Source: a virus
Virus record (IMG/VR): IMGVR_UViG_3300043775_002630
Coordinates: 78,364 to 142,363 of that record
DNA length: 64,000 nucleotides
Strand: one strand, 5' to 3'
Below, one piece after another: positions 1 through 64,000 of the stretch (the first letter of the stretch is position 1; each line of letters opens with the position of its first letter). The notes under the pieces were generated by a model. The model saw only the letters and a program-made list of their open reading frames with translations, had not been told where the DNA came from and searched no databases. The translations under genes were made by a program, and so were the position numbers.

Positions 1-2
1 AA

Positions 3-641
3 AAGGAATACCCAAAAATTGCCGAACAATTTGATAAGTATTTTGATTGGTTTTTGAAAAGGTTCCCTGAAGACCAACTGATTGGTAAAAACGAAGATGA
101 ACAAAAAAATCTTGTGTTTTCTTCACGAGCAGCTTTGGTTCCTGAATTTGCAAAGATTGTTTGTATCAGTGTTGCGTTTGTTATGGAAAATGGTGATATT
201 AAGAAACAAACATTCCACAACGATAATGAACAACACTTGTTGGTGGATTGTCAAAAGTTACTTGACCGTTGTGGTAGATTAGAATTTTGGTTGTGTGGAC
301 ATAACCTTAAGAACTTTGATATTCCTATGATGGCAAAAAGAATGATTATCAACGGATTAATGCCACCATCAATCTTACCGTCTTATGACACAAAACCTTG
401 GGAGATTAGAGCGATTGACACCAAAGAAATTTGGCAATACGGTGCATACACAGCAATTGGTTCTTTGGACCTTATGTGTACCTGTATGGACGTTCCATCT
501 CCTAAAGAAGGTGAGGTTACAGGGGCTAAGGTTCACGACGCGTATTGGAATAAAGGTATGTTAAAAGAAATTGCCGAATATTGTGAAAGAGATGTTCAGG
601 TATTAATTGATGTTGTTCAAAAATTAAAAGCACTTATATGA
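3..641 (+). CDS. 3'-5' exonuclease of DEDDy / PolB-exonuclease type (5' end outside window)
   Basis: The frame is open to the left edge, so the true start lies upstream; a TTG at 54 is only an internal codon. The visible 212 residues carry an ExoII-like GHNLKNFDIP (about residue 99) and an ExoIII-like YCERDVQVLI (about residue 187), as in RNase H-fold exonucleases related to the proofreading domain of family B polymerases. The ExoI DxE motif would lie upstream of the window. Such stand-alone proteins are common in large phages and probably act in replication or DNA turnover. The stop overlaps the ATG of the dUTPase by 4 nt, so the two are co-translated. Confidence 0.75.
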   Translation, partial: KEYPKIAEQFDKYFDWFLKRFPEDQLIGKNEDEQKNLVFSSRAALVPEFAKIVCISVAFVMENGDIKKQTFHNDNEQHLLVDCQKLLDRCGRLEFWLCGHNLKNFDIPMMAKRMIINGLMPPSILPSYDTKPWEIRAIDTKEIWQYGAYTAIGSLDLMCTCMDVPSPKEGEVTGAKVHDAYWNKGMLKEIAEYCERDVQVLIDVVQKLKALI

Positions 642-1246
642 TTGATTTTGAATCAGACCCAGAATTAAACGATGAGATTAAAAGACTCTTCGACGAAATT
701 AAAAATTTTAAAGACGAGAATGATGATGAGGATTTGATGTCCGAAATTGAATCCCGTTTAGGTTTACCTTTTGACGAATTTGAAAAGTTATTAGGGGACG
801 CCTTAACAAAAAAACCATTGTTCTATAAAAAACTACACGAAGATGCTGTAGACCCAAAGTACGCATATGAAACCGATTCAGGTTTTGATTTACACAGTGT
901 AGAAGAAATCCATTTCTTACCATTTGAACGTAAGTTAGTTCCAACAGGATTATCATTTGATATTCCTGAAGGTTTTGAAATTCAAGTAAGAACTAAAAGT
1001 GGGTTGGCAATTAAACAAGGACTTATGGTTTTGAATAGTCCTGGAACTGTAGACCAAGGATACACAGGTGAGGTCAAAGTTATTCTAATGAATATGAATA
1101 ATATGGCGGTTACCGTTGAAAAAGGACAGAAGGTTGCTCAAGGCGTTTTATGTCCTGTAGAATCAGGTAAAAAAGTTTCTTTGGTGGAAGATGAATTTGA
1201 GGATAAAGAACGTGGTTCAAATGGATTTGGTTCAACAGGAATTTAA
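638..1246 (+). CDS. dut: dUTP diphosphatase (dUTPase)
   Basis: Hydrolyses dUTP to dUMP and pyrophosphate, keeping uracil out of phage DNA and feeding dTMP synthesis. All five trimeric-dUTPase motifs are present: DSGFDL (80-84 region), RTKSGLA (118-124), GTVDQGYTGEVKV (136-148, with the catalytic Asp), KGQKVAQGV (about 162-170) and the C-terminal RGSNGFGSTG (192-201). An acidic extension of about 55 residues precedes the catalytic core (202 aa against about 150 for the family); its role is unknown. It overlaps the upstream exonuclease by 4 nt. Confidence 0.93.
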   Translation: MIDFESDPELNDEIKRLFDEIKNFKDENDDEDLMSEIESRLGLPFDEFEKLLGDALTKKPLFYKKLHEDAVDPKYAYETDSGFDLHSVEEIHFLPFERKLVPTGLSFDIPEGFEIQVRTKSGLAIKQGLMVLNSPGTVDQGYTGEVKVILMNMNNMAVTVEKGQKVAQGVLCPVESGKKVSLVEDEFEDKERGSNGFGSTGI

Positions 1247-1256
1247 AAAATAAGAT

Positions 1257-2876
1257 ATGATTACTATTGGATATTCTACCCGAGAAAGTAAACCTGAGTT
1301 TATTGAATACTTAAAAACCTCATCAGGTTATGCCAAAAATGTTAGGGTTATTGAGAAAGTTAATAATGGTGAAAAATCACTATCACAAGTTTATAATGAA
1401 ATTTTAAATGAAAGTGAAACTGATATTGTAATCTTTTGTCACGATGATATCTATTTTGATAGTACTGGATGGTATCATAAAATACTAAAACATTTTGAAA
1501 AAACAGATTACGGAATTTTAGGTGTTGCTGGTACCAAATTTATGAGTGAAAATGGTACTTGGTGGTCCGACAGAAGAAAGATGTATGGTGTTGTTAATCA
1601 CGAAAGTGGGGGTAAAAAATGGGAATCAAAATACTCCACATCATTAGGAAACGGTATCGATGATGTTGTTGTTCTTGACGGTGTTTTTTTAGTGGTTCAT
1701 AAGAATAGAATTAATCATAACTTTGTCGAAGAATTTGAGGGATTTCACTTCTACGATATTCCATTTTGTTTTGAGAACTTTTTAAGTGGTGTAAAACTTG
1801 GTGTTATGTATAACGTAAGAATTACTCACAAATCAGTTGGTATGACTAACGAACAATGGGAGATAAATCGAAAAAAATTCGAGGAAAAATACAATCAACA
1901 TCTACCACAAAAATTGGCATTAGACCCTAAGACAAAATTAAAGATTTTGTTTACTTGTTTATCATTTAAAACATTGACAGGTTCTGAACTTTATGTATAC
2001 CAATTAGCCAAGTCACTTAAGAAAATGGGACACGATGTTTCTGTTATGTCAGAAATTGGTGGTCCTTTAACTGATATGGCAAAAAAAGATGGTATCAAAG
2101 TTTATTCAATTAGAGAACCTTTGGGCTATAAATTAGGAGATGGAAAGTGGAGTTTTCAAAATGGTGAAATTTCACAACCAAATGTCCTATACCCTGTTGG
2201 AGAATTGATGGTAGATTTAATTCACACTCAACACAAACCAATCACAGAACATATTTGTAGACTTTATCCAAACATACCAAAAATATCCACAATACATTCT
2301 GAAGTAATTGATTTGGAAATTCCATATGTTCACGAATCTATTAAAAAATACATTGCAATCAGACCTGAAATTAAAGATTATTTGATTACTGAACACTCAA
2401 TCGACGAGGAAAAAATTAAAGTAATTTACAACCCAATTGATAATACAAAATTTAAATCATCGACAACAAGTGAGGATTATGTTCTGTTTGTCGGTACTTT
2501 AGATTATTTGAGAAAAAATACAATTTTTGATTTAGTTGAGAAAACTAAAGAAAGGGGTTTGAAATTAGTGGTTGTTGGTGAAGATAAATCAATTTATTTA
2601 AACGAATTAAAAAGTCACTCTCACGTAGAATATTATCCTGCGACTTGGTCGGTTGAGAAATATGTTTCAAAGTGTAAAGAAACTGCAGGTATTCAATTAG
2701 GGAGAACAACTATTGAAGGTTGGATTTCAGGTAAACCAGGTTGGATTTATAAAGTCGATGCTCAAGGGAATATAATGGATATTGAGTATCACGAACCCCC
2801 AACTGATGTGGATAAATACTATTCGGAAAATGTTACTAAACAAGTAATTGATGAATATCTTTATTCGGTAGTTTAA
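1257..2876 (+). CDS. Two-domain glycosyltransferase (GT2-like N-terminus, GT4-like C-terminus)
   Basis: First gene of the glycan operon. Residues 1 to about 215 look like a GT-A fold transferase, with the acidic metal-binding HDD at 62-64. From about residue 228 a GT-B domain begins (ILFTCLSFKTLTGSELYV) with the Rossmann-like pattern of GT4 enzymes and a second half containing LFVGTLDYLRKNT. The protein probably adds two sugars in succession to one acceptor. Donor and acceptor cannot be read from the sequence. The GT-B part lacks the clear E-x7-E motif of classical GT4 enzymes, so that half could be degenerate. Confidence 0.75.
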   Translation: MITIGYSTRESKPEFIEYLKTSSGYAKNVRVIEKVNNGEKSLSQVYNEILNESETDIVIFCHDDIYFDSTGWYHKILKHFEKTDYGILGVAGTKFMSENGTWWSDRRKMYGVVNHESGGKKWESKYSTSLGNGIDDVVVLDGVFLVVHKNRINHNFVEEFEGFHFYDIPFCFENFLSGVKLGVMYNVRITHKSVGMTNEQWEINRKKFEEKYNQHLPQKLALDPKTKLKILFTCLSFKTLTGSELYVYQLAKSLKKMGHDVSVMSEIGGPLTDMAKKDGIKVYSIREPLGYKLGDGKWSFQNGEISQPNVLYPVGELMVDLIHTQHKPITEHICRLYPNIPKISTIHSEVIDLEIPYVHESIKKYIAIRPEIKDYLITEHSIDEEKIKVIYNPIDNTKFKSSTTSEDYVLFVGTLDYLRKNTIFDLVEKTKERGLKLVVVGEDKSIYLNELKSHSHVEYYPATWSVEKYVSKCKETAGIQLGRTTIEGWISGKPGWIYKVDAQGNIMDIEYHEPPTDVDKYYSENVTKQVIDEYLYSVV

Positions 2877-2927
2877 AGTCCTTATTTATTTTTACTAAAA
2901 AATTATTATTTTAGTATAAAAATTAAT

Positions 2928-4904
2928 ATGATAGTTCTTACAACAACATATAATTGTGAAAATTTTGTAGAAAGGTCTTTACTGAGTATAATGAGTCAAC
3001 GTTTTAAAAACTTTACTTGTTATATTACTGATGATATGTCTACCGACAATACAGTGTCAATAATCAAAGAGACTATTAAGGGTGACGATAGATTTGTATT
3101 GATTGAAAATACAAAAAAGATGTATCAACCAGGAAATTACGACCAAGTAATCAGAGGTTTAAACATACCTGATGATGAGGTTTGTGTTGAAGTAGATGGT
3201 GATGATTGGTTACCTAATTCAAATGTATTAGGGTTTATTGACGATGTTTATAAAAACCCTGATATTTGGATGACAAGTGGTTCATTTAAGTATCACGATG
3301 GTAGACTTGGTTTTGCAAAAAAACCACATAATTTATTAGACATTAGAAAACAAACTTTTACCCTAACGCATTTAAGAACTTGGAAATCTTGGTTATGGAA
3401 AAAAATTGAGCAGTCTGATTTAATGGATTCTAATGGCGAATATTGGTCGGTTGCTGGGGATTTATCATTTATGTTTCCAATGGTTGAGATGTCAGGCGAA
3501 AAACACTTTAAGTTCATACCTGAAATTTTATACGTCTATAACGAATCAAACCCGTTAAATGACCATAAAGTTAATATGTCAGTTGTGAATAATACAACGT
3601 CAATAATTAGGAATAAGAAACCATACAAAAGATTATCAGGTTCCGAATCAACAAACCCACACGATTTAATTACAAATCAAAGATTTGATGTGATTGTTAA
3701 ATATCTTTACGCACAATCTATAATTAAAAATTATCAGACAGATACGTACAAAAATTTATACAAAGAACATTTAATAAAATGGAATAATTGTTTTGAAATT
3801 TCAAACCCATCAAAAAATTCATTCGAGGTATTTGACAATACTTTTAAAGATATTATCACTAATATAAGTGAGAATGGATTTGACCCACAAATATCAAAAA
3901 TCCCTGTGGTGAATGATAAATATATTGTTAATGGTGCTCACAGATTGGCCGCGAGTTTAGCTTTAAATAAGAATGTTTTTACTGAAGAATCTACAAGTAT
4001 TAAAGACGGTCAACTAATTTGTTCTTGGGAGGGTGAATTCAAAAAATTAAATTTAAGTGAAACTCTATGTGATAGAGTTGCTCTTGAATACGCAAAATTA
4101 AAAAATAACACTTATATTGTTAGCGTTTTTCCATCAACAGGAGGGAATATCGAAGTACCTCTTTCTATTCTAAAAAAATACGGTTCTGTATTTTATTACA
4201 AACAAATAAAATTAGAAAAGAACGGTCCTCTAAACTTTATGAGAGAGTTATATGCCGGTGAACAATGGGCTGGTAATCATCAAAACAATTACATTGGTTA
4301 TAGACAGAAAGAAGGTTTGTGTTTTACACAAAACGCACCTGTAACAATCTTCTTAGTTGAATTTGATAGTGTTGAGCAGTCTGTAAGAGCTAAAGAAGAA
4401 ATTAGGAATCGTTTTAATATAGGAAAACATTCTGTTCATATAAATGACACTCACGACCAAACTATCAGACTTTCACAATGTGTATTTAATCAGAACTCAA
4501 TAAAATTTATGTGTGATAGTACCCCATCAGATTACAGAAAATTTGATGGTTTATTAAATAGTTTTAAAAAATATATTGAGGATAATAATTTAGATATTGA
4601 TGAATATGCGGTAACCGCAAGTTCAATACTATCAATCTATGGTCTTAGAGAAGGTAAAGACTTAGATTATATCCACACAAAATCAGCACCGTTAATTAAA
4701 GTAAGTGATGATATACAATCTCATAATTCATATGGTATTGGTAGATATGAACTTAATTATGATGAAATAATTCACAATCCAGTTAATCATTTCTATTCGA
4801 GAGGGGTCAAATTTGTTTCCCCAAAAATAATAAAAGATATGAAAGAAAAGAGGAACGAACCGAAAGATATTAACGATATAAACCTATTAAATAGTATATT
4901 GTAA
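2928..4904 (+). CDS. GT2 glycosyltransferase fused to ParB-like and nucleotidyltransferase-like regions
   Basis: Residues 1 to about 210 are a family 2 glycosyltransferase: LTTTYNCENFVERSLLSI at the start, DDMSTDNT, and EVDGDDW (about residue 90) as the metal-binding DxD. A middle segment near residues 324-342 (IPVVNDKYIVNGAHRLAAS) resembles the GxHR core of ParB/sulfiredoxin-type domains. The C-terminal 100 residues (from about 558, with LSIYGLREGKDLDYI) resemble minimal nucleotidyltransferase-like domains seen in capsule genes. The GT2 call is firm; the other two are by eye. TATTTATT lies 37 nt before the ATG. Confidence 0.7.
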   Translation: MIVLTTTYNCENFVERSLLSIMSQRFKNFTCYITDDMSTDNTVSIIKETIKGDDRFVLIENTKKMYQPGNYDQVIRGLNIPDDEVCVEVDGDDWLPNSNVLGFIDDVYKNPDIWMTSGSFKYHDGRLGFAKKPHNLLDIRKQTFTLTHLRTWKSWLWKKIEQSDLMDSNGEYWSVAGDLSFMFPMVEMSGEKHFKFIPEILYVYNESNPLNDHKVNMSVVNNTTSIIRNKKPYKRLSGSESTNPHDLITNQRFDVIVKYLYAQSIIKNYQTDTYKNLYKEHLIKWNNCFEISNPSKNSFEVFDNTFKDIITNISENGFDPQISKIPVVNDKYIVNGAHRLAASLALNKNVFTEESTSIKDGQLICSWEGEFKKLNLSETLCDRVALEYAKLKNNTYIVSVFPSTGGNIEVPLSILKKYGSVFYYKQIKLEKNGPLNFMRELYAGEQWAGNHQNNYIGYRQKEGLCFTQNAPVTIFLVEFDSVEQSVRAKEEIRNRFNIGKHSVHINDTHDQTIRLSQCVFNQNSIKFMCDSTPSDYRKFDGLLNSFKKYIEDNNLDIDEYAVTASSILSIYGLREGKDLDYIHTKSAPLIKVSDDIQSHNSYGIGRYELNYDEIIHNPVNHFYSRGVKFVSPKIIKDMKEKRNEPKDINDINLLNSIL

Positions 4905-4907
4905 AAT

Positions 4908-5507
4908 ATGCCAATATCAGATAACCTAAAAACAATTTTTGTCCATATACCAAAAAACGCTGGTACTGCAATTACTAATAGTAAAATTGCAAGATTTTAT
5001 ATGGGTGGTCACGATTCGGCAAAAGAAATTAAAAATAAAGAACCTAAAAAATGGGACGAATATTTCAAATTTGCCGTCATTAGAAATCCTTGGGATAGGG
5101 TCGTTTCCAATTATGAGTATGCTCGTATGGAAAAAAGTTATTGGCACCACGTAAGTGACACGAATGTTGGCGCGGCTCATTTCGATTACCATACATTGAA
5201 AGATAAAACATTTGAGGAGTGTGTTAATATGTTGTATGAAGACAGGTCGTCTTTAAAACATCAAGGTTGGGCACCTCAATATGTGTGGATATCTGATAAT
5301 GAAAAAAATATTTTAGTTGATAAAGTTTTTTATCACGAAACTTTAGAAACTGATGAGGAGTTTAATAAGTTAATTCCTGATTTAGAAAAGGTAAACTTTA
5401 GTGATAGAAAAAGCAACAATTACAAAGATTATTATACTGAAGATTTGATACGTAAGGTGTCAGAGATTTATGAATATGATATAAATTTATTTAAATTCAA
5501 ATACTAA
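4908..5507 (+). CDS. PAPS-dependent carbohydrate sulfotransferase
   Basis: Transfers sulfate from PAPS to a hydroxyl, here probably of a sugar. The 5'-phosphosulfate loop is FVHIPKNAGTAI (about residues 11-22) and the 3'-phosphate-binding segment is AVIRNPWDRVVSNYEY (about 57-72), the two hallmark motifs of the sulfotransferase family 2 type. It is 199 aa, a minimal single-domain form, with no signal peptide, so it acts in the cytoplasm. The APS kinase that makes PAPS begins 3 nt after its stop, strong support for the assignment. Confidence 0.87.
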   Translation: MPISDNLKTIFVHIPKNAGTAITNSKIARFYMGGHDSAKEIKNKEPKKWDEYFKFAVIRNPWDRVVSNYEYARMEKSYWHHVSDTNVGAAHFDYHTLKDKTFEECVNMLYEDRSSLKHQGWAPQYVWISDNEKNILVDKVFYHETLETDEEFNKLIPDLEKVNFSDRKSNNYKDYYTEDLIRKVSEIYEYDINLFKFKY

Positions 5508-5510
5508 ATT

Positions 5511-5960
5511 ATGATTTATTGGTTTACAGGCCAGCCAGGCCACGGAAAAACGGTTTTATCTAACCATTTAAAAGGTTATTTAGAATCAAATTACAAAAAA
5601 AATGTCATTCACATTGATGGTGATGACATTAGAGAAATCTTTCAGAATAAAGACTATTCAAGGGAAGGTAGAATTAAAAACATAACATTCGCACAAAACT
5701 TGGCACATTTTTGTAGTCACAAAGGATTTGACGTTGTTGTTAGTGTTGTTGCACCATATAAAGAAGTTCGAGATTCTTTTAAGGAAAGAATGGGTGAAAA
5801 TATGGTAGAATTATATGTACACACAACTGAGGAAAGAGGACGTGAAAATTACCACGTCGCAGATTACGAAGCACCAACTGAAAATTATGTTGATGTTGAT
5901 ACAACAGATGAATCACCAGAAGGTTCATTGGTTTACATTATTAATGAATTAGATATATGA
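5511..5960 (+). CDS. cysC: Adenylylsulfate (APS) kinase
   Basis: Phosphorylates APS with ATP to give PAPS, the donor for the sulfotransferase encoded immediately upstream. Visible features: P-loop GQPGHGKT (7-14), HIDGDDIRE (34-42), SREGRIKN (50-57), a VAPYKEVRD segment (80-88) and YEAPTENYVDVD (119-130), matching the APS kinase pattern. Length is 149 aa, slightly short of the usual 170-200. No ATP sulfurylase is seen in the window, so APS may come from the host. It overlaps the next gene by 4 nt. Confidence 0.87.
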   Translation: MIYWFTGQPGHGKTVLSNHLKGYLESNYKKNVIHIDGDDIREIFQNKDYSREGRIKNITFAQNLAHFCSHKGFDVVVSVVAPYKEVRDSFKERMGENMVELYVHTTEERGRENYHVADYEAPTENYVDVDTTDESPEGSLVYIINELDI

Positions 5961-6298
5961 AGAAATTTAACACCTATTTTTGTGACATAGATGGCACAAT
6001 TTTTAAGTATAGAAAGTTTACTGATATACCAGTCACAAAACCTGAAGTAATAACATCAGTTGCTGAAAAATTAAATGAATGGTTTTATGAAGGTCATCAT
6101 ATTGTTTTAACTACCGCAAGACCTGAAAATTTGAGAAGCCACACTGAATTTGAATTAAAAGATAATAATATAAAATACAATCAATTGGTTATGGGTATCG
6201 AAAGAGGTCCAAGATATCTAATAAATGATATGGACCCTGATAAAGAAGGTGAAAGAGCAATTGGTATAAACTTAAATAGAGATAAAGGATTTGAATAA
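5957..6298 (+). CDS. HAD-family phosphatase
   Basis: A small HAD hydrolase of 113 aa. Motif I is FCDIDGTIF (DxDG, about residues 8-16), motif II LTTARPENLRS (about 51-61), and the acidic motif IV is NDMDPD (about 93-98). There is no room for a large cap domain, which resembles capsule-locus phosphatases acting on sugar phosphates or on larger substrates. Substrate unknown; the location between APS kinase and a nucleotidyltransferase suggests a role in making an activated precursor. A 3'-phosphoadenosine phosphate phosphatase role is conceivable but is not shown by the sequence. Confidence 0.7.
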   Translation: MKKFNTYFCDIDGTIFKYRKFTDIPVTKPEVITSVAEKLNEWFYEGHHIVLTTARPENLRSHTEFELKDNNIKYNQLVMGIERGPRYLINDMDPDKEGERAIGINLNRDKGFE

Positions 6299-6299
6299 A

Positions 6300-6704
6300 A
6301 TGGAAAATTGGACTAAAAAAATTCACGTAGGGTCGTCCTTACCCGCTAAAGATGGACAATACGCAATGTTTGTTGGTAGATGGCAACCACTCCATCCTGG
6401 ACACCAAGAACTTTTTAAACAAGCAATGGATGAAGGTAAGAATGTTTTAATTTGTATTAGAGACATTGCCCCTGACGAAAAAAATCCATTTGCTGCCGAA
6501 GAGGTTAGACAAAATATTATGGAACATTACTCAAATGAATGTGAGGAAGGAAAGGTAAAAGTTATGGTTATTCCAGATATCTGCTCAATAGAATTTGGAA
6601 GAGGAGTTGGTTACGATATTATTGAGCGTATACCACCACAGCAAATTGCAGATATTTCAGCAACTAAAATTCGTGAACAAATGAAAAAAGAAGGTAAATT
6701 ATGA
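6300..6704 (+). CDS. Nucleotidyltransferase of the cytidylyltransferase-like (HxGH) superfamily
   Basis: The nucleotide-binding signature GRWQPLHPGH lies near residues 26-35 and ISATKIREQM near the C-terminus corresponds to the ISxTxIR motif of this fold, seen in NMN/pantetheine-phosphate adenylyltransferases and glycerol-phosphate or sugar-phosphate cytidylyltransferases. I chose the ATG at 6300 over the in-frame TTG at 6291, which lies inside the previous gene. Beside an APS kinase one might expect ATP sulfurylase, but the motifs do not match that enzyme. It more likely makes a CDP- or ADP-activated precursor. Exact substrate unresolved. Confidence 0.7.
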   Translation: MENWTKKIHVGSSLPAKDGQYAMFVGRWQPLHPGHQELFKQAMDEGKNVLICIRDIAPDEKNPFAAEEVRQNIMEHYSNECEEGKVKVMVIPDICSIEFGRGVGYDIIERIPPQQIADISATKIREQMKKEGKL

Positions 6705-6934
6705 TTGATGTAAAAATTAGATACAATACGGTTTGTGATGATAATCACATGTATTGGAGAATTTTAATAAACGGTGTTGAACATACTTGTTCAAATATCT
6801 TAATAGAAACACCCATGCACACAACTATTGATACGGTGTATGACCCATCAAGAGAAAAAATGGTAACAAAACACCATATCTCTTGTATGGCATCTGAAGT
6901 TATTTGGAAGGGTGATGTTGTAATTGTTAAGTAA
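6701..6934 (+). CDS. Small hypothetical protein
   Basis: Encodes 77 aa with no membrane segment and a predicted beta-rich pattern (alternating hydrophobic residues, MYWRILINGVEHTCSNILIE). It overlaps the nucleotidyltransferase by 4 nt and the following DUF2061 gene by 1 nt, so it is clearly part of the operon. I do not recognise the family. Confidence 0.6.
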   Translation: MIDVKIRYNTVCDDNHMYWRILINGVEHTCSNILIETPMHTTIDTVYDPSREKMVTKHHISCMASEVIWKGDVVIVK

Positions 6935-7155
6935 TGGTAAACGTTAAAAGACATATTGGTAAAACTATAAGTTACCGTTTGATTGGGACACTTACAACAG
7001 TGTTAGTAGCATATTCTTTTGGAGCGGATATAAAATTAGCTTCCTTAATGGGTGTTGGTGAATTATTATTTAAACCAGTAATCTACTTTTTACACGAAAG
7101 AGTTTGGTACAAATACATAAAATTTGGGTTGATAGAAAAAAAAGATGGAAATTAA
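6934..7155 (+). CDS. DUF2061-family small membrane protein
   Basis: Encodes 73 aa with the DUF2061 pattern: an N-terminal KRHIGKTISYRLIGT, a first membrane segment (about 16-30), a short SLMGVGELLFKPVIYFLHER second segment, and VWYKYIKFG. From family knowledge, DUF2061 proteins occur in Bacteroidota beside or fused to sulfate-activation genes. Its presence three genes downstream of an APS kinase therefore fits a sulfate-activation module. Its biochemical function is not known. The coding sequence overlaps the methyltransferase start by 11 nt. Confidence 0.75.
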   Translation: MVNVKRHIGKTISYRLIGTLTTVLVAYSFGADIKLASLMGVGELLFKPVIYFLHERVWYKYIKFGLIEKKDGN

Positions 7156-7705
7156 AGATATACAACATTCTGAAAATTGGTTTAATTACCAAGAATTTTA
7201 CAATGAAATTGCTAGTAAAAAATATGAAACTTTAGTTGAGTTAGGTACTTGGAAAGGTCACTCACTATCTTATTTGGCAAAAAAATTATTAGAACAAACT
7301 TACAAATTTGAACTATACGGAGTTGATTTATTTGATGATTCGTACATTCACACCAAAGAAGGAAACGAATATTTAACACCACAAATGAAATATATTTATG
7401 ATGTTTATAATCAAAATTTAATTGATGCCGGTGTTAGAGATGTTGTTAAAGACATTAAAGGTAATACTTGGGACGCCGCAGCTCAATTTGAAGATGGTAG
7501 TGTGGATTTTGTGTTTATTGATGCAGACCATAATTATGAGTCAGTAAAAAAAGACATTCTTTCTTGGTTACCAAAAATGAGAGAAGGTGGAATTATGTCA
7601 GGTCACGATTATTGGAATCATACTTGTGGTGTTAAACAAGCAGTTGATGAACTTTTTCCTAATGTAATCATCGGTACAAATAACATTTGGATGGTTAAAT
7701 TTTAA
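7145..7705 (+). CDS. Class I SAM-dependent methyltransferase (Methyltransf_24 type)
   Basis: The SAM-binding motif I is LVELGTWKGHSLSYL (about residues 31-45), followed by YGVDLFDD (acidic residue that binds ribose) and VDFVFIDADHNYESVKKD with GGIMSGHDY, the pattern of class I methyltransferases found in polysaccharide and rhamnosyl O-methylation loci. It probably methylates a sugar made or transferred by neighbouring genes, perhaps capping a chain. 186 aa, cytoplasmic. Substrate is inferred from context only. Confidence 0.8.
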   Translation: MEIKDIQHSENWFNYQEFYNEIASKKYETLVELGTWKGHSLSYLAKKLLEQTYKFELYGVDLFDDSYIHTKEGNEYLTPQMKYIYDVYNQNLIDAGVRDVVKDIKGNTWDAAAQFEDGSVDFVFIDADHNYESVKKDILSWLPKMREGGIMSGHDYWNHTCGVKQAVDELFPNVIIGTNNIWMVKF

Positions 7706-7707
7706 TT

Positions 7708-8136
7708 ATGAAAAAAATTTCACATAGAGGTAATTTAAATGGTCGTATTCCTGAGAGAGAAAACTCACCTGATTATATTGTTGAGTCTTTATCTCTTGGT
7801 TATAATTGTGAGATTGATGTTTGGGTGGTTAATGATGAATATTTTTTAGGTCACGACAAAGCTCAATACAAAATTGAGGAGACATTTTTAGAAAGCAATT
7901 TATTATGGTGTCACGCTAAAAATATTCAAGCTCTCGAAAAGATGTTAAAGAATAAAAAAATACATTGTTTTTGGCATCAAAATGATGATGTTACTTTAAC
8001 ATCGAAAGGTTTTATTTGGACCTATCCAAATAAAGAATTAACAAAAAAATCAATCTGTGTTTTACCTGAACTAAATTCTTTTGATATGGGAGATTGTTAT
8101 GGGGTCTGTTCAGATTATATTCAACAATACAAATGA
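7708..8136 (+). CDS. Half-length glycerophosphodiester phosphodiesterase-like protein
   Basis: The start SHRGNLNG contains the HRG (6-8) of GDPD enzymes, with EN (19-20), CEIDVWV (E36, D38) and LGHD (H49) giving the expected metal and catalytic residues of the TIM-barrel active site. At 142 aa it is about half the usual length, so the barrel would be incomplete unless it folds differently. Similar short proteins sit in some sugar-phosphate loci. It may hydrolyse a glycerophosphodiester or be a degenerate binding protein. Confidence 0.62.
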   Translation: MKKISHRGNLNGRIPERENSPDYIVESLSLGYNCEIDVWVVNDEYFLGHDKAQYKIEETFLESNLLWCHAKNIQALEKMLKNKKIHCFWHQNDDVTLTSKGFIWTYPNKELTKKSICVLPELNSFDMGDCYGVCSDYIQQYK

Positions 8137-9494
8137 TAAAGTTAATAATTTTTGATTTGGATGGTGTATTAATAGATACAAAAAATATTCATTTTGAATC
8201 ATTAAATGACGCAATCGTAAAATATCAACCTGAATGTGTAATTCCTTGGGAAGAACATTTGGGTAAATTTGATGGGTTAAAAACAAATCAAAAGTTGGAT
8301 ATTTTAACTAAGGAAAAAAATCTTGATTCTAACCTGCATAATTTAATATGGTTAGAAAAACAAAAATTAACCATCGAGAAATTAACTGAAACGGTTCCAT
8401 CAAAACATATTGTCGAGTTATTTAAAAACTTATCTAAAGATGGGTATAAAATCGCCTGTTGCAGTAACTCAATTAGAAAGACGGTTTTAACTGTATTATC
8501 GAAACTTCAAATAATTGAGTTTTTCGATATTATCATATCAAATGAAGATGTGATTAATAGTAAACCACACCCTGAAATGTATTGGACTTGCATTTCGAAA
8601 ATGAAATGCTTACCGGAACAAACATTAATTATTGAGGACTCTCCATACGGGTTATTAGCAGCATCAAGGTCCCATTCAAAAATTATGAGAGTGTCATCAC
8701 CAGATGAAGTTAATACAAAAAATGTATACAATAAATTAAGTGAGATTAATCATATTACAATGAAAAGCCCAAAGTGGTCAGACAAAAAATTAAATGTTCT
8801 TATACCTATGGCGGGTGCCGGTTCTCGTTTTGAAAAGGCCGGATATAGTTTTCCAAAACCCCTAATAGATGTTAAGGGTGAACCAATGATTAAGGTTGTA
8901 AGTGAAAACTTAAACCTTGATGCGAACTTTATTTACATAGTTCAAAAATCACACAGAGAAAAATACAATTTAGACACATTATTAAATTTAATCAGTCCAA
9001 ACTGTAAAATAGTTGAAGTTGACGGTGTTACGGAAGGTGCTGCGTGTACCACCCTTTTAGCCAAAGAATTCATCAATAATGACGATTCGTTAATCCTTGC
9101 AAACTCAGACCAATTTATTGAGTGGGACTCTAACGAGTTTATGTATAAAATGAAAGAAACTGATGTTGATGGAGGTATTGTAACATTCGAATCTACCCAC
9201 CCAAAATGGTCTTTTGCAAAATTAAATGAATTTGGTTTTGTTAGTGAAGTTGCCGAAAAGAATCCAATTTCTGACATAGCAACTGTAGGAATATATTACT
9301 GGAAGAAAGGTTCTGATTATGTAAAATATGCAGAACAAATGATTAGTAAGAACGTAAGAGTTAATAATGAATTTTATGTGTGTCCTGTCTTTAATGAGGC
9401 AATACCTGACGGTAAAAAAGTGATAAATTACCGTATAGACAAAATGTGGGGTCTTGGGACACCGGAGGATTTAGTAACATACTTGAACAAGTAA
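8133..9494 (+). CDS. Fusion of HAD phosphatase and sugar-nucleotide transferase
   Basis: The ATG at 8133 overlaps the previous stop and begins directly with the HAD motif IIFDLDGVLID (4-14); the longer TTG frame from 8094 is unlikely. The N-terminal domain (1 to about 210) is beta-phosphoglucomutase-like, with CCSNSIRK as motif II and IEDSPYGLLAA as motif IV. The C-terminal domain (about 222-453) starts LNVLIPMAGAGSRF with FPKPLIDVKGEPM, the nucleotide-binding signature of sugar-1-phosphate nucleotidyltransferases. The fusion would prepare and activate a sugar phosphate. Exact sugar unknown. Confidence 0.82.
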   Translation: MIKLIIFDLDGVLIDTKNIHFESLNDAIVKYQPECVIPWEEHLGKFDGLKTNQKLDILTKEKNLDSNLHNLIWLEKQKLTIEKLTETVPSKHIVELFKNLSKDGYKIACCSNSIRKTVLTVLSKLQIIEFFDIIISNEDVINSKPHPEMYWTCISKMKCLPEQTLIIEDSPYGLLAASRSHSKIMRVSSPDEVNTKNVYNKLSEINHITMKSPKWSDKKLNVLIPMAGAGSRFEKAGYSFPKPLIDVKGEPMIKVVSENLNLDANFIYIVQKSHREKYNLDTLLNLISPNCKIVEVDGVTEGAACTTLLAKEFINNDDSLILANSDQFIEWDSNEFMYKMKETDVDGGIVTFESTHPKWSFAKLNEFGFVSEVAEKNPISDIATVGIYYWKKGSDYVKYAEQMISKNVRVNNEFYVCPVFNEAIPDGKKVINYRIDKMWGLGTPEDLVTYLNK

Positions 9495-9531
9495 TTCTTT
9501 TTTTTAAAATAAAACCTTTTATATTTTTAAA

Positions 9532-10374
9532 ATGAAAAAAATATATTTTGCAAATACTTCTTGGGGAGACTCAGAATCATTAGTAAGAAACATTATTGAC
9601 CAAACCCCAAATAGTTTAGGTGTTTGGGAAGATGTTACATACACATTAAATAAATCAGAGTCGGATTTTATTATCGTGCAAGATGGGACCCCTGAGGATG
9701 TTGATGACTCCAAAGTAATTTATTTTGGTAGAGAACCTAAACACGTAACAGTTGCGTATTATGAATGGAAAAGAAATTCATATGGGAACTATCATCACGA
9801 AGCAGGTAATTGTTGGTTACCATCGACTTGGTGGGTTAAACACCCATTTAATGAGTTGTTTGATTTAAACCCAACAAAGACTAAAAAACTATCCGCAATA
9901 GATTCTGGTAGAATTATGACAGAATATCATCATTTTAGAAAAGAATTGGTTACAAAATTGATGACGAATTATTCACAAGATGTTGATGTTTACGGACATA
10001 TCAGACCAGGTCACGCCCTACCTCCTAGAGATAAAAAACAAGGTTTAATTGATTACAATTACAACTTAGTTATTGAAAACGGTAAAACTGATTTTTATTT
10101 CAGTGAAAAATTTGTTGACCCAATTTTATTACTTACAATGCCAATTTATTCAGGTTGTAAACAAATTAGTAAGTTTTTTCCAAAAGGTAGTTATATCGAA
10201 TTTGATGATTCTAAAGGTATCGATTATGCAATTAGTCAAATACTTGAAATTGCAAATTCAAACTATAGAGAAGAAAATATTGAAAATCTAAAAGAAGCAA
10301 GACACTTAGTCCTAAACAAATATAATATTTGGCCAACAATAAAAATGGCGATTGACAATAAAAAAGTATTATAA
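9532..10374 (+). CDS. GT10-like (alpha-1,3-fucosyltransferase family) glycosyltransferase
   Basis: 280 aa. The C-terminal half holds YNYNLVIENGKTDFYFSEKF (about 172-191) followed by VDPILLLTMPIYSGC, which follows the family 10 pattern of an F/Y-x-L-x-x-EN segment, then a T/SEK segment, then a P-x-Y-x-G segment. An alpha1,3-fucosyltransferase would use GDP-fucose; the operon also has GDP-mannose 4,6-dehydratase, the first step to GDP-fucose, which supports a deoxyhexose donor. No membrane anchor, so it works in the cytoplasm. Confidence 0.77.
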   Translation: MKKIYFANTSWGDSESLVRNIIDQTPNSLGVWEDVTYTLNKSESDFIIVQDGTPEDVDDSKVIYFGREPKHVTVAYYEWKRNSYGNYHHEAGNCWLPSTWWVKHPFNELFDLNPTKTKKLSAIDSGRIMTEYHHFRKELVTKLMTNYSQDVDVYGHIRPGHALPPRDKKQGLIDYNYNLVIENGKTDFYFSEKFVDPILLLTMPIYSGCKQISKFFPKGSYIEFDDSKGIDYAISQILEIANSNYREENIENLKEARHLVLNKYNIWPTIKMAIDNKKVL

Positions 10375-10787
10375 TGGAAAAAATATATTCAAAAGTAGAC
10401 CCATCTAAACTTCTTCATTTAATTGTTAGAAAAGATGACATCACTCCAGGAAGACAAGATGTAATCTCTGAAGAAAACTTTATCCAATGTTCAATCTTGA
10501 ATATGGAGGAAGGTAAAACATTTAAACCACATAAACACATTTGGAAAGAAAGAACTCGTAATGTAATCGCCCAAGAAAGTTGGATTGTAATCCAAGGCTC
10601 TGTAAAATGTATTTTTTATGATATTGATGACACTATAATTGCCGAACCAATATTAAATGTGGGTGATGCCAGTTTCACTTTAGAAGGTGGACATAATTAC
10701 TATATTTTGGAAGACAACACTTTGGTTTATGAATATAAAACAGGTCCATATGAAGGTCAAAAATTAGATAAAACATTTATTGAATAA
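10374..10787 (+). CDS. Cupin-fold protein of sugar-modification type
   Basis: 137 aa with a single beta-barrel pattern. KPHKHIWKERTRN (about 53-65) provides a possible HxH metal site, then WIVIQGSVKCIFYD and GHNYYILEDNTLVYEYKTGPYEG. It resembles small cupins of the WbuC or sugar-isomerase type that occur in O-antigen loci. It could epimerise or isomerise a nucleotide sugar, or simply bind a sugar. It overlaps the fucosyltransferase-like gene by 1 nt. Confidence 0.6.
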   Translation: MEKIYSKVDPSKLLHLIVRKDDITPGRQDVISEENFIQCSILNMEEGKTFKPHKHIWKERTRNVIAQESWIVIQGSVKCIFYDIDDTIIAEPILNVGDASFTLEGGHNYYILEDNTLVYEYKTGPYEGQKLDKTFIE

Positions 10788-10788
10788 T

Positions 10789-11325
10789 ATGAAATTACAT
10801 CTTGGTTGCGGTAAAAGAGATTTTGGTCCTGAATGGATTCACATCGATGGGGCGGACTTCCCACACATTAAAAGTCACGATATTACAAAATTAGATTTTG
10901 AAGAAAATACAGTTGATTTAATTTATTCATCACACACTTTGGAATACTTTGATAGAATTGAAGTTATTGAGGTATTGAAAGAATGGTTAAGAGTTTTAAA
11001 ACCAAATGGCGTTTTAAGATTGGCGGTTCCTGATTTTGAATCAATGGTTCATCTCTATATTGTTGGTGGTGAATTAGAATCATTTTTAGGCCCTCTATAC
11101 GGTAGAATGGATATGGGTGACACCAAAATATATCATAGAACTTGTTATGACTTTAAATCATTAAAGACTTTGTTAGAAAACAATGGTTTTACGGATGTAT
11201 CAGTGTATGATTGGAGGGAGACTGAACATTCACACATTGATGACCATTCTCAAGCATATCTACCACATATGGATAAAGAACACGGAACTTTAATTAGTTT
11301 AAACGTAGAATGTAAAAAAAAGTAA
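10789..11325 (+). CDS. Class I SAM-dependent methyltransferase (Methyltransf_11 type)
   Basis: Starts MKLHLGCGKRDFGPEWIHID: motif I is LHLGCGKR (3-10) and the following acidic HIDGAD is the SAM ribose contact. DLIYSSHTLEYFDRIEVIEV and LKPNGVLRLAVPDFE are the later motifs of this family, common in polysaccharide loci. The ATG at 10789 was chosen rather than an in-frame TTG at 10780 inside the cupin gene. A second sugar or lipid-carrier methylation is the likely role. Confidence 0.8.
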   Translation: MKLHLGCGKRDFGPEWIHIDGADFPHIKSHDITKLDFEENTVDLIYSSHTLEYFDRIEVIEVLKEWLRVLKPNGVLRLAVPDFESMVHLYIVGGELESFLGPLYGRMDMGDTKIYHRTCYDFKSLKTLLENNGFTDVSVYDWRETEHSHIDDHSQAYLPHMDKEHGTLISLNVECKKK

Positions 11326-11326
11326 T

Positions 11327-11923
11327 ATGACACCAACATTTGAAATTGTTCAGGAATTTGAAAGTAAAGTTGCGGAGTTTTTTGGAGCACCGTTCGCAGT
11401 TGCTTTTGATAGTTGCACACACGGGATTGAAGTTGTTCTTAGATATTTGGAAACTAAAGAAATTTCAGTGCCAACAAGAACATACTTATCCATCCCATTT
11501 TTAGCTAATAAATTAAACATTGGTTTAGAATGGAGAATCGAAGCTTGGCAAGATTACTACTACATTACAGACAGAGTAATTGATGCCGCTGTTTTATGGA
11601 AAAAAGATTCTTATATCCCAGATACATTTATGGGAATTAGTTTTCAATACCAAAAACACTTATCTTTAGGTAGAGGTGGGGTTATATTATTAGATAACGA
11701 ACACGATAAAAATCAAATTAAAAAAATGTCATACGACGGTAGATTACCTATGATACCTTGGAGAGACCAAAACATCGACACTTTTGGTTATCACTATTAT
11801 ATGACGCCAGAAACCGCAAAATTGGGTTTATCAAAACTAGAGGACGCAATCAACACAGAACCAAAAAAATGGGTGGTTACAGATTGGCCAGATTTAACAG
11901 AAATGGATATTTTTAAAAAATGA
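11327..11923 (+). CDS. Shortened DegT/DnrJ-type aminotransferase-like protein
   Basis: 198 aa against about 370-400 for typical DegT/DnrJ/EryC1 sugar aminotransferases. The fold type I core is still visible: AFDSCTHGIEVVL (about 27-39, the phosphate-binding turn), VIDAAVLW (about 85-92, Asp contacting the PLP pyridine) and SFQYQKHLSLGRGGVI with Lys110 as the likely PLP lysine. The C-terminal domain is nearly absent. It may be a minimal aminotransferase for a deoxyamino sugar or a non-catalytic relic. It overlaps the next gene by 4 nt. Confidence 0.68.
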   Translation: MTPTFEIVQEFESKVAEFFGAPFAVAFDSCTHGIEVVLRYLETKEISVPTRTYLSIPFLANKLNIGLEWRIEAWQDYYYITDRVIDAAVLWKKDSYIPDTFMGISFQYQKHLSLGRGGVILLDNEHDKNQIKKMSYDGRLPMIPWRDQNIDTFGYHYYMTPETAKLGLSKLEDAINTEPKKWVVTDWPDLTEMDIFKK

Positions 11924-12900
11924 GTAAAGTAGCTTTTATAACAGGAATTAATGGTCAAGACGGTAGTTACTTGGCGGAACACTTATTAACTATGGGTTAT
12001 GAAGTTCACGGTATGGTTAGAAGAAATTCTATGTCCGAGAACCAAGATTCAAGAGTTTATCACTTAACAGACCAAATAACAACACATTATGGAGACTTAT
12101 TGGATGAAAGTTCTATTGATAGAATTTTAGAAAAAGTAAGACCTGATGAAATTTATAACATTGGTGCACAAAGTCACGTAAGAATATCTTTTGATATGCC
12201 ACAATTTACGGTTAAAACAAATGCTCTTGGTGTATTGAATGTTTTAGAGTCATACAGAAGAGTTGTACCAAACGCTAAATTTTATCAAGCGTCATCTTCT
12301 GAAATGTTTGGTAATAGTGTTGATGAGGATGGGTTTCAAAGAGAAACCACCCCGATGCATCCAGTATCACCTTATGGATGTTCAAAATTGTTTGGTTATT
12401 CTATCGTTAGAAACTATAGAAAGGCATACGGATTACACGCAACTAACGGAATATTATTTAATCACGAGTCACCAAGACGAGGTTCAAATTTTGTAACTAA
12501 CAAAGTTGTTAAAACCGCAGTACAAATTAAACTTGGTCTTGAGAAAAAATTAGAATTAGGGAATTTAGACTCATACAGAGATTGGGGTCACTCAAAAGAT
12601 TATGTTAAAGCAATGCATTTAATTATGAATCACGAAACACCTGAAGACTTTGTTGTATCAACAATGCAAACCCACTCTGTAAGAGATATGACAAAATATG
12701 TTTTTGATAGTATGAATATGAACTATGAAGACTATGTAACACAAAATCCAATTTTCATCAGACCTGAAGAATTAAAATATCTTAAGGGAGATTCTACAAA
12801 GGCTAGAACAATACTTGGTTGGAAACCTGAATATACATTTGAGTCAATGTTAGATGAAATGGTTGAATATTGGTATAACCATTTTTCAAAACAACTATAA
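11920..12900 (+). CDS. gmd: GDP-mannose 4,6-dehydratase
   Basis: Converts GDP-mannose to GDP-4-keto-6-deoxymannose, the precursor of GDP-fucose, GDP-rhamnose or GDP-perosamine. The NADP-binding TGINGQDGSYLAE lies at 8-20, SSSEMFG near 126, and the catalytic Tyr-x-x-x-Lys is YGCSK (152-156), preceded by HPVSP. The NHESPRRG segment near 182 is characteristic of GMD. 326 aa, a little shorter than bacterial enzymes. No GDP-fucose synthase is visible here, so either the host supplies it or a different sugar is made. Confidence 0.92.
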   Translation: MSKVAFITGINGQDGSYLAEHLLTMGYEVHGMVRRNSMSENQDSRVYHLTDQITTHYGDLLDESSIDRILEKVRPDEIYNIGAQSHVRISFDMPQFTVKTNALGVLNVLESYRRVVPNAKFYQASSSEMFGNSVDEDGFQRETTPMHPVSPYGCSKLFGYSIVRNYRKAYGLHATNGILFNHESPRRGSNFVTNKVVKTAVQIKLGLEKKLELGNLDSYRDWGHSKDYVKAMHLIMNHETPEDFVVSTMQTHSVRDMTKYVFDSMNMNYEDYVTQNPIFIRPEELKYLKGDSTKARTILGWKPEYTFESMLDEMVEYWYNHFSKQL

Positions 12901-13037
12901 TGTCAGAAAAAAAACCAAAAAAACCGGAAAAACAAACCGAGGACAAACCATACATTTATGAAAGTCCTGATAAAGGAAAAACTATCTACAAAAGAAAATT
13001 AGGTGAATACCCGATTGAACGAGAACGTATAAAATAA
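12900..13037 (+). CDS. Small basic/charged hypothetical protein (45 aa)
   Basis: The ATG overlaps the stop of gmd (TAATG arrangement) and the stop overlaps the ATG of the PhoH gene in the same way, so this 45-codon frame exactly fills the gap and is surely translated. The product starts MSEKKPKKPEKQTEDKPYIY and is rich in Lys, Glu and Pro, probably disordered. Function unknown. Confidence 0.72.
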   Translation: MSEKKPKKPEKQTEDKPYIYESPDKGKTIYKRKLGEYPIERERIK

Positions 13038-13771
13038 TGAGGATGAAGAAAAAAACAAACAACCCAACACCAACTCCTGAGTATGGTGGTTCACCAAGAA
13101 CTAAAAAGGAACTGATTTCAACAATCATAAAAAGACAAACAAAAGAAAAATTTCTAAGTGAAAGTCAGAAGTTGTATTACGAAAAATTAAAAACATCTGA
13201 AATCACAATTTGTTCGGGTCCTGCAGGTGTGGGTAAAAGTTACATAGCAATGAAAGCGGCTATTGACCTATTAGCTGACCCTAGTACACCTTACGAAAAG
13301 ATAATCATTGTTAGACCAGCGGTTGAAGCTGAAGAAAAACTGGGTTCTTTACCGGGTAATGTTGAAGAGAAACTTGACCCATATATCTTCCCAAGTTATT
13401 ACCTTTTAAACAAAATTATCGGTAAAGACGCACGTGAAAAATTAAAAGATATTGAAGCGATTGAAGTATTCGCATTGGCTTATATGAGAGGTATGAATAT
13501 TGACAACTCAATTCTAATCTTTGAAGAAGCTCAGAACGCAACCCCCAATCAAATGAAATTGCTTTTGACAAGAATTGGGTTTAACTCCAAATTCTTTATC
13601 TCAGGTGACTTAGAACAAACTGACCGATACAAAGATAAAACACACTCAGGTTTGTGGGACGCGATGAAAAGATTCTCAGATTTAGATAACATCGGAACTC
13701 ACGAGTTCAAAGATACTGATGTTGTGAGAAATCCTTTGATTACCAAAATACTAAAAAGATACGAAGATTAA
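13037..13771 (+). CDS. phoH: PhoH-like ATPase
   Basis: 244 aa P-loop ATPase. Walker A is GPAGVGKS (61-68), Walker B ILIFEEAQN (about 159-167), then TPNQMK, SGDLEQTDR and a conserved DVVRNPLITKIL tail, all typical of PhoH. PhoH proteins are very common in marine and T4-like phages; an RNA helicase/RNase-linked role has been proposed but the phage role is unsettled. It lies in an operon and is not preceded by a visible pho box. Confidence 0.9.
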   Translation: MRMKKKTNNPTPTPEYGGSPRTKKELISTIIKRQTKEKFLSESQKLYYEKLKTSEITICSGPAGVGKSYIAMKAAIDLLADPSTPYEKIIIVRPAVEAEEKLGSLPGNVEEKLDPYIFPSYYLLNKIIGKDAREKLKDIEAIEVFALAYMRGMNIDNSILIFEEAQNATPNQMKLLLTRIGFNSKFFISGDLEQTDRYKDKTHSGLWDAMKRFSDLDNIGTHEFKDTDVVRNPLITKILKRYED

Positions 13772-13772
13772 A

Positions 13773-14363
13773 ATGAGAATCGCAATTGATGTTAACGGAG
13801 TTCTTAGAGACACTCTTTTAAGAATTGAACAGGTCTATACTAAGTTCTATGTTGATAATCCATTTATCACTGATGAGGAAAAAGAACCTTATGAAGTGTT
13901 ATCACCCGTAGAAACTTTAGATATTTCAAAACACCTGAAATTCAAAGATGAGGATGAGGTTTATGACTTCTTGTATAGAGAACATACTATGGAAATATTT
14001 GGTCACGCTCCGTCCGTAGAAATGACATCATTTAACGACTTCAACGAGTTTTATACTGACCACAGAGATAATAACGAAATTATTATTGTATCTGATGAGA
14101 TTGGTAAATCAAAACCCGCAACATTATTCTTCTTATCTAAGTTTGGATGTTTAGTAGAAAAGATAAAATTCTACTCAGAAATCACCACTAATTCTATGTG
14201 GGATGAAATAGATGTTTTACTTACGGCTAATCCTAACTTATTATTAAATCACCCTACTGATAAAATTGTGATAAAATTCAACACTGTCTATAATACAGAT
14301 ATTGATATAACACACAATATTAATACTATTAAAGAACTTAAAGAAATTATAGAAAAATTATGA
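13773..14363 (+). CDS. HAD-like protein with an altered catalytic motif
   Basis: The start IAIDVNGVLRDT (3-14) corresponds to HAD motif I, but the usual DxDG is DVNG: the nucleophile Asp6 is present while the general acid position is Asn8. IIIVSDEIGKSKPATLFFL could be the region of motif II/III, and FNTVYNTDID near the end might be the last acidic stretch. Overall it resembles 5'-nucleotidase-like HAD proteins of phages. The Asn change suggests reduced phosphatase activity or a non-catalytic role. It ends overlapping the next gene by 4 nt. Confidence 0.6.
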   Translation: MRIAIDVNGVLRDTLLRIEQVYTKFYVDNPFITDEEKEPYEVLSPVETLDISKHLKFKDEDEVYDFLYREHTMEIFGHAPSVEMTSFNDFNEFYTDHRDNNEIIIVSDEIGKSKPATLFFLSKFGCLVEKIKFYSEITTNSMWDEIDVLLTANPNLLLNHPTDKIVIKFNTVYNTDIDITHNINTIKELKEIIEKL

Positions 14364-14635
14364 TAGAAGTATTTGGACAAAACTATTATGTGGATTTCGA
14401 TAAAATCGAATCATACATTGATACTATCGGTGACGAAAGTTTAAATCTTTCAGGTGGGACGGAAATGAAAATTAATGTTGTAAAATACGAGCTAATTAAA
14501 TTAATGTTAGATGTTATTTTTAGTGAAATGGATATGGGAGACAATAAATTAGGACTTAAAAGTTCAGAAATATCCATACCATTTAGATTAGCATTTAACT
14601 CATTATTAAACAAAAATATAATAAATCATTATTAA
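14360..14635 (+). CDS. Hypothetical protein (91 aa)
   Basis: Acidic, soluble, no motif recognised. It overlaps the HAD-like gene by 4 nt and is followed by a glycosyltransferase gene after 1 nt, so it belongs to the same transcription unit. Confidence 0.55.
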   Translation: MIEVFGQNYYVDFDKIESYIDTIGDESLNLSGGTEMKINVVKYELIKLMLDVIFSEMDMGDNKLGLKSSEISIPFRLAFNSLLNKNIINHY

Positions 14636-14636
14636 T

Positions 14637-15692
14637 ATGGACCAATTACAAATTGACAAGGTAAAACAATCTATAGACAAACTTAGAGATAAGTCGTCTA
14701 AAATTTATTTCTTTGTGCACGACACAAAAGGAAATGCGAAAGCATCAATAAAATACATTTATGATATGGCGTTGACTCTTAAAAGAGGGGGTTACAACGC
14801 AATCATTCTTCACGAGAAGAAAGATTACACAGGAGTTTCAGGATGGTTGAATGAGGAGTATATGAATGAAATCCCTCATAAAGTTATTGAAGGTGAGAAT
14901 ATTGAAATTGCACCTGAAGACTTTTTGGTAATCCCTGAAATCTTTGGGTTTATGATGGACCAAGTTAAAAACTTACCTTGTGGTAAAATTGTATTAACTC
15001 AGGGTTATTCATATATGTTGGAAACATTACAACCAGGTCAAACTTGGAATCAGTTTGGTTTCTTAAAATGTATCACCACAAGTGAAGTTCAAAAAGACTA
15101 CATTCAAAAAGTTATGAGAGGTCAAACTTTTGATGTTATCGAACCATTTATTGAGGATTACTTCAAAAAGTCTGAAAGACTTCCGATGCCAATTATCGGT
15201 GTTCACTCAAGAGAACAAGAAGATACAATTAACCTAATCAAAACTTTCTATTTGAGATTCCCTCAGTTTAGATGGTTTACGTTTAGAGATTTACGTGGAT
15301 TGAGTCAAGAACAATTCGCTAAGGCAATCTCAGAATGTTTCTTAACAGTTTGGATTGATAGAAACAGTGCTTACGGTACCTTCCCATTGGAGAGTATGAA
15401 ATGTGGTGTTCCAACAATTGGTATCCAACCAAACTTGAAACCTGAGTGGATGAATGAAACTAATGGTGTGTGGATTAAGGACGAAACTTTACTACCTGAA
15501 TTAATTGCCGATTGGTCTCAACATTGGTTAGAAGATGACATTTCAGAAGATGTCCTTAAAAATTTAGATATAACAATCGAACCTTTACCAAATAAAGAGT
15601 CGTTTCAAAATAAAGTGATAGAAGTGTTCTCGGGATACCTTAATACCAGAGCAGAATCTATGGAAGAACAAATCTCAAAATTCGCAGAATAA
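14637..15692 (+). CDS. GT-B fold glycosyltransferase (GT4-like)
   Basis: 351 aa. The N-terminal half (KIYFFVHDTKGNAKASIKYI with KRGGYNAIILHEKKD) and the C-terminal half (PMPIIGVHSREQE, FRWFTFRDLRG, then LTVWIDRNSAYGTFPLESMKCGVPTIG) show the two Rossmann halves of a GT-B enzyme. The FPLESMKCGVP segment, about residues 247-257, is the nucleotide-sugar-binding region with the E residues of GT4 enzymes. It is not contiguous with the main glycan operon but pairs with the adjacent GT2 gene. Acceptor unknown; virion glycosylation is possible given the nearby structural genes. Confidence 0.72.
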   Translation: MDQLQIDKVKQSIDKLRDKSSKIYFFVHDTKGNAKASIKYIYDMALTLKRGGYNAIILHEKKDYTGVSGWLNEEYMNEIPHKVIEGENIEIAPEDFLVIPEIFGFMMDQVKNLPCGKIVLTQGYSYMLETLQPGQTWNQFGFLKCITTSEVQKDYIQKVMRGQTFDVIEPFIEDYFKKSERLPMPIIGVHSREQEDTINLIKTFYLRFPQFRWFTFRDLRGLSQEQFAKAISECFLTVWIDRNSAYGTFPLESMKCGVPTIGIQPNLKPEWMNETNGVWIKDETLLPELIADWSQHWLEDDISEDVLKNLDITIEPLPNKESFQNKVIEVFSGYLNTRAESMEEQISKFAE

Positions 15693-15693
15693 T

Positions 15694-16500
15694 ATGGAAG
15701 AAAAATTAAATTTATCAGTAATCCTACCCATCAAATCATCATTAGCATTAAATTTTGATGAGTATTTTAATAAAGCAATTACTTCATTAAAAAACCAAAT
15801 GGTTGGTTTTGAAGAATTAATCATTGTTAGTTCAAATGAAGAACAACTAAAGTCTTACTTAGAATCATTTGATTTTGGTGACTTGAATGTTGTAAAATTA
15901 AATTACGATGGTGAACCAAATTATTCATCACAAATTAATTATGGTGTATCACAAGCCAAGGGTGAATGGATTTCATTTTTTGAATTTGATGACGAATACG
16001 CATCAATTTGGTTTAAAAATGTTTTAAAGTATTCAAAATCATATCCTGAAGTACAAGCTTTCTTACCTGTAGTTGTTGATGTTGATGATAAAGAAGTTTT
16101 TGCTGGTTTCACAAATGAAGCGGTATTTGCCGCAAACTTCTCACAAGAAATGGGATATTTGACAAATGATATTCTACAAGATTATCAAAACTTCCAAAGC
16201 TCAGGTATGGTAATTAAAAAGAGCGTTGTCGAAGAGTTTGGTGGTTTTAAATCTTCAATCAAACTTACATTCGTATACGAATTTTTACTTAGAATGACAT
16301 ACAATTCGGTATCTATTATGACAATCCCAAGATTAGGATACAAACATACAAATATGAGAACAGGTTCATTGTTTTGGAACTACAAGTTTAGTGATGAGAA
16401 AATGGTTGAGGATGAGGTTAAGTTTTGGGTCCAAACAGCTAAAAAAGAATATTTCTTCTCAAATGATAGAACCATAAAGTATGAGAGTCAAAATGGATAA
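15694..16500 (+). CDS. GT2 family glycosyltransferase
   Basis: 268 aa GT-A enzyme. LSVILPIKSS begins the nucleotide-binding strand, NYGVSQAKGEWISFFEFDDEY (about 82-102) holds the acidic FDD metal site, and FGGFKSSIKLTFVYEFLLR supplies the acceptor-side acidic segment. It sits 1 nt after the GT4-like gene and overlaps the sigma factor gene by 1 nt. The two probably act in sequence. The substrate is not predictable. Confidence 0.75.
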   Translation: MEEKLNLSVILPIKSSLALNFDEYFNKAITSLKNQMVGFEELIIVSSNEEQLKSYLESFDFGDLNVVKLNYDGEPNYSSQINYGVSQAKGEWISFFEFDDEYASIWFKNVLKYSKSYPEVQAFLPVVVDVDDKEVFAGFTNEAVFAANFSQEMGYLTNDILQDYQNFQSSGMVIKKSVVEEFGGFKSSIKLTFVYEFLLRMTYNSVSIMTIPRLGYKHTNMRTGSLFWNYKFSDEKMVEDEVKFWVQTAKKEYFFSNDRTIKYESQNG

Positions 16501-17252
16501 TGCTAGAGGTTCTATCAGCTACAACAGAAGAGTCCACCGCAAAAAAACGCGGTAGGAAATCTACAGGTCAAACTACGAATTATTTTGACGTAAGGGAAGA
16601 AGAGGCTGTTAAAAGTTTTCTTTTAGCGGAAACGCAAGAAGAAAAAAATAGAATTTATAACGAATTTCTACGTATGCCATTGGATAAAATGATATCCTCA
16701 ATTATACGTAGATACAAACTTTATAGAAAAGATATGGATTTCAGGGAAATCCATAACGATACTCATTCATTCTTAATGACAAAAGTTGATAAGTTTAAGC
16801 CTTCTAAAAATAAGAAGGCTTATTCATATTTTGGGACTATTTGTAAGAATTATTTGATGGGTCAAATAATTAAAGACCAAAAAGAAACTAATCGTAAAGT
16901 TTCTTATGAAGACATATCAACCTCATTAGAAGAAAGAGCTGATATGATATATCATATTGATACCGAAGTCGTTGAAACTGATTTTGTGATAAAAAAATAT
17001 TTGGACGAACTTAGAGGATTTATTGAAGAAGATTCTTTAAGTCATAGTGAGGTTAAACTAGGTTACGCCCTTATTGATTTATTTGAAAACTATGAAGAGA
17101 TATTTTCAGGTACAGACAATAATAAATTCAATAAAAACATTATTTTACTCTCTTTAAGAGAGATGACAAATCTTTCAACAAAAGAGATTAGAAACTCAAT
17201 GAAAAAGTTTAAAAAACTTTATGTTGTGGTGCAAGGTAGAATAAAAACTTAA
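16500..17252 (+). CDS. T4 gp55-like late-transcription sigma factor
   Basis: 250 aa. Residues about 75-130 (DFREIHNDTHSFLMTKVDKF, then KAYSYFGTICKNYLMGQI) follow the pattern of region 2 of T4 gp55 and its relatives, which bind the core RNA polymerase and the -10-like late promoter. A basic AKKRGRKS stretch near the N-terminus is extra. It directly precedes the tail block, as expected for a late regulator. The sliding clamp (gp45) and co-activator (gp33) are not visible in the window. Its likely DNA or RNA target might be the TATTTATA sites listed below. Confidence 0.75.
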   Translation: MLEVLSATTEESTAKKRGRKSTGQTTNYFDVREEEAVKSFLLAETQEEKNRIYNEFLRMPLDKMISSIIRRYKLYRKDMDFREIHNDTHSFLMTKVDKFKPSKNKKAYSYFGTICKNYLMGQIIKDQKETNRKVSYEDISTSLEERADMIYHIDTEVVETDFVIKKYLDELRGFIEEDSLSHSEVKLGYALIDLFENYEEIFSGTDNNKFNKNIILLSLREMTNLSTKEIRNSMKKFKKLYVVVQGRIKT

Positions 17253-17258
17253 GAAAAA

Positions 17259-17266
17259 TATTTATA
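17259..17266 (+). promoter_or_regulatory. TATTTATA upstream motif
   Basis: TATTTATA only 3 nt before the ATG at 17270. It is the reverse complement of the T4 late promoter TATAAATA. Too close to the start to be an ordinary -10 element with a leader. Confidence 0.4.
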
Positions 17267-17269
17267 GGT

Positions 17270-17641
17270 ATGCCAAGACCACAAAAAAAAGAGATTAATC
17301 TTACAAAAGAGTCAATGTTGTCTCTTATGCAAGAAATTTATAACGAAATTGTTGAGCAACGTAACACAGCAATTAGGATACAAAATAAAATGTTATCAAT
17401 GATGAAGGAAGCATCAGATATGCAAAAATTAGGTCCTGTCATTGAAAAACAACAAAAAATTATAAACGACTGTGTAGAAAAAAAGTTAACACTTTCAAAA
17501 CTACAAGCAGGAATTTGGGAGAAGTCGTCATCAAATCAAGAATCATTTTCTTTATCTGATATGGACGATGAATTGATGCGTTCACTTATTGATAGAGATT
17601 CTGACATCGATGATGATGAACCCACATACAAAATGAAATAA
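17270..17641 (+). CDS. Hypothetical coiled-coil protein at head of tail block
   Basis: 123 aa, strongly helical: residues about 10-85 (LSLMQEIYNEIVEQRNTAIR onward) have heptad-like hydrophobic spacing, then an acidic tail (DMDDELMRSLIDRDSDIDDD). Position directly after gp55 and before large virion genes suggests a tail or packaging accessory; a small-terminase-like oligomeriser is conceivable but I see no specific motif. Confidence 0.5.
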   Translation: MPRPQKKEINLTKESMLSLMQEIYNEIVEQRNTAIRIQNKMLSMMKEASDMQKLGPVIEKQQKIINDCVEKKLTLSKLQAGIWEKSSSNQESFSLSDMDDELMRSLIDRDSDIDDDEPTYKMK

Positions 17642-17642
17642 T

Positions 17643-19781
17643 ATGCCGTATGACGTTTCAAATATATCACCAGATTTAACTGATGGGTACAAAAGTATCC
17701 AATCACAAATAGGTGCTTTTGGGGCATATACACAAGCAACTACATCACAAAAAGAAGTTTCATCTACGAAAGGTAATTCAGATGCACAAGGGACTAATGC
17801 AATTGCACAACAACTCAATAGTGTCACTGAAGGACAGAAAGCGTTTCAAAGAAACGTACCAACAAGTTACGACCAACTCTTAAAATTAATTAAAAGTTCG
17901 GCAAACGCAAATTCACAAGGTCAGGGTGGTCTTGAAACAACTAGAGCACTAAGAAAAATATTATTGGATGCGGTATTCAAGATGGAACCGTATGTTGCAA
18001 AAGTTATTGCAGATGAAGCGTTTAAAGCTTTAGGTTGTGCACAACAACAAACTTACCCATCTATTTCACAGACAGTATTAGATTCCTTACCAAGCTTATC
18101 TACATTACCGGCAAACGAATCAATTTATGTTAACTTAGAAGAAATTGATTTTTTTGGTAGTTTGAAGGTTAAACCAAATTCATTAGTTGGTCGAATATAT
18201 TACGAAACAACAGGATTTACACAACTATCACCATACATAAACTATAGTGGAGCTAAAAAGTTCCCAATGAATTTTGAGCTACAAAATAGAACTCAAAATT
18301 TAAATCAAACTTTTAAGTATGAATATGACTTACCTTATTACGGTAAATCAAATACAAATCTTTGGGATTTTGAATACGTTAAACAAAATGATATTGGGGC
18401 AACTGGAGATTATCTTAGGATGTTTTTATTACAGAGACCTGATAAGAGTGGACAGTATGTTCCCCCTCCAACAACAGGAAGTACATTAAAATACTCGGCA
18501 AATACGATAGTTGATTCTTTGGGTGATTATTACCAATCTATCAAGGTATTTGATAGTAGGGTTTTTGCTGCAAACTTAATAAATTTATTAACGGGTTCTC
18601 TTTCCGTAGATTTAACATCAACTCAGGTTGAGGAGCAATCTAAATTTATATTAATTTTAAATAGGATTTTTGGTTTATGTGAGTCGGGTCCTAAAGAAAT
18701 TGATGTTGCAGGAACATCAAAAATATCTGAATACGATAATATTGGTGATGAGTTTTTTGAATTTAATGAGGTAGATAATAACAATATTAATCAGTTTGTT
18801 AATGACGCCTTAAATGGTGTCGTGACATTCGTAGAATGTAATAATATCAATGTTCCTGTAAACAATCAGGTTATTTTAGAACAATTAACTCAAATAAATG
18901 ATGACTTAAGTGTTAATGAACAAGTTGATTTACTTGAAGGTATTTTAGATTCAATTGTAGACAATTGGGAAAATACTTTTCCAGGAGTAGGGTTAAATGA
19001 GGCTTGGTTACAAAATATTTTACAGAAACTTCCTGTTGCGTTATTAGCGTCAATTTTTACACCAAAAGTTTTACTCCCTCTTTTTACATTTAAATCTGTA
19101 CTAGAAAATCAAATTTTAGGGTTTGCAAATGAAATTATTCAATCAGGAAACAGTATTGTAATTTCAGGAAACTCATCAATCGCGTCTGCAAATACAATCA
19201 ATGATATTGTAAGTTCACAAGTTGCAAGTGGTGTTGATTTTGCAAGAAAATTTAAAAAATTTGTGTTCGGAGTTGTTGCCGCAGTTGCCGAAAAATTCTT
19301 AGAAATATTATTTGAGGAACTAAAAAAGAATCTACTTAGAATAGTTAAGTTAATACTCAAAGACATATATCGAACAACTAAAGATAAAAGAGTTTTGATT
19401 ATTCAATCATTGTTAGAAGCGGGCGAATTTATTGTTCAAACAGTTGTTAATTACCGAGAATGTAAATCATTAGTTGGTGCGATTCAAAAAATATTAAAAC
19501 TGATTAATAAAAAGTTACCAGGTACAGGAATTAATAAAGCACTTCTAGCTTTTGCGGATGCGTTACCAGGTTTCTCACCTGAAAGGGCGGCAATAAATGC
19601 TATAGAATCTATGCAGGGATATGGATTACGAACAGGACCAACACCAGATGGTCAACCAAATAAAATGACATTTTACCAAATTGCAACACAAAAAGGTTTA
19701 AGCGTTGAGGACGCTAAAAATGGTGTTGTTGATATTGGTATTAGTGTAATAACAGGACTACCAATTGGAAAATCTCGATGA
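17643..19781 (+). CDS. Large putative baseplate/tail structural protein
   Basis: 712 aa. The N-terminal 80 residues are Gln/Ser/Thr rich, the middle (about 140-400) is beta-rich, and residues about 520-620 contain a long amphipathic helical run (KKFVFGVVAAVAEKFLEILF, ELKKNLLRIVKLILKDIY). No enzymatic motif. It begins 1 nt after the previous gene and its stop overlaps the next gene by 4 nt; the gp5-like protein follows. A baseplate hub or wedge role is inferred from position only. Confidence 0.6.
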   Translation: MPYDVSNISPDLTDGYKSIQSQIGAFGAYTQATTSQKEVSSTKGNSDAQGTNAIAQQLNSVTEGQKAFQRNVPTSYDQLLKLIKSSANANSQGQGGLETTRALRKILLDAVFKMEPYVAKVIADEAFKALGCAQQQTYPSISQTVLDSLPSLSTLPANESIYVNLEEIDFFGSLKVKPNSLVGRIYYETTGFTQLSPYINYSGAKKFPMNFELQNRTQNLNQTFKYEYDLPYYGKSNTNLWDFEYVKQNDIGATGDYLRMFLLQRPDKSGQYVPPPTTGSTLKYSANTIVDSLGDYYQSIKVFDSRVFAANLINLLTGSLSVDLTSTQVEEQSKFILILNRIFGLCESGPKEIDVAGTSKISEYDNIGDEFFEFNEVDNNNINQFVNDALNGVVTFVECNNINVPVNNQVILEQLTQINDDLSVNEQVDLLEGILDSIVDNWENTFPGVGLNEAWLQNILQKLPVALLASIFTPKVLLPLFTFKSVLENQILGFANEIIQSGNSIVISGNSSIASANTINDIVSSQVASGVDFARKFKKFVFGVVAAVAEKFLEILFEELKKNLLRIVKLILKDIYRTTKDKRVLIIQSLLEAGEFIVQTVVNYRECKSLVGAIQKILKLINKKLPGTGINKALLAFADALPGFSPERAAINAIESMQGYGLRTGPTPDGQPNKMTFYQIATQKGLSVEDAKNGVVDIGISVITGLPIGKSR

Positions 19782-19984
19782 CAGAAGAAGAATTTAAAAT
19801 TATGATTGAAAGTTCTAAAGACGTTGATAAATTATCCAATAAGTCTTTAGAAACTAATATGGACAAACTTGCAACAGAGTTTGAAGATACTAAAAAAAAC
19901 ATTATTAATATGACATACTACTTAGATAGAGTTGAGCAACTTTATGACGTTATGTTAAAAGAACACAAGAAAAGAAACGGATAA
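19778..19984 (+). CDS. Small coiled-coil protein in tail block
   Basis: 68 aa, nearly all helical and charged (LSNKSLETNMDKLATEFEDT and onward), overlapping both neighbours by 1-4 nt. Its placement between a 712-residue structural protein and the gp5-like spike suggests a small baseplate assembly factor. Not recognised otherwise. Confidence 0.6.
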   Translation: MTEEEFKIMIESSKDVDKLSNKSLETNMDKLATEFEDTKKNIINMTYYLDRVEQLYDVMLKEHKKRNG

Positions 19985-21489
19985 TGGCAAGGTTATGGTA
20001 TTACGCTAAAGTTGTTGACAATCAAGACCCTTTAAATCTTGGTCGTGTACGTGCACAAATTTTAACAGATGATACGGAAGCGATTAGACAATCTGTAGAA
20101 GATTTTAATGTTGTAACGGATGCTTGGTCAGAAAAAGACCCATTTGTTTTTAACAGTTTATTACCAATATACATTTGGTCCGTTCCAAAAGTAGATGAAC
20201 TTCTACAAATTTACTACCACGATACTGATGACTCTCAGTTTTTAAACGCGTACTACATACAAGGTCCTTTCTCAAGAATTCAAAATATTGTTTTAGAAAA
20301 TTACGCTCAATCTGAAAGATATGGAGATATTAGAGGTATCAGATTAAATGGGTCAAAGTTTATTAGAAACACGGATGGTAGTTTTAAGAATCCTGACCCA
20401 AATGGAGTATTCCCCGACCCAGGAGATGTTGCAGTTATGGGTAGAGGGTCAACAGATTTAGTTTTAAAAGAAAACGAATTATTACTTAGAGCCGGGAAAT
20501 ACAAAGGAGAATTAGTTGGTGATAAAGACCCTGTCGGTAATAAAAACAGAGCCTTTTTACAACTATCAAAATTTGACACATCAAAGATTAAAGAGGCTCA
20601 AAAAACATTCTTCGAGATTAAGGAATCTAACCCCCAAGTTAAGTATCTTATTGAGTATATTATTAATAACCCCGAAAACTCATTACCAAACCCGATTTAT
20701 AATGGTGTTTGTCGACTTTACAAATTAGTCCCTTCAGAAAGAACGTTAGCAAAGGCATTAAAGGTTGATTCAAATATTGAGGATTTAAAGGTTCTTGTTG
20801 CCCAAGAAAAGTTTACCAATTTAGAAGGAACACAACAAGTGATTGATTTTATTAACTTATTCATTCAAACTTGTAACTCTAAAAGAAAAACCGCAAGTGG
20901 TGTTGAATTGTTTGGTGTTTTAGAACAAAGATTTCCAATCTACTTTAGACCCGCACCATTTTTCTATACTCAAATGAGTGCCGGTAATTTTCAGACTCAA
21001 AGAACTTTATCAACCATATATCAAAAGATTAAGTTGAATCAAAACAACTCAGTTGGTGGTTATGGTTTAATATACGAACAGTCTAAAGTTGGTGTTCCTA
21101 TTAAATTAATCAAAAATGTTGTTGAAGGTTTTAAAACTACAGGATTACCATCAACATTCGCGGCATTAGGGGGGAACAAAATTTATCTATTGTCTCAAAC
21201 CTCTCAAATACCGGGTAAAAAGAAAATCAATTTTGATAATAGTCTCTATGGTATTGATGAAACTAAGTTTGTTACTGAGATTGACCCAAATACCTCAAGT
21301 TTAGTTAGGGGTGAAGAGTTATTAGAGTTTTTGAATCAAATTGTTAGGTTCTTAATTTCACATACTCACGCTTATCCTGGTGAACCACCTTGTGTTGTTA
21401 CAGAAGACGGTTCTACTGTTTCTGCAGTTCTTACAGCAAATAATGAAGCTCCATCCAAAGTTCTTAACCAGAATATTCGACTGAATTGA
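19984..21489 (+). CDS. Baseplate hub/spike protein with gp5-like OB domain
   Basis: 501 aa. The start LWYYAKVVDNQDPLNLGRVR (3-22) matches the N-terminal OB-fold of T4 gp5 and VgrG-like proteins (V-x-D-x-x-DPLxLGRVRV). The lysozyme domain of T4 gp5 is not apparent. Toward the C-terminus, LNQIVRFLISHTHAYPGEPP is followed by a short extension with VTEDGSTVSAVL rather than a long triple-stranded beta-helix repeat. It probably forms the central baseplate spike base; a separate tip protein may exist elsewhere. Confidence 0.68.
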   Translation: MARLWYYAKVVDNQDPLNLGRVRAQILTDDTEAIRQSVEDFNVVTDAWSEKDPFVFNSLLPIYIWSVPKVDELLQIYYHDTDDSQFLNAYYIQGPFSRIQNIVLENYAQSERYGDIRGIRLNGSKFIRNTDGSFKNPDPNGVFPDPGDVAVMGRGSTDLVLKENELLLRAGKYKGELVGDKDPVGNKNRAFLQLSKFDTSKIKEAQKTFFEIKESNPQVKYLIEYIINNPENSLPNPIYNGVCRLYKLVPSERTLAKALKVDSNIEDLKVLVAQEKFTNLEGTQQVIDFINLFIQTCNSKRKTASGVELFGVLEQRFPIYFRPAPFFYTQMSAGNFQTQRTLSTIYQKIKLNQNNSVGGYGLIYEQSKVGVPIKLIKNVVEGFKTTGLPSTFAALGGNKIYLLSQTSQIPGKKKINFDNSLYGIDETKFVTEIDPNTSSLVRGEELLEFLNQIVRFLISHTHAYPGEPPCVVTEDGSTVSAVLTANNEAPSKVLNQNIRLN

Positions 21490-21497
21490 TATTTATA
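21490..21497 (+). promoter_or_regulatory. TATTTATA upstream motif
   Basis: TATTTATA 17 nt before the ATG at 21515, in the only gap (25 nt) within this part of the tail block; this spacing would allow a short leader. Confidence 0.45.
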
Positions 21498-21514
21498 ATA
21501 AAATACTTATTTAA

Positions 21515-23023
21515 ATGTCTATCTTAAGGTCATATTTCTCAAAGAACGATACTATAATATCAAATCTTTATACCAATACTGCTCGTAACCCAGTTGCTGA
21601 ATTAAACTTTGGTGCTTCGGATTTAATTGTACCCAACTTTGGTTTTACACGTTTTTTATTTGACCTTGATTTAACTTATCTTGAAGAACAAATTGCTTCA
21701 GGTGTTATATCAACAGGTTGTACCACAGGTATGACTCACGTTTTAAATATGGTTAATACTTCATCGTTTGAAGATGACTTGATTAATACCAATATGACAA
21801 ATGGTAGAAAAAGAGCAACATCATTTGATTTAATTCTTTTTAGAATACCAAAATACTCAGGAAGTACAGGTGAACCTCAAGTATGGGATGAAGGTGTTGG
21901 GTTTGATTATAATGATTACGCATTAACTAAGAATGGTGTTAGTGGTCAATTATCTGTCATCCAACAAAACAATAACTCAGCCTTTTCAACAAGACCAACA
22001 AACTGGTATCAAAGAAGTACACTTAAGAATTGGTCAGTACCTGGTTTATATGACAATAGAAACACTTTAACAAGTTTGACGGGGTGTAACTACTCTGCGT
22101 TAACAATCGTTGACGTACAACACTTTGAATTGGGTAATGAAGATGCAAGTTTTGATATGACTAATGAAATCAACAGTATTTTAAATGGTACGTTGACAGG
22201 TGTCACAGGATGGGGAATTGCTTATGTCCCTGATATTGAGAATATTACAGGTTTAACTGAGAGTTATAGTGTTGCGTTCTTTTCAAAATACACACAAACA
22301 TTCTACCAACCATATCTTCAAACAACCTATAATGATTTGATTAAGGATGATAGAAATTTATTCTTACAAAATCAGACAAATAAGTTATACTTATATGTTT
22401 ATCAAAACGGTGATTTTGTAAACTTAGATAATTTACCAACAGTATCTATTGAGGACTCTGCAGGAGATTTAGTTGTTACAGGATTGTCAACTTGTTTGAT
22501 TACAAAGGGTATTTATGAAGTCACGGTTCCTAACGCCTTTTCAGCATACACAACACCTTGTATGTTCTATGATGTGTGGTCTAACTTAACAATTAATGGA
22601 CAACCCATTCCAAACATAACCAATGAATTTGTTTTAAGACCTTATACGTCAGGAATTCAGATAGGAACCCTATCCAAAGAACCTGAAAAATTTGGGTTTA
22701 GTTATTATGGTATTTTACAAAATGAAAAAATACTTAATACTGAAATTAGAAAAATTGGTGTAATCGCCAAAAAACTTTGGTCGTCACAGACTTTATTGAT
22801 GGACATTGATGTTTACTATAGAGTTTACGTAAAAGAAGGTACCACTGAGGTTATCGTCCAAGATTGGACTCCTGTAAATAGAACCCCTAACGAATATTAT
22901 TTCATCTTTGATATGAGAGACAAAATACCAAATGAATATTTTGTGGACATAAGGGTAAACACAAGTGGTGAGAAAGATATTTATAAAGACACATTACAAT
23001 TCCAAATAGTAAACAAAAAATGA
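21515..23023 (+). CDS. Putative virion (baseplate/tail) protein
   Basis: 502 aa, mostly beta-structure, with many Asn, Thr and Tyr and almost no long helix. The first 230 residues (with LVSxDL-like NFGASDLIVPNFGFTRFLFD and a DVQHFELGNEDASFDMTNEI segment) resemble a DNRLRE-type or carbohydrate-binding-like beta-sandwich; the rest suggests two further Ig-like domains. The stop overlaps the next gene by 4 nt. Assigned to the virion by context and composition. Confidence 0.6.
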   Translation: MSILRSYFSKNDTIISNLYTNTARNPVAELNFGASDLIVPNFGFTRFLFDLDLTYLEEQIASGVISTGCTTGMTHVLNMVNTSSFEDDLINTNMTNGRKRATSFDLILFRIPKYSGSTGEPQVWDEGVGFDYNDYALTKNGVSGQLSVIQQNNNSAFSTRPTNWYQRSTLKNWSVPGLYDNRNTLTSLTGCNYSALTIVDVQHFELGNEDASFDMTNEINSILNGTLTGVTGWGIAYVPDIENITGLTESYSVAFFSKYTQTFYQPYLQTTYNDLIKDDRNLFLQNQTNKLYLYVYQNGDFVNLDNLPTVSIEDSAGDLVVTGLSTCLITKGIYEVTVPNAFSAYTTPCMFYDVWSNLTINGQPIPNITNEFVLRPYTSGIQIGTLSKEPEKFGFSYYGILQNEKILNTEIRKIGVIAKKLWSSQTLLMDIDVYYRVYVKEGTTEVIVQDWTPVNRTPNEYYFIFDMRDKIPNEYFVDIRVNTSGEKDIYKDTLQFQIVNKK

Positions 23024-23499
23024 AAACAGTAAGACTTTCAGAAACAGAACTAACTAACCTAATAAAAAAAGTTTTAGGTGAAGATAAGGATATGAGAAGT
23101 AACAGATATATGTTCTTTTCTAATTTAGAACAAATGAAAAGACAATGTGAGCTTCTTTTGGAGCTAGACGAAGACACTATCACAGAAATTCTTAACAATG
23201 GACACGACTGGGCTGATGACCATATAACAGAATCCAAAAACAATTTAGACCAAGTTTTTGATTTTATGATGAATGAAATCAATGGTGAGGGGGAAGATAT
23301 GGAATACGACGAGTATGAATATGTTAACGAAGGTCGTAAAAAGACAGGGACTAAGTTATGTGCTCGTGGTAAAGCTGCTGCCAAATCAAAATTTGATGTT
23401 TACCCTTCAGCATACGCTAATGGATACGCGGTCCAAGTCTGTAAGGGAAAACAACCTGGACTTGACGGTAAAAAAAGATGTTCAGGAACCTACTGTTAA
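23020..23499 (+). CDS. DUF5872-like protein with L-x-E N-terminal tag
   Basis: 159 aa. The N-terminus VRLSETELTNLIKKVLGE is an amphipathic helix ending in LGE, resembling a T4-type capsid-targeting tag. The middle is acidic. The C-terminal 50 residues (GTKLCARGKAAAKSKFDVYP, AYANGYAVQVCKGKQPG, CSGTYC) form a Cys/Lys-rich domain that resembles DUF5872-like domains of large DNA viruses; a related composition occurs in the gene at 24239-24643. A DNA- or metal-binding internal virion protein is plausible. Confidence 0.6.
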   Translation: MKTVRLSETELTNLIKKVLGEDKDMRSNRYMFFSNLEQMKRQCELLLELDEDTITEILNNGHDWADDHITESKNNLDQVFDFMMNEINGEGEDMEYDEYEYVNEGRKKTGTKLCARGKAAAKSKFDVYPSAYANGYAVQVCKGKQPGLDGKKRCSGTYC

Positions 23500-23522
23500 T
23501 TTTTTTATTCAAAAACTTTCAT

Positions 23523-23530
23523 TATATTTG
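23523..23530 (+). promoter_or_regulatory. Candidate Bacteroidota-type -7 element
   Basis: TATATTTG fits TAnnTTTG and lies 18 nt before the ATG at 23549. No TTTG is found at the usual 19-20 nt upstream, so it is weaker than the other sites. Confidence 0.4.
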
Positions 23531-23548
23531 TAGTCAATAAACGAGACT

Positions 23549-23953
23549 ATGAGTACATTACTACACAAACTAAAACGTTTCATCCAAAAGAGTGCAATTA
23601 AAGCAATTCGGGTTTCTACACCACCACAAGAGAAATCTGAATATGAGAGAGATGCTATTAATATTTGTAAAAGACTAATAGCAAAACCTGAAAGTTTGTT
23701 ATTACTAACCCCAATATCGTCTAAAAGATATATTAAAAACGATGCCTCAGGTATCTTTGTAATTTTAGAAGGTCGAAGTATCAAAGTAATAAATCACGTA
23801 TACTCTTACGTAGTATTTTTAGAAGACAAATCTTGGAATCAGTTAACTTCATTGTTTGATAATGAAGTTGAAAGCCGTAGAGAGGAATTTGAAAAGGAGA
23901 TAACTGCAAATATTCGTCATTCACTCCAAACAATTTATAAGAATATAAAATGA
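23549..23953 (+). CDS. Hypothetical protein (134 aa)
   Basis: Basic N-terminus (LLHKLKRFIQKSAIKAIRVS), then a mixed alpha/beta body, including YIKNDASGIFVILEGRSIKV and YSYVVFLEDKSWNQLTSLFD. It has its own candidate promoter and overlaps the following membrane protein by 4 nt. Not recognised. Confidence 0.6.
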   Translation: MSTLLHKLKRFIQKSAIKAIRVSTPPQEKSEYERDAINICKRLIAKPESLLLLTPISSKRYIKNDASGIFVILEGRSIKVINHVYSYVVFLEDKSWNQLTSLFDNEVESRREEFEKEITANIRHSLQTIYKNIK

Positions 23954-24270
23954 AACAGTTTAAAAGTTTATTTGTATATGGTTTGATTGGATATCTATTT
24001 ATCTCATCAATAGTTATTCTACTTACGTATAACGTATTACTTTATTTTGGTAAAGGTGGTAGAAAACCTATCACTAAAACTATTGAGGAAAAACCTTATG
24101 TTTTTGATGATGAATCTAAAAAACCATTAAAAAATGATAGTAATAATACTGTCAAAATTCAAAAACAAACACCTAAAGTTATTCCGCAAGTTGTCCCACA
24201 AGTCAAAGATTCCTTTAAAGAAAGTAATGATAGTATTGTTAACCCTGTCGATTCTTTAAAGACTCCTTAA
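23950..24270 (+). CDS. Single-pass membrane protein with Pro/Lys-rich tail
   Basis: 106 aa. One membrane segment (about residues 8-32, FVYGLIGYLFISSIVILLTY), then about 70 residues rich in Lys, Pro, Asn and Val (TPKVIPQVVPQVKDS). This is the layout of an inner-membrane spanin-like or envelope-associated protein, but no outer-membrane lipoprotein partner is adjacent. It overlaps the convergent gene's 3' end by 32 nt. Confidence 0.6.
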   Translation: MKQFKSLFVYGLIGYLFISSIVILLTYNVLLYFGKGGRKPITKTIEEKPYVFDDESKKPLKNDSNNTVKIQKQTPKVIPQVVPQVKDSFKESNDSIVNPVDSLKTP

Positions 24271-24643
24271 GAACATTTAAAATAGTATTTCTAAGACTTT
24301 CATTTTTTTTAGTCTTATAGGACACCATAGTTGGTTTATTACCCTTACCAACTTTTGGGTCCTTTTTTTCCGCACGTCTTTTTTGTGCACAGGCAGCTTT
24401 TTTCTGTGCATCTGTCATTTTAGACGCTACTCCCGCCGCACGACATTTTGGATATCCTTTAGGGTCAGCATCAGGTCTACCACAAGGTGGATGACCTCCA
24501 CCTTCTTTTTTTCTACAAATATTAACCCAAGGACCTTTAGGTTGCTTAGAACCTTTTGGTTTTTTCTTAGTACCAAACCAAACCGCTAAATCTTCGTTTA
24601 ACATTTTTTCGTAATTAGAATCTCTTCCCGCTTGTAATTTCAT
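24239..24643 (-). CDS. Basic Cys-containing DUF5872-like protein
   Basis: 134 aa, very basic. It contains GPWVNICRKKEGGGHPPCGR, then YPKCRA and KKAACAQKRRAEKK, with regularly spaced Cys residues and a C-terminal helix NESLRNTILNVLKESLKN. Near its start MLNE (residues 14-17) is an L-x-E site. It resembles DUF5872-like proteins and the C-terminus of the 23020 product; nucleic-acid binding inside the head is a reasonable guess. The 3' end overlaps the plus-strand membrane protein gene. Confidence 0.55.
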   Translation of the reverse strand: MKLQAGRDSNYEKMLNEDLAVWFGTKKKPKGSKQPKGPWVNICRKKEGGGHPPCGRPDADPKGYPKCRAAGVASKMTDAQKKAACAQKRRAEKKDPKVGKGNKPTMVSYKTKKNESLRNTILNVLKESLKNRQG

Positions 24644-24660
24644 AAAAAATATCTTATTAT

Positions 24661-24668
24661 TATAAATA
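24661..24668 (-). promoter_or_regulatory. TATTTATA upstream motif (divergent region)
   Basis: TATTTATA read on the minus strand, 17 nt before the ATG at 24643. On the plus strand the same bases read TATAAATA, 5 nt before the ATG at 24674, so it might serve either gene. Confidence 0.4.
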
Positions 24669-24673
24669 TCACT

Positions 24674-24898
24674 ATGGAAGATAATTTCGAAAATACAGAA
24701 CCTATTGGGGAATTGTTTGGTAATGTTTTATACAGAACCAATGAACAATTAAATGATTTAATTGATAATTTGGATGAAGAGCAGGCATACATTATGATGA
24801 AGTTTGCCTGTGAAAAGGCGTTATACGCGGGTATCTTTACATTACCCGAAACCGAAATACTACTTAAATCTTTACGGAAAACACATAAGTTAGGATAA
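24674..24898 (+). CDS. Hypothetical small acidic protein (74 aa)
   Basis: 74 aa, helical and acidic (NEQLNDLIDNLDEEQAYIMM), followed at once by the bidirectional terminator at 24904-24926. It lies alone between convergent blocks. Family not recognised; the codon use and clean terminator argue that it is real. Confidence 0.6.
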   Translation: MEDNFENTEPIGELFGNVLYRTNEQLNDLIDNLDEEQAYIMMKFACEKALYAGIFTLPETEILLKSLRKTHKLG

Positions 24899-24903
24899 AA
24901 AAA

Positions 24904-24926
24904 AAAGGGGACCATTGGTCCCCTTT
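24904..24926. terminator. Bidirectional intrinsic terminator between tail and head blocks
   Basis: A 10-bp stem (AAAGGGGACC / GGTCCCCTTT) with a 3-nt ATT loop, with A-run on the left and T-rich sequence on the right. It ends both the plus-strand small gene and the minus-strand capsid gene. Confidence 0.88.
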
Positions 24927-24945
24927 CTGTTAGATTTGAGTTTGA

Positions 24946-26751
24946 TTATCTCAATTCTCTCAAGTCGAATGTTCTAACACCATCAACTGTGATTCTACCA
25001 TAGAATCTGTTGTTCACCATTTTCTTAGCGTATCTTGTCATAATACCTTTGATTGGTGTGAAGTTGAATGGGTTATACATTGTTGGTGTTAATTGTAGAG
25101 GTACATACGGTGCGTAAATGTAACCTGTGTCAAGTAACGATGTTCCTTTATGTCCTAACAACACTTGGTTTGCTGGGAAGTAAGGGTCACGGTAAACTTG
25201 ATATCTACCAGCCAATGTACCAACTCTCTCAATACCCATATTGTATTGGTCTTGCTCAGGAGCCGCATTTGATACGTGGAAGTATTCCAAGTCATCAAAG
25301 ATAGCAGATACCTCAGAAGATACTACAATCCAGTTAGCTCCACCTCTTAAAGTAGATTTGTGGATTTGAGCTGAGATTTGGTTGATTGCTGTGATAAGAG
25401 TTTGGTTCCAGTCCTTTTGTGTGTAAGGAACTGCACTTGAACCTAATCTCTTCCATCCGTTGTAGTCCCAACGTAAGTTCCAAGCCGCACCTTTTCTAAG
25501 GTCTCTTAAGATTTCACGGTCGATTTCAGCCGCAACTTGCTCAGACAATAAAGCTGTTAATTCAGCTTCAGCGTCGATGTTGTGGAATGCCGCTACGTCT
25601 TGAGCCATTTCAGGTGACCATTGTGCTCTTAATTTTCTTTCTGTAACCGATACAGTCACTGACTGAAGGTCGAAAGAAACTTCACCGATTCTATCTTCAA
25701 ATTCAAGATTCTTGTAGATTCTATAAGTTGTAGAGAATGCTTGTGAAGCTGCTGACAATGAAGAGTAGAATGTTGAACCTGTGTAACCATCGATTGAGTT
25801 AGCATCTCCACAAGAGATACAAACAGGAACCTGAAGGTCAACTTCCAAGTAGATTTTACCTTCTGCGTCACATACGTTGTAATATGTACCACCGTCAGTT
25901 CTAGAGTTAGGGAACTCAAGAGTTACGTCTGAACCGTACTCAACAATACCTTTACCATATCTTTGAGTAACAACTCTGAATAAGTAGTTATTGTTTACGT
26001 TAGCAGCTGTTGTGTAGTTACCAGCCTTACCTCTAATAGTCAAGTCAGATAAGAATTCTTCAGTATCCATTGGTTGACCGTTAGGTCCGATTAATTGACC
26101 AGCACCTGCTGAAGCAAATCCTGTCATAACCAAAAGAACTTTTCTGTAGTTATCTAAACCATAACCTGAAGCAACTAACTCATCACCAACCCATACTACA
26201 GTAGAGTTACCAGCTGTGATTGACGAGAAGCTACCTTTTGAGTAGTCGTAAAGACCTGGAGGGTCAAGAGCTGGTTCGTTACCTTCGTAGAATCTATCGT
26301 AAAGGTCTTTAGTTGCGTTGTAATCATAACCACTATTTGGTTGTTGGTTAGCAGCCGCGTTAGGTGAACCATAAGGTGCCCAGTGTTCACCAAATGTTGA
26401 TGTTTCAGTTTCGTAAGACTGAATGTTAGGTACGAAGTAGAACAATTTACCGATAGGAAGGTTCATAGCTTGTACTGAAACGATGTCGTTAGCCAAAAGT
26501 TTAGAGAAAACTCTTCTTACGATTGGGAAAACAACTGTTTCAAATGAACCTGAGTCAGCAGTTGATGCAGCTTCGTTAATGAGATATGATGCTTGGTTTT
26601 CATATAACTGAGCAACGTTCTCTTTTAGGTGGCCTTTAAGACCTTCAAGGAACCCTAATTTGTCCCATTTGTTGATTGTATCTTCTTTGATAACTTTAAG
26701 GTGCTTAAGACCAATGTTACCAACAAGACCTGATTCTAATAATGCTCCCAT
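24946..26751 (-). CDS. Major capsid protein (T4 gp23-like)
   Basis: 601 aa, last gene of the head block, after the scaffold gene, as in T4. The N-terminus (GALLESGLVGNIGLKHLKVI, then ENQASYLINE) and the following VVFPIVRRVFSKLLANDIVSVQAM match the gp23 pattern. The sequence LINE at 57-60 followed by AASTADS is a prohead-protease L/I-x-E site, so residues 1-60 are probably removed on maturation, as in T4 where cleavage is at residue 65. It is followed by a strong terminator, and should be the most abundant virion protein. Confidence 0.92.
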   Translation of the reverse strand: MGALLESGLVGNIGLKHLKVIKEDTINKWDKLGFLEGLKGHLKENVAQLYENQASYLINEAASTADSGSFETVVFPIVRRVFSKLLANDIVSVQAMNLPIGKLFYFVPNIQSYETETSTFGEHWAPYGSPNAAANQQPNSGYDYNATKDLYDRFYEGNEPALDPPGLYDYSKGSFSSITAGNSTVVWVGDELVASGYGLDNYRKVLLVMTGFASAGAGQLIGPNGQPMDTEEFLSDLTIRGKAGNYTTAANVNNNYLFRVVTQRYGKGIVEYGSDVTLEFPNSRTDGGTYYNVCDAEGKIYLEVDLQVPVCISCGDANSIDGYTGSTFYSSLSAASQAFSTTYRIYKNLEFEDRIGEVSFDLQSVTVSVTERKLRAQWSPEMAQDVAAFHNIDAEAELTALLSEQVAAEIDREILRDLRKGAAWNLRWDYNGWKRLGSSAVPYTQKDWNQTLITAINQISAQIHKSTLRGGANWIVVSSEVSAIFDDLEYFHVSNAAPEQDQYNMGIERVGTLAGRYQVYRDPYFPANQVLLGHKGTSLLDTGYIYAPYVPLQLTPTMYNPFNFTPIKGIMTRYAKKMVNNRFYGRITVDGVRTFDLRELR

Positions 26752-26789
26752 TTTAGTATTTGGATTTTGTTTTTAGTTTATTTTTATTT

Positions 26790-28298
26790 TTACATCTTCG
26801 CCATCAAATCTTTAATTCTTAAGAATTGTGGATTTTCGTATGTCTTAGATTCAATTAGACTTGTTGAAGAGCCTGAGCTCATTTGGTTGTTAAGTTTAGT
26901 TTCAACACTTTCGTTGATACTCTTACCCTCAACTTTACTCAATTCATCTTTAACAGTCTTGTAGAGTTGTTTTGATTCTTTTAGTGATTCAACAGAATCA
27001 AATCTTCTCAAGATATTTATTTTTTCTTTCTTGGTAGTAGAATGTTCCGTGAACAATCTTGTAGCGTAAGCTAGGTTAGAATTAAAAACCGCAACTTCAT
27101 TAAGTTTTTCTCTGAAAACATTCAATGCTTTTCTATACTCTTCGTTTTTCTCTCTAAGTACATTCATTTCAGTTTCAACAGATTCATAAGTATAGTTACG
27201 ATTGTTTGTAATTCCTTTTCTTAAACCTCTACCTTCTTTTGAACCCATACCATAAGTTCTAGCAGCTTCTTTGGTTTCTTCTTTTTTCTTACGAGTTTCG
27301 AAGTGAGCATCATCTCTACGAGACTTAGTTGACTTAAGGTCTTTCTTAGCAATTTTACCGTGCTTCATACCTTCTCTTTCGTCTTCCTTGTCATCGTATC
27401 CTTGACCCTCTTTAAACTCAAATTTTGCTTTACCAGTACCCATAGTTTTAGGTCCTTCTTTCTTGTCGTCAGAGAATCCTTTTTTAGGTAATGAACTACC
27501 GTATTTAAATTTAGGATTTCCCATTCCAACGCCTTTAGGTTTAACAGTCATTTTAGCTTCCTCAAGGTTGTAACCTTCATTGTCTTCATCTTCTTCATAC
27601 ATTTCAGACATATCCATATCGTCCATTTCAGACATATCCATATCTTCTTCATCCATAACAATTTCATAGACTACTTCATCTTCTTCATCTACTTCTTCTT
27701 GTTCGTTATAAAGTGCGTCTAAAACTGCATCCAAATCAGAATCTTCAACATCCTGTTCCATCATTTCATCTTCTTCACCAATTCCGTCAAATCCGAAATA
27801 ATCTTCTTCTTCATCGTATTGTTCGTCAAGTTCTTCGTCTTCTTCTTGTTCATTCATTTTAACAAGATACTCAACGTCATCACCGCTGTCTTTGATTGAG
27901 ATTTCATCACCGTCTTTTTGAACAATGATTCCATCCTCATCAGACATACGTTTAAAGATTGTTAAGATGTCTTCTGCTGAAGCGTTAGTAAGGTCAATAG
28001 TTTCTTCGTCATCTTCAAACTCCATTTCGTCTTCGTCACCGAATTCCATTTCGTCTTCAGATTCTTCAGAATCCATATCCTCAAGGTTATCAGCTTCATC
28101 TTCCACTTCATCAGTGTCAAACTCCGCATCTAATTCAATCTCCTCATCTTCTTGCTCGTTGAGAGATTCTTTTACTAACTGACTGATTTCTTCCTTCATA
28201 GTTGAAGCAAGTATTCCTTTTGCGTTTTCGGCTATAACGTCTTCGACGTTTTTCATTTGAATTAAAGCCTCTTGAACCAAATTTTTATTTTCGGACAT
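26790..28298 (-). CDS. Prohead core/scaffold protein (gp22-like)
   Basis: 502 aa with very acidic runs in residues 40-240 (EDEEIELDAEFDTDEVEDEA and similar) and a basic, helical C-terminal third (LNEVAVFNSNLAYATRLFTE is a conserved-looking helix). Placement between protease and capsid genes and the extreme charge match the T4 gp22 scaffold, which is degraded by gp21. DVIAE and LVQE near the N-terminus resemble cleavage sites. It is nearly twice T4 gp22 in length, mostly through the acidic insert. Confidence 0.78.
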   Translation of the reverse strand: MSENKNLVQEALIQMKNVEDVIAENAKGILASTMKEEISQLVKESLNEQEDEEIELDAEFDTDEVEDEADNLEDMDSEESEDEMEFGDEDEMEFEDDEETIDLTNASAEDILTIFKRMSDEDGIIVQKDGDEISIKDSGDDVEYLVKMNEQEEDEELDEQYDEEEDYFGFDGIGEEDEMMEQDVEDSDLDAVLDALYNEQEEVDEEDEVVYEIVMDEEDMDMSEMDDMDMSEMYEEDEDNEGYNLEEAKMTVKPKGVGMGNPKFKYGSSLPKKGFSDDKKEGPKTMGTGKAKFEFKEGQGYDDKEDEREGMKHGKIAKKDLKSTKSRRDDAHFETRKKKEETKEAARTYGMGSKEGRGLRKGITNNRNYTYESVETEMNVLREKNEEYRKALNVFREKLNEVAVFNSNLAYATRLFTEHSTTKKEKINILRRFDSVESLKESKQLYKTVKDELSKVEGKSINESVETKLNNQMSSGSSTSLIESKTYENPQFLRIKDLMAKM

Positions 28299-28310
28299 AT
28301 ATTTTTTTAC

Positions 28311-28318
28311 TATAAATA
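28311..28318 (-). promoter_or_regulatory. TATTTATA upstream motif for scaffold gene
   Basis: TATTTATA on the minus strand, 12 nt before the scaffold ATG, just downstream of the intrinsic terminator at 28375-28397, so it lies where a new late transcript would have to start. Confidence 0.5.
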
Positions 28319-28374
28319 CTGCAATAAAACAAAAAATTTAATTTTTGTCCCATTAAAGAATTTAAAGCAAAAAA

Positions 28375-28397
28375 AAAGTGGTCGATTTGACCACTTT
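28375..28397 (-). terminator. Intrinsic terminator upstream of scaffold/capsid genes
   Basis: Nine-bp stem (AAAGTGGTC / GACCACTTT), 5-nt loop, then a T run when read on the minus strand. It separates the protease side of the head block from scaffold and capsid, which implies an independent transcript for the latter. Confidence 0.8.
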
Positions 28398-28411
28398 ATT
28401 TTTTTTTGTTT

Positions 28412-28621
28412 TTAATCTATTACTTCGTCTATTTTACTTTCAGATACTGAAACGATTCTCCAATCGTGTTGAAAGCCTTGGTATTTCCCTGTTACTTTAG
28501 CTTCGACATCTGTAACTGAAAATCCCCTCACTAATTTCTCTTCTCTAATTTTTTTAATTCTTCCTGAGTTTTCATCGGGGAGTTCATAAACGATTTTTGC
28601 AACAAAATATTTTTCATCCAT
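28412..28621 (-). CDS. DUF4494-like small protein
   Basis: 69 aa. The sequence YFVAKIVYELPDENSGRIKK then SVTDVEAKVTGKY follows the small Bacteroidota DUF4494 proteins (xFxAKVRYE..., FTEAEARI...). Function unknown. It lies between the prohead protease and the scaffold and shares the terminator at 28375. Confidence 0.62.
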   Translation of the reverse strand: MDEKYFVAKIVYELPDENSGRIKKIREEKLVRGFSVTDVEAKVTGKYQGFQHDWRIVSVSESKIDEVID

Positions 28622-28634
28622 AATTGTAAGTTTT

Positions 28635-29348
28635 TTATCTTGTTAAATAATCGTTTAATTTTTTCATTAAGTCAACAGACTTACCCAAAGAATCTGAGTC
28701 TTTCATCTTTCTTTCTTCTTCTAAGTTTTCTTCGTAGTTATTTCTATCTTCAGGATTACTGAATAAGTAAGCACCTGGTGTAGATGGTGAAGATACCAAG
28801 TCAAAACAAATTAATTCAAAATCGTCTTGAACTTCATTTTGTTCACCAACTTTTTTAAGAGAGCCGACACCACGAGATGAAACACCCATAGTAACACCTT
28901 GTCTCATTAGATTGGCAGCAATATCTCCTTTTGTAGATACGATACCTCTTTCGTGGAAACCTGGTGATGTCAATAATTTTAGCTTACCCATCAAAATATT
29001 ATTGTCCCACCATATATCAGTAATAATATGCGCAACTCTATCTAAATCGATAAGTGATGATTCAGGGTGATTTAATTCAGATGTTGATAAACCTTTCTTA
29101 ATTGCTGTCTTATATCTCTCAGCTTCTCTTTTTAAAATCCTTTCAGGATAAACTCTACCATTTCTATTTGGTACACCATATTTTTGTAAAACGGCGTAAA
29201 ACTCAAAAGGATTTCTATAATCAAGTTCTTTTTGTTCCCTCATTATAGCTTCATTGAGACGGTCAGTTGGGGAGATATATCCCGCATCCATTTCAATAAG
29301 AATTCCTTTTCCTGTTTGGCCTGCTCCAAGTACTGAATAATTTTTCAT
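28635..29348 (-). CDS. Prohead core protease (T4 gp21-like)
   Basis: 237 aa serine protease of the T4 gp21/herpesvirus assemblin class, which cleaves head proteins at L/I-x-E before DNA packaging. The likely catalytic His is in TSELNHPES (His94) and the Ser in GVSSRGVGS (157-158). RNGRVYPERI near 63-72 is a conserved segment. Location next to scaffold and capsid genes agrees. TATTTATT (29362-29369) lies 13 nt before the ATG. Confidence 0.88.
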   Translation of the reverse strand: MKNYSVLGAGQTGKGILIEMDAGYISPTDRLNEAIMREQKELDYRNPFEFYAVLQKYGVPNRNGRVYPERILKREAERYKTAIKKGLSTSELNHPESSLIDLDRVAHIITDIWWDNNILMGKLKLLTSPGFHERGIVSTKGDIAANLMRQGVTMGVSSRGVGSLKKVGEQNEVQDDFELICFDLVSSPSTPGAYLFSNPEDRNNYEENLEEERKMKDSDSLGKSVDLMKKLNDYLTR

Positions 29349-29373
29349 CTATTCTTTTTCAAATAAATATACA

Positions 29374-29826
29374 TTAATAGATTGTTTGGAGTAAATCTGA
29401 GTTTTTGGTGGAGGAAAAGTTAAAATGATTGTTGTTTAAAATGTTATCCTTATAGACTCTTTTAAGGATTTTTTTGACTGAATCTTTAATTTCATTACAT
29501 TTGAAATCACCGTCTTGTTTGGTGAAAAGATTTATTTCAAGATTCATAAATGATTTTTTATTGTATCTAATACCACTTGTTCGTAAGTCTAAATCTACAA
29601 TAAAATGTTGTTTGAATAATTCTGTGTTTATTGAATGTAAAACTGAATGTTTTACCTCTCTTGACATAATGGACACTATCCTATTCCAATTATCATCTTC
29701 ATTTATTGGGGTTACCCAAGTTTGAATATTCAAATAAATTGATTTTAGTTCTTTAGCGTCAACTGTCCCGTAAAAGCTTTTAATACTGTCGTATTGATTT
29801 AGAGTAATTGTTTTGCCCTTCTTCAT
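29374..29826 (-). CDS. Hypothetical head-region protein (150 aa)
   Basis: I placed the start at the ATG 29826 rather than an in-frame TTG at 29835. The product has mixed alpha/beta character with HSINTELFKQHFIVDLDLRT in the middle. It lies between the bS21 gene (opposite strand) and the protease; no known domain seen. Confidence 0.55.
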   Translation of the reverse strand: MKKGKTITLNQYDSIKSFYGTVDAKELKSIYLNIQTWVTPINEDDNWNRIVSIMSREVKHSVLHSINTELFKQHFIVDLDLRTSGIRYNKKSFMNLEINLFTKQDGDFKCNEIKDSVKKILKRVYKDNILNNNHFNFSSTKNSDLLQTIY

Positions 29827-29907
29827 TAAGGTCAACTATTATTGTCTCGTTTATTTTTTTAAAATATACTAAAAAATTATCAACAAAACAAATATATTTA
29901 ATATTGT

Positions 29908-30093
29908 ATGTTAATAGTAAAAGTAGACTCAAATATTGAAAAGGCACTAAAGACTTTGAAATCCAAAGTTATTAGAACAAAACAAATGCAAAGATTAGTT
30001 GAATTGAAAGAATTTAAAAAGAAATCTGTAGTTAAGAGAAGTCAGAAAGAATCTGCAAAACACAAACAATATCTTAGGACTCTTGGTGAATAG
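29908..30093 (+). CDS. rpsU: Ribosomal protein bS21
   Basis: 61 aa, Bacteroidota-like S21: MLIVKVDSNIEKALKTLKSK (1-20) followed by a helical, very basic body with RLVELKEFKKKSVVKR and a KQYLRTLGE end. bS21 binds the small subunit near the anti-Shine-Dalgarno region. In Flavobacteriia bS21, with bS18 and bS6, is reported to sequester the 16S rRNA 3' end. A phage copy could replace the host protein. It is a lone plus-strand gene within the minus-strand head block, and its last 20 nt overlap the end of the opposite gene. Confidence 0.85.
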   Translation: MLIVKVDSNIEKALKTLKSKVIRTKQMQRLVELKEFKKKSVVKRSQKESAKHKQYLRTLGE

Positions 30094-30781
30094 AATCCTT
30101 TAATTGTTTTAATCTGATATAATTCATTAAATCAAAATTTTCAGATTTAATCTTTTCAATAGTTTCATTTAACTTAGTCTTCATATCTTTTTCAGATTCT
30201 TTTTCTGAAATGACAACTAGTCTCTCTATTGTAGATTCTTTAATTGTTTGGAATTCTTTTTCTAAATCATCTTTAGATGTTGCCATTAAATGAAAGACTT
30301 CTACTTTTGTAGATTCGTCTAATGTTTCCAAATATGATTGAACTGTTTGATTGGCAATATTGACCATAGACTTTAATGGAATTTTTACAGTTTCACTCAC
30401 GTTAGTTTTGTTCTTCATTAAAGTTTCTATGATACGTTTTTTGGACAATACTCTTTCAGATAGATTTACGTTTTTGAAATAAACTAAATTATCCAAATCT
30501 GAATATACGTTTTCAGATACCCCAACCCCATTTGGTAACTGAGTTTTGGTAACCAAATGTCTAACAATCTCAATACCTTCATTTAAGAATAACTCAGCAT
30601 CTTCTTTAGATAATCCTTGTGGTTTATAAAGGTCATCGTAGATAGAATATAATTTTGAAAATGATTTATTTTCAAGAATATTGTGTTTGAATTCTCTTAA
30701 AGTTTTTTTAAAGTCTGATTGGTTCTTGTAGGATTCTACAAGACTCTTTTCAATTGCCGATTTTATTTGTCCAAATGTCAT
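30074..30781 (-). CDS. Helical head-block protein, function unknown
   Basis: 235 aa, almost entirely helical with Lys/Glu-rich segments (SEKESEKDMKTKLNETIEKI). The N-terminus FGQIKSAIEKSLVES ends in L-V-E, resembling a capsid-targeting tag. It sits between portal and protease, where T4 has small core genes 67 and 68; it could be a core component but has no clear similarity. Confidence 0.58.
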   Translation of the reverse strand: MTFGQIKSAIEKSLVESYKNQSDFKKTLREFKHNILENKSFSKLYSIYDDLYKPQGLSKEDAELFLNEGIEIVRHLVTKTQLPNGVGVSENVYSDLDNLVYFKNVNLSERVLSKKRIIETLMKNKTNVSETVKIPLKSMVNIANQTVQSYLETLDESTKVEVFHLMATSKDDLEKEFQTIKESTIERLVVISEKESEKDMKTKLNETIEKIKSENFDLMNYIRLKQLKDSIHQES

Positions 30782-30796
30782 TTTTAGGGGTTTTCA

Positions 30797-30804
30797 TATA
30801 AATA
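30797..30804 (-). promoter_or_regulatory. TATTTATA upstream motif
   Basis: TATTTATA on the minus strand, 15 nt before the ATG at 30781 and directly adjoining the portal stop codon, inside a 23-nt gap. Confidence 0.45.
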
Positions 30805-32667
30805 TTACGAATTCAGCAACTTATCAAGTTCTTCACCCATTTTTCCTAAACTTTGTTGTCCAACACCTAAATCTAAAAATTTGTTACCATACATATCACT
30901 CTCTAAAAGGATATTCATATCTCTATCCATTTTGGATTCTGGCGCTAACTCTGGCGCGCCAGCTTCAGGTGCCGGTGGTGGAGGAACCTCTCCACCCGCT
31001 TCTGGCGCGGTCTCAAAACCACCGCCTCCACCTGCGAATATATCTTCACCTGGAGGTGGCGTTGTAGTCTCGCCTGCGGGTTCTTGACCTGTTGCTGGTA
31101 GATTACCTTGTTTGTTACCATAAAGTTTATCAATTGTATCAAAGATACCTGTTTTAGAAATAACTGTTGGTGTATTTTTAAGCTCTTCACCCACAGCCTT
31201 TTCAAGTCTTTGTTGTAGTAGGTCAACTCTAATTTCTTCATCAGACCATTGGAATATATGTTTTTTGGCCCAAGTTGATGAGGTTGGTTGAATACCATTT
31301 CCTGGGTCAGTAACCATATCTTTATACAATAACATTTTTTCTTTCCAAATGTCAATCTTAAGAAGGTCTGCTTGTGTTGATGGGTTTGTTAATCCCAATT
31401 CAAAATTAGATATCTCTTCTTCAAAACCTAAAAGGAACAAGTGAATAATTGCAATTTTATTCATTTCTTGAACCATAGATTTTTGAATTCTATTAATGGT
31501 TCTTGCAAATCTGATATCCATCAGTGCCAAGCTTTTACCATCACCTACGGTTTCTTCAAATCCTAAAAATGCTTTTGGTATACGAAGTGCTGTAACAAGT
31601 TTCTTTTGAATATATTCAATATCTGCAATTTCAGATAAGTTCTGTGCACCAGGTAATGTGTCAATTGGACTTGGCGCTGCAGGGTCTCTTACAGGAATAA
31701 AATAATCTTGGTCAACCGCCATTTGGTTAAATCTCATATCTACGTTACCTGTTTTAGAATCAACAATTTGTTCTCTTTTAAACTTGTTGGCAACACGTTG
31801 TACGTAAGCCTCAACATCATCGTCGTTCATATTTCCGACATATACTTTGAAGACCCTACGTTCAGGGGCTCTTGAAGTACGGTATATCAACATCGCGTCC
31901 TCCGATAATAGAAGTTGTTTCCAAATTCTACGGGACTTTTCCAACATAGATGTACCATACGGCAATTTACGGTCATCACCCAATAATCTAAAGTGAGCAA
32001 TTTCCCAAGGTTGGAATTCCATATTCTTTTCTTTCCAATAGAATTTCAATCCTTTATTTTTAGTGTAATCGTTACCTATGTTTGGAGATACTGAACCATC
32101 CATAAGTCCACTTTCAACCCTTTCAACTTCAATGTTTGGTAACTGAACACAACCAACAACACCCTTTTCAGGGTCCAATCTTAGATAAACAAAATTGTCA
32201 CCATACTTACAAGTGTTTCTAGTCCACATAGGTAAGTTAGTGTTAATATCTAAGTTATTATTGAATAAATCCGCTAATACAGATTTAATCCTTTTTGATT
32301 CTGAATAAATCTGTAATACAAAACCATCTTCATTAGGTGTTGTAGATTCTTCAGCGTAAATGTCTAAGGCTGCAGAAATTTCTGGAGTATACTCCATAGA
32401 CTCATAGTCATAATAAGATGATAATCTATTTGGTTGGTAGTATACTGCTTGAGTGTATAAATTATTCTCTACCTTAGCAAATTGTCCTGCCAAGTAAGCG
32501 GTTTGTCTTGCTTGGAGTTTTTCCTTTTCATATTCGGCTTTATCGGTAGTTCTTAAAAGTTCTTTTTTATCAAACTTAAATACAGGAAAATCCTGATTCA
32601 TTAACGCGTCAGGACCTAAGGCTCTACCTAATCTTTGCCAAACTGTAAATTGCTTATTTTCTGCCAT
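30805..32667 (-). CDS. Portal protein (T4 gp20-like)
   Basis: 620 aa. The N-terminal two thirds show the gp20 pattern, including YYDYESMEYTPEISAALDIY, FYWKEKNMEFQPWEIAHFRL, a KLPYGTSMLEKSRRIWKQLL helix and the ADIEYIQKKLVTALRIPKAF segment. A Gly/Pro/Ala-rich linker (GEDIFAGGGGGFETAPEAGG) and a helical tail of about 40 residues are additional. It forms the dodecameric DNA entry ring. It lies directly downstream of the terminase gene as in T4-like order. Confidence 0.9.
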   Translation of the reverse strand: MAENKQFTVWQRLGRALGPDALMNQDFPVFKFDKKELLRTTDKAEYEKEKLQARQTAYLAGQFAKVENNLYTQAVYYQPNRLSSYYDYESMEYTPEISAALDIYAEESTTPNEDGFVLQIYSESKRIKSVLADLFNNNLDINTNLPMWTRNTCKYGDNFVYLRLDPEKGVVGCVQLPNIEVERVESGLMDGSVSPNIGNDYTKNKGLKFYWKEKNMEFQPWEIAHFRLLGDDRKLPYGTSMLEKSRRIWKQLLLSEDAMLIYRTSRAPERRVFKVYVGNMNDDDVEAYVQRVANKFKREQIVDSKTGNVDMRFNQMAVDQDYFIPVRDPAAPSPIDTLPGAQNLSEIADIEYIQKKLVTALRIPKAFLGFEETVGDGKSLALMDIRFARTINRIQKSMVQEMNKIAIIHLFLLGFEEEISNFELGLTNPSTQADLLKIDIWKEKMLLYKDMVTDPGNGIQPTSSTWAKKHIFQWSDEEIRVDLLQQRLEKAVGEELKNTPTVISKTGIFDTIDKLYGNKQGNLPATGQEPAGETTTPPPGEDIFAGGGGGFETAPEAGGEVPPPPAPEAGAPELAPESKMDRDMNILLESDMYGNKFLDLGVGQQSLGKMGEELDKLLNS

Positions 32668-32697
32668 ACTCTATAAAATTATTCAAACTAGTCTGAA

Positions 32698-32705
32698 TAT
32701 AAATA
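32698..32705 (-). promoter_or_regulatory. TATTTATA upstream motif for portal gene
   Basis: TATTTATA on the minus strand, 30 nt before the portal ATG. It abuts the 3' end of the terminase gene. Confidence 0.42.
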
Positions 32706-34472
32706 CTATCGAGAACCAAACAGCCATTTATATTTCTCATAATCATTTTTAGAGGGTTCATAATTCCTACTATGTTGTTGTTGATTCGGAAATTGTGGTA
32801 TTGACGGATTAAAATATTGTGAACTATCTTTATGTTCATTTACAGTTGTGGACCAAGAATCAATCATTGCTTTAGTGTGATTAACCACCTTAGTCAATGA
32901 AGGGAACGCCGCTTCAGCAGCATACAACGCCATTGAAATTGACATAATACAATCATCGTGATGTCCTCTTTGGTGGTCAGGTCTACCATTTATGTATACA
33001 AATGTTCCCATTTCACCTAATAATCTACTTGACCTGACTTTAAAGTCGTGTCTAATTGCCTCCTCAAATGATGCAATGATTTGAACTCTTTTTGAATTAA
33101 AATTAATACCAGGTATTTTTTCATTTTGTTTAGGGTCATATTTCCATTTGTTGGTTAAGTCAACACCATCATAATAGAAATTTTTATACCCTAATTCTTG
33201 TAATCTTCTTGATGTCGCAACACCCATACCCCCCGTTAAGTCAACAATACATAAAGCATTATACATTGTTCCCCACTTGTACGCAATCTCTGCTAATACA
33301 TCGGGTGGTATTTTACCAACAAATTCTAAAACCTGTTCTCTTGAGTCAAAATCAATGATTTCAATACACGAGAAGTCTTCTGAATCTCCCCTTGATACAT
33401 CAACACCCATCACATATTTGTGATTATTTTCAGGTTCTTTCCATATCCAAAGTTGGTTACCCATTAATTTGGCTGTTGGTTCTTTTACATCATTCTCAGA
33501 AATTTTTTGGGTTAATAAAGAATCAAATACGTTATCACCTGAACCCAAGAAATTACATTCCAATTCCTGAGCAACTTTTCGTTTGTCGTACTTGAGTTTT
33601 TTAACCATACTCTCAAACCAACTTGAACAAGGTTTATATCCTTGTTCCATATATGTTTGAATTAGTTCAATATCTCTGTCGTATGGATTTTCATCGGGTA
33701 ATTGTCTTACAACGTCTTTGGGGTATTCTTCCTTATTTAACAAATAATGAACAATATCCTCACATTTAACCATATACAAATCTTTGGTATAACGAGGGTC
33801 ACGGAACCAATACATTGGCGTGATTTTGAAGTCGTTCATACCTCTTTGTGCTTGGTCGTAAATTTCGTAGTAAATCGGGTCGTATCCGTTAGGTGTTGAT
33901 ATTACAACAACTTTACCACCCGTAGATAGTGAGGCCATACAAGCCGCCCAGAAATCACTGTCAGCTTCAATAAACGCCGCCTCGTCAAATATTAATATCG
34001 TGGGGGTATAACCACGTAAGGCATCTTTAGATGTGGCAACCGCCTTAACTTCACATCCATTAGTTAATTTAAAGTGTCTGGCAGAGTTTTTTTCACCTGA
34101 GAACCCAATACCAACCCAGTTCGGCCATTGTTCCGTAAAAGCTCTAATTTTATTAGCAAATTCTACAGATGTTTCTAATTTATTGGCAATAATAAGAATC
34201 TTTTCAGGTTTTTCTTTTCGAGCAAACGCTAATCGTTTACTTGCCCAACCTGCAGTAACCGTAGATACACCCGCCTGACGATACTTCAATGCAATGTTTT
34301 CATTATACATTTCGTAATCGTTAACAAGTGTTACTTGGTCTTTAAATAATTCTAAGGGAACATACTTTGATACTGTGTTATCGTATGTTTGTAGATATGT
34401 TTTAAGAGCATAAGGAGTGCTTTTCATACACTTCTTATACTCTATTAAAACTTGTTCTTTTGTTAAACTCAT
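32706..34472 (-). CDS. Terminase large subunit (T4 gp17-like)
   Basis: 588 aa packaging motor. The ATPase has a terminase-type Walker A, KYRQAGVST (63-71), and Walker B ILIFDEAAF (159-167), with VVISTPNGYD as motif III. The RNase H-like nuclease carries MGVDVSRGDSEDF (Asp358, Asp363), Asp411 in CIVDLTGGMG, and HHDDCIMS (about 505-512). Length is close to T4 gp17 (610 aa). It starts 1 nt overlapping the upstream gene's stop. The small terminase subunit is not obvious. Confidence 0.93.
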   Translation of the reverse strand: MSLTKEQVLIEYKKCMKSTPYALKTYLQTYDNTVSKYVPLELFKDQVTLVNDYEMYNENIALKYRQAGVSTVTAGWASKRLAFARKEKPEKILIIANKLETSVEFANKIRAFTEQWPNWVGIGFSGEKNSARHFKLTNGCEVKAVATSKDALRGYTPTILIFDEAAFIEADSDFWAACMASLSTGGKVVVISTPNGYDPIYYEIYDQAQRGMNDFKITPMYWFRDPRYTKDLYMVKCEDIVHYLLNKEEYPKDVVRQLPDENPYDRDIELIQTYMEQGYKPCSSWFESMVKKLKYDKRKVAQELECNFLGSGDNVFDSLLTQKISENDVKEPTAKLMGNQLWIWKEPENNHKYVMGVDVSRGDSEDFSCIEIIDFDSREQVLEFVGKIPPDVLAEIAYKWGTMYNALCIVDLTGGMGVATSRRLQELGYKNFYYDGVDLTNKWKYDPKQNEKIPGINFNSKRVQIIASFEEAIRHDFKVRSSRLLGEMGTFVYINGRPDHQRGHHDDCIMSISMALYAAEAAFPSLTKVVNHTKAMIDSWSTTVNEHKDSSQYFNPSIPQFPNQQQHSRNYEPSKNDYEKYKWLFGSR

Positions 34473-35776
34473 TATTTAGGACGGCTTAAGCCAAGTCCTG
34501 CTAAGAAATCATCAAAATCATCATCGTCATTGTCATCTGAACCACCATCTTCATTTTCATCGTAACTTTCGTATTCTTCTTTTACTTTGAAGGCAGTGTT
34601 CATCAAATCACGGAATTTATCAGTGGCTTTCTTATTTCTGTCTTTATCCTCTGAAATTACATCTCCAATAAGTCTAAGGAATTCGTCAGCAGGAAGTTTG
34701 TAAAGTTCCATTTGGAACCAGTTTATGATACCTTTATTCTCCTCCTCAAATACTTCATCAGGGAGTGAAAATCTTATCTTTTCAATAACTTGAGGACCAA
34801 TTCTTAATGACCACGCCTCCATAGGAAGTGTATCAGTTTGACCCAAAACTTTTTCTCTCATAACAGGGTCTTGTGGTAATCCATAACGACCTTTAGCTTC
34901 TTCAAGACCTTTTAAAATTTCGTGACAAAGGATTGGGAATAACATACCCCAAGCCGAGATTGTAGTATCAGGTTTTTCTTCACCACCTTCATCTCCACCA
35001 CCATCATCATCACTATTATCTTGTAATTCAACTTTTCCACCAACACCTTGTCCTGTTTGACTCATCATTTCGATAGCTCTTTCATCTGTAAAGTAGTTAA
35101 AGTCATTTACAGACATAATTAACAAATATGCATCGTATAGTTGTGGGTTGATAGCGTTAAGTGCTCTTCTTACAGATGGTTTTTGGAAAATATAGTGACC
35201 TTTTTTAGCCGCCCCTTGAATAACAGCATTGATGATGTTTCTTTTGTGAGTTTCAAGTTCAAGTAATTCTTCATCAGTCATTACATCTGCATCGAAAGAA
35301 GACATTTCTAATTTTTGCTCAATTTCTTCTTCAACCTCATCATCAATTTCTTCGGCCTCCATACGGAAGTTATTCACATTGATTTGTTCACCTAAGTGTA
35401 AATCGAAGTTAAACCAATCCATTGGCATTTCAGACTCCTCAAGACACGCTTGTAGGGCTAAGTTTTTTAACTCATCAATATGTTGTTGTTCTATTCTCCA
35501 AACTTGAGGAACCATTCTAAATGACTCTGCTTGTAACATTTGAAATAAGTTACGTGGAGTTACCAAAGTATCTTTACCTGTAACTGTACGTAATTTATCA
35601 ACAACTTGTTTAAAACGGTTAGTAACGAGTTTTTGAACGTCTTTTTCAGAACGTCTTAATGCAGGATTTTTTGCATATGGACTTTCAGGGTCACCAAGTT
35701 TTCTTTCAAGACTTGGGTCCATTCTTTCAGGGTAATTCCCATAATCAATCTGTTCTTTAATTCTCTTATTTGCCAT
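34472..35776 (-). CDS. Acidic protein of the packaging/head block
   Basis: 434 aa. Two acidic low-complexity stretches, around residues 250-275 (DDDGGGDEGGEEKP) and at the C-terminus (SYDENEDGGSDDNDDDDFDD), separate helical domains such as WRIEQQHIDELKNLALQACL. It overlaps the terminase start and the upstream gene, so it is tightly coupled to packaging genes. No family recognised; a neck, head-completion or small-terminase role remains open. Confidence 0.55.
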   Translation of the reverse strand: MANKRIKEQIDYGNYPERMDPSLERKLGDPESPYAKNPALRRSEKDVQKLVTNRFKQVVDKLRTVTGKDTLVTPRNLFQMLQAESFRMVPQVWRIEQQHIDELKNLALQACLEESEMPMDWFNFDLHLGEQINVNNFRMEAEEIDDEVEEEIEQKLEMSSFDADVMTDEELLELETHKRNIINAVIQGAAKKGHYIFQKPSVRRALNAINPQLYDAYLLIMSVNDFNYFTDERAIEMMSQTGQGVGGKVELQDNSDDDGGGDEGGEEKPDTTISAWGMLFPILCHEILKGLEEAKGRYGLPQDPVMREKVLGQTDTLPMEAWSLRIGPQVIEKIRFSLPDEVFEEENKGIINWFQMELYKLPADEFLRLIGDVISEDKDRNKKATDKFRDLMNTAFKVKEEYESYDENEDGGSDDNDDDDFDDFLAGLGLSRPK

Positions 35777-36563
35777 TTTTCAAAAGTTTCATAATTACTT
35801 GGATAACATCCTCTTTAGCTTTCTCTTTGTCAGATGCTTTAGGTGCAGGATTTTCACCCGGATTAGGGTTTTTTCCTGGGTGAGCAGGTCTTGTTCTTGG
35901 TTTTGTACCAGGTTTAACACCAGGTTTAACATCCGGTTTTGTAGGTGCGGTTGTTGGTTGTTCAGATAACATTTTCATAAAATCTCCTTTTGTCATTTTT
36001 GGTTGTAGATTTCTCTCCACCAAAGATACAATTTCTTTTTCAATTAAAGAAATGTAAGGGTCTTTTCCTTCTTTCAAAGATTGTTTTACATCTTTAACAC
36101 ACCTTTCATACTTGTTCTTTTGTTTTGCACTCCACTCACTTCTTTCAGTTGTTTTAAATTGTTTCCCTAATTGTGATGTACAAATAGCCCAAGCGTTATC
36201 TTTTGTTTTTTTATTTCCTTCAGTCATTTGACTTTCGGTTGGCATTCCGTCGCCATAATCATTATATCCGTCATCGGTAGATGGCCCTACTTGATGTGGG
36301 TCTTGAGTCCTTGCACCTTTTTCAAAATCCATAGGGTCCTCTTCGTCTTCAGTCATTTCAGTTTCAACTTTAACATTGATTCCTTGCGAGGTCATCTTTT
36401 TGATTTCTGTAGGGTCAGTACCCTTTTTAACAACAACAAGTCCCTGTTCAGATAACCCGAATTTTTTAAATAATGTAGTAATTTCAGATTCTTGTAAATT
36501 AAGAACTGTTTTAGGACTAAGTCCCATTTCAATTAACTTGAGAGCTTTTTTATTAGTTTTCAT
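35766..36563 (-). CDS. Hypothetical head-block protein with Pro-rich linker
   Basis: I set the start at the ATG 36563; the TTG at 36587 lies inside the upstream gene. 265 aa. The N-terminus has NLQESEITTLFKKFGLSEQG (L-Q-E site), a middle segment DNAWAICTSQLGK with KYERCVKDVKQSLKEGK resembles a small repeated phage domain, then a KPG/Pro-rich linker (about 210-245) and a helical tail. Likely an internal or accessory head protein; function unknown. Confidence 0.55.
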   Translation of the reverse strand: MKTNKKALKLIEMGLSPKTVLNLQESEITTLFKKFGLSEQGLVVVKKGTDPTEIKKMTSQGINVKVETEMTEDEEDPMDFEKGARTQDPHQVGPSTDDGYNDYGDGMPTESQMTEGNKKTKDNAWAICTSQLGKQFKTTERSEWSAKQKNKYERCVKDVKQSLKEGKDPYISLIEKEIVSLVERNLQPKMTKGDFMKMLSEQPTTAPTKPDVKPGVKPGTKPRTRPAHPGKNPNPGENPAPKASDKEKAKEDVIQVIMKLLKNGK

Positions 36564-36945
36564 AAACAAATTCTTTTTCAAATGCAAGAATTAAATCTTT
36601 TTCATAAAGTTTATCTTTTACTGAAGTCTCTTCTTCACCAAAAGAAAAAACTAATCTTGTATCACCCAAATAATCTACTTCCCAAGCCAATGCAATTACT
36701 CCGTCAACTGAATCGTGCATTGAGAAATAATCTGAGTTTTGGATTAGTTCAAATTTTGTATCAGTACCTTTAAGAACACCTACTTTTTTGATAAACTCTA
36801 AGTTTGGTGGAGAGGGATAACCATTTGCTGGTGAACTATCCCAAGAATCTCCCTCAACGTTTAAAGTATCAGAAAAAATAAACTCGTATAAATTATCACC
36901 TTTATAGTCAGGACCAAGTCCATTCACATAAATTAGATAACTCAT
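36553..36945 (-). CDS. Hypothetical head-block protein (130 aa)
   Basis: Soluble, acidic beta-rich protein, beginning YLIYVNGLGPDYKGDNLYEF. It overlaps its upstream neighbour by 4 nt and its downstream neighbour by 11 nt. The length, charge and context would suit a head-tail connector or completion protein, but I see no diagnostic motif. Confidence 0.55.
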   Translation of the reverse strand: MSYLIYVNGLGPDYKGDNLYEFIFSDTLNVEGDSWDSSPANGYPSPPNLEFIKKVGVLKGTDTKFELIQNSDYFSMHDSVDGVIALAWEVDYLGDTRLVFSFGEEETSVKDKLYEKDLILAFEKEFVYEN

Positions 36946-38132
36946 AACAATAGACCTTCTTCAGATATTCTAACTTGTTTATTTTTATATTCAAACACCA
37001 AGTTATTCTTGTTTGTTTTTCCTATAAAATTATAAAAATTATTTTCTTCTAAAAATTTCTTAGCTGAAAGTTCTTGTTCGATAGTTTCAGACAATCTTTC
37101 GATTTGAGTAACACTTTTTTTGGCGTTAGTCTTAACCTCATTCTTTCTTGACTCATACATCAATTTAGATTGTTTAACTTCAGAGTCAGAAACTTCAAAA
37201 TACTTACTTAAAACTTTGTCAATTTTAGATTCAGACATCGCATTTTCAAATGAATATGATTCTGTAGGTTCTTCAATTTCTACCTCACCTTCCATATCAT
37301 CCCCCATTGCAGGTTCTTCAACATCAATTTCATCTTCCATACCCATATCAGCACCTTCTTCTTCGGCACCCTCAAGTTTGGACATAATGTCTTCCAAGTC
37401 TTCTTCACTTAGTTCTGTTAAATCAACTGCAGATAAAACCATATTGATAACGTATTTGATGTCTTCAGAAGTCATACCTTCAGCGTTATCAAAAGTTCTC
37501 ATTTTTTGAGTTAACTTACCAGTTAATTTTTGGATTGTCTTGAATGTAACCTCCTCGTCGTCAGCAGGCTCTTCAACATCCATCTCAGCGTCAACCTCCA
37601 TTTCATCATCCATTGGTGGTAAATCTTCTCCCGCCATATCATCTGCGGGCATATCATCCATTGGAACATCGTCAGCAGGTGCTGCTGGTAAAGCTGGTTC
37701 AGGAACCATAGGTGGTTCAGCAGGAACTGAAGGAGCTGCCGGTACATCTACCTCAGCCTTTTTAGTTTTGAAAACAAACTTTTTTTGTTCACCAAACAAT
37801 TCAGTACCTTCATCATTACCATTTAAAGTGTTAACTTCTTTGATAACTAAGTTTAGTCTTTTCAAAGCTTGTGAATATGAAGAATAATATTTTCTATTCT
37901 TCATTGGCTCAATATAATCAGACGTAGACTCAGTTAGTCCTTTTTTAATAATATAACCTTGTTTTTCTTTAACAATGTGATAAGTCATTCCATCAACTAA
38001 GTTAATAGAATAATCTTGTGTTGATTCAGTCAAGGTACTGTTAGGAGTATTGTATTTAGCAATCTCCATAATTCTTTTTATTTTATCAGTTCCTTGTAAC
38101 TTTTCACTACCGATAGGTTTTAGTTTTGACAT
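36942..38132 (-). CDS. Acidic head-block protein with Ala/Pro/Asp-rich linker
   Basis: 396 aa. Residues about 130-205 are a Pro/Ala/Asp/Met-rich linker (PAAPADDVPMDDMPADDMAG), followed by a helical acidic part and a basic C-terminal domain (SAKKFLEENNFYNFIGKTNK). The early segment contains RIME, an I-x-E site. Composition recalls the scaffold gene in the same block, so a second core or internal head protein is plausible. Confidence 0.52.
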   Translation of the reverse strand: MSKLKPIGSEKLQGTDKIKRIMEIAKYNTPNSTLTESTQDYSINLVDGMTYHIVKEKQGYIIKKGLTESTSDYIEPMKNRKYYSSYSQALKRLNLVIKEVNTLNGNDEGTELFGEQKKFVFKTKKAEVDVPAAPSVPAEPPMVPEPALPAAPADDVPMDDMPADDMAGEDLPPMDDEMEVDAEMDVEEPADDEEVTFKTIQKLTGKLTQKMRTFDNAEGMTSEDIKYVINMVLSAVDLTELSEEDLEDIMSKLEGAEEEGADMGMEDEIDVEEPAMGDDMEGEVEIEEPTESYSFENAMSESKIDKVLSKYFEVSDSEVKQSKLMYESRKNEVKTNAKKSVTQIERLSETIEQELSAKKFLEENNFYNFIGKTNKNNLVFEYKNKQVRISEEGLLL

Positions 38133-38157
38133 AGTTTTATTTATTTAATTTTCATTT

Positions 38158-39831
38158 TTAGCTGTTAATTCCATCGAATCCTCCGATTCTAATAGCACTT
38201 AAATCTATAACAACACCCTTTTTATTTTGTGGGTTCCAATCAACTGGGTGAGGAGGTTGGTCGGGGAATGGCGGTGACTCCCAAGTACCACCACTAAAGC
38301 TTCCTAAAATATCCGCAGTATACGCATATTGGTCGTTAACATCTAAACCAAAACCAAATGGAGTTGGAGTTGGTGTTGGAGTTGCGGTGTTTGTTGTTGT
38401 TGGTGACGGTGTTACGTCAGCAGTTGTTGATGGTGTGGGTGTGTTACTATTTGTAACAGTTGGTGTAGGTGTGTTAGATGCTGTAATTGATGGTGTTGGT
38501 GTTGGTGTTTTAGTAGGTGTGTTAGTTGGAGTTTTTGTTGGAGTTGGTGTTGAAGTTTGTGCCGGTGTTGTTGATGGTGTATTTGAAGGTGTTACTGTTT
38601 GAGTTGCGGTCTGTGTTGGTGTTTTAGTTGGAGTTGGAGTTGTTGTTGTAGTGTTAGACGGTGTAGGTGTAGGAGTTTTGGTATTTGTTGGTGTAGGTGT
38701 TGGAGTGGCATTTGTTAAACACTCGATACAATTTTGCCAAGGACCTGTTACAACTGTTGCCAAGTTATAAAGACTTGATGATGAACCACCAATAATTGTT
38801 AAACATAATTCACCTGAACCTACAACATTTAGTTTATAAATTTTTCCTGTCGCTAAACTTGAGTCGTTTAATGCTAATGTATACGTACTAGATGACGTAC
38901 ATTCCTGTACAAAATATTTCACTAAAGCTTCAGGACTTTCACTTGGTGTAATTGAAGGTGTAATTGAAGGTGTTGGTGTATTTGTAACCGTAGGAGTATT
39001 TGTTGAAGTTATTGTTGGTGTATTAGTTGGTGTGACCGCTGGTGTTCCTGTCGGTGTATTTGTTGCGGTAGTAGTTGGTGTGTTAGTTGATGTGACAGTC
39101 GGAGTATTAGTTGATGTTATGGTAGGTGTGTTAGTTGGAGTTACTGTTGCAGTATTAGTTGGAGTTACTGTCGCAGTATTAGTTGGAGTTACTGTCGCAG
39201 TATTTGTAGGAGTGTTAGTCTGTGTTGCTGTATTTGTAGGTGTATTAGTTGGGGTTGATGTTGGAGTTGCGGTCGTACCTGTATATGGGTCAGTAGATGT
39301 TGGAGTTGGTGTTGTTGTAGAAGTATTTGTTGGTGTTTGTGTTGGTGTTGCAGTAGGTGTTGGGGTTGGCAAAGGCCCAACTTGTACAGTAATTGAATCT
39401 GCGGTTGGTCCTGAACCCCAAGTCCAAGTATATGAACCAGTATTTATTCCCAAAGTTGCAAAACTTTTATTAGTAAAAGTTGCAATTGTTGGTCCTATTT
39501 CATTTCCAGAAACATATGATTCATCAAGATATAAGGTTGCTGTTCTTGGCGTACAACATTCACCAACACCAAAACTAAGACCACTACCTGACCTATTAAA
39601 TGAATTTGTAAAACTACCAGCACCCATATCATAGTTTTGTAACGCCAAACCAGTCCACGCTCTTACTTGGGTAATACCGGTGCTTAATAAAGAAACCCTG
39701 TCCTCAGATGGGTAAATTGTTGACCCTAAAGTTAAAGTAACACCTGATGTTAATGATGAAGTGTTAGCAGTACCTCCACCAGACATTACAACGTCGGCTC
39801 CAACTTCAAGTATAGTAATTAATATTGACAT
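38158..39831 (-). CDS. Thr/Pro-repeat adhesin-like virion protein
   Basis: 557 aa. Residues 1-155 form a beta-rich domain (MSILITILEVGADVVMSGGG to SYTWTWGSGPTADSITVQVG) homologous to the C-terminal domain of the 59228 fibre. Two TPT/TNTPT repeat regions (about 157-295 and 375-500) flank a small beta domain. The end is a short non-repetitive segment. The repeats are probably extended, rod-like linkers. A head-decoration or fibre protein is likely. TATTTATT (39844-39851) is 12 nt upstream. Confidence 0.68.
   Translation of the reverse strand: MSILITILEVGADVVMSGGGTANTSSLTSGVTLTLGSTIYPSEDRVSLLSTGITQVRAWTGLALQNYDMGAGSFTNSFNRSGSGLSFGVGECCTPRTATLYLDESYVSGNEIGPTIATFTNKSFATLGINTGSYTWTWGSGPTADSITVQVGPLPTPTPTATPTQTPTNTSTTTPTPTSTDPYTGTTATPTSTPTNTPTNTATQTNTPTNTATVTPTNTATVTPTNTATVTPTNTPTITSTNTPTVTSTNTPTTTATNTPTGTPAVTPTNTPTITSTNTPTVTNTPTPSITPSITPSESPEALVKYFVQECTSSSTYTLALNDSSLATGKIYKLNVVGSGELCLTIIGGSSSSLYNLATVVTGPWQNCIECLTNATPTPTPTNTKTPTPTPSNTTTTTPTPTKTPTQTATQTVTPSNTPSTTPAQTSTPTPTKTPTNTPTKTPTPTPSITASNTPTPTVTNSNTPTPSTTADVTPSPTTTNTATPTPTPTPFGFGLDVNDQYAYTADILGSFSGGTWESPPFPDQPPHPVDWNPQNKKGVVIDLSAIRIGGFDGINS
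38350..39375 (-). repeat. Two Thr-Pro codon repeat tracts in the adhesin-like gene
   Basis: Degenerate tandem repeats encoding TPT, TNTPT and TQTPT units, one at about 38350-38705 and one at about 38935-39375, separated by a unique beta-domain segment. The repeat period is a multiple of three, keeping the frame open. Confidence 0.85.
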
Positions 39832-39896
39832 TTAATTTTTCTTAATAAATATACATTTGGGTAGAATAATTTTCTAAATACTTGGACCTGCAATAA

Positions 39897-40649
39897 TTAG
39901 TCGATATTTTTTACTTCAACGGAAAGTTCTTTATCCATTTGATTGTTGATAGTATCATACAATTTTTCAATAAGACCTGACCTTCTTAGATATTTGAAAA
40001 CCAAATTCTCATACGAGTATTCACCTTCTTTCTCCAAACCTGAAGTTCTATATTCTTTCAATTTATCCTTAAGAGCCAAAATTTTAGATTCAGTTTTTTC
40101 AACACCATCCTTTTTAATTTGGAGAATCAAATTTTGAAGTTTCTGTTTCCAAGAAAGAATTTTTGTTTCCAATAAATCTCTATCTATTTTTGAATTTTCT
40201 CTTTCGGGAACATTTAACCATTTATCATCTGAAATTGAATAAACACCTGAAGAATAATGAGCTTCTTTGGCATCTTGGGCGTACAACTCAACCTCGTAAC
40301 CAAAAATTACGATGTCGTGTTTTTCATTAAAAAGTTGTTTTTTAAGGTTAAACAATTCTTTGTGTAAATCTTCTTGTTTTTTGAATTGTGAGAAATCAAT
40401 TACAACGTGTAAATCAAAGTCTGAAAATTTTGACCAGTTATAATTTGCCAACGAACCTGTTAATATAATATCTTCAACTTTAATATCATCACCAAGACTA
40501 TCGATAAAAGCATCCGCAATTTTTAATAAAGCCCTTTTTACTTTTGACTTCATTTTTGCATCTTTAGCTTCCTCAGGATTTTCCCAAACTTTAGGGTTTA
40601 AGGTTTCTCTAAGTGAAAAACTATCAATAATGTCGTTAACTTTCTCCAT
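39897..40649 (-). CDS. Polymerase-beta-type nucleotidyltransferase
   Basis: 250 aa. VEDIILTGSLANYNWSKFSD (about 57-76) continues FDLHVVIDF: this is the GS-x-x-x-x-W-S-x-x-SD-x-D active-site signature of the nucleotidyltransferase superfamily, with a third Asp in VVIDFSQ. It might modify tRNA, protein or a small molecule. The N-terminus contains SLRE (L-x-E). It begins the minus-strand head block, an unusual place for such an enzyme, and could be a packaged effector. TATTTATT is 4 nt before the ATG. Confidence 0.75.
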   Translation of the reverse strand: MEKVNDIIDSFSLRETLNPKVWENPEEAKDAKMKSKVKRALLKIADAFIDSLGDDIKVEDIILTGSLANYNWSKFSDFDLHVVIDFSQFKKQEDLHKELFNLKKQLFNEKHDIVIFGYEVELYAQDAKEAHYSSGVYSISDDKWLNVPERENSKIDRDLLETKILSWKQKLQNLILQIKKDGVEKTESKILALKDKLKEYRTSGLEKEGEYSYENLVFKYLRRSGLIEKLYDTINNQMDKELSVEVKNID

Positions 40650-40666
40650 TATTAATAAATAGATAG

Positions 40667-40912
40667 TTATTCTACTTTCTTATACTTGAATTTTTTTGAT
40701 ATCTCAGAATTGAAGAATTTACCCTGTGATTCGGACATTCTGAATTTTGTGTATGTTGCGTGTGGTACATCTTCATATTCGTATCTCACGCCATTTTTGA
40801 ACTCTGCAATCATTTTTTTGGTTGCAGTATCATATTCTGTTCTTGTAATATTACTTGACTCAATCTCGTTGAGTATTTTTGTTCCGTCTATAATTTCTCT
40901 TTTAATTGCCAT
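40667..40912 (-). CDS. KTSC-domain protein
   Basis: 81 aa. SSNITRTEYDTATKKMIAEF followed by RYEYEDVPHATYTKFRMSES and GKFFNSEISKKFKYKK closely follows the KTSC domain, found alone or in lysyl-tRNA-synthetase-like contexts in bacteria and phages. Function not established. It overlaps the upstream gene by 11 nt. Confidence 0.8.
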   Translation of the reverse strand: MAIKREIIDGTKILNEIESSNITRTEYDTATKKMIAEFKNGVRYEYEDVPHATYTKFRMSESQGKFFNSEISKKFKYKKVE

Positions 40913-41201
40913 CGTTTAAAGGGAATAACTCATTTATCTTCTCCAATCTTTTGTGGATAATTAAATTTAAATCATTTTCTTCCAAATTAAACATATCAGA
41001 CAATTCCTTCTTTAACATATGTAAATAATAATTAAACTCATCGTGAGCTTTAAATAATTCTACGGTCATATTCGAAACCTTAGCCGCGGTTTCCTCTGTA
41101 TAACCAAGTCTTTTTAATTCTTTTCTAATTCTAATATAGGCATCAAAAAGTGATGAATAGTTAAAAGAACCATCAAGATATTTGTTCACTATCTTTTCCA
41201 T
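40902..41201 (-). CDS. Hypothetical helical protein (99 aa)
   Basis: Mostly helical with balanced charges (AYIRIRKELKRLGYTEETAA). It starts downstream of the terminator at 41214-41243, with TATTTATC within the intervening 12 nt, so it is probably the first gene of the KTSC unit. Not recognised. Confidence 0.55.
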   Translation of the reverse strand: MEKIVNKYLDGSFNYSSLFDAYIRIRKELKRLGYTEETAAKVSNMTVELFKAHDEFNYYLHMLKKELSDMFNLEENDLNLIIHKRLEKINELFPLNDGN

Positions 41202-41213
41202 ATAAGATAAATA

Positions 41214-41243
41214 TAAAAAACCCCCAACTTAGTCGGGGGTCTT
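41214..41243 (-). terminator. Intrinsic terminator after UVR-domain gene
   Basis: Read on the minus strand: an ACCCCC/GGGGGT stem (41220-41225 with 41235-41240), 9-nt loop, then six T residues. It ends the UVR-domain transcript. Confidence 0.85.
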
Positions 41244-41247
41244 CAAA

Positions 41248-41694
41248 TTATTCATAGTTTCTCAACTCGTTTCGTATCTCAATCGCTGATTCAAAATCTT
41301 GTGTTTCGATTGCCGATTTCAATTTAGACTGTAGTTCTTCTACCTTGTCTTTATTCTCTTCAATTGATTTAATCATATCACGAAGTTTAATTGCCAATAA
41401 GAAATCTTCAGTCTCAACCGCTCTTTCGAGTTCTGCTTTTAGTCTTTCAACTTTATTCTCAGATTGTTTTGGTTTTCTCAATTTAGATTTAAGACCATCT
41501 TTGTCACTTCCAAAGTAGGACTTATAAATTACGGTTGATTTCCAAGTACCATCTGGTGATGTGTAACTTTCACTGGTCCATTCACCTTCTTCATCTTTAC
41601 CCGTTTTAAAATCTTTTTTAAAGTCTTTAAAAGGGTCTCCACCGAACATTGATTCAAACATTTCGTTTAGGTCGTCAAAATTAAATCTTCTCAT
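41248..41694 (-). CDS. UVR-motif protein, possible ClpC adaptor
   Basis: 148 aa. The C-terminal half carries two tandem UVR motifs, LKAELERAVETEDFLLAIKL and LKSAIETQDFESAIEIRNEL, of the type in UvrB/UvrC, ClpC and the ClpC adaptor McsA. The N-terminal half is acidic with a FKDFKKDFKTGKDEEGEW stretch and no zinc fingers, unlike McsA. It is divergent from the ClpC-like gene at 41868, which itself contains a UVR motif, suggesting a functional pair. Confidence 0.72.
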   Translation of the reverse strand: MRRFNFDDLNEMFESMFGGDPFKDFKKDFKTGKDEEGEWTSESYTSPDGTWKSTVIYKSYFGSDKDGLKSKLRKPKQSENKVERLKAELERAVETEDFLLAIKLRDMIKSIEENKDKVEELQSKLKSAIETQDFESAIEIRNELRNYE

Positions 41695-41818
41695 AGTATT
41701 TTTTTTATTAAATATAAATGTTTATTTTTGTAGAGACAATAGTCAATTTGAATGCCAAATGGAAATATATGACATTTTGTCAGTATCACAAAAAACTTAA
41801 CTGACAATTTTTCAGTTG

Positions 41819-41850
41819 TTTGGATTTGTATGAAAATTGTTATACCTTTG
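41819..41850 (+). promoter_or_regulatory. Bacteroidota-type promoter for clpC-like gene
   Basis: TTTG (41819-41822), exactly 20 nt, then TACCTTTG (41843-41850), a full match to the TTTG / TAnnTTTG consensus. The expected transcript starts about 4 nt later, giving a leader of about 14 nt. Confidence 0.85.
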
Positions 41851-41867
41851 TAAAAAAATAGAAAACT

Positions 41868-43868
41868 ATGAATGGATTAATGGATGATGACGAAAAACCT
41901 CTAAGCCAACGTAAATCTTCTGATTCTTCAACACCTGTGTTGGACAATTTCAGTAGAGACCTTATTAAGTTAGCTGAAGATGGTAAACTTGACCCTGTTG
42001 TTGGTCGTGAACAAGAGATTCTACGAATTGCACAAGTTTTATCACGTAGGAAGAAAAACAACCCAATTATCTTGGGGGAACCTGGTTGTGGTAAAACCGC
42101 GATTGTCGAAGGATTGGCAATGTTGATTCACAAAGGTGAGTGTCCAAAGAATTTGTTGGATAAACGAATTGTTACTTTGGATTTGACATCTGTGGTTGCA
42201 GGAACCAAGTATCGTGGTCAGTTTGAAGAACGACTAAAGGTTATCTTGGAAGAACTTCAAAACAACCCGAATATCATCGTGTTCATTGATGAGATTCATA
42301 CGTTGATTGGTTCAGGTAACTCATCAGGTTCTCTTGATGGTTCCAACATCTTTAAACCAGCTCTTGCTCGTGGAGAACTCCAATGTATCGGAGCGACTAC
42401 TTTGGATGAGTATCGTAAGTCGTTTGAGAAAGATGGGGCGTTGGAACGTCGTTTTCAAAAAATTATGGTTGACGCATCAACACCTGCAGAAACTGTAATT
42501 ATCCTTAACAATGTCAAGGATAAGTATGAGTCTTACCATAAGGTAACCTATTCAGATGAGGTAATTGAATTGTGTGTAAAGTTGGCTGACCGTTACATCA
42601 CAGACCGTCAATTCCCTGACAAAGCCTTTGATATTCTGGATGAGGTTGGGGCTCGTGCTCAAACTGAGGTTAAAATACCTGAAGCAATTGAGGACCTGAA
42701 ACGTAAAGCGGCTGAAATCAAACAACAAAAACTTGATGTTGTAAAACGTCAAAACTTTGAACAAGCAGCCGAATTACGTGACAAGGAACGTAAAATCTTG
42801 GCAAAACTTGAATCTGAAAAGAAAAAGTTTGAAGAGGAGTCATCAACCAATCGTACCTCGATTACTGTTGATAATGTTTATGATGTGGTTTCGTCTATGA
42901 CAAAAATTCCTGTAAACAAAATGACAATCGATGACACTAACGCACTTATCAATATGGATAGTGTTATTAAGTCTAAGGTAATCGGTCAGGATGAGGCGGT
43001 AGAAAAGATTGTTAAATCAATCCGTAGAAACCGAATTGGTATCAAAGACCCTAATCGTCCAATTGGTTCATTTATTTTCTTGGGTTCTACTGGTGTTGGT
43101 AAAACTCACTTGGCTAAACAAATCGCCAAAGAAATGTTTGGTTCAGAAGATTCGATGATTCGTGTGGATATGTCCGAGTATCAAGAAAAACACACGGTAT
43201 CTCGATTGGTCGGAGCACCTCCAGGATACGTTGGTTATGATGAAGGTGGTATGTTGACAGAACAAGTCAAAAACAAACCATACTCAGTAATCCTATTTGA
43301 TGAGGTTGAAAAGGCTCACCGAGACATCTTCTCAATCCTACTTCAAATCCTTGATGATGGTCACGTTACTGATTCATTGGGTCGTAAGATTAACTTCAAG
43401 AATACCTTGATTATTATGACCACAAACTTGGGTGTTAAAAAATTGTCTGATTTTGGTTCAGGTATTGGTTTCTCATCAAACAAATACTCAAACGAAGAAG
43501 CCAAAAAACAGATGTTGATGAAAGAACTCAAAACTTTCTTCTCACCTGAGTTTTTGAACCGTGTAGATGACACCATCGTGTTCCAAACTTTATCGAAAGA
43601 AAATATCGATAAAATCACCAAACTTGAATTGGATAAATTGGTGACTCGTTTGACTGATATGAATTATCAAATTACATATAGTCCTTCGTTGATTGAATTT
43701 ATCTCAAAAGTTGGGTTTGATGAAATATATGGAGCACGTCCTATCAAAAGGGCTATTCAAGATAAGGTCGAAGATTTTATCTCTGAGATGGTCCTGACAG
43801 GTAAAATCAAGGAAGGTAAAAAAATCAATCTTACCGTCCAAGATGAGACAGTAAAAATTGGTAAGTAA
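41868..43868 (+). CDS. clpC: ClpC-like AAA+ unfoldase without N-terminal domain
   Basis: 666 aa, both AAA+ modules. D1: Walker A GEPGCGKT (70-77), Walker [15 protein letters not shown]2: GSTGVGKT (about 405-412), Walker [12 protein letters not shown], and the [13 protein letters not shown] pore loop. A linker at about 280-315 ([20 protein letters not shown]) is a UVR motif as in ClpC. The Clp N-terminal double repeat is absent (bacterial ClpC about 820-850 aa). An LGF/IGF-like loop, GIGFSSNKY in D2, may allow docking to host ClpP. It could redirect host proteolysis. Confidence 0.9.
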
Positions 43869-43869
43869 C

Positions 43870-43897
43870 AAAAGGGGGGATGAAAGTCCTCCCTTTT
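43870..43897 (+). terminator. Intrinsic terminator after clpC-like gene
   Basis: Eleven-bp stem AAAAGGGGGGA / TCCTCCCTTTT with one G-U pair, loop TGAAAG, followed by TTTATA-rich sequence. Confidence 0.83.
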
Positions 43898-43898
43898 A

Positions 43899-43906
43899 TA
43901 TTTATA
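43899..43906 (+). promoter_or_regulatory. TATTTATA upstream motif
   Basis: TATTTATA 4 nt before the ATG at 43911, immediately after the clpC terminator. The gene must have its own transcription start in or beyond this short gap. Confidence 0.5.
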
Positions 43907-43910
43907 TTAT

Positions 43911-44537
43911 ATGCGTGATAGAATTAAACAAATTTTACAAGAACAAATCGACCTTAAAAAAATAGGTATTGAAGTTGAACCTTCAGATAGAGTTGTACGT
44001 AGTATTTGTGATGCTAAGAAATTTTGTGATGCTCAAGGACCTATAACATTTGGTCAATTAAGAACTATTATCGAATCGGCAATAAAGGAACGATTGGGTA
44101 AACATATTGGCGAGGGTGGGTTTAAAGCAACATTAAGATTATTACCTTGGTTTTTACCACAATTAGCGGTTGCGGGATTTGGTGCTGCAATTATGAGAGC
44201 TGCAAATAAAATTATTAAACCTTCATTAACTGAAACCCAAAATTACAAGACTTGGTGGGGTAAAACAATTTTAAGACTTATGGATGCAGTTGAGGGTGAC
44301 CTTCCTCTTTCAGACCCATTTAGTAAAATATTTTTTATATCAGATGGTTTAATGAGCTTAATGGACGATGAGAGTAAAGTTAAATTTGCTCGTCATATTG
44401 CAGAAATTGCTAACAGAATGCCAGACGATGAACCAGTGCCAGAGTTTTTTGTAGAAAACGAATTAAGAAATTGGGTTAATAAAAGATTTTTATTAGACCC
44501 ACCACTTGAACCAAAGGGAATAAAAAAAGAGGACTAA
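43911..44537 (+). CDS. Hypothetical protein with short L-x-E tag and hydrophobic core
   Basis: 208 aa. The N-terminus MRDRIKQILQEQ ends in L-Q-E, consistent with a prohead protease site. Residues about 78-105 (LLPWFLPQLAVAGFGAAIMR) are a hydrophobic stretch that could be a membrane hairpin; the remainder is helical. It has TATTTATA at its start and a terminator at its end, so it is a stand-alone late-type gene. Possibly an internal head or ejected protein. Confidence 0.58.
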   Translation: MRDRIKQILQEQIDLKKIGIEVEPSDRVVRSICDAKKFCDAQGPITFGQLRTIIESAIKERLGKHIGEGGFKATLRLLPWFLPQLAVAGFGAAIMRAANKIIKPSLTETQNYKTWWGKTILRLMDAVEGDLPLSDPFSKIFFISDGLMSLMDDESKVKFARHIAEIANRMPDDEPVPEFFVENELRNWVNKRFLLDPPLEPKGIKKED

Positions 44538-44550
44538 TGTCCTCTTTTTT
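44523..44550. terminator. Bidirectional terminator overlapping a stop codon
   Basis: Twelve-bp stem AAAAAAGAGGAC / GTCCTCTTTTTT with loop TAAT that includes the stop codon of the gene ending at 44537. It also lies just downstream of the minus-strand peptidase gene and can serve both. Confidence 0.88.
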
Positions 44551-44553
44551 GTT

Positions 44554-45384
44554 TTAGAAAAGTAAAAACTGATGTGAGTTTTTATCTACTCTGTTAGTGT
44601 GGTGATAATTGTTACCAATTGATTCGATAATTTTTTTACCAATGTTAATACCGTTCTCGACATCTTCAATTACAACATATTCATATTTTGAGTGGTAGTC
44701 ATAATAACCAATTGATAGGTTAATACAAGAGAAATCAAATTTCTTTCTCAAAGCGTATACATCAGTAAATGGGTGTCGTTGGTACTTCATATCGTCTGTC
44801 ATAGACTCTTTCAATACAACATCACAAGACTTGAAGAAATCAGAGTTTCGGTCAAACAATCTTTCACCAAAACAATATTCTGTAACCATCCAGTTCTCAG
44901 GTGCATCAAACTGAATCGCATATCCGACATTTTTGAAGAACTCAGGGTCAGCGTGAGATGAACCAATACAACCAATTTCCTCACTAACAAAAAACGCAAC
45001 TTTCAAGTCAGGTAGTTCTTCCAATAAAGTCAAACAGGCAAAAACACCCGCCTTGTCATCACCACCAATACCTGTTGGATTTCCGTGGTCGTCATAAGCT
45101 TTCAAGGAAAGTTTCATTTCACCTTGAGCATTTTCTTTCATTTCTTCACGAACATTAATATTTGTCAATGAGTGGACCGTGTCCGTATGAGCAACAACAC
45201 AAGGAAAATATTCAACAACTTCAGAAGTCTGTTTTGTAACATAAACGTTCATATGTTCATCAACCTGAAAGTTGTAACCTTTGTTGGTTAGGTAGTTTGT
45301 GAGGTATTCTACCATAATACCTTCGTGTCTTGATACTGTGGGAACTGATAGAACTTCCTTAAGTAGGTTTGTGTTGATTGTCAT
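44554..45384 (-). CDS. M20/M42-like zinc peptidase
   Basis: 276 aa di-zinc exopeptidase. AHTDTV (65-70) gives His66 and Asp68, GIGGDDKAGVF (106-115) the bridging Asp, SEEIG (134-138) the catalytic Glu pair, and QFDAP and DYHSKYEY the remaining ligands. Most like peptidase T/M20 types; shorter than usual (350-400 aa), consistent with loss of the dimerisation domain. May recycle peptides produced by ClpC-type proteolysis or serve amino-acid supply. Confidence 0.85.
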   Translation of the reverse strand: MTINTNLLKEVLSVPTVSRHEGIMVEYLTNYLTNKGYNFQVDEHMNVYVTKQTSEVVEYFPCVVAHTDTVHSLTNINVREEMKENAQGEMKLSLKAYDDHGNPTGIGGDDKAGVFACLTLLEELPDLKVAFFVSEEIGCIGSSHADPEFFKNVGYAIQFDAPENWMVTEYCFGERLFDRNSDFFKSCDVVLKESMTDDMKYQRHPFTDVYALRKKFDFSCINLSIGYYDYHSKYEYVVIEDVENGINIGKKIIESIGNNYHHTNRVDKNSHQFLLF

Positions 45385-45401
45385 TGTATATTATTTGTAT
45401 A

Positions 45402-45433
45402 CAAATATACTAAAAACCTAACAGATTTTCAAA
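45402..45433 (-). promoter_or_regulatory. Bacteroidota-type promoter for peptidase gene
   Basis: On the minus strand TTTG, exactly 20 nt, then TATATTTG (45402-45409). Predicted start lies about 13 nt before the ATG at 45384. It overlaps the 3' end of the upstream gene. Confidence 0.83.
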
Positions 45434-46777
45434 GTTAAATAACTTTTTATTGTAAATAAAATCATTAAATTTTTCATAGTCCATTGAAAAATTTCTCTGT
45501 TGTAATCCTTTTTGGACTTTAAACTCAACTTTTAAAGTTTCAGGGTTGACACTATCAACAACCAATCTTAAATCAGGGTAATTTGGGAACGGAAGACTAT
45601 ACCCCTGTTTAAACTTACTAAAAATTTCTTTGGATATTCTGGACCATTCTTCAATTTGATAATCTTCCTCAAACTTCTCAAGTATCTTATCAAGGTTTCG
45701 TCCCAAATCAACATTAAAACCGTGACTATCAAAATCTCCTTGGTAGTTCCAATACTCTTCGTACCAACCTCCATTTATACCACCAACTTCATTAAAAATC
45801 CCTTCCAATAATTGTTTTGGTGTTGCAGATTCCATATTAAGTTGGACTGCCCAAGTATAAAGAACGGCAACTGTTGCGGTTAATTCGTTATCTCTCGAGT
45901 CCCAACTAAAACCATTTTTTGAGAAAACATTGTTTAACTCTTTATAAACACTTTCTCTAACACCATCTCTTACTTCCTCATTGGCATAATAATTGGCACT
46001 ATCCATCATATCACCCAAAATACCCGGAACAAGTTTATTGAAGTCTCTATACAGTTTTGCCAAAACTTCTTCGTTACTAGAGTTATCAATACTGATATCT
46101 TCCTCATTCCAATCAGGATGCAACAAAGAAAATATTTTCTTCATTTTTTCTTTGTTTTCATCATTATATTGACTTTGATACCAATATCCCTCTGAAAAAT
46201 TTTCTCGTGTACTCCATTCATCAACAAACTGAAAACCATCATAACCACCATAACTTGATGTAACAGCATTAATAATATAAATGTCATCCTCAACCAAGTT
46301 AAACATATTTTCATAATCATTCTCGCTTAATTTGAAGACAATTTTTGTTTCACCCTTTCTACTACCTCTTTCTATTACTTCAGAAACTTTTGGAAATCTA
46401 TCTAAATAATCAGCATCGACTCTACCATAGATGTATTTTCTTAACGCAATTGGGAAGAATGGACCTGGTTTTGTAAGAGTCTCAATAAAGTCTTCCAATG
46501 TACCATTTGTTGTGAAATTTTTCAAATTAACCTCTGAAGATTTAGAATCAACAATTTTGTAGTCACTCTCAGTACGAGTTAATAAATAATACTTCCCACT
46601 TTCATTGATAACATAAGCACCTCCAAGGGAAAAAGATTTTTCCAAATCTTCTACAGTTTCATCGTTCTGACACCAATTTGTGTTATCTTGGAAGTTATTA
46701 CATAGTGCTTCCATATTGTAATATAGAACGATTGTATCGTTAAAAGATTCAAATATTTTCTTGTCAAACTTTGGCAT
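45410..46777 (-). CDS. Large hypothetical protein (455 aa)
   Basis: No known domain recognised. The N-terminus MPKFDKKIFES contains I-F-E. Composition is acidic with many aromatic residues (WYEEYWNYQGDFDSHGFNVD) and Asn-Glu runs. TATTTATT lies 5 nt before the ATG, as for late genes. It may be an internal virion protein or a host-takeover factor. Confidence 0.6.
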   Translation of the reverse strand: MPKFDKKIFESFNDTIVLYYNMEALCNNFQDNTNWCQNDETVEDLEKSFSLGGAYVINESGKYYLLTRTESDYKIVDSKSSEVNLKNFTTNGTLEDFIETLTKPGPFFPIALRKYIYGRVDADYLDRFPKVSEVIERGSRKGETKIVFKLSENDYENMFNLVEDDIYIINAVTSSYGGYDGFQFVDEWSTRENFSEGYWYQSQYNDENKEKMKKIFSLLHPDWNEEDISIDNSSNEEVLAKLYRDFNKLVPGILGDMMDSANYYANEEVRDGVRESVYKELNNVFSKNGFSWDSRDNELTATVAVLYTWAVQLNMESATPKQLLEGIFNEVGGINGGWYEEYWNYQGDFDSHGFNVDLGRNLDKILEKFEEDYQIEEWSRISKEIFSKFKQGYSLPFPNYPDLRLVVDSVNPETLKVEFKVQKGLQQRNFSMDYEKFNDFIYNKKLFNFENLLGF

Positions 46778-46800
46778 ATACTAATAAATACTTATATTTG
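46770..46800 (+). promoter_or_regulatory. Bacteroidota-type promoter for tmRNA
   Basis: TTTG (46770-46773), 19 nt, then TATATTTG (46793-46800); the mature tmRNA 5' end is 18 nt after the G. It overlaps the 5' end of the divergent gene at 46777. Confidence 0.85.
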
Positions 46801-46818
46801 TATTGTTCTTTGAAATAT

Positions 46819-47214
46819 GGGGGTGCCTTGGTATTGATTGGCGTTGCTGGGCATCGGGGGCACGTAGTGAGAAGTTTCCTATCACTATAATCTACGGAGG
46901 CGATTTTTAACTGGCAATACTTTTGCTAAACTTTCTGCTCTCGGTCTTATGAGAGAAGAAAAAGTTGCTGTAGCCTAAGAGGTATACACAACACGGGGTC
47001 GATGGACATTAACCTAGCAACAGAAGTCCTTTAAGGTGTGGTTTCTATCCAAAAAGGAACAAAACGGGTATGGTTCCCCGTAAGAACTGTCACCGTCGCT
47101 GAGCGGTGTGAGAACTCAGATATTTCGGAAGGTATGAAAAACCTTGACCTAAACGTGTAGTCCCTAATGGTTAGGGCGAGCAAGACGGGGGTTCGACTCC
47201 CCCCACCTCCACCA
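46819..47214 (+). ncRNA. ssrA: Transfer-messenger RNA (tmRNA) with unusual 21-residue tag
   Basis: The 5' GGGGGTG (46819-46825) pairs over 7 bp with CACCTCC (47204-47210), followed by A and encoded CCA. The T arm is GGGGG-TTCGACT-CCCCC (47187-47203). After a pseudoknot-like GC-rich segment, the resume codon is GGC at 46913, and the open frame reads GNTFAKLSALGLMREEKVAV followed by A, stop TAA at 46976-46978. The tag is long and ends VAVA, unlike the short tags ending in ALAA known from Bacteroidota. It would rescue stalled ribosomes and mark the products, perhaps for a different protease. Confidence 0.88.
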
Positions 47215-47220
47215 AGTTAG

Positions 47221-47259
47221 ATGTGGGAGTTTTAGTTGACTCCCATATCTCTTTTTTTT
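47221..47259 (+). terminator. Intrinsic terminator of tmRNA
   Basis: Stem TGGGAGT (47224-47230) / ACTCCCA (47239-47245), extendable by A-T and G-U pairs, then a T tract. It ends the tmRNA 7 nt after CCA. Confidence 0.83.
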
Positions 47260-47270
47260 ATATTTTACCT

Positions 47271-47672
47271 GTGGGTAATCATTGTCAAGTTTGTAGTTTT
47301 AAATGTTGGGGTCGAGATGACCATCACGCCAGTTGTTGTTCTTTGGAAGATAGGAACTACATTATGGGTCCAATAGAAGACTATCAAACATTTCTAAAAA
47401 ACCTTTCTAAAAAACTTGGTCGTGAAGTAAAGTTTGATGAGGTTTTTTATAACTATGAAACGGGGTCTAAGGTATTTCCTGATAGACCTGTTTGGCAAGA
47501 TTTCCGTAGTTATCCAGCATTTAAAGTAGATTTCTCAACAGAAAACAAATATTGTATCAACTATAATAGACACTTAAGAAGTTGTATGGTGTATGACATT
47601 AGACCTGAAACTTGTGTAAATTATTTTTGTGATTATTTAGAAAGAGAACTATTGATGAATGGTGAAGTATAA
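47271..47672 (+). CDS. Zinc/iron-chelating YkgJ-like cysteine protein
   Basis: 133 aa starting at GTG 47271; the earlier in-frame GTG at 47223 is within the tmRNA terminator and is rejected. Cys residues are arranged as GNHCQVCSFKCWGRDDHHAS and CC (C5, C8, C12, C22, C23), then YCINYN and CMVYDIRPETCVNYFCDYL, the C-x-x-Y-x-x-RP-x-x-C pattern of the YkgJ zinc/iron-chelating family. Function of the family is poorly known; redox-dependent metal binding is likely. Confidence 0.75.
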   Translation: MGNHCQVCSFKCWGRDDHHASCCSLEDRNYIMGPIEDYQTFLKNLSKKLGREVKFDEVFYNYETGSKVFPDRPVWQDFRSYPAFKVDFSTENKYCINYNRHLRSCMVYDIRPETCVNYFCDYLERELLMNGEV

Positions 47673-47692
47673 TTATATTAGTAATCATAATC

Positions 47693-47779
47693 GGAGGTTT
47701 GGCAGAGCGGTCGAATGCGGCAGTCTTGAAAACTGCTTTACGGGAAACTGTAACCGGGGTTCGAATCCCTGAGCCTCCG
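47693..47779 (+). tRNA. tRNA-Ser(TGA)
   Basis: Acceptor GGAGGTT / AGCCTCC, anticodon arm GCAGT-CTTGAAA-ACTGC, long variable arm, T loop TTCGAAT. CCA is not encoded. Confidence 0.95.
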
Positions 47780-47785
47780 CTAAGA

Positions 47786-47818
47786 AATCTTGGGACATCA
47801 TCCCAAGATTTTTTTTTT
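47786..47818 (+). terminator. Intrinsic terminator after tRNA-Ser
   Basis: Ten-bp stem AATCTTGGGA / TCCCAAGATT, loop CATCA, then a T run. Confidence 0.9.
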
Positions 47819-47819
47819 G

Positions 47820-47851
47820 TTTGACAAATCCATTTTAAATCTTTAACTTTG
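47820..47851 (+). promoter_or_regulatory. Bacteroidota-type promoter giving a leaderless or near-leaderless transcript
   Basis: TTTG (47820-47823), 20 nt, then TAACTTTG (47844-47851). Only AACT separates it from the ATG at 47856. If transcription starts about 4 nt after the box, the mRNA begins at the start codon. Confidence 0.8.
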
Positions 47852-47855
47852 AACT

Positions 47856-48185
47856 ATGGAACTATTAAAAGAATTTTGGACAAAAGTGAAAAGTGGTCTT
47901 AGAATCGTTGTTAACTACTTTTTCATTATCCTGGGTATGGTGGGATGCTTTACCATTGGATACTATTACAACGCATTACGTGATTTCAACAAGATTGGTA
48001 AACCTAAAATTTATAAGGCAATTGACCACACGTTGGCAATCGACGAAAACAATAATGGCATCATTATTGAAAATCGTAGAGGTACCTACATTGTATTGGA
48101 CGCTGAATTGGTGACCAAGTTCTTTGATATCAAAGCACGAAATATGTGGGGACAACACCAAACACCAAAACCTGTAGAGAAATGA
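47856..48185 (+). CDS. Single-pass membrane protein (109 aa)
   Basis: One membrane segment (about residues 14-38, VVNYFFIILGMVGCFTIGYY), then a soluble domain (DENNNGIIIENRRGTYIVLD). It begins a small operon with membrane proteins and a lytic transglycosylase. Could be a holin or lysis-accessory protein, but topology with one segment and a soluble tail does not decide. Confidence 0.65.
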   Translation: MELLKEFWTKVKSGLRIVVNYFFIILGMVGCFTIGYYYNALRDFNKIGKPKIYKAIDHTLAIDENNNGIIIENRRGTYIVLDAELVTKFFDIKARNMWGQHQTPKPVEK

Positions 48186-48256
48186 TGAGTGTTTGGTATA
48201 ACCGAATTCTCCACCTGTTAGCAGGTATTGCGGTGGGGTATTTAATCTTTGTTTAA
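48182..48256 (+). CDS. Very short membrane peptide (24 aa)
   Basis: ATG overlaps the stop of the previous gene (ATGA). The product MMSVWYNRILHLLAGIAVGY then LIFV is one hydrophobic helix. It fills the space up to the transglycosylase gene; size is like small phage holin/antiholin peptides. Expression is inferred from packing alone. Confidence 0.4.
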   Translation: MMSVWYNRILHLLAGIAVGYLIFV

Positions 48257-48266
48257 AAAAAATGTT

Positions 48267-48830
48267 ATGACAGTAAAAAGGACCATTACAACAGTTTATC
48301 TCCTAATCACCATTATGGTGTTAACAGTAGGATACCAATTAGCCAAGAATAAATTCGTTTATCAACCTAATGGTATTGAAGAAATGGGGTATGAGTCCAC
48401 TTTGCCAACGTCATTGTATATGTATAATCTACTTGAGGACAAGTCCGAAGAATACGGTATCCCCAAACATATCTTATACAATGTCGCTTATTTGGAGACA
48501 CGTTATTGTGGTCCTTTTCACGTCAACTACAACCCACATCAAAGGTCTTATGCCGGAGCAGTGGGACCGATGCAAATCATTACAAGATACTCGCATTCAT
48601 ATGCGGGTAGACGAGTTAAAGAGACCGAATTAAAAAATAATCTGAAACTTAATATCGACATTTCTTGTAAGATGCTCAAAAAATTACACGGTATGTATGG
48701 GCGATGGGATTTGGCTCTTGGATATTACAATACAGGTTATCCACAAGTTAATGGTTACGCACGATACGCATCATCCACAATTGATTACAAACAAAAATGG
48801 GTGAAACCAAAAACTCAAACAACTCTATGA
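48267..48830 (+). CDS. Membrane-anchored lytic transglycosylase (SLT/GH23)
   Basis: 187 aa from ATG 48267 (a TTG at 48249 is in frame but inside the short peptide). Signal-anchor at about 8-25 (TTVYLLITIMVLTVGYQLA). The catalytic domain has VAYLETRYCG with Glu77, GAVGPMQI, and a LALGYYNTGYPQVNGYARYA motif, which is the GH23 pattern. It cleaves peptidoglycan between MurNAc and GlcNAc, probably as an endolysin or at DNA entry. Adjacent membrane proteins support lysis. Confidence 0.87.
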   Translation: MTVKRTITTVYLLITIMVLTVGYQLAKNKFVYQPNGIEEMGYESTLPTSLYMYNLLEDKSEEYGIPKHILYNVAYLETRYCGPFHVNYNPHQRSYAGAVGPMQIITRYSHSYAGRRVKETELKNNLKLNIDISCKMLKKLHGMYGRWDLALGYYNTGYPQVNGYARYASSTIDYKQKWVKPKTQTTL

Positions 48831-49177
48831 CGAAACTACAAGACGCTATCTTTATATTCTTTGTTTATTTAATTTCTCAAATATTCGTATTCTACCAACT
48901 CCAAGGTCATCTTTGGAACAAATGGATTAAAGACCACCCATTTCTTATGGCACTCTTTGGACTACCACTTGGATATTTGGTTATATTAGGGTCTCGTAAG
49001 ATGGTTGCACTGTGTGACGGTCAAACTTGGCCAAATCGAATTTTAGGTTTTACTCTTGGAGTAATAGTATTTACTATTATGGCTTGGGTTTACCTTAAAG
49101 AACCCTTATCATTAAAAACAGGTGTATTACTTTTTTTATGTTTCTTAATAATTTGCATTCAATTGTTTTGGAAATAA
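48827..49177 (+). CDS. Four-helix small membrane protein
   Basis: 116 aa starting at the ATG overlapping the transglycosylase stop. Four hydrophobic segments, including QDAIFIFFVYLISQIFVFYQ, FLMALFGLPLGYLVILGS, ILGFTLGVIVFTIMAWVYL and GVLLFLCFLIICIQLFW. The YLKEPLSLKTG between helices 3 and 4 resembles the small multidrug resistance/EamA-type turn. A holin or small transporter are the options. Confidence 0.65.
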   Translation: MTKLQDAIFIFFVYLISQIFVFYQLQGHLWNKWIKDHPFLMALFGLPLGYLVILGSRKMVALCDGQTWPNRILGFTLGVIVFTIMAWVYLKEPLSLKTGVLLFLCFLIICIQLFWK

Positions 49178-49197
49178 GAAAATCAGTCGTATATTTG
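49167..49197 (+). promoter_or_regulatory. Bacteroidota-type promoter for tRNA-Arg and downstream gene
   Basis: TTTG (49167-49170), 19 nt, TATATTTG (49190-49197); the tRNA begins 19 nt later. Confidence 0.82.
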
Positions 49198-49215
49198 TAG
49201 AGTTAAAAACAATAT

Positions 49216-49289
<74 letters not shown>

Positions 49290-49293
49290 CAAA

Positions 49294-49485
49294 ATGACAG
49301 ACTTGTATTTAGATTCAAAAGAAATCCGAAAGAAACGATACCAAGGGGTAAATCCCGAAGGTTTTGTTCTTGTATCAGAAGAAGCTTTGGATAAGCTACG
49401 TGACTTTGAAATATGGAAAAAATGGAAGAATAATGAAATCGATTTAATTGATTTGGAATTCGAAGAAAATCATTTGACAGAATAA
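49294..49485 (+). CDS. Small hypothetical protein (63 aa)
   Basis: ATG lies 4 nt after the tRNA-Arg 3' end, so both are on one transcript. Highly charged, helical C-terminus (SEEALDKLRDFEIWKKWKNN). An upstream in-frame start would lie inside the tRNA. Function unknown. Confidence 0.62.
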   Translation: MTDLYLDSKEIRKKRYQGVNPEGFVLVSEEALDKLRDFEIWKKWKNNEIDLIDLEFEENHLTE

Positions 49486-49513
49486 TTATCTTTGTTATAT
49501 TTCTGTAACACAA

Positions 49514-49587
49514 GCCTCTATAGCTTTAATCGGTAGAGCACCTGACTTGTAATCAGGGGGTTGGCGGTTCGAGTCCGTCTGGAGGCT
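49514..49587 (+). tRNA. tRNA-Thr(TGT)
   Basis: Acceptor GCCTCTA / TGGAGGC with one G-U pair, anticodon arm CCTGA-CTTGTAA-TCAGG, T arm GGCGG-TTCGAGT-CCGTC. The D arm is AT-rich. No CCA. A TATCTTTG box lies at 49487-49494. Confidence 0.92.
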
Positions 49588-49603
49588 CAAAAAAAAAATC
49601 ATT

Positions 49604-49783
49604 ATGACAAACAAGAATCCAAAAACAACTGATAAAAAGGTGAAAACCACTGAAAACGATTTTCGTATTGTTGCTGAGGGTAAACTAAAAGGTCGTAAAG
49701 ATATATCTAAAGATGAAAATAAAGATAATCCGTGGAAATGTGAATGGGATAATGTCCACGGTGATGTAATTCACTTTAGATAA
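49604..49783 (+). CDS. Small basic hypothetical protein (59 aa)
   Basis: Lies between two tRNA genes, ATG 49604 to TAA 49783. Product starts MTNKNPKTTDKKVKTTENDF and ends WKCEWDNVHGDVIHFR; Lys-rich and hydrophilic. Length below 60 residues makes it easy to miss. Unknown function. Confidence 0.62.
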   Translation: MTNKNPKTTDKKVKTTENDFRIVAEGKLKGRKDISKDENKDNPWKCEWDNVHGDVIHFR

Positions 49784-49787
49784 AAAA

Positions 49788-49863
49788 GCGGGAGTAGCTC
49801 AGTTGGTAGAGCTTCAGCCTTCCAAGCTGAAAGTCGCGAGTTCGAGTCTCGTCTCCCGCTCCA
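49788..49863 (+). tRNA. tRNA-Gly(TCC) with encoded CCA
   Basis: Acceptor GCGGGAG / CTCCCGC, anticodon arm TCAGC-CTTCCAA-GCTGA, T arm GCGAG-TTCGAGT-CTCGT. After discriminator T the genome reads CCA; the other elongator tRNAs here lack it. Confidence 0.95.
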
Positions 49864-49864
49864 T

Positions 49865-49964
49865 AAGGGAATCCGGCTTTATGGTGAAGGACACGCTGGC
49901 GGATGACATTCAGAGATTGTCTTTAAAGAACTCGAAACCATAAGTCTTGTGATGGAGGTCCCTT
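49865..49964 (+). ncRNA. Candidate structured RNA (R1) between glycine tRNA genes
   Basis: About 100 nt of GC-richer sequence fills the space between two tRNA-Gly genes. AAGGGA (49865-49870) can pair with TCCCTT (49959-49964), and TTATGGT (49879-49885) with ACCATAA (49937-49943), with a short GACA/TGTC hairpin inside. No tRNA T loop and no open frame. It would be transcribed with the tRNAs. Confidence 0.5.
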
Positions 49965-49975
49965 CCACCACACAA

Positions 49976-50048
49976 GCGAGAGTAGCTCAGTTGGTAGAGC
50001 ACAACCTTGCCAAGGTTGGGGTCGCGAGTTCGAATCTCGTCTCTCGCT
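49976..50048 (+). tRNA. tRNA-Gly(GCC)
   Basis: Acceptor GCGAGAG / CTCTCGC, anticodon arm CAACC-TTGCCAA-GGTTG, T arm GCGAG-TTCGAAT-CTCGT. Very similar body to tRNA-Gly(TCC), suggesting duplication. No CCA. Confidence 0.95.
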
Positions 50049-50092
50049 CAATCTGAATTAAAACACAGAGTAAACCAAATTTAAAAACCAAA

Positions 50093-50263
50093 ATGAAAAA
50101 AGTAGTATTTTTATTGTTTTCTTTAGTTCTTTTGGCTTCTTGTGGTAACGAGGCGACTCCTGCCGTTGAACCATCTTCAGTTGACACAACTGAAGTTGTT
50201 GTTGACAGCACTGTAGTTGATTCAACAGTTACTCCTGAAGTTGAAGTTGCACCTGCTAAGTAA
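50093..50263 (+). CDS. Small lipoprotein (56 aa)
   Basis: N-terminus KKVVFLLFSLVLLASCG is a signal peptide with lipobox LASC; the mature part is 38 residues rich in Val, Thr, Glu, Asp and Pro (SSVDTTEVVVDSTVVDS). Such short acidic lipoproteins resemble o-spanins or superinfection-exclusion lipoproteins. It would be in the envelope of the host. Followed by an intrinsic terminator. Confidence 0.8.
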   Translation: MKKVVFLLFSLVLLASCGNEATPAVEPSSVDTTEVVVDSTVVDSTVTPEVEVAPAK

Positions 50264-50284
50264 TTACAGAGGTAACACGGACTT

Positions 50285-50310
50285 AAAAGGGACCTCGTGT
50301 CCCTTTTTTT
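50285..50310 (+). terminator. Intrinsic terminator after lipoprotein gene
   Basis: Stem AAAAGGGAC / GTCCCTTTT, loop CTCGT, then T tract. Confidence 0.87.
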
Positions 50311-50321
50311 ATGCTTTAAAC

Positions 50322-50329
50322 TATTTATA
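50322..50329 (+). promoter_or_regulatory. TATTTATA upstream motif
   Basis: TATTTATA 5 nt before the ATG at 50335, directly after a terminator. Start codon distance is too short for a normal -10. Confidence 0.45.
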
Positions 50330-50334
50330 ACAAT

Positions 50335-51657
50335 ATGAAACGAGTTTTAAGAGAAGAAATAAATTCAATGAAATCATTAATGAAAATTAATGAAGACTTT
50401 GTTACTGTTTCTTCAGTTGGATTTGATAACATCACAACAGATAATGATTCAACAAAGTCTGATAAAATAAATCGTGCGCTTCTTAAAGATATTAGTAGAG
50501 CAGCTAAAAAGGCTGGTGTAAAAGTAACTATCACAACTGCTAATTCAGGTCACAATATGAGAACTAAATCCGGCACCTTAAGTAGACATAATACTAATCA
50601 AGCCGTCGATATTGCGATGATTGATGGTGTTGGTTCAGGTGGAGCGACTAATGCAACTAATGGTAACCCTAAATTTAAATCAGGTGGAGATAAATTAGTC
50701 GCCGCTCTTGAAAGTATGGGTTATACGAGAAATGCTGAAGGACCCCAAAACCCAAAGGCAGTTTTTTGGCAAACTAATTCAGGTGGTAATCATTTTAATC
50801 ACGTACACGTTTCAAACACAACTGGCGAATCATCTAAAGAAAGTGACGATAATTTTGAAATTACACCTGAAAGAGAGGAAGAATTGAAAAAAATTGCACA
50901 GGGTGTTTCCAATCAGGAGAAAAAAACTGGTGATTTTGAAGCAATATTTAAAATGGCTGACACACTTAAATCTACTCTTAATAGAGCATCGGTAAATGCA
51001 GGTATAAAAGAGCAGTTTGATGATAGTGAAAGAGTTTCTGGTGTAGGTTTGGTTAAATCTAAACATCAGGGAAAAATAGTTCCTAACACACTTATAAAGA
51101 AAAACTGTGATGATTCATTAGTAATCAGGTTTAGGATGAATAATAGTACATACTATGTAGAATACTGTAATTTAGAAAAAACTTATAAATCTACAGGTGA
51201 AAATGTATACGTTGGCGATAAATTAGGTGAATCCTCAGATACTGTTTATTTAAGTTATTTTAACTATAAAGGTGACAAAATTAATAAAGACATTATTAGC
51301 TCACCTAAAACTGAGCCTGAAGAAATAGACGATGAAAAACCTACAGATTCTGTAAAATCAAAAGGATTAAAAATATTTCAAGATGATTCTGGAAGTACAG
51401 GTGAAACGTTTGCAGACTCTTTTTATAACCTATTTCAAAATTTAAACCCTTTAACCAGTAGATACGCTATAGACTCAGAAACAGGCAAACCTGTTAAAGT
51501 ACATCAGGGTGGTCTTGCAACAACACGTAGTAAAGATTCTAAACCAAAAATGGATTATTTAAAAAGAATAGGATACGCATCAACTAAATCAGGTGCAAAA
51601 ACCAGAGGTAAAAGTCTTAAAGAAGAAATGGAAATAATGAAAAAATTAATGAAATAA
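50335..51657 (+). CDS. M15-type peptidoglycan peptidase with capsid-tag-like ends
   Basis: 440 aa. The first 20 residues MKRVLREEINSMKSLMKINE end in I-N-E, and the last 14 (LKEEMEIMKKLMK) repeat a similar helix. The catalytic domain (about 45-162) has LSRHNTNQAVDIAM (His85, Asp92) and HFNHVHVS (His156, His158), the zinc and catalytic residues of M15 D-Ala-D-Ala or L-Ala-D-Glu peptidases. Residues about 220-310 may be a small LysM/SH3-like or M23-like beta domain (VYVGDKLGESSDTVYLSYFN). Likely a virion enzyme acting on peptidoglycan during DNA entry. Confidence 0.75.
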   Translation: MKRVLREEINSMKSLMKINEDFVTVSSVGFDNITTDNDSTKSDKINRALLKDISRAAKKAGVKVTITTANSGHNMRTKSGTLSRHNTNQAVDIAMIDGVGSGGATNATNGNPKFKSGGDKLVAALESMGYTRNAEGPQNPKAVFWQTNSGGNHFNHVHVSNTTGESSKESDDNFEITPEREEELKKIAQGVSNQEKKTGDFEAIFKMADTLKSTLNRASVNAGIKEQFDDSERVSGVGLVKSKHQGKIVPNTLIKKNCDDSLVIRFRMNNSTYYVEYCNLEKTYKSTGENVYVGDKLGESSDTVYLSYFNYKGDKINKDIISSPKTEPEEIDDEKPTDSVKSKGLKIFQDDSGSTGETFADSFYNLFQNLNPLTSRYAIDSETGKPVKVHQGGLATTRSKDSKPKMDYLKRIGYASTKSGAKTRGKSLKEEMEIMKKLMK

Positions 51658-51684
51658 AAAAAAGGGACTTAGGTCCCTTTTTTT
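51658..51684. terminator. Intrinsic terminator after M15 gene
   Basis: Stem AAAGGGAC / GTCCCTTT flanked by A and T runs, loop TTAG. The tRNA-Ser on the opposite strand ends 4 nt beyond, so it may terminate both directions. Confidence 0.85.
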
Positions 51685-51687
51685 ATG

Positions 51688-51775
51688 CGGTGGGTGAGGG
51701 GCTCGAACCCTCGCGCCGGTTACCCGACCTATCAGTTTAGCAAACTGACCCCTTCACCAACTTGGGTAACCCACC
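51688..51775 (-). tRNA. tRNA-Ser(GCT)
   Basis: Minus strand. Acceptor GGTGGGT / ACCCACC, anticodon arm TCAGT-TTGCTAA-ACTGA, long variable arm, T loop TTCGAGC. No CCA. Confidence 0.94.
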
Positions 51776-51780
51776 AAAGA

Positions 51781-52425
51781 TTACTCTTCATCATCATAAA
51801 CACCTGACTCCAAATCGTCAAGAGTAAATAGATGAATTTCTAATGATTTACCAGTAAACCATTCATCCTCAAAGTCTTTTTCAAGTTCTTGGTTCTTGTA
51901 AAACATTTTATCCATAACCTCATAATCAAAAATTGGTGATTCTAAACTCTGAGCAGTAAAGCCAAAGTCTTCAAATTTAGGTACCTCATCAGACTCAATA
52001 TGATAATTACAAATTGTCCCTTTAACATCCTCAATCAAACAAAGAATGTTTTCGTGACCTTCGTGAGGGTATGCGTCGATAACCTGACCAACTTCTTCTA
52101 AATTTGGTATTTCACCATATTTGTCTTGTAAATCGTATATGTCTGTGAGTTCTTCCCACCCTTTTTCCCATATAACATTTCCATTTTCGTCAATCAAAAC
52201 AAACATAAGTCTATCGTTAACATATGGTCGAGATGCCACCCACCAGTTAGTATCATAGTGGTCATAATTCTCAATTAAGTCAGGTATCATTGAATACATC
52301 TCACTGAGTTCTTCGTGATTACCTTCTTCTTTAGCATTAAGAATAATTTCAACTTCTTCAGAAGTTAGGTTATGGGCAGATGCCTCCATACCAAAACCAT
52401 TAACCAATAATTTATATTTAGCCAT
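51781..52425 (-). CDS. Acidic hypothetical protein (214 aa)
   Basis: Very acidic throughout (NAKEEGNHEELSEMYSMIPD, FEDEWFTGKSLEIHLFTLDD). DNA-mimic or host-inhibitor roles are possible for such phage proteins but there is no diagnostic motif. It is the 3' gene of a minus-strand operon with three upstream small genes. Confidence 0.6.
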   Translation of the reverse strand: MAKYKLLVNGFGMEASAHNLTSEEVEIILNAKEEGNHEELSEMYSMIPDLIENYDHYDTNWWVASRPYVNDRLMFVLIDENGNVIWEKGWEELTDIYDLQDKYGEIPNLEEVGQVIDAYPHEGHENILCLIEDVKGTICNYHIESDEVPKFEDFGFTAQSLESPIFDYEVMDKMFYKNQELEKDFEDEWFTGKSLEIHLFTLDDLESGVYDDEE

Positions 52426-52426
52426 T

Positions 52427-52591
52427 TTATTTAAAATTAGAATTGTTTAACCAAATTGTATCACCCTTTTTATATTCACCTTTAGAGTATACAACGCCTT
52501 TTAAACCCTCATCTGTTTTACACATATATGAGTTATATTCTTTTCCCACAGAAACCAATGAGATAACAATCAAAAACGCAATTGTTTTCAT
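52427..52591 (-). CDS. Small secreted or membrane-anchored protein (54 aa)
   Basis: ATG overlaps the stop of the upstream gene. N-terminus KTIAFLIVISLVSVGKEYNS is signal-like, with a short hydrophilic tail. Immediately upstream the DNA reads AAGGAGG at 7 nt spacing, a rare Shine-Dalgarno match here, although it lies within codons for a Glu run. Confidence 0.58.
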   Translation of the reverse strand: MKTIAFLIVISLVSVGKEYNSYMCKTDEGLKGVVYSKGEYKKGDTIWLNNSNFK

Positions 52592-52740
52592 TCTTCTTCC
52601 TCCTTATCATTTTGATTTGTTGGTAATGCTCCGACAAATAAAGACATTAAAATCCACCAAGGACTTTGTGTTAAATAAACAACATATCCGACAAGTGCGA
52701 GATATGCCAAGGCAACTAAAGTGTAAGAAACGTATTTCAT
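52588..52740 (-). CDS. Small two-helix membrane protein (50 aa)
   Basis: MKYVSYTLVALAYLALVGYV begins a membrane segment, then VYLTQSPWWILMSLFVGALP, ending DKEEEE. Two hydrophobic segments in 50 residues with a charged tail recall holin-like proteins. It overlaps both neighbours by 1-4 nt. Confidence 0.6.
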   Translation of the reverse strand: MKYVSYTLVALAYLALVGYVVYLTQSPWWILMSLFVGALPTNQNDKEEEE

Positions 52741-53333
52741 TATTGTAAGAATTTTAAAACTTTCTCTTTTACTCCTGATTGTTTAATACCCTCGTATTGT
52801 TGTGGTGTATGTACGAAATTAGTTAAACCAGGTTTTTCGTCAAGACCATCTTTATGTGTAAAATGATTTGATAAAAAATCTACAGACATATCCAAATCAT
52901 CAATTGACACCCAATGAGTAATTTCAGGATGAGTTTCTAAATAATGTTGGATTTCAATTGAACGTTCCAATTCTAAATCGGCACGGAATCGTAGTATGTT
53001 CCATTTTTCAGGTGCGATATCTTCAGTTCTTGGTGTTGTTGCAATTGGAGCTTTTAGGATACCTTGAGATAGGTAGTATTCACCAAGTTCCTCCAACGTG
53101 GCGTGAAATCTCCAATCTGAAGATACAACTATTTCAGCACCAGTCTCTTCTAAAATAGAATTTAGGACTTTAATTGCTTTATCATCAAAATCGTCAAATC
53201 GATATTGAATAGGAATTTCTCTATTGGTCATAGACATTTTTCTACCACCCCATTTTTTTTGTTTCTTCATCCTACCACCCCAATTGTTTGCAAGACAAAT
53301 TACACCATCGTTATCTAGGAATATTACTTTCAT
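52740..53333 (-). CDS. HAD-domain protein of the RNA-repair (Swiss Army Knife-like) type
   Basis: 197 aa from ATG 53333; a longer in-frame start is discarded because the promoter lies there. Motif I is VIFLDNDGVIC (D7, D9), motif II VVSSDWRFHATLEELG, and the acidic WVSIDDLDM motif IV. The SSDWR segment and C-terminal organisation match the HAD_SAK group, linked in comparative genomics to RNA repair. The cREC-domain gene further upstream has a similar association, and tRNA clusters are nearby. Confidence 0.72.
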   Translation of the reverse strand: MKVIFLDNDGVICLANNWGGRMKKQKKWGGRKMSMTNREIPIQYRFDDFDDKAIKVLNSILEETGAEIVVSSDWRFHATLEELGEYYLSQGILKAPIATTPRTEDIAPEKWNILRFRADLELERSIEIQHYLETHPEITHWVSIDDLDMSVDFLSNHFTHKDGLDEKPGLTNFVHTPQQYEGIKQSGVKEKVLKFLQ

Positions 53334-53337
53334 AGAA

Positions 53338-53345
53338 CAAAGATA
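53338..53345 (-). promoter_or_regulatory. Candidate -7 element with no leader room
   Basis: TATCTTTG on the minus strand, only TTCT between it and the ATG at 53333. A matching -33 TTTG is not found. If active, it yields a leaderless transcript. Confidence 0.5.
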
Positions 53346-53365
53346 ATACAATCTTGTAGTAATTC

Positions 53366-54601
53366 CTATTTTTTCTTGTAAATAATTTCTTTGTGGATTT
53401 TGAATGGTCCGTATTTTTTCTCCATCAATAAACGGTGAAGTTCCCAATTGATAATGGATTCGTTTGTTTGTCCATCATCTTTCGCCATATCATAAAGTTT
53501 GGCAATTTTTCTAATCATTTTATCGGCAATCATATTAAACTTTTTGATTTCGTATTTAAAAAATTTGATTGGGTTGTTTTCAAATCTAAGAACAAATTTT
53601 TGAAAGTTTTCTTTGATTTTATCAAGTTCCTCAGAATCCCCTAAAGATTGTCCAAGCATTGATGCTAACATAGATAATAGAGGGTCTGAACCCATTGGTC
53701 CATCTACGTATCTGTTAAACTTTTCAAGTTTTCTATTTGATAAGTTTATAAAGAATAAACGTAAAACTTTTTCAACTTTTTCATCATCAGTCATTGTGGT
53801 AGGGTCCTCTTCCATAATTTCAGATATAAAAAAATCAACTCTTTCCATATTATCTTTAATCCCTGAGACTAAATCTTCATACGTGAAATTTTTAATTTCC
53901 TGTAATTTTTGGAATGTCTTATCCTTTTTCAAAAAGTCTAAAAACTGTGATTTTGTAATATTTTTCGTTCTTATGTTAGATGCGACTTCACTAGGTCTAA
54001 CCAAATTTTCAGCAACGGTAGTAAAATATAAAAAGTGTATAAATTTTTCGTCAAGTACATCAATCCTAAATGGTGGCATATCACCGATAGCATTATATTC
54101 AGCATCGTGCCCAATTAAACCCTTTCGACTAACTTGTTTATCGTATTTGTGTTTTAATTCGTGAGCAATTGACCCGATATATTCATCTCTATCAGATTCA
54201 AACTCTTGGGCTAATTGTTGCGGTTCCCATTCAGAGTTTACAATATAAGTTAAAGTAAATGTTGCTTTTGATGATGGTTTAATAGTTTTTAACTTAATGT
54301 CTCTATCAAATCTAAAAGTTTGTGACATACCCATAGAGGCGATTTTCGGGTCCTCTTTGAATTCATCAATCTCGTTAACCTCAACGATGAGTTTATAACT
54401 ATCAAGATATATTTTTTGTTTATAACCTAATGTTATATCAATGTCACCATAAAATTCGTATTCATCTTTTTTTTGACGAATACTTTTTAAGTCGTTTAAA
54501 ATCATTCCATAAACTTCTTCGGCGGCTTCCAAAATAGATTCAGGAACCCCTAAAGCTTCATTAATTAAGTTGTACTGACTTTCGGTGATAATATACTTCA
54601 T
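53366..54601 (-). CDS. Putative zincin metalloprotease with capsid-tag-like N-terminus
   Basis: 411 aa. IAHELKHKYD (145-154) contains HExxH (H147, E148, H151), a zincin signature; a third ligand could be in the following 50 residues. The N-terminus KYIITESQYNLINEALG contains L-I-N-E followed by Ala, the same tetrapeptide as at the major capsid cleavage site. The C-terminal half is helical (FENNPIKFFKYEIKKFNMIA). It may be packed in the head and act on host proteins after injection. Confidence 0.68.
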   Translation of the reverse strand: MKYIITESQYNLINEALGVPESILEAAEEVYGMILNDLKSIRQKKDEYEFYGDIDITLGYKQKIYLDSYKLIVEVNEIDEFKEDPKIASMGMSQTFRFDRDIKLKTIKPSSKATFTLTYIVNSEWEPQQLAQEFESDRDEYIGSIAHELKHKYDKQVSRKGLIGHDAEYNAIGDMPPFRIDVLDEKFIHFLYFTTVAENLVRPSEVASNIRTKNITKSQFLDFLKKDKTFQKLQEIKNFTYEDLVSGIKDNMERVDFFISEIMEEDPTTMTDDEKVEKVLRLFFINLSNRKLEKFNRYVDGPMGSDPLLSMLASMLGQSLGDSEELDKIKENFQKFVLRFENNPIKFFKYEIKKFNMIADKMIRKIAKLYDMAKDDGQTNESIINWELHRLLMEKKYGPFKIHKEIIYKKK

Positions 54602-54615
54602 ACTATTAAATAGTA

Positions 54616-54780
54616 TTATTGGTCTCTTTCATCTAATATTTGAAGGTACAATGATTCTGTCATAAGATGGCCACTTTGTTTGCCTACTAAATCACAAAAA
54701 AGACCTTTTTGTAAAATAGAATAGTCCTTGGGGTCAATAATCACCCAAGGACCTTCGTTTCTAATGTCGTTACGTTTCAT
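54616..54780 (-). CDS. Small hypothetical protein (54 aa)
   Basis: Starts MKRNDIRNEGPWVIIDPKDY; hydrophilic and mixed charge. Its ATG overlaps the stop of the upstream membrane peptide. It lies in what would otherwise be a 310-nt gap. Confidence 0.6.
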   Translation of the reverse strand: MKRNDIRNEGPWVIIDPKDYSILQKGLFCDLVGKQSGHLMTESLYLQILDERDQ

Positions 54781-54917
54781 TATGGTTGTGTTAATACCAA
54801 AAATACGGCAACAATTCCAATCACCAATAGTCCCAAAAAAGCCATTGCTAGACTAAATTCAACTTGGTCTTTTGTTTTACCTTGCCAATCTTCAGGGTTC
54901 CATTCTTCTTTTTTCAT
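54780..54917 (-). CDS. Small single-pass membrane protein (45 aa)
   Basis: MKKEEWNPEDWQGKTKDQVE is hydrophilic, then a hydrophobic helix (FSLAMAFLGLLVIGIVAVFL) near the C-terminus, so likely tail-anchored. The ATG overlaps the cREC gene's end by 4 nt. Confidence 0.62.
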   Translation of the reverse strand: MKKEEWNPEDWQGKTKDQVEFSLAMAFLGLLVIGIVAVFLVLTQP

Positions 54918-55348
54918 ACTGTATGTTCCCATTGAACTCTCACACAATTTTGTGGGAGACGGTTTAGATGTCTATAATTATTAATGTACCCCATCATATT
55001 TGCCGAACCAACAGCATTTGCCGAGTGAACAACCACATCAACAACAGGTTTTCCGTCCAACCATTGGTTAACCAACCACTTTGTACAATCCATACCAGTT
55101 TTTTCAGTGATATTGTCGTAATTGATTGCGTAGTTTTTTGTTACACCATATAACCACTCACTCATTGCACTATCACCTAAATCGTGGTCCAAAGAAATAA
55201 GTTCGATGTTTTCTAAACCAATTTTGTTAATTGTTTGGACAAACTCATCATAAGAACGAACAACAGTCCATTCAGGGATTCCATTAACCCACTCATTATT
55301 CGGACTCACAGGAGTTCTAACATCATCAAGATAGATACGGTGTTTCAT
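54914..55348 (-). CDS. Cyclic-phosphate processing receiver-domain (cREC-like) protein
   Basis: 144 aa. RIYLDDVRTP (4-13), VVRSYDEFV, IELISLDHDLGDSAM (about 49-63) and VHSANAVGSANMMGYI (about 107-122) follow the cREC pattern, a receiver-like domain predicted to process RNA 2',3'-cyclic phosphate ends. It heads the operon that also holds the metalloprotease and HAD_SAK-like protein, next to the tRNA cluster. Confidence 0.75.
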   Translation of the reverse strand: MKHRIYLDDVRTPVSPNNEWVNGIPEWTVVRSYDEFVQTINKIGLENIELISLDHDLGDSAMSEWLYGVTKNYAINYDNITEKTGMDCTKWLVNQWLDGKPVVDVVVHSANAVGSANMMGYINNYRHLNRLPQNCVRVQWEHTV

Positions 55349-55372
55349 ATTTGTAGTTTTTAATAATCACAT

Positions 55373-55439
55373 CGTACAGGCATTCTACTCCCAGCTCCGA
55401 GGAATTGTATCTAACTTAGCCCTTCTCCACCGCTGTACG
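55373..55439 (-). ncRNA. Candidate structured RNA (R2)
   Basis: A 67-nt segment closed by a perfect 7-bp helix, CGTACAG (55373-55379) with CTGTACG (55433-55439). The size and closing helix recall a tRNA but there is no T loop and no anticodon arm. It lies downstream of tRNA-Glu on the minus strand and upstream of the cREC gene. Confidence 0.48.
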
Positions 55440-55460
55440 GGTACCTGAAGATATGATTTG

Positions 55461-55532
55461 TAGCCCGACGGGGAATCGAACCCCGCTCTCGTCCGTGAAA
55501 GGGACGTGTCCTGACCGATAGACGACCGGGCC
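55461..55532 (-). tRNA. tRNA-Glu(TTC)
   Basis: Minus strand. Acceptor GGCCCGG / TCGGGCT with two G-U pairs, anticodon arm CGTCC-CTTTCAC-GGACG, T arm CGGGG-TTCGATT-CCCCG. No CCA. Confidence 0.94.
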
Positions 55533-55548
55533 AAATTAAGATAAGTTG

Positions 55549-55622
55549 TGGACCGTGGGAGACTCGAACTCCCGACCCCCTGCGTGCAAGGCAGGTGCTC
55601 TAGCCAACTGAGCTAACAGCCC
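55549..55622 (-). tRNA. tRNA-Ala(TGC)
   Basis: Minus strand. Acceptor GGGCTGT / ACGGTCC, anticodon arm CCTGC-CTTGCAC-GCAGG, T arm TTCGAGT loop. No CCA (genome reads CAC after the discriminator). Confidence 0.93.
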
Positions 55623-55626
55623 GAAA

Positions 55627-55683
55627 AGAGAACCCGGGCCCAGCGTGCCAATCTTTCAGGAAGGGCCCTTTTCAAGGTTCTTT
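55627..55683 (-). ncRNA. Candidate GC-rich hairpin RNA (R3)
   Basis: Outer 8-bp helix 55627-55634 with 55676-55683 (GAACC/GGTTC core) and an inner self-complementary GGGCCC (55636-55641 with 55663-55668), leaving a 21-nt loop. Lies exactly between tRNA-Met and tRNA-Ala. It could be a processing signal or a small stable RNA. Confidence 0.45.
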
Positions 55684-55684
55684 G

Positions 55685-55759
55685 TTGCGGGGGTGGGATT
55701 CGAACCCACGTGATTCAGCTTATGAGACTGAGCTGGAACCTTCTCCAGTCCACCCCGCT
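55685..55759 (-). tRNA. tRNA-Met(CAT)
   Basis: Minus strand. Six pairs GCGGGG / CCCCGC with A1 opposite A72 unpaired, as in initiator tRNAs; but the anticodon stem TCAGT-CTCATAA-GCTGA lacks the three G-C pairs of initiators. T arm GTGGG-TTCGAAT-CCCAC. Elongator, initiator or Ile-lysidine type is undecided. Confidence 0.85.
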
Positions 55760-55765
55760 ATGTTG

Positions 55766-55837
55766 CGGTCCCACGGGGAATCGAACCCCGAACTCAGCCG
55801 TGACAGGGCTGCATTATAGCCGTTTAACTATGAGACC
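55766..55837 (-). tRNA. tRNA-Asp(GTC)
   Basis: Minus strand, first of the four-tRNA cluster. Acceptor GGTCTCA / TGGGACC, anticodon arm CAGCC-CTGTCAC-GGCTG, T arm CGGGG-TTCGATT-CCCCG, discriminator G. No CCA. Confidence 0.94.
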
Positions 55838-55849
55838 TAAATGACTTTA

Positions 55850-55880
55850 CAAAGATAATACATATTTTGTAAAAATCAAA
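55850..55880 (-). promoter_or_regulatory. Bacteroidota-type promoter for the minus-strand tRNA cluster
   Basis: Minus strand TTTG (55877-55880), 19 nt, TATCTTTG (55850-55857). The first tRNA begins 13 nt downstream. Confidence 0.83.
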
Positions 55881-55912
55881 AAAACTTTTTTTTTTATTAA
55901 AAAAACGTGTTT

Positions 55913-56953
55913 TTACTGTTCTTCATATGGAGCATACTCAATTTCTTCAGGTAAAGCTTCATTGTTCCAGGCAGCGTCGGGAATTACCATTTCATCGGTG
56001 TTTCTCAAACCCCTTACTCTTTCAAGAATATTTTCCATTGAGATTTCAGGGATATCACGTAAATCCACATTAACCATTGGTACTTCCTCCATTATTTCTC
56101 CCTCATATGGTTGTTTCTCAATTTTTACTATTCGATTAAACCCTTCATTGAAGACTTCAGAATTAGATTCTAAATTGGTGATAATTTGATTGTTATCAAT
56201 CTTACTTTTTATCCACATAAAAATATCCAAATCTAACTGAGTGTCGGTAAAATCAACTCTATTATCTGCTGAGTTCCAAAATGATGAAATCACCTCACCT
56301 CTATCTCTAACGTCTTTATCATAAAACCAAGCAACTTTGTATCCTGTGTTTTTATTGATAATATAAAGTAATGAACCTTTTTTACCATATCTGTAAAAAT
56401 GTTCAGCTTCTGAAGATGCTGCGGTACACCATTTGGTTGATGCTCCATACTTACAAGATGACTCCCAAGTTAAAGGTCTAATTACCAACCAAGTGTCATT
56501 TTCAAATTCTCGAACAATTTGTTTCTCAAACTCTTTTTTTTCATCTTTCAATGAAAGTAATGACAGATATGAATTGAGCTCCTCAATATCAGTGATGTGT
56601 GTGGTGTCCAATCCTTTTGGATTATATCTTTCACATTGCTCCATAAAATCAACAACCATTCTTACATCAGCGTGTGAAAATAAATCCAGAAATCTCCAAT
56701 ATAATACGACTGCAATATCAGATAAATTATTTATTTGTTCAGGTTTGACAATTTTCCTTCCAATTAATAACTCTTCTCGGATTTCTTTAATCTCATTTTT
56801 ACCGTAATTTTTGGTCATCATTTTCCCAAAAACATTAATCATCATTGGGACATACTTTTTGGTTTTGGTGTTATCCATATTTGTTATGAAGTCTAACAAA
56901 CTCATATTTAACCAATCAGGTCCGTTCTCTTTAAAATCTTTAATTCTAGCCAT
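55913..56953 (-). CDS. Conserved-looking phage protein with CxYGxxTKWC motif
   Basis: 346 aa from ATG 56953; the TTG at 56974 lies in the promoter. Near residue 165 is SCKYGASTKWCTAASSEAEH, a motif (W-x-x-CKYG-x-x-TKWC) I know from several uncharacterised large-phage proteins; LLYIINKNTGYKVAWFYDKD follows. The N-terminal half is helical, the C-terminus acidic. The function is not known. Confidence 0.6.
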   Translation of the reverse strand: MARIKDFKENGPDWLNMSLLDFITNMDNTKTKKYVPMMINVFGKMMTKNYGKNEIKEIREELLIGRKIVKPEQINNLSDIAVVLYWRFLDLFSHADVRMVVDFMEQCERYNPKGLDTTHITDIEELNSYLSLLSLKDEKKEFEKQIVREFENDTWLVIRPLTWESSCKYGASTKWCTAASSEAEHFYRYGKKGSLLYIINKNTGYKVAWFYDKDVRDRGEVISSFWNSADNRVDFTDTQLDLDIFMWIKSKIDNNQIITNLESNSEVFNEGFNRIVKIEKQPYEGEIMEEVPMVNVDLRDIPEISMENILERVRGLRNTDEMVIPDAAWNNEALPEEIEYAPYEEQ

Positions 56954-56971
56954 CGTATGAAGTATTTTTTT

Positions 56972-57003
56972 CAAACATACATAAAATTAAAGTTTTGGTC
57001 AAA
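56972..57003 (-). promoter_or_regulatory. Bacteroidota-type promoter
   Basis: Minus strand TTTG, 20 nt, TATGTTTG (56972-56979), 18 nt upstream of the ATG at 56953. Full consensus match. Confidence 0.84.
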
Positions 57004-57034
57004 TAAAATCTCAAACAACATTATTCACAAGGAC

Positions 57035-57042
57035 TATTTATA
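57035..57042 (+). promoter_or_regulatory. TATTTATA upstream motif for fibre gene
   Basis: TATTTATA 11 nt before the ATG at 57054, between divergent genes. Confidence 0.48.
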
Positions 57043-57053
57043 CTTAAAAACGT

Positions 57054-58631
57054 ATGCCGACTACAAGACCTTTTGCATATAATACAGGCTCAACAATATC
57101 AGGGACAGAACAAATTGGTAATTTATCCATTGCTCAAAATGATAGAGATTTTTCACAAAACTATGGTGGTGTAAGATGGTGGATGGGACCTGATGAAGAT
57201 TTGGGTTATGTAATTGCTACGGATAATCCTGCAAATGACCAACCAACTGAACCAGGTATTAATCCCCCATTTGGTGACGTTACTTTTTGGAGAACGGATG
57301 TTTTTACAGATTTAGCGTTTATTCAATTATCACAAGTAATCTCAAGAGAAAATGGTACACCTCAAACATTTGCCACGACAGATGACGCAAAAACTTGGTT
57401 AAATAGTAACGGTTATTGGACATCATATGTTTTACCGTTATCAACACCTACTCCAACACCAACTCAAACTTCCACACCTACTTCCACACCAACGCAAACA
57501 CCAACTAATACCGTAACAAACACGCCAACTAATACAGCAACAAACACACCAACTAATACCGCAACTAATACGCCAACTCAAACACCAACCAATACCGCAA
57601 CTAACACACCATCATCAACAGAAACTCCAACACCAACGCCAACCAATACCGCAACTAATACGCCAACTCAAACACCAACTAATACAATAACAAATACACC
57701 TACAGTAACACCAACTAATACTGAAACAGGAACACCAACTCCTACACCAACCATTACATTAACTCCAACAAATACTAACACACCAACACCATCTACAACA
57801 CCAAGTATTGTAACTTCAGGTTTGGTTATTCAACTTGACGCATATGAAAGCTCAAGTTATCCAGGAACAGGAACAACTGTTTTTGATATTACAGGTGGAT
57901 ATGACCACACATTAATTGGTGCAACATACACAGTTCTTAATGGTATAAAATGTTTTGATTGTACAACAGGAAATAATAGAGTTGATTACAACTTAACAGG
58001 ACCTTTATTACCAAATTCAGGATACACATATATTACTTGGGCAAGATTGATACCTAGTAATGCTGGGTTTAGAACAGTACTTTATACAAAGGGTCCTCCT
58101 AAAATCACACCAATTACTATACCTAATGGAACAAACACATTAGGATATTGGGCAACAGGATTTGTAAGTTCAGGATATGATGTTTCATCTTCGGCAGGTG
58201 TTTGGGTTCAGTTTGCCGTAGTCGGGACTAACTCATCTCAAAAATTCTACATAAATGGTTCACAGGTGGGAAGTACAATCAATGAGGGTGCTGGTGGAAC
58301 TAGACACTGGGGATGGGGTAATAATGATATCGTTGTACAACCTTGGGGTCATGTTGCCAACATGTATTTCTATAACAGACAATTAAATCTTACTGAAATA
58401 ACACAACAATACAATTATTTAGCGCCAAGATTTGCGGAAATAACCCCAACACCAACTAATACATCAACCCCTACAGTAACACCAACAACAACGAGCACAC
58501 CAACTGTGACACCAACTAATACTTTAACTCCAACTCCAACACCAACGCCAACCGAACCATTCTTTATTTTAATTCAAAGTGGTGACATATTAACCGCTCA
58601 AGATGGTAGTGGAATAGAATATCAACATTAA
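57054..58631 (+). CDS. Fibre/adhesin with Thr-Pro repeats and LamG-like domain
   Basis: 525 aa. N-terminal domain (1-130; [20 protein letters not shown], ending [16 protein letters not shown]) is shared with the 59228 fibre and probably attaches it to the particle. Then TPT/TNTPT repeats (about 137-250), a LamG/concanavalin-like domain (about 255-460; [36 protein letters not shown]), and a second repeat with a short end. LamG domains bind glycans, suggesting host receptor recognition. Confidence 0.78.
57450..58555 (+). repeat. Thr-Pro codon repeats in first fibre gene
   Basis: Degenerate tandem repeats of ACNCCNACN-type units at about 57450-57810 and again at about 58445-58555, with blocks nearly identical to those in the 59228 gene. 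Confidence 0.85.
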
Positions 58632-58637
58632 AACTAA

Positions 58638-58645
58638 TATTTATA
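58638..58645 (+). promoter_or_regulatory. TATTTATA upstream motif
   Basis: TATTTATA 3 nt before the ATG at 58649, in a 17-nt gap. Confidence 0.4.
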
Positions 58646-58648
58646 GAA

Positions 58649-59155
58649 ATGGCAAACGTACAAATAGCAAATTTACCGACATACACAGGAAACACAAATG
58701 GTGCTTTTCTTGTTATGAACAATAGTGGGAACACAGAATCATTTAAAGTAACCAAAGAAACATTATTTAACGGGTATTCGCAAAATGCGATATCACCCGT
58801 AATAGGAAGTTGGACCTTATCTGCAGGTACAAATACTGTTAGTTTTACAGTTCCTCAGGGTCAATCATATGTTATGTGGGTGAATGGAAATATTCCAAGC
58901 GGTATTGTTAATTGGAATGCAACAGTAACACTATCAAACAATAATGTACCTGTAATAGGTGTTCAGTATGGTTGGTATTATCTTGATGGAAATGCTTTGG
59001 TTTTAACATCAATACCAAGTCAGATAGTCGGAACTGCGGGAAGTATTAGTACCTCATCTCCAGCGGTTTCAAATACAAATACCTTTACATTTGGTATAAC
59101 CAATAACAGTGGTACACCACAAATAGTTGATTACGGATATGTTAAAGTAAGTTAA
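58649..59155 (+). CDS. Small virion protein between fibres
   Basis: 168 aa, beta-rich. MANVQIANLPTYTGNTNGAF and VMNNSGNTESFKVTKETLF are similar to the short tail-fibre-attachment or fibre-shaft proteins of large phages. It lies between the two paralogous fibres; likely a minor fibre or adaptor. No enzyme motif. Confidence 0.6.
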   Translation: MANVQIANLPTYTGNTNGAFLVMNNSGNTESFKVTKETLFNGYSQNAISPVIGSWTLSAGTNTVSFTVPQGQSYVMWVNGNIPSGIVNWNATVTLSNNNVPVIGVQYGWYYLDGNALVLTSIPSQIVGTAGSISTSSPAVSNTNTFTFGITNNSGTPQIVDYGYVKVS

Positions 59156-59227
59156 TTGGGACAAGATTAAATTGTATCACAACCAATTATTAGTGTATAA
59201 AATATTTAATAAAAAACAATCGCAAGT

Positions 59228-61774
59228 ATGCCAACTATAATACCAATAGCTTACAATAACTCAGGTATACCAATACCTGGAACTACTCAAATCGGAGATT
59301 TATCAATTGCAGATACTGCACAAGACTACGGAGCATATCCTGATGGTTATACATTTTGGGCAACACCTGACTTAGATTTACATTATGCTGTGGCTTATCC
59401 GGTACCCGCAGGAAATCATCCAAACCCATTGAGTATTCCTTGTTATGTTGGATTTTTCAAATCACCAATTAAATCTGAAAGTTCATTTCTTGAGTTGGCA
59501 AATTATATCGCAAACAAAGACAATGACCCACAAAACTTTACAAATGGTAATGACGCGAAAACTTGGTTAAATAATAATGGATATTGGACATCTTATGCGA
59601 GCACTCTACTTATAAGTCTTGATTCAGGTAATCCAAGTTCATATTCAGGAACAGGGTCAACTTGGTATGATATAAGTGGTTATGGTAACAACGCTACATT
59701 AGTAAATTCACCAACATATTCATCAAGTTATGATGGTGTATTACAGTTTGACGATGTGTCATTAGAATATGGAACATTTAATGATTTAGGTAACTTAAGT
59801 CAATTTACAGTTGAGGCTTGGTTTAGACTAACAAGTTCTTTAACAGGAAAAGTATCTTCGATTGTTTCCAACCAATATAACTCAAGTACTGCAGTTAATT
59901 TTAGTATAGGTACCAATAACTCACCTAACGATTATAATCTTTCCGTAGGTTTCTATGATAACATTTGGTATAATACAACAGGATTTGTACCTCAGACAAA
60001 CGTTTGGTATCAAGTCGTTGGGACTTATGATGGAACATCACTTCGTCAATACATTAATGGTCAAGCATCAGGAGGAACTATTAACATCTCAGCAAACCCA
60101 ATTTCAGGTGGTAATAACAGATTAATGAGAAGATGGGATGAAACTCTATCATCAGGAAACTTAATTGATGGTGATTTAGCGATTGTAAAAATTTATAGTG
60201 AAGCATTGTCATCATCTGATATTTTAGATAGTTATAACTCAACGTATACAAGATTTTTGGATGTAACTCCTACTCCAACACCAACTCAAACTCAAACTTC
60301 CACACCTACTTCCACACCAACTAATACAGCAACAAACACACCAACAAACACACCAACCAATACCGCAACTAACACTCCAACTCAAACGCCAACCAATACC
60401 GCAACTAATACGCCAACTCAAACACCAACTAATACTGCAACAAACACACCATCATCAACAGAAACTCCAACACCAACGCCAACCAATACCGCAACTAATA
60501 CGCCAACTCAAACACCAACCAATACCGCAACTAATACGCCAACTCAAACACCAACTAATACAATAACAAATACACCTACAGTAACACCAACCAATACTGC
60601 AACAAATACACCTACAGTAACACCAACCAATACCGCAACTAATACGCCAACTCAAACACCAACTAATACGCCAACACCTTCAGTAACACCTGAACCTGTA
60701 ACAGGATATTCATTTAATTTAATTGTATTACCTTACAACTTCCCAGCTACAGGTAATACAATTATGAACCAAGGTGCAGTCCAAACAGGAACTACCAACC
60801 CTAATGAATTGACTATAAGTGGTAGAGGAATATACTTCAATTCTATTGATTCTAACGGTATAGATAGGGAAAGTTACTTCTCTCAATTTACTGGACAAAG
60901 TATTACTATTACAATGACTCAAACAGGAAGTACCGCGATTTACTCTGGTGATACAAATGCATTCAAATATTGGTCAGCAACTACAGGAACACCTCCAGGT
61001 GTTGCAGGTGATGGATTTGTGTTTGGTACTCAAGTAGGAGTTCCTCCTTTGGGCACTCCGTCAGGAAATGCAATATTAATCCAATCAGCAACTACAAATT
61101 GGACCGTAGGATTACCTGTTTATATCAGTGTAGAAATTAATGCAGGAGTTACCCCAACACCTACACCAACTAACACAACAACTCCAACTAATACTACAAC
61201 ACCTGAACCTACAACAACTCCAACTCCAACACAGACAGTTACACCAACACCTACAAATACAATAACACCAACAGTTACTCCATCAAATACACCAACACCG
61301 AGTAGCACACCTGCAGGATTTAGTGTGACAATTGTTGAGTCGGGTGGTAATGTTGTAATGTCGGCATCAGGTTCACTTAACATAAATGACTTAACACTTG
61401 TTAATCCAAGTGCAGGACCTTTTGGTTTTGGTGGACTAGGAGTTAGTACCGCAACATTCTTAATGGGTACAAATGGAATAAATGCCGCTCAATATAGCGG
61501 ATTTACAACAACACCACCTAATTTTGGACCAGGTGGAGTAGGAGGGTCTCAAACATCAGTAAGTGGTAATATATTTGGGGTTATTAAACAAGGACCAACC
61601 GCACCATATTCATTATTAGTCCCTGTTGGTTATACAACAGGAACCGCAATTTCAAGTAGTCAAACATTTAATGGTCAATCATTCGTTAGTTTTGGATTAA
61701 CACCAGGAACATACACTTATACTTGGGGTTCAGGTGCAAATGCTGACTCAATAAACGTTGTAGTTGGAGGATAA
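59228..61774 (+). CDS. Long fibre/adhesin with LamG domain and Thr-Pro repeats
   Basis: 848 aa. Same N-terminal domain as the 57054 fibre (ending [16 protein letters not shown]), then a LamG-like domain (about 130-345), a long TPT repeat region (about 348-480), a unique beta domain (about 485-640), a second repeat (about 641-695) and a C-terminal beta domain ([20 protein letters not shown] to [18 protein letters not shown]). The domain order differs from the first fibre, indicating shuffling. The reading frame continues beyond the stop (61775-62029). Confidence 0.8.
60265..61315 (+). repeat. Thr-Pro codon repeats in second fibre gene
   Basis: Long tract at about 60265-60700 with near-identical 40-nt class blocks and a shorter tract at about 61148-61315. 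Together with the first fibre this gives long homologous stretches in direct orientation. Confidence 0.87.
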
Positions 61775-62029
61775 TTAACATTAGTATTCACTTTTGGTAG
61801 TGGAGGGGCCGGTGTAACATCAAACACAGGCTCAACATTTGGTATTCTTCCAGGTGGAAGTGGACGTTTATTATATGTTCCTTCAGGATATGTTTCAAAT
61901 ACCGTCATTAGTGGAAGTTCAACATATGGTGGACAAACAATTGCAGGTATGGGATTAACTCCAGGAACATACACTTGGAGTTGGGGTACAGGAGGAAATA
62001 CAAGTACATTAGTAATGACAATTAATTAA
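61775..62029 (+). pseudogene. In-frame continuation of fibre after TAA: second copy of adhesin domain end
   Basis: Directly after the TAA at 61772-61774 the same frame is open for 84 codons to TAA at 62027. The translation ([60 protein letters not shown]) repeats the last part of the preceding domain. It has no good start codon of its own. It is either a relic of a former longer fibre or a readthrough extension. Confidence 0.72.
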
Positions 62030-62031
62030 TT

Positions 62032-62124
62032 ATGAAAAAGAAATGGTTTTTTGGTTGGTCAGCAACGACAAATGGTAATACAATAATGAATAGTAGAGTT
62101 TTAGCATTGTCTGCAAAGGCTTAA
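62032..62124 (+). CDS. Possible tiny protein (30 aa)
   Basis: ATG 62032 to TAA, product MKKKWFFGWSATTNGNTIMN onward. It starts 2 nt after the fibre remnant. No RBS or promoter visible, and it converges with the SGNH gene, overlapping it by 4 nt. Weakly supported. Confidence 0.3.
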   Translation: MKKKWFFGWSATTNGNTIMNSRVLALSAKA

Positions 62125-62840
62125 TTATAAGTCTTAAATTTCATACTTTTAATAACTCTTTCAGCAACTTTTTTGTGTCCTGATGGAATCATATGACAAG
62201 TCCAATCACCGCAATCAGTTCTTAACACAACTCGTGTATCAATTACAATTGCGTTCTTGATACTGTCCATTAACACTTTCTGATACCTACTATACGCTTT
62301 AGGGTAAAACTCTTGTCCTTTGATTGGTTTCACACATTTTTCAGCATCAAATCCCGTTAAGACTACAGGATGAACTCCTTTTGAGTTACACAAGTCCACA
62401 ATTTTTTGGACATCTCTGACAACTTCATATGGGTTACGATTACTATGAATATCGTTAGCCCCACCGTAAATAAAACAATAATCAAAGTTATTTGTTAGAT
62501 ACATATTGGTAGTGTTTACCATCCAAGGAAGGTGTTTACCTATCTCGGAATAATTAATCATTTTCATATCGGTTTTATCACATACGATTTTTTGCCAACC
62601 CCACTCGTGGTTAGATGTGTGTGAATCACCAATAAAGAAAACCTTTTTTCCTTTAACATCCACAATTGTATCTAAACCTTGTTTTGCTACAGGAATAAAT
62701 GTTGTGTCCGCAATAACAATTTGATTTGGTGTAAAGTAACCTGGAACTGCAACTAACTTACCAAAAATAAGAAGACCGTAGATTACGGTTAAAGATAATA
62801 AACCAACAATAGTTAGTTTGGTTTCAAATTTTTCTGACAT
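62121..62840 (-). CDS. Membrane-anchored SGNH/GDSL hydrolase
   Basis: 239 aa from ATG 62840; an upstream in-frame extension would cross the tRNA genes. Membrane anchor at about 9-27, then the SGNH blocks: FFIGDSHTS (69-77, Ser73 nucleophile), YGGANDIH (125-132) and DWTCHMIPSGH (212-222, with the Asp/His pair). It would act outside the membrane, probably as an O-acetyl esterase on peptidoglycan or polysaccharide, possibly linked to the phage's glycan activity. The ATG is 3 nt from tRNA-Cys. Confidence 0.82.
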   Translation of the reverse strand: MSEKFETKLTIVGLLSLTVIYGLLIFGKLVAVPGYFTPNQIVIADTTFIPVAKQGLDTIVDVKGKKVFFIGDSHTSNHEWGWQKIVCDKTDMKMINYSEIGKHLPWMVNTTNMYLTNNFDYCFIYGGANDIHSNRNPYEVVRDVQKIVDLCNSKGVHPVVLTGFDAEKCVKPIKGQEFYPKAYSRYQKVLMDSIKNAIVIDTRVVLRTDCGDWTCHMIPSGHKKVAERVIKSMKFKTYN

Positions 62841-62842
62841 AG

Positions 62843-62916
62843 AGGCCTCGGCCAGATTCGAACTGGCGAATAAGAGTTTTGCAGACTCCCCCCTTAAACC
62901 ACTTGGGTACAAGGCC
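62843..62916 (-). tRNA. tRNA-Cys(GCA)
   Basis: Minus strand. Acceptor GGCCTTG / CGAGGCC, anticodon arm GGAGT-CTGCAAA-ACTCT, T arm GCCAG-TTCGAAT-CTGGC, discriminator T. No CCA. Confidence 0.94.
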
Positions 62917-62922
62917 GATTTT

Positions 62923-62997
62923 GGGTGACTAGTGAGAATCGAACTCACGGCACAAGGGACCACAACCCTTTGCTCTACCTACTGAGCTATAGCCACC
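62923..62997 (-). tRNA. tRNA-His(GTG)
   Basis: Minus strand. Acceptor GGTGGCT / AGTCACC, anticodon arm AAGGG-TTGTGGT-CCCTT, T arm GTGAG-TTCGATT-CTCAC, discriminator C. The -1 base in the DNA is T, so the His-specific G-1 must be added after transcription. Confidence 0.93.
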
Positions 62998-63003
62998 ATA
63001 TAA

Positions 63004-63153
63004 GTGATAGTAGTTGACTTTATCAGGAATCCCGTAGGTTCTTATGTATCTACTTCACACACCATTAGAGAGCTGAGTATTACTACTTATCCTTAGTGTG
63101 TACCCTTGCGTCACGTCTCTCCACGCTTATCAACCTACGCCTTTTACTACCAC
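63004..63153 (-). ncRNA. Candidate pseudoknotted structured RNA (R4)
   Basis: 150 nt directly upstream of tRNA-His on the minus strand. A 9-bp outer helix (63004-63012 with 63145-63153, one G-U), an 8-bp helix (CGTAGGTT 63033-63040 with AACCTACG 63132-63139), and two interleaved helices, ACACAC 63057-63062 with GTGTGT 63096-63101 and GAGAG 63068-63072 with CTCTC 63117-63121, which form an H-type pseudoknot. No coding capacity. Confidence 0.55.
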
Positions 63154-63157
63154 AATA

Positions 63158-63415
63158 TCACATACACATCATCCAACCCAAACGATTCTGTTGTTGGTAC
63201 TGAGAGTAAGTACAACGACGCATCGATTTGTAATCAGGACGAAGTTTTGAGTGGGTCGGGTTTTCACTCTCCCACTTTTTACGTTCATCAACTACGATGC
63301 GGTAAGCTTCACGTTTGCTCGGTGCCCACACATCGTTAAATCCACCACAAACCCAGTTAAACAAATAAAGGTATTCCCCTTTGGTGTTCTTGTAAAGTTT
63401 CTCTTTCTGTTTCAT
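63158..63415 (-). CDS. Hypothetical basic protein (85 aa)
   Basis: From ATG 63415. YLYLFNWVCGGFNDVWAPSK and SKREAYRIVVDERKKWESEN, ending in QQQNRLGWMMCM. Basic, aromatic; resembles small phage proteins that may bind nucleic acid, but no family is known to me. It sits between tRNA and structured-RNA genes. Confidence 0.6.
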   Translation of the reverse strand: MKQKEKLYKNTKGEYLYLFNWVCGGFNDVWAPSKREAYRIVVDERKKWESENPTHSKLRPDYKSMRRCTYSQYQQQNRLGWMMCM

Positions 63416-63467
63416 ACTGTAAAGATACAACAAGTTTTTAAACTAACAAAATAGAATTACAATAATT

Positions 63468-63577
63468 TGTAGTCAAGGCCGGACTCGAACCGGATACCGT
63501 TCAAAGACGGATTAGACAACCTTACCTCATTTGAGTTGGGGACTCGGGTACCATCCCTCATTACGCCCACCTGACTA
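63468..63577 (-). tRNA. Oversized tRNA-like gene A (anticodon unresolved)
   Basis: Minus strand, 110 nt. TAGTCAG / TTGACTA acceptor (one G-U), T arm CCGG-TTCGAGT-CCGG, variable-arm hairpin CCGT-CTTTGA-ACGG. The stretch between D and variable arms is about 20-25 nt longer than in class II tRNAs and no standard 5-bp, 7-nt anticodon arm can be drawn; CAAC/GTTG closes a 14-nt loop containing CTCAAAT, which would read Leu(CAA). Possibly interrupted by a small insertion, or degenerate. Confidence 0.5.
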
Positions 63578-63597
63578 TATTGACTTATAAAGTATAC

Positions 63598-63734
63598 GTT
63601 GTTCTTTATACTCCTTTGATATTCCCCGCGGTTAGTCAAACCGGATAGAGCGTTTCCCTATCAGAAGTTCCATACAAGGAATCACCTTGCTTCTCATCAT
63701 ATTGGACATACTATTCGGTAATGAGCCGAAACGT
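63598..63734 (-). ncRNA. Candidate multi-hairpin RNA (R5)
   Basis: Four 5-bp hairpins: TTCGG/CCGAA (63714-63730, 7-nt loop), CAAGG/CCTTG (63675-63689), GATAG/CTATC (63644-63662) and CGGTT/AACCG (63629-63643), the last two directly adjacent. It fills the spacer between tRNA-like genes A and B. No open frame longer than a few codons. Confidence 0.45.
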
Positions 63735-63838
63735 GTAGTCAGGACAGGAATCGAACCTGTACGCTTCTCATTCTGAATACCGCAACGATATGCTGAGATG
63801 CCTCGGATAGTGCGTCTACCAATTCCGCCACCTGACTA
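63735..63838 (-). tRNA. Oversized tRNA-Leu-like gene B (anticodon unresolved)
   Basis: Minus strand, 104 nt. Perfect acceptor TAGTCAG / CTGACTA, a leucine-type D arm GTGGCGGAATTGGTAGACGC, and a T arm ACAGG-TTCGATT-CCTGT. Between them are 51 nt instead of about 32. GAG follows the expected 5' anticodon stem (CTATC-CGAGGCA) but the 3' stem GATAG is missing; a TCTCA/TGAGA hairpin with an inner ATATC/GGTAT follows. It shares its acceptor with gene A. Confidence 0.55.
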
Positions 63839-63844
63839 TTTAAA

Positions 63845-64000
63845 AAAGAAACTTTCCTTCCACGCTCACCGTGGGTTTAGATTTTACCGATGGTTTGTTC
63901 CCCATCACCTGTTATGTGTGCACCATAGAGCAGGGTCCATTACAGAGTACCTTGAGTCATTCAAGCTTCAATTGGGTAGCTACTCCCGTGAAGTCAAGGT
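63845..64000 (-). ncRNA. Candidate structured RNA (R6), runs off the window
   Basis: GC-richer non-coding sequence with hairpins CCACG/CGTGG (63860-63874) and GATGG/CCATC (63889-63906), and a 52-nt element closed by ACCTTGA (63949-63955) with TCAAGGT (63994-64000), with CTTCA/TGAAG inside. It may continue beyond 64000. Confidence 0.42.

What the first reader, a model, noticed from the sequence alone, without database searches (positions are those of the whole stretch)
23020..54601. Shared N-terminal helical tags ending in L/I-x-E: a candidate capsid-targeting sorting system
Seen: several otherwise unrelated proteins begin with short amphipathic segments that end in L/I-x-E: RLSETELTNLIKKVLGE (23020), FGQIKSAIEKSLVE (30781, minus), MRDRIKQILQE (43911), KRVLREEINSMKSLMKINE (50335), KYIITESQYNL with INE (54601, minus), and MLNE in the 24643 product. 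The capsid protein has LINE-A at its predicted maturation site. Known: T4 gp21 cleaves at L/I-x-E and T4 internal proteins enter the head by a roughly 10-residue targeting sequence ending there. Inference: this phage packages a cargo set, including M15 and zincin peptidases and a nucleotidyltransferase (SLRE), for injection.
Basis: partly seen in the sequence, partly recalled or inferred. Interest (0 to 1): 0.8.

Follow-up and report, generated by a model that had tools for sequence, protein, structure and literature searches.

The report
Cleavable tags for phage head cargo
This T4-like virus of bacteria, and many relatives known mostly from environmental DNA, seem to put short interchangeable end tags on many unrelated proteins, each tag ending at what looks like the cutting site of the virus's own head protease, which would let one guess from sequence alone which proteins ride inside the virus particle.

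Summary
The phage is T4-like (Gp23 capsid protein, S77 prohead protease); its capsid protein carries LINE|A, as do 71 of 77 relatives. The six named proteins carry L/I-x-E near the N-terminus and relatives mostly keep it. Within this genome alone the enrichment is modest, except for [LI]NE. In viral contigs, five tag families sit on hundreds of proteins unrelated by BLAST. In a scan fixing only residues 1-12 of one tag, conservation among 138 proteins runs to a Glu at residue 22 (129 of 138) and then falls away. Homologous bodies carry different tags, joined at that Glu. Crass-like control records lack the tag: 0 of 18, against 9 of 18 T4-like. I read these as capsid-targeting propeptides that work like T4's, removed by the S77 protease: a new variant of a known kind. 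Packaging, cleavage and injection are inferred; nothing here measured them. SLRE in the nucleotidyltransferase is not conserved and should be dropped.

The parts
23020..23499 (+). Class A tagged protein; predicted sites after Glu8, Glu21 and Glu104, the last just before a basic C-terminal domain (phrog_27331, residues 110-152)
   Evidence: 32-row alignment: Glu 32 of 32 at each site, P2 variable; AlphaFold2 helix 8-24, then a weaker linker, residues 92-110 below pLDDT 50, mean pLDDT 65; PHROG hit
23020..23082 (+). the tag itself, MKTVRLSETELTNLIKKVLGE
   Evidence: fits the class A consensus
24239..24643 (-). small basic protein; N-terminal MLNE|D (Glu17) and a C-terminal ILNVLKE|S segment
   Evidence: [LI]xE at residues 5-30 in 52 of 53 relatives, though that cluster joins two kinds of protein; C-terminal match
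24946..26751 (-). major capsid protein Gp23; predicted maturation site LINE60|A
   Evidence: PF07068 7.2e-73; [YFHW]LINE in 71 of 77 relatives, six not matched by the pattern
26790..28298 (-). acidic protein in the scaffold position, with IAE24|N and MKEEISQLVKESLNE48|Q, the latter in the same register as the class A tag (by eye)
   Evidence: 29% Asp+Glu; [LI]xE at residues 5-30 in 60 of 70 relatives; no Pfam or PHROG hit; the name scaffold is from recalled T4 gene order
28635..29348 (-). prohead protease, family S77 (T4 gp21 type), the proposed processing enzyme
   Evidence: PF03420 1.7e-24, phrog_207 1.8e-43
30074..30781 (-). probable core protein beside the portal-position gene, SLVE16|S
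   Evidence: [LI]xE at residues 5-30 in 32 of 37 relatives; one orthologue (G011) has Asn at P1
35766..36563 (-). head-module protein with a tag-like internal segment NLQE25|SEITTLFKKFGLSE39|Q
   Evidence: six listed orthologues keep KL[TDN]E|[SG]Q; the second site has L, V or F at P3
43911..44537 (+). tagged protein MRDRIKQILQE|Q
   Evidence: seven sequences including own: six have [LI]xE ahead of the shared body, on different tag types, two of them as a junction in a longer fused frame; L717 has none
50335..51657 (+). tagged peptidase-like protein (H...D...HxH motif, M15-like by motif only): N-terminal MKRVLREEINSMKSLMKINE|D and C-terminal SLKE|EMEIMKKLMK
   Evidence: homologues L693-L699; M23 profile in two of six members
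51613..51654 (+). C-terminal tag SLKE|EMEIMKKLMK
   Evidence: class C pattern lies at the C-terminus in 10 of 33 proteins; a similar C-terminal helix in six of seven homologues by eye, with [LI]xE directly before it in three of those six
53366..54601 (-). tagged HExxH (zincin-like) protein, class B tag MKYIITESQYNLINE15|A
   Evidence: 10-row alignment: Glu15 invariant across at least three tag types, as are the HExxH residues
30805..32667 (-). portal (gp20) position, head-module context
   Evidence: recalled T4 gene order; not scanned here
32706..34472 (-). terminase large subunit (gp17) position, head-module context
   Evidence: recalled T4 gene order; used as a query
39897..40649 (-). nucleotidyltransferase; SLRE is NOT supported as a tag
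   Evidence: PF01909 2.5e-5; two of six listed orthologues keep Glu at P1

Best explanation
The segments are capsid-targeting propeptides that work like the T4 capsid targeting sequence. A short amphipathic helix at a protein's N-terminus (sometimes C-terminus) docks on the prohead core, probably using the same kind of hydrophobic face as a helix in the scaffold-position and core proteins. The shell closes around core and cargo, and the S77 protease cuts after the Glu of [LI]-x-E, freeing the cargo and dismantling the core. Shown here: tags shared by unrelated bodies, conservation ending at the Glu, different tags on homologous bodies joined at the Glu, the same site in capsid and core proteins, S77 in the genome. 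Inferred: docking, packaging, cleavage, and delivery into the next host.
For: Class A scan that leaves residues 13 on free, stretches only: 138 distinct proteins, Glu22 in 129, I/L at residue 20 in 123, information 3.9 bits at 22, 1.3 at 23, below 0.8 after; [LI]xE at 20-22 in 123, at no other place from 11 to 36 in more than 7 (91 proteins from loci new to that scan: 78). In the own record, eight related ones and immuto a regex without the tag's end found 14 proteins in 10 body families, all 14 ending [LI]xE. A pattern with the end: 157 matches in 120 viral stretches, 144 at the first Met. Tag families by BLAST body clusters: A 162, B 72, C 12, D 17, immuto type 64. Different tags: 13 of 247 body clusters; zincin Glu15 in 10 of 10 with three tag types; 43911 family six of seven. 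Protease-like pattern: P1 Glu 32 of 32 at three sites, P3 L/I/M/V, P2 variable. T4 register 46 of 474 N-termini against 19.2+-4.3, no mid-protein excess; T4 (first 100 kb) 10 of 140 against 4.6+-2.1; crAss001 2 of 85 against 3.0+-1.6. The register is from T4 mutants: CTS residues 4 and 7 target, 8 and 10 are processed (PMC9026906 section 2.6, read). Class A in 9 of 18 gp23-picked records, 0 of 18 crass-like; 16 of those 18 gp23-picked records have the S77 gene. S77 in 26 of 45 tag-bearing records of 60 kb or more, 17 of 23 of 120 kb or more.
Against: No packaging or cleavage data. 19 of 45 tag-bearing records lack S77; two are shown to belong to the same lineage (G037 and G041, 37 and 66 own proteins matched; the ends of G041 flank the missing head module), but G023 and G028 stay unsettled and the other 15 were not read. 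Class B is loose: [LI]xE at residue 13 or 14 in about 40% of 157. Class D 67 of 89, immuto type about 81% of 119. In the own record alone the T4 register is weak, and N-terminus pairs are no more frequent than in a control stretch (1 against 2). The tags show no similarity to the T4 CTS beyond the register. T4 itself shows no C-terminal excess (3 of 140 against 4.6). At least six of the 16 class A matches in gp23-picked records are the 23020 family itself, and crass-like phages are a distant lineage, so that control is confounded by kinship. Several cargo bodies are endolysin or peptidoglycan-binding proteins and could act at lysis instead.
Confidence: 0.72

Rival explanations
1. The tags are cleaved by the phage protease but serve another end: they keep enzymes inactive, tether them to membrane or core during assembly, or time lysis enzymes, without delivery in the virion.
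For: Among the few cargo bodies with profile hits are lysozyme, peptidoglycan hydrolase, peptidoglycan-binding and OmpA-like proteins. The class A helix is amphipathic and basic, as membrane-binding helices also are.
Against: T4 gp21 acts during prohead maturation (PMC9026906 passages), so a cut after [LI]xE implies presence in the prohead. Bodies also include DeoC, acetyltransferases and many without any hit, and a DHH-like family (label by eye). Core and scaffold-position proteins share the register (by eye).
Confidence: 0.15
2. The shared N-termini are a mobile 5' gene cassette (recombination or translation-start module) whose peptide has no sorting role.
For: Different tags occur on homologous genes; T4 internal-protein genes are also exchanged as cassettes (recalled).
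Against: Selection is on the peptide: nearly all synonymous codons occur, third positions are 58% identical against 72% for residues, and the next 36 residues 7%. The module ends at a similar protease-like site in several unrelated tag families and occurs at C-termini.
Confidence: 0.07
3. L/I-x-E near N-termini is a by-product of AT-rich, Glu/Ile/Leu-rich composition and helix propensity.
For: In the own record the general motif is only mildly enriched, some control motifs are raised too, and the T4-register motif is not significant. In the pooled set Ex[LI] (171 against 149.4+-8.9) and [VMF]xE (119 against 104.2+-8.5) are also raised.
Against: Pooled: [LI]xE 186 of 474 against 149.2+-9.1, [LI]xD 99 against 102.8, [LI]xK 160 against 168.5; T4-register with Asp 10 against 13.2, shifted Glu 17 against 20.3 and 11 against 18.5, with Lys 29 against 23.0+-4.7. 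Families with invariant Glu and variable P2.
Confidence: 0.04

Closest known systems
T4 capsid targeting sequence of internal proteins IPI, IPII, IPIII and Alt, cut by gp21 (PMC9026906: section 2.6 read, other passages seen)
   Same: 10-19 residue N-terminal propeptide on otherwise different proteins, ending at [LI]-x-E, S77 protease in the genome; Alt is also processed at its C-terminus; same -6/-3 hydrophobic and -2/0 processing register
   Different: No sequence similarity to the T4 CTS; tags of about 8-32 residues in at least five exchangeable families on hundreds of BLAST body clusters, often with a second L-x-E ahead of the helix, and repeatedly at C-termini
Head propeptides of giant phages SPN3US and phiKZ (PMC5694885 and PMC9026906, passages seen)
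   Same: Packaged proteins carry propeptides removed by a gp21-related protease after a Glu motif
   Different: Those propeptides are mostly far longer (three of 124-127 residues in one passage); not compared by sequence here
P1 capsid targeting sequence from DarB (PMC9024508, abstract and passages seen)
   Same: A sequence of a packaged protein directs a reporter protein into the capsid
   Different: One signal described in the passages seen; no sequence comparison made

Membership tests
T4-type capsid targeting sequence | short N-terminal propeptide ending at [LI]-x-E | tested here: met
   class A 123 of 138 at residues 20-22; zincin family [LI] at P3 in 9 of 10, Glu 10 of 10; looser in class B, about 40%
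T4-type capsid targeting sequence | shared by proteins with unrelated mature parts | tested here: met
   499 proteins in 247 BLAST body clusters; 81 cluster representatives align at 5% mean identity
T4-type capsid targeting sequence | S77 prohead protease in the same genome | tested here: met
   own genome, 16 of 18 gp23-picked records; 26 of 45 tag-bearing records; 18 of the other 19 also lack the terminase match
T4-type capsid targeting sequence | hydrophobic targeting residues at -6 and -3 from the cleavage Glu | tested here: met
   class A V/I at residue 16 in 137 of 138 and V/I/L at 19 in 117 of 138; pooled enrichment; class C example of the window departs from it
T4-type capsid targeting sequence | sequence similarity to the T4 CTS itself | tested here: not met
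   local scores of class A-D tags to the IPIII propeptide are no higher than for shuffled tags
T4-type capsid targeting sequence | tag sufficient for packaging; tag removed in the mature head | not testable with these tools
   needs virions
M15 peptidase (50335) | profile match to the family | tested here: not met
   no M15 hit for the protein or its five aligned homologues; H85, D92, H156, H158 invariant

The most novel reading that the evidence does not exclude
T4-like phages, Bacteroidota phages above all, use a general protein-import code for the virion: several unrelated, interchangeable end tags, each a short helix bounded by head-protease sites and mimicking a helix of the scaffold, load many different proteins per genome into the head from either terminus, and the same sites cut fused cargo apart. 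The virion cargo of uncultured phages then becomes readable from sequence.
Probability: 0.55. Interest if true: 0.87.

Novelty: new variant of a known kind. Interest (0 to 1): 0.77.

Why it matters
In T4 a handful of internal proteins are known to be packaged this way. Here hundreds of protein clusters, most without any profile hit among those scanned, carry one of a few readable tags. That would predict which unknown phage proteins enter the cell with the DNA, where first-minute takeover and counter-defence proteins should be found, and gives natural tag sets for studying how the core recognises cargo and for loading chosen proteins into phage heads. A culturable relative (Flavobacterium phage immuto) has its own tag sets, so the idea is directly testable.

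Tried and rejected
Rejected: SLRE of the nucleotidyltransferase (P1 not conserved); KILNE of the 81-aa protein at window 40667-40912 (-) and LLKE of the peptidase at 44554-45384 (-), which lie inside conserved stretches. Led nowhere: megablast of the head region against phage records (no match); tblastn of the 23-aa tag against phages and plasmids (no match, but the query is very short); text search for tag letters (107 papers, the 15 listed look unrelated); papers on immuto (listings only, no proteomics seen); solved-structure searches for the two peptidase-like families (no convincing hit). Whole-genome [LI]xE in the first 100 kb of T4 is itself not significant (43 of 140 against 38.6+-4.7), so failure of that crude test would not have refuted the idea.

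Left out or corrected: proteins under 60 aa in most counts. In one search I pooled all loci held, which let in four proteins from loci not returned by the unbiased scan; one search repeats it without them (138 instead of 142; result unchanged). In the zincin alignment the near-duplicate L704 and the weak G056 match (L709, L711, start unresolved) were left out; L712 is the same frame as L710. My note says 14 body clusters with more than one tag class; one search lists 13, and some (a coiled-coil one) may be spurious. The bacterial-genome scan gave 33 stretches, of which by my reading six are N-terminal tags. The 45 tag-bearing records were picked from the 80 rows shown in each of two listings; longer records not shown there were not tested. 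Of 63 crass-like loci the 18 on records of 60 kb or more were used. Of 236 body-cluster representatives 81 were given to the family searches. Viral scans stopped at 120 stretches, so totals are lower bounds and samples.
Full report
What the window is. The window is positions 78364-142363 of a 142,363-base IMG/VR virus record. Gp23 (PF07068, 7.2e-73) and a prohead protease of family S77 (PF03420, 1.7e-24) make it a T4-like phage. The capsid protein matches 2,484 phage records, all below 60% identity; the top rows are an uncultured phage, Microcystis phage Mel-JY01 and Flavobacterium phages immuto. Eighty close relatives were taken from viral contigs by the capsid protein.

Noticed in passing
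L713, L715 (homologues of window 43911-44537): The body is fused behind another part with LNE|E at the junction, suggesting polyprotein cargo cut in the head.
   Followed up: partly
L255 and L257 (Prochlorococcus single-cell contig QCKH01000009): Two class A tags on one contig labelled Prochlorococcus, perhaps a phage contig, hinting that the tag is not confined to Bacteroidota phages.
   Followed up: no
L218, L295, L197, L365: Arrays of 4-8 class B proteins, mostly about 100 aa, on one locus each, many lacking the [LI]xE end.
   Followed up: no
window 38158-39831 (-), 57054-58631 (+), 59228-61774 (+): Large proteins with long Pro-Thr repeats (PTPTPTNT), perhaps fibres or adhesins.
   Followed up: no
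window 1257-12900 (+): A run of genes that read as sugar-nucleotide, glycosyltransferase and methyltransferase genes (by eye).
   Followed up: no
window 41868-43868 (+): A Clp-type AAA+ ATPase (by eye) next to the tagged 43911 gene, conserved among relatives.
   Followed up: no
genome record 76059-76439, 74559-75275, 32066-32725 (outside the window): Further candidates; in the first, MKL...LK.L[LI]xE|[IVA]AS keeps Glu and L/I in eight of eight with P2 variable.
   Followed up: yes
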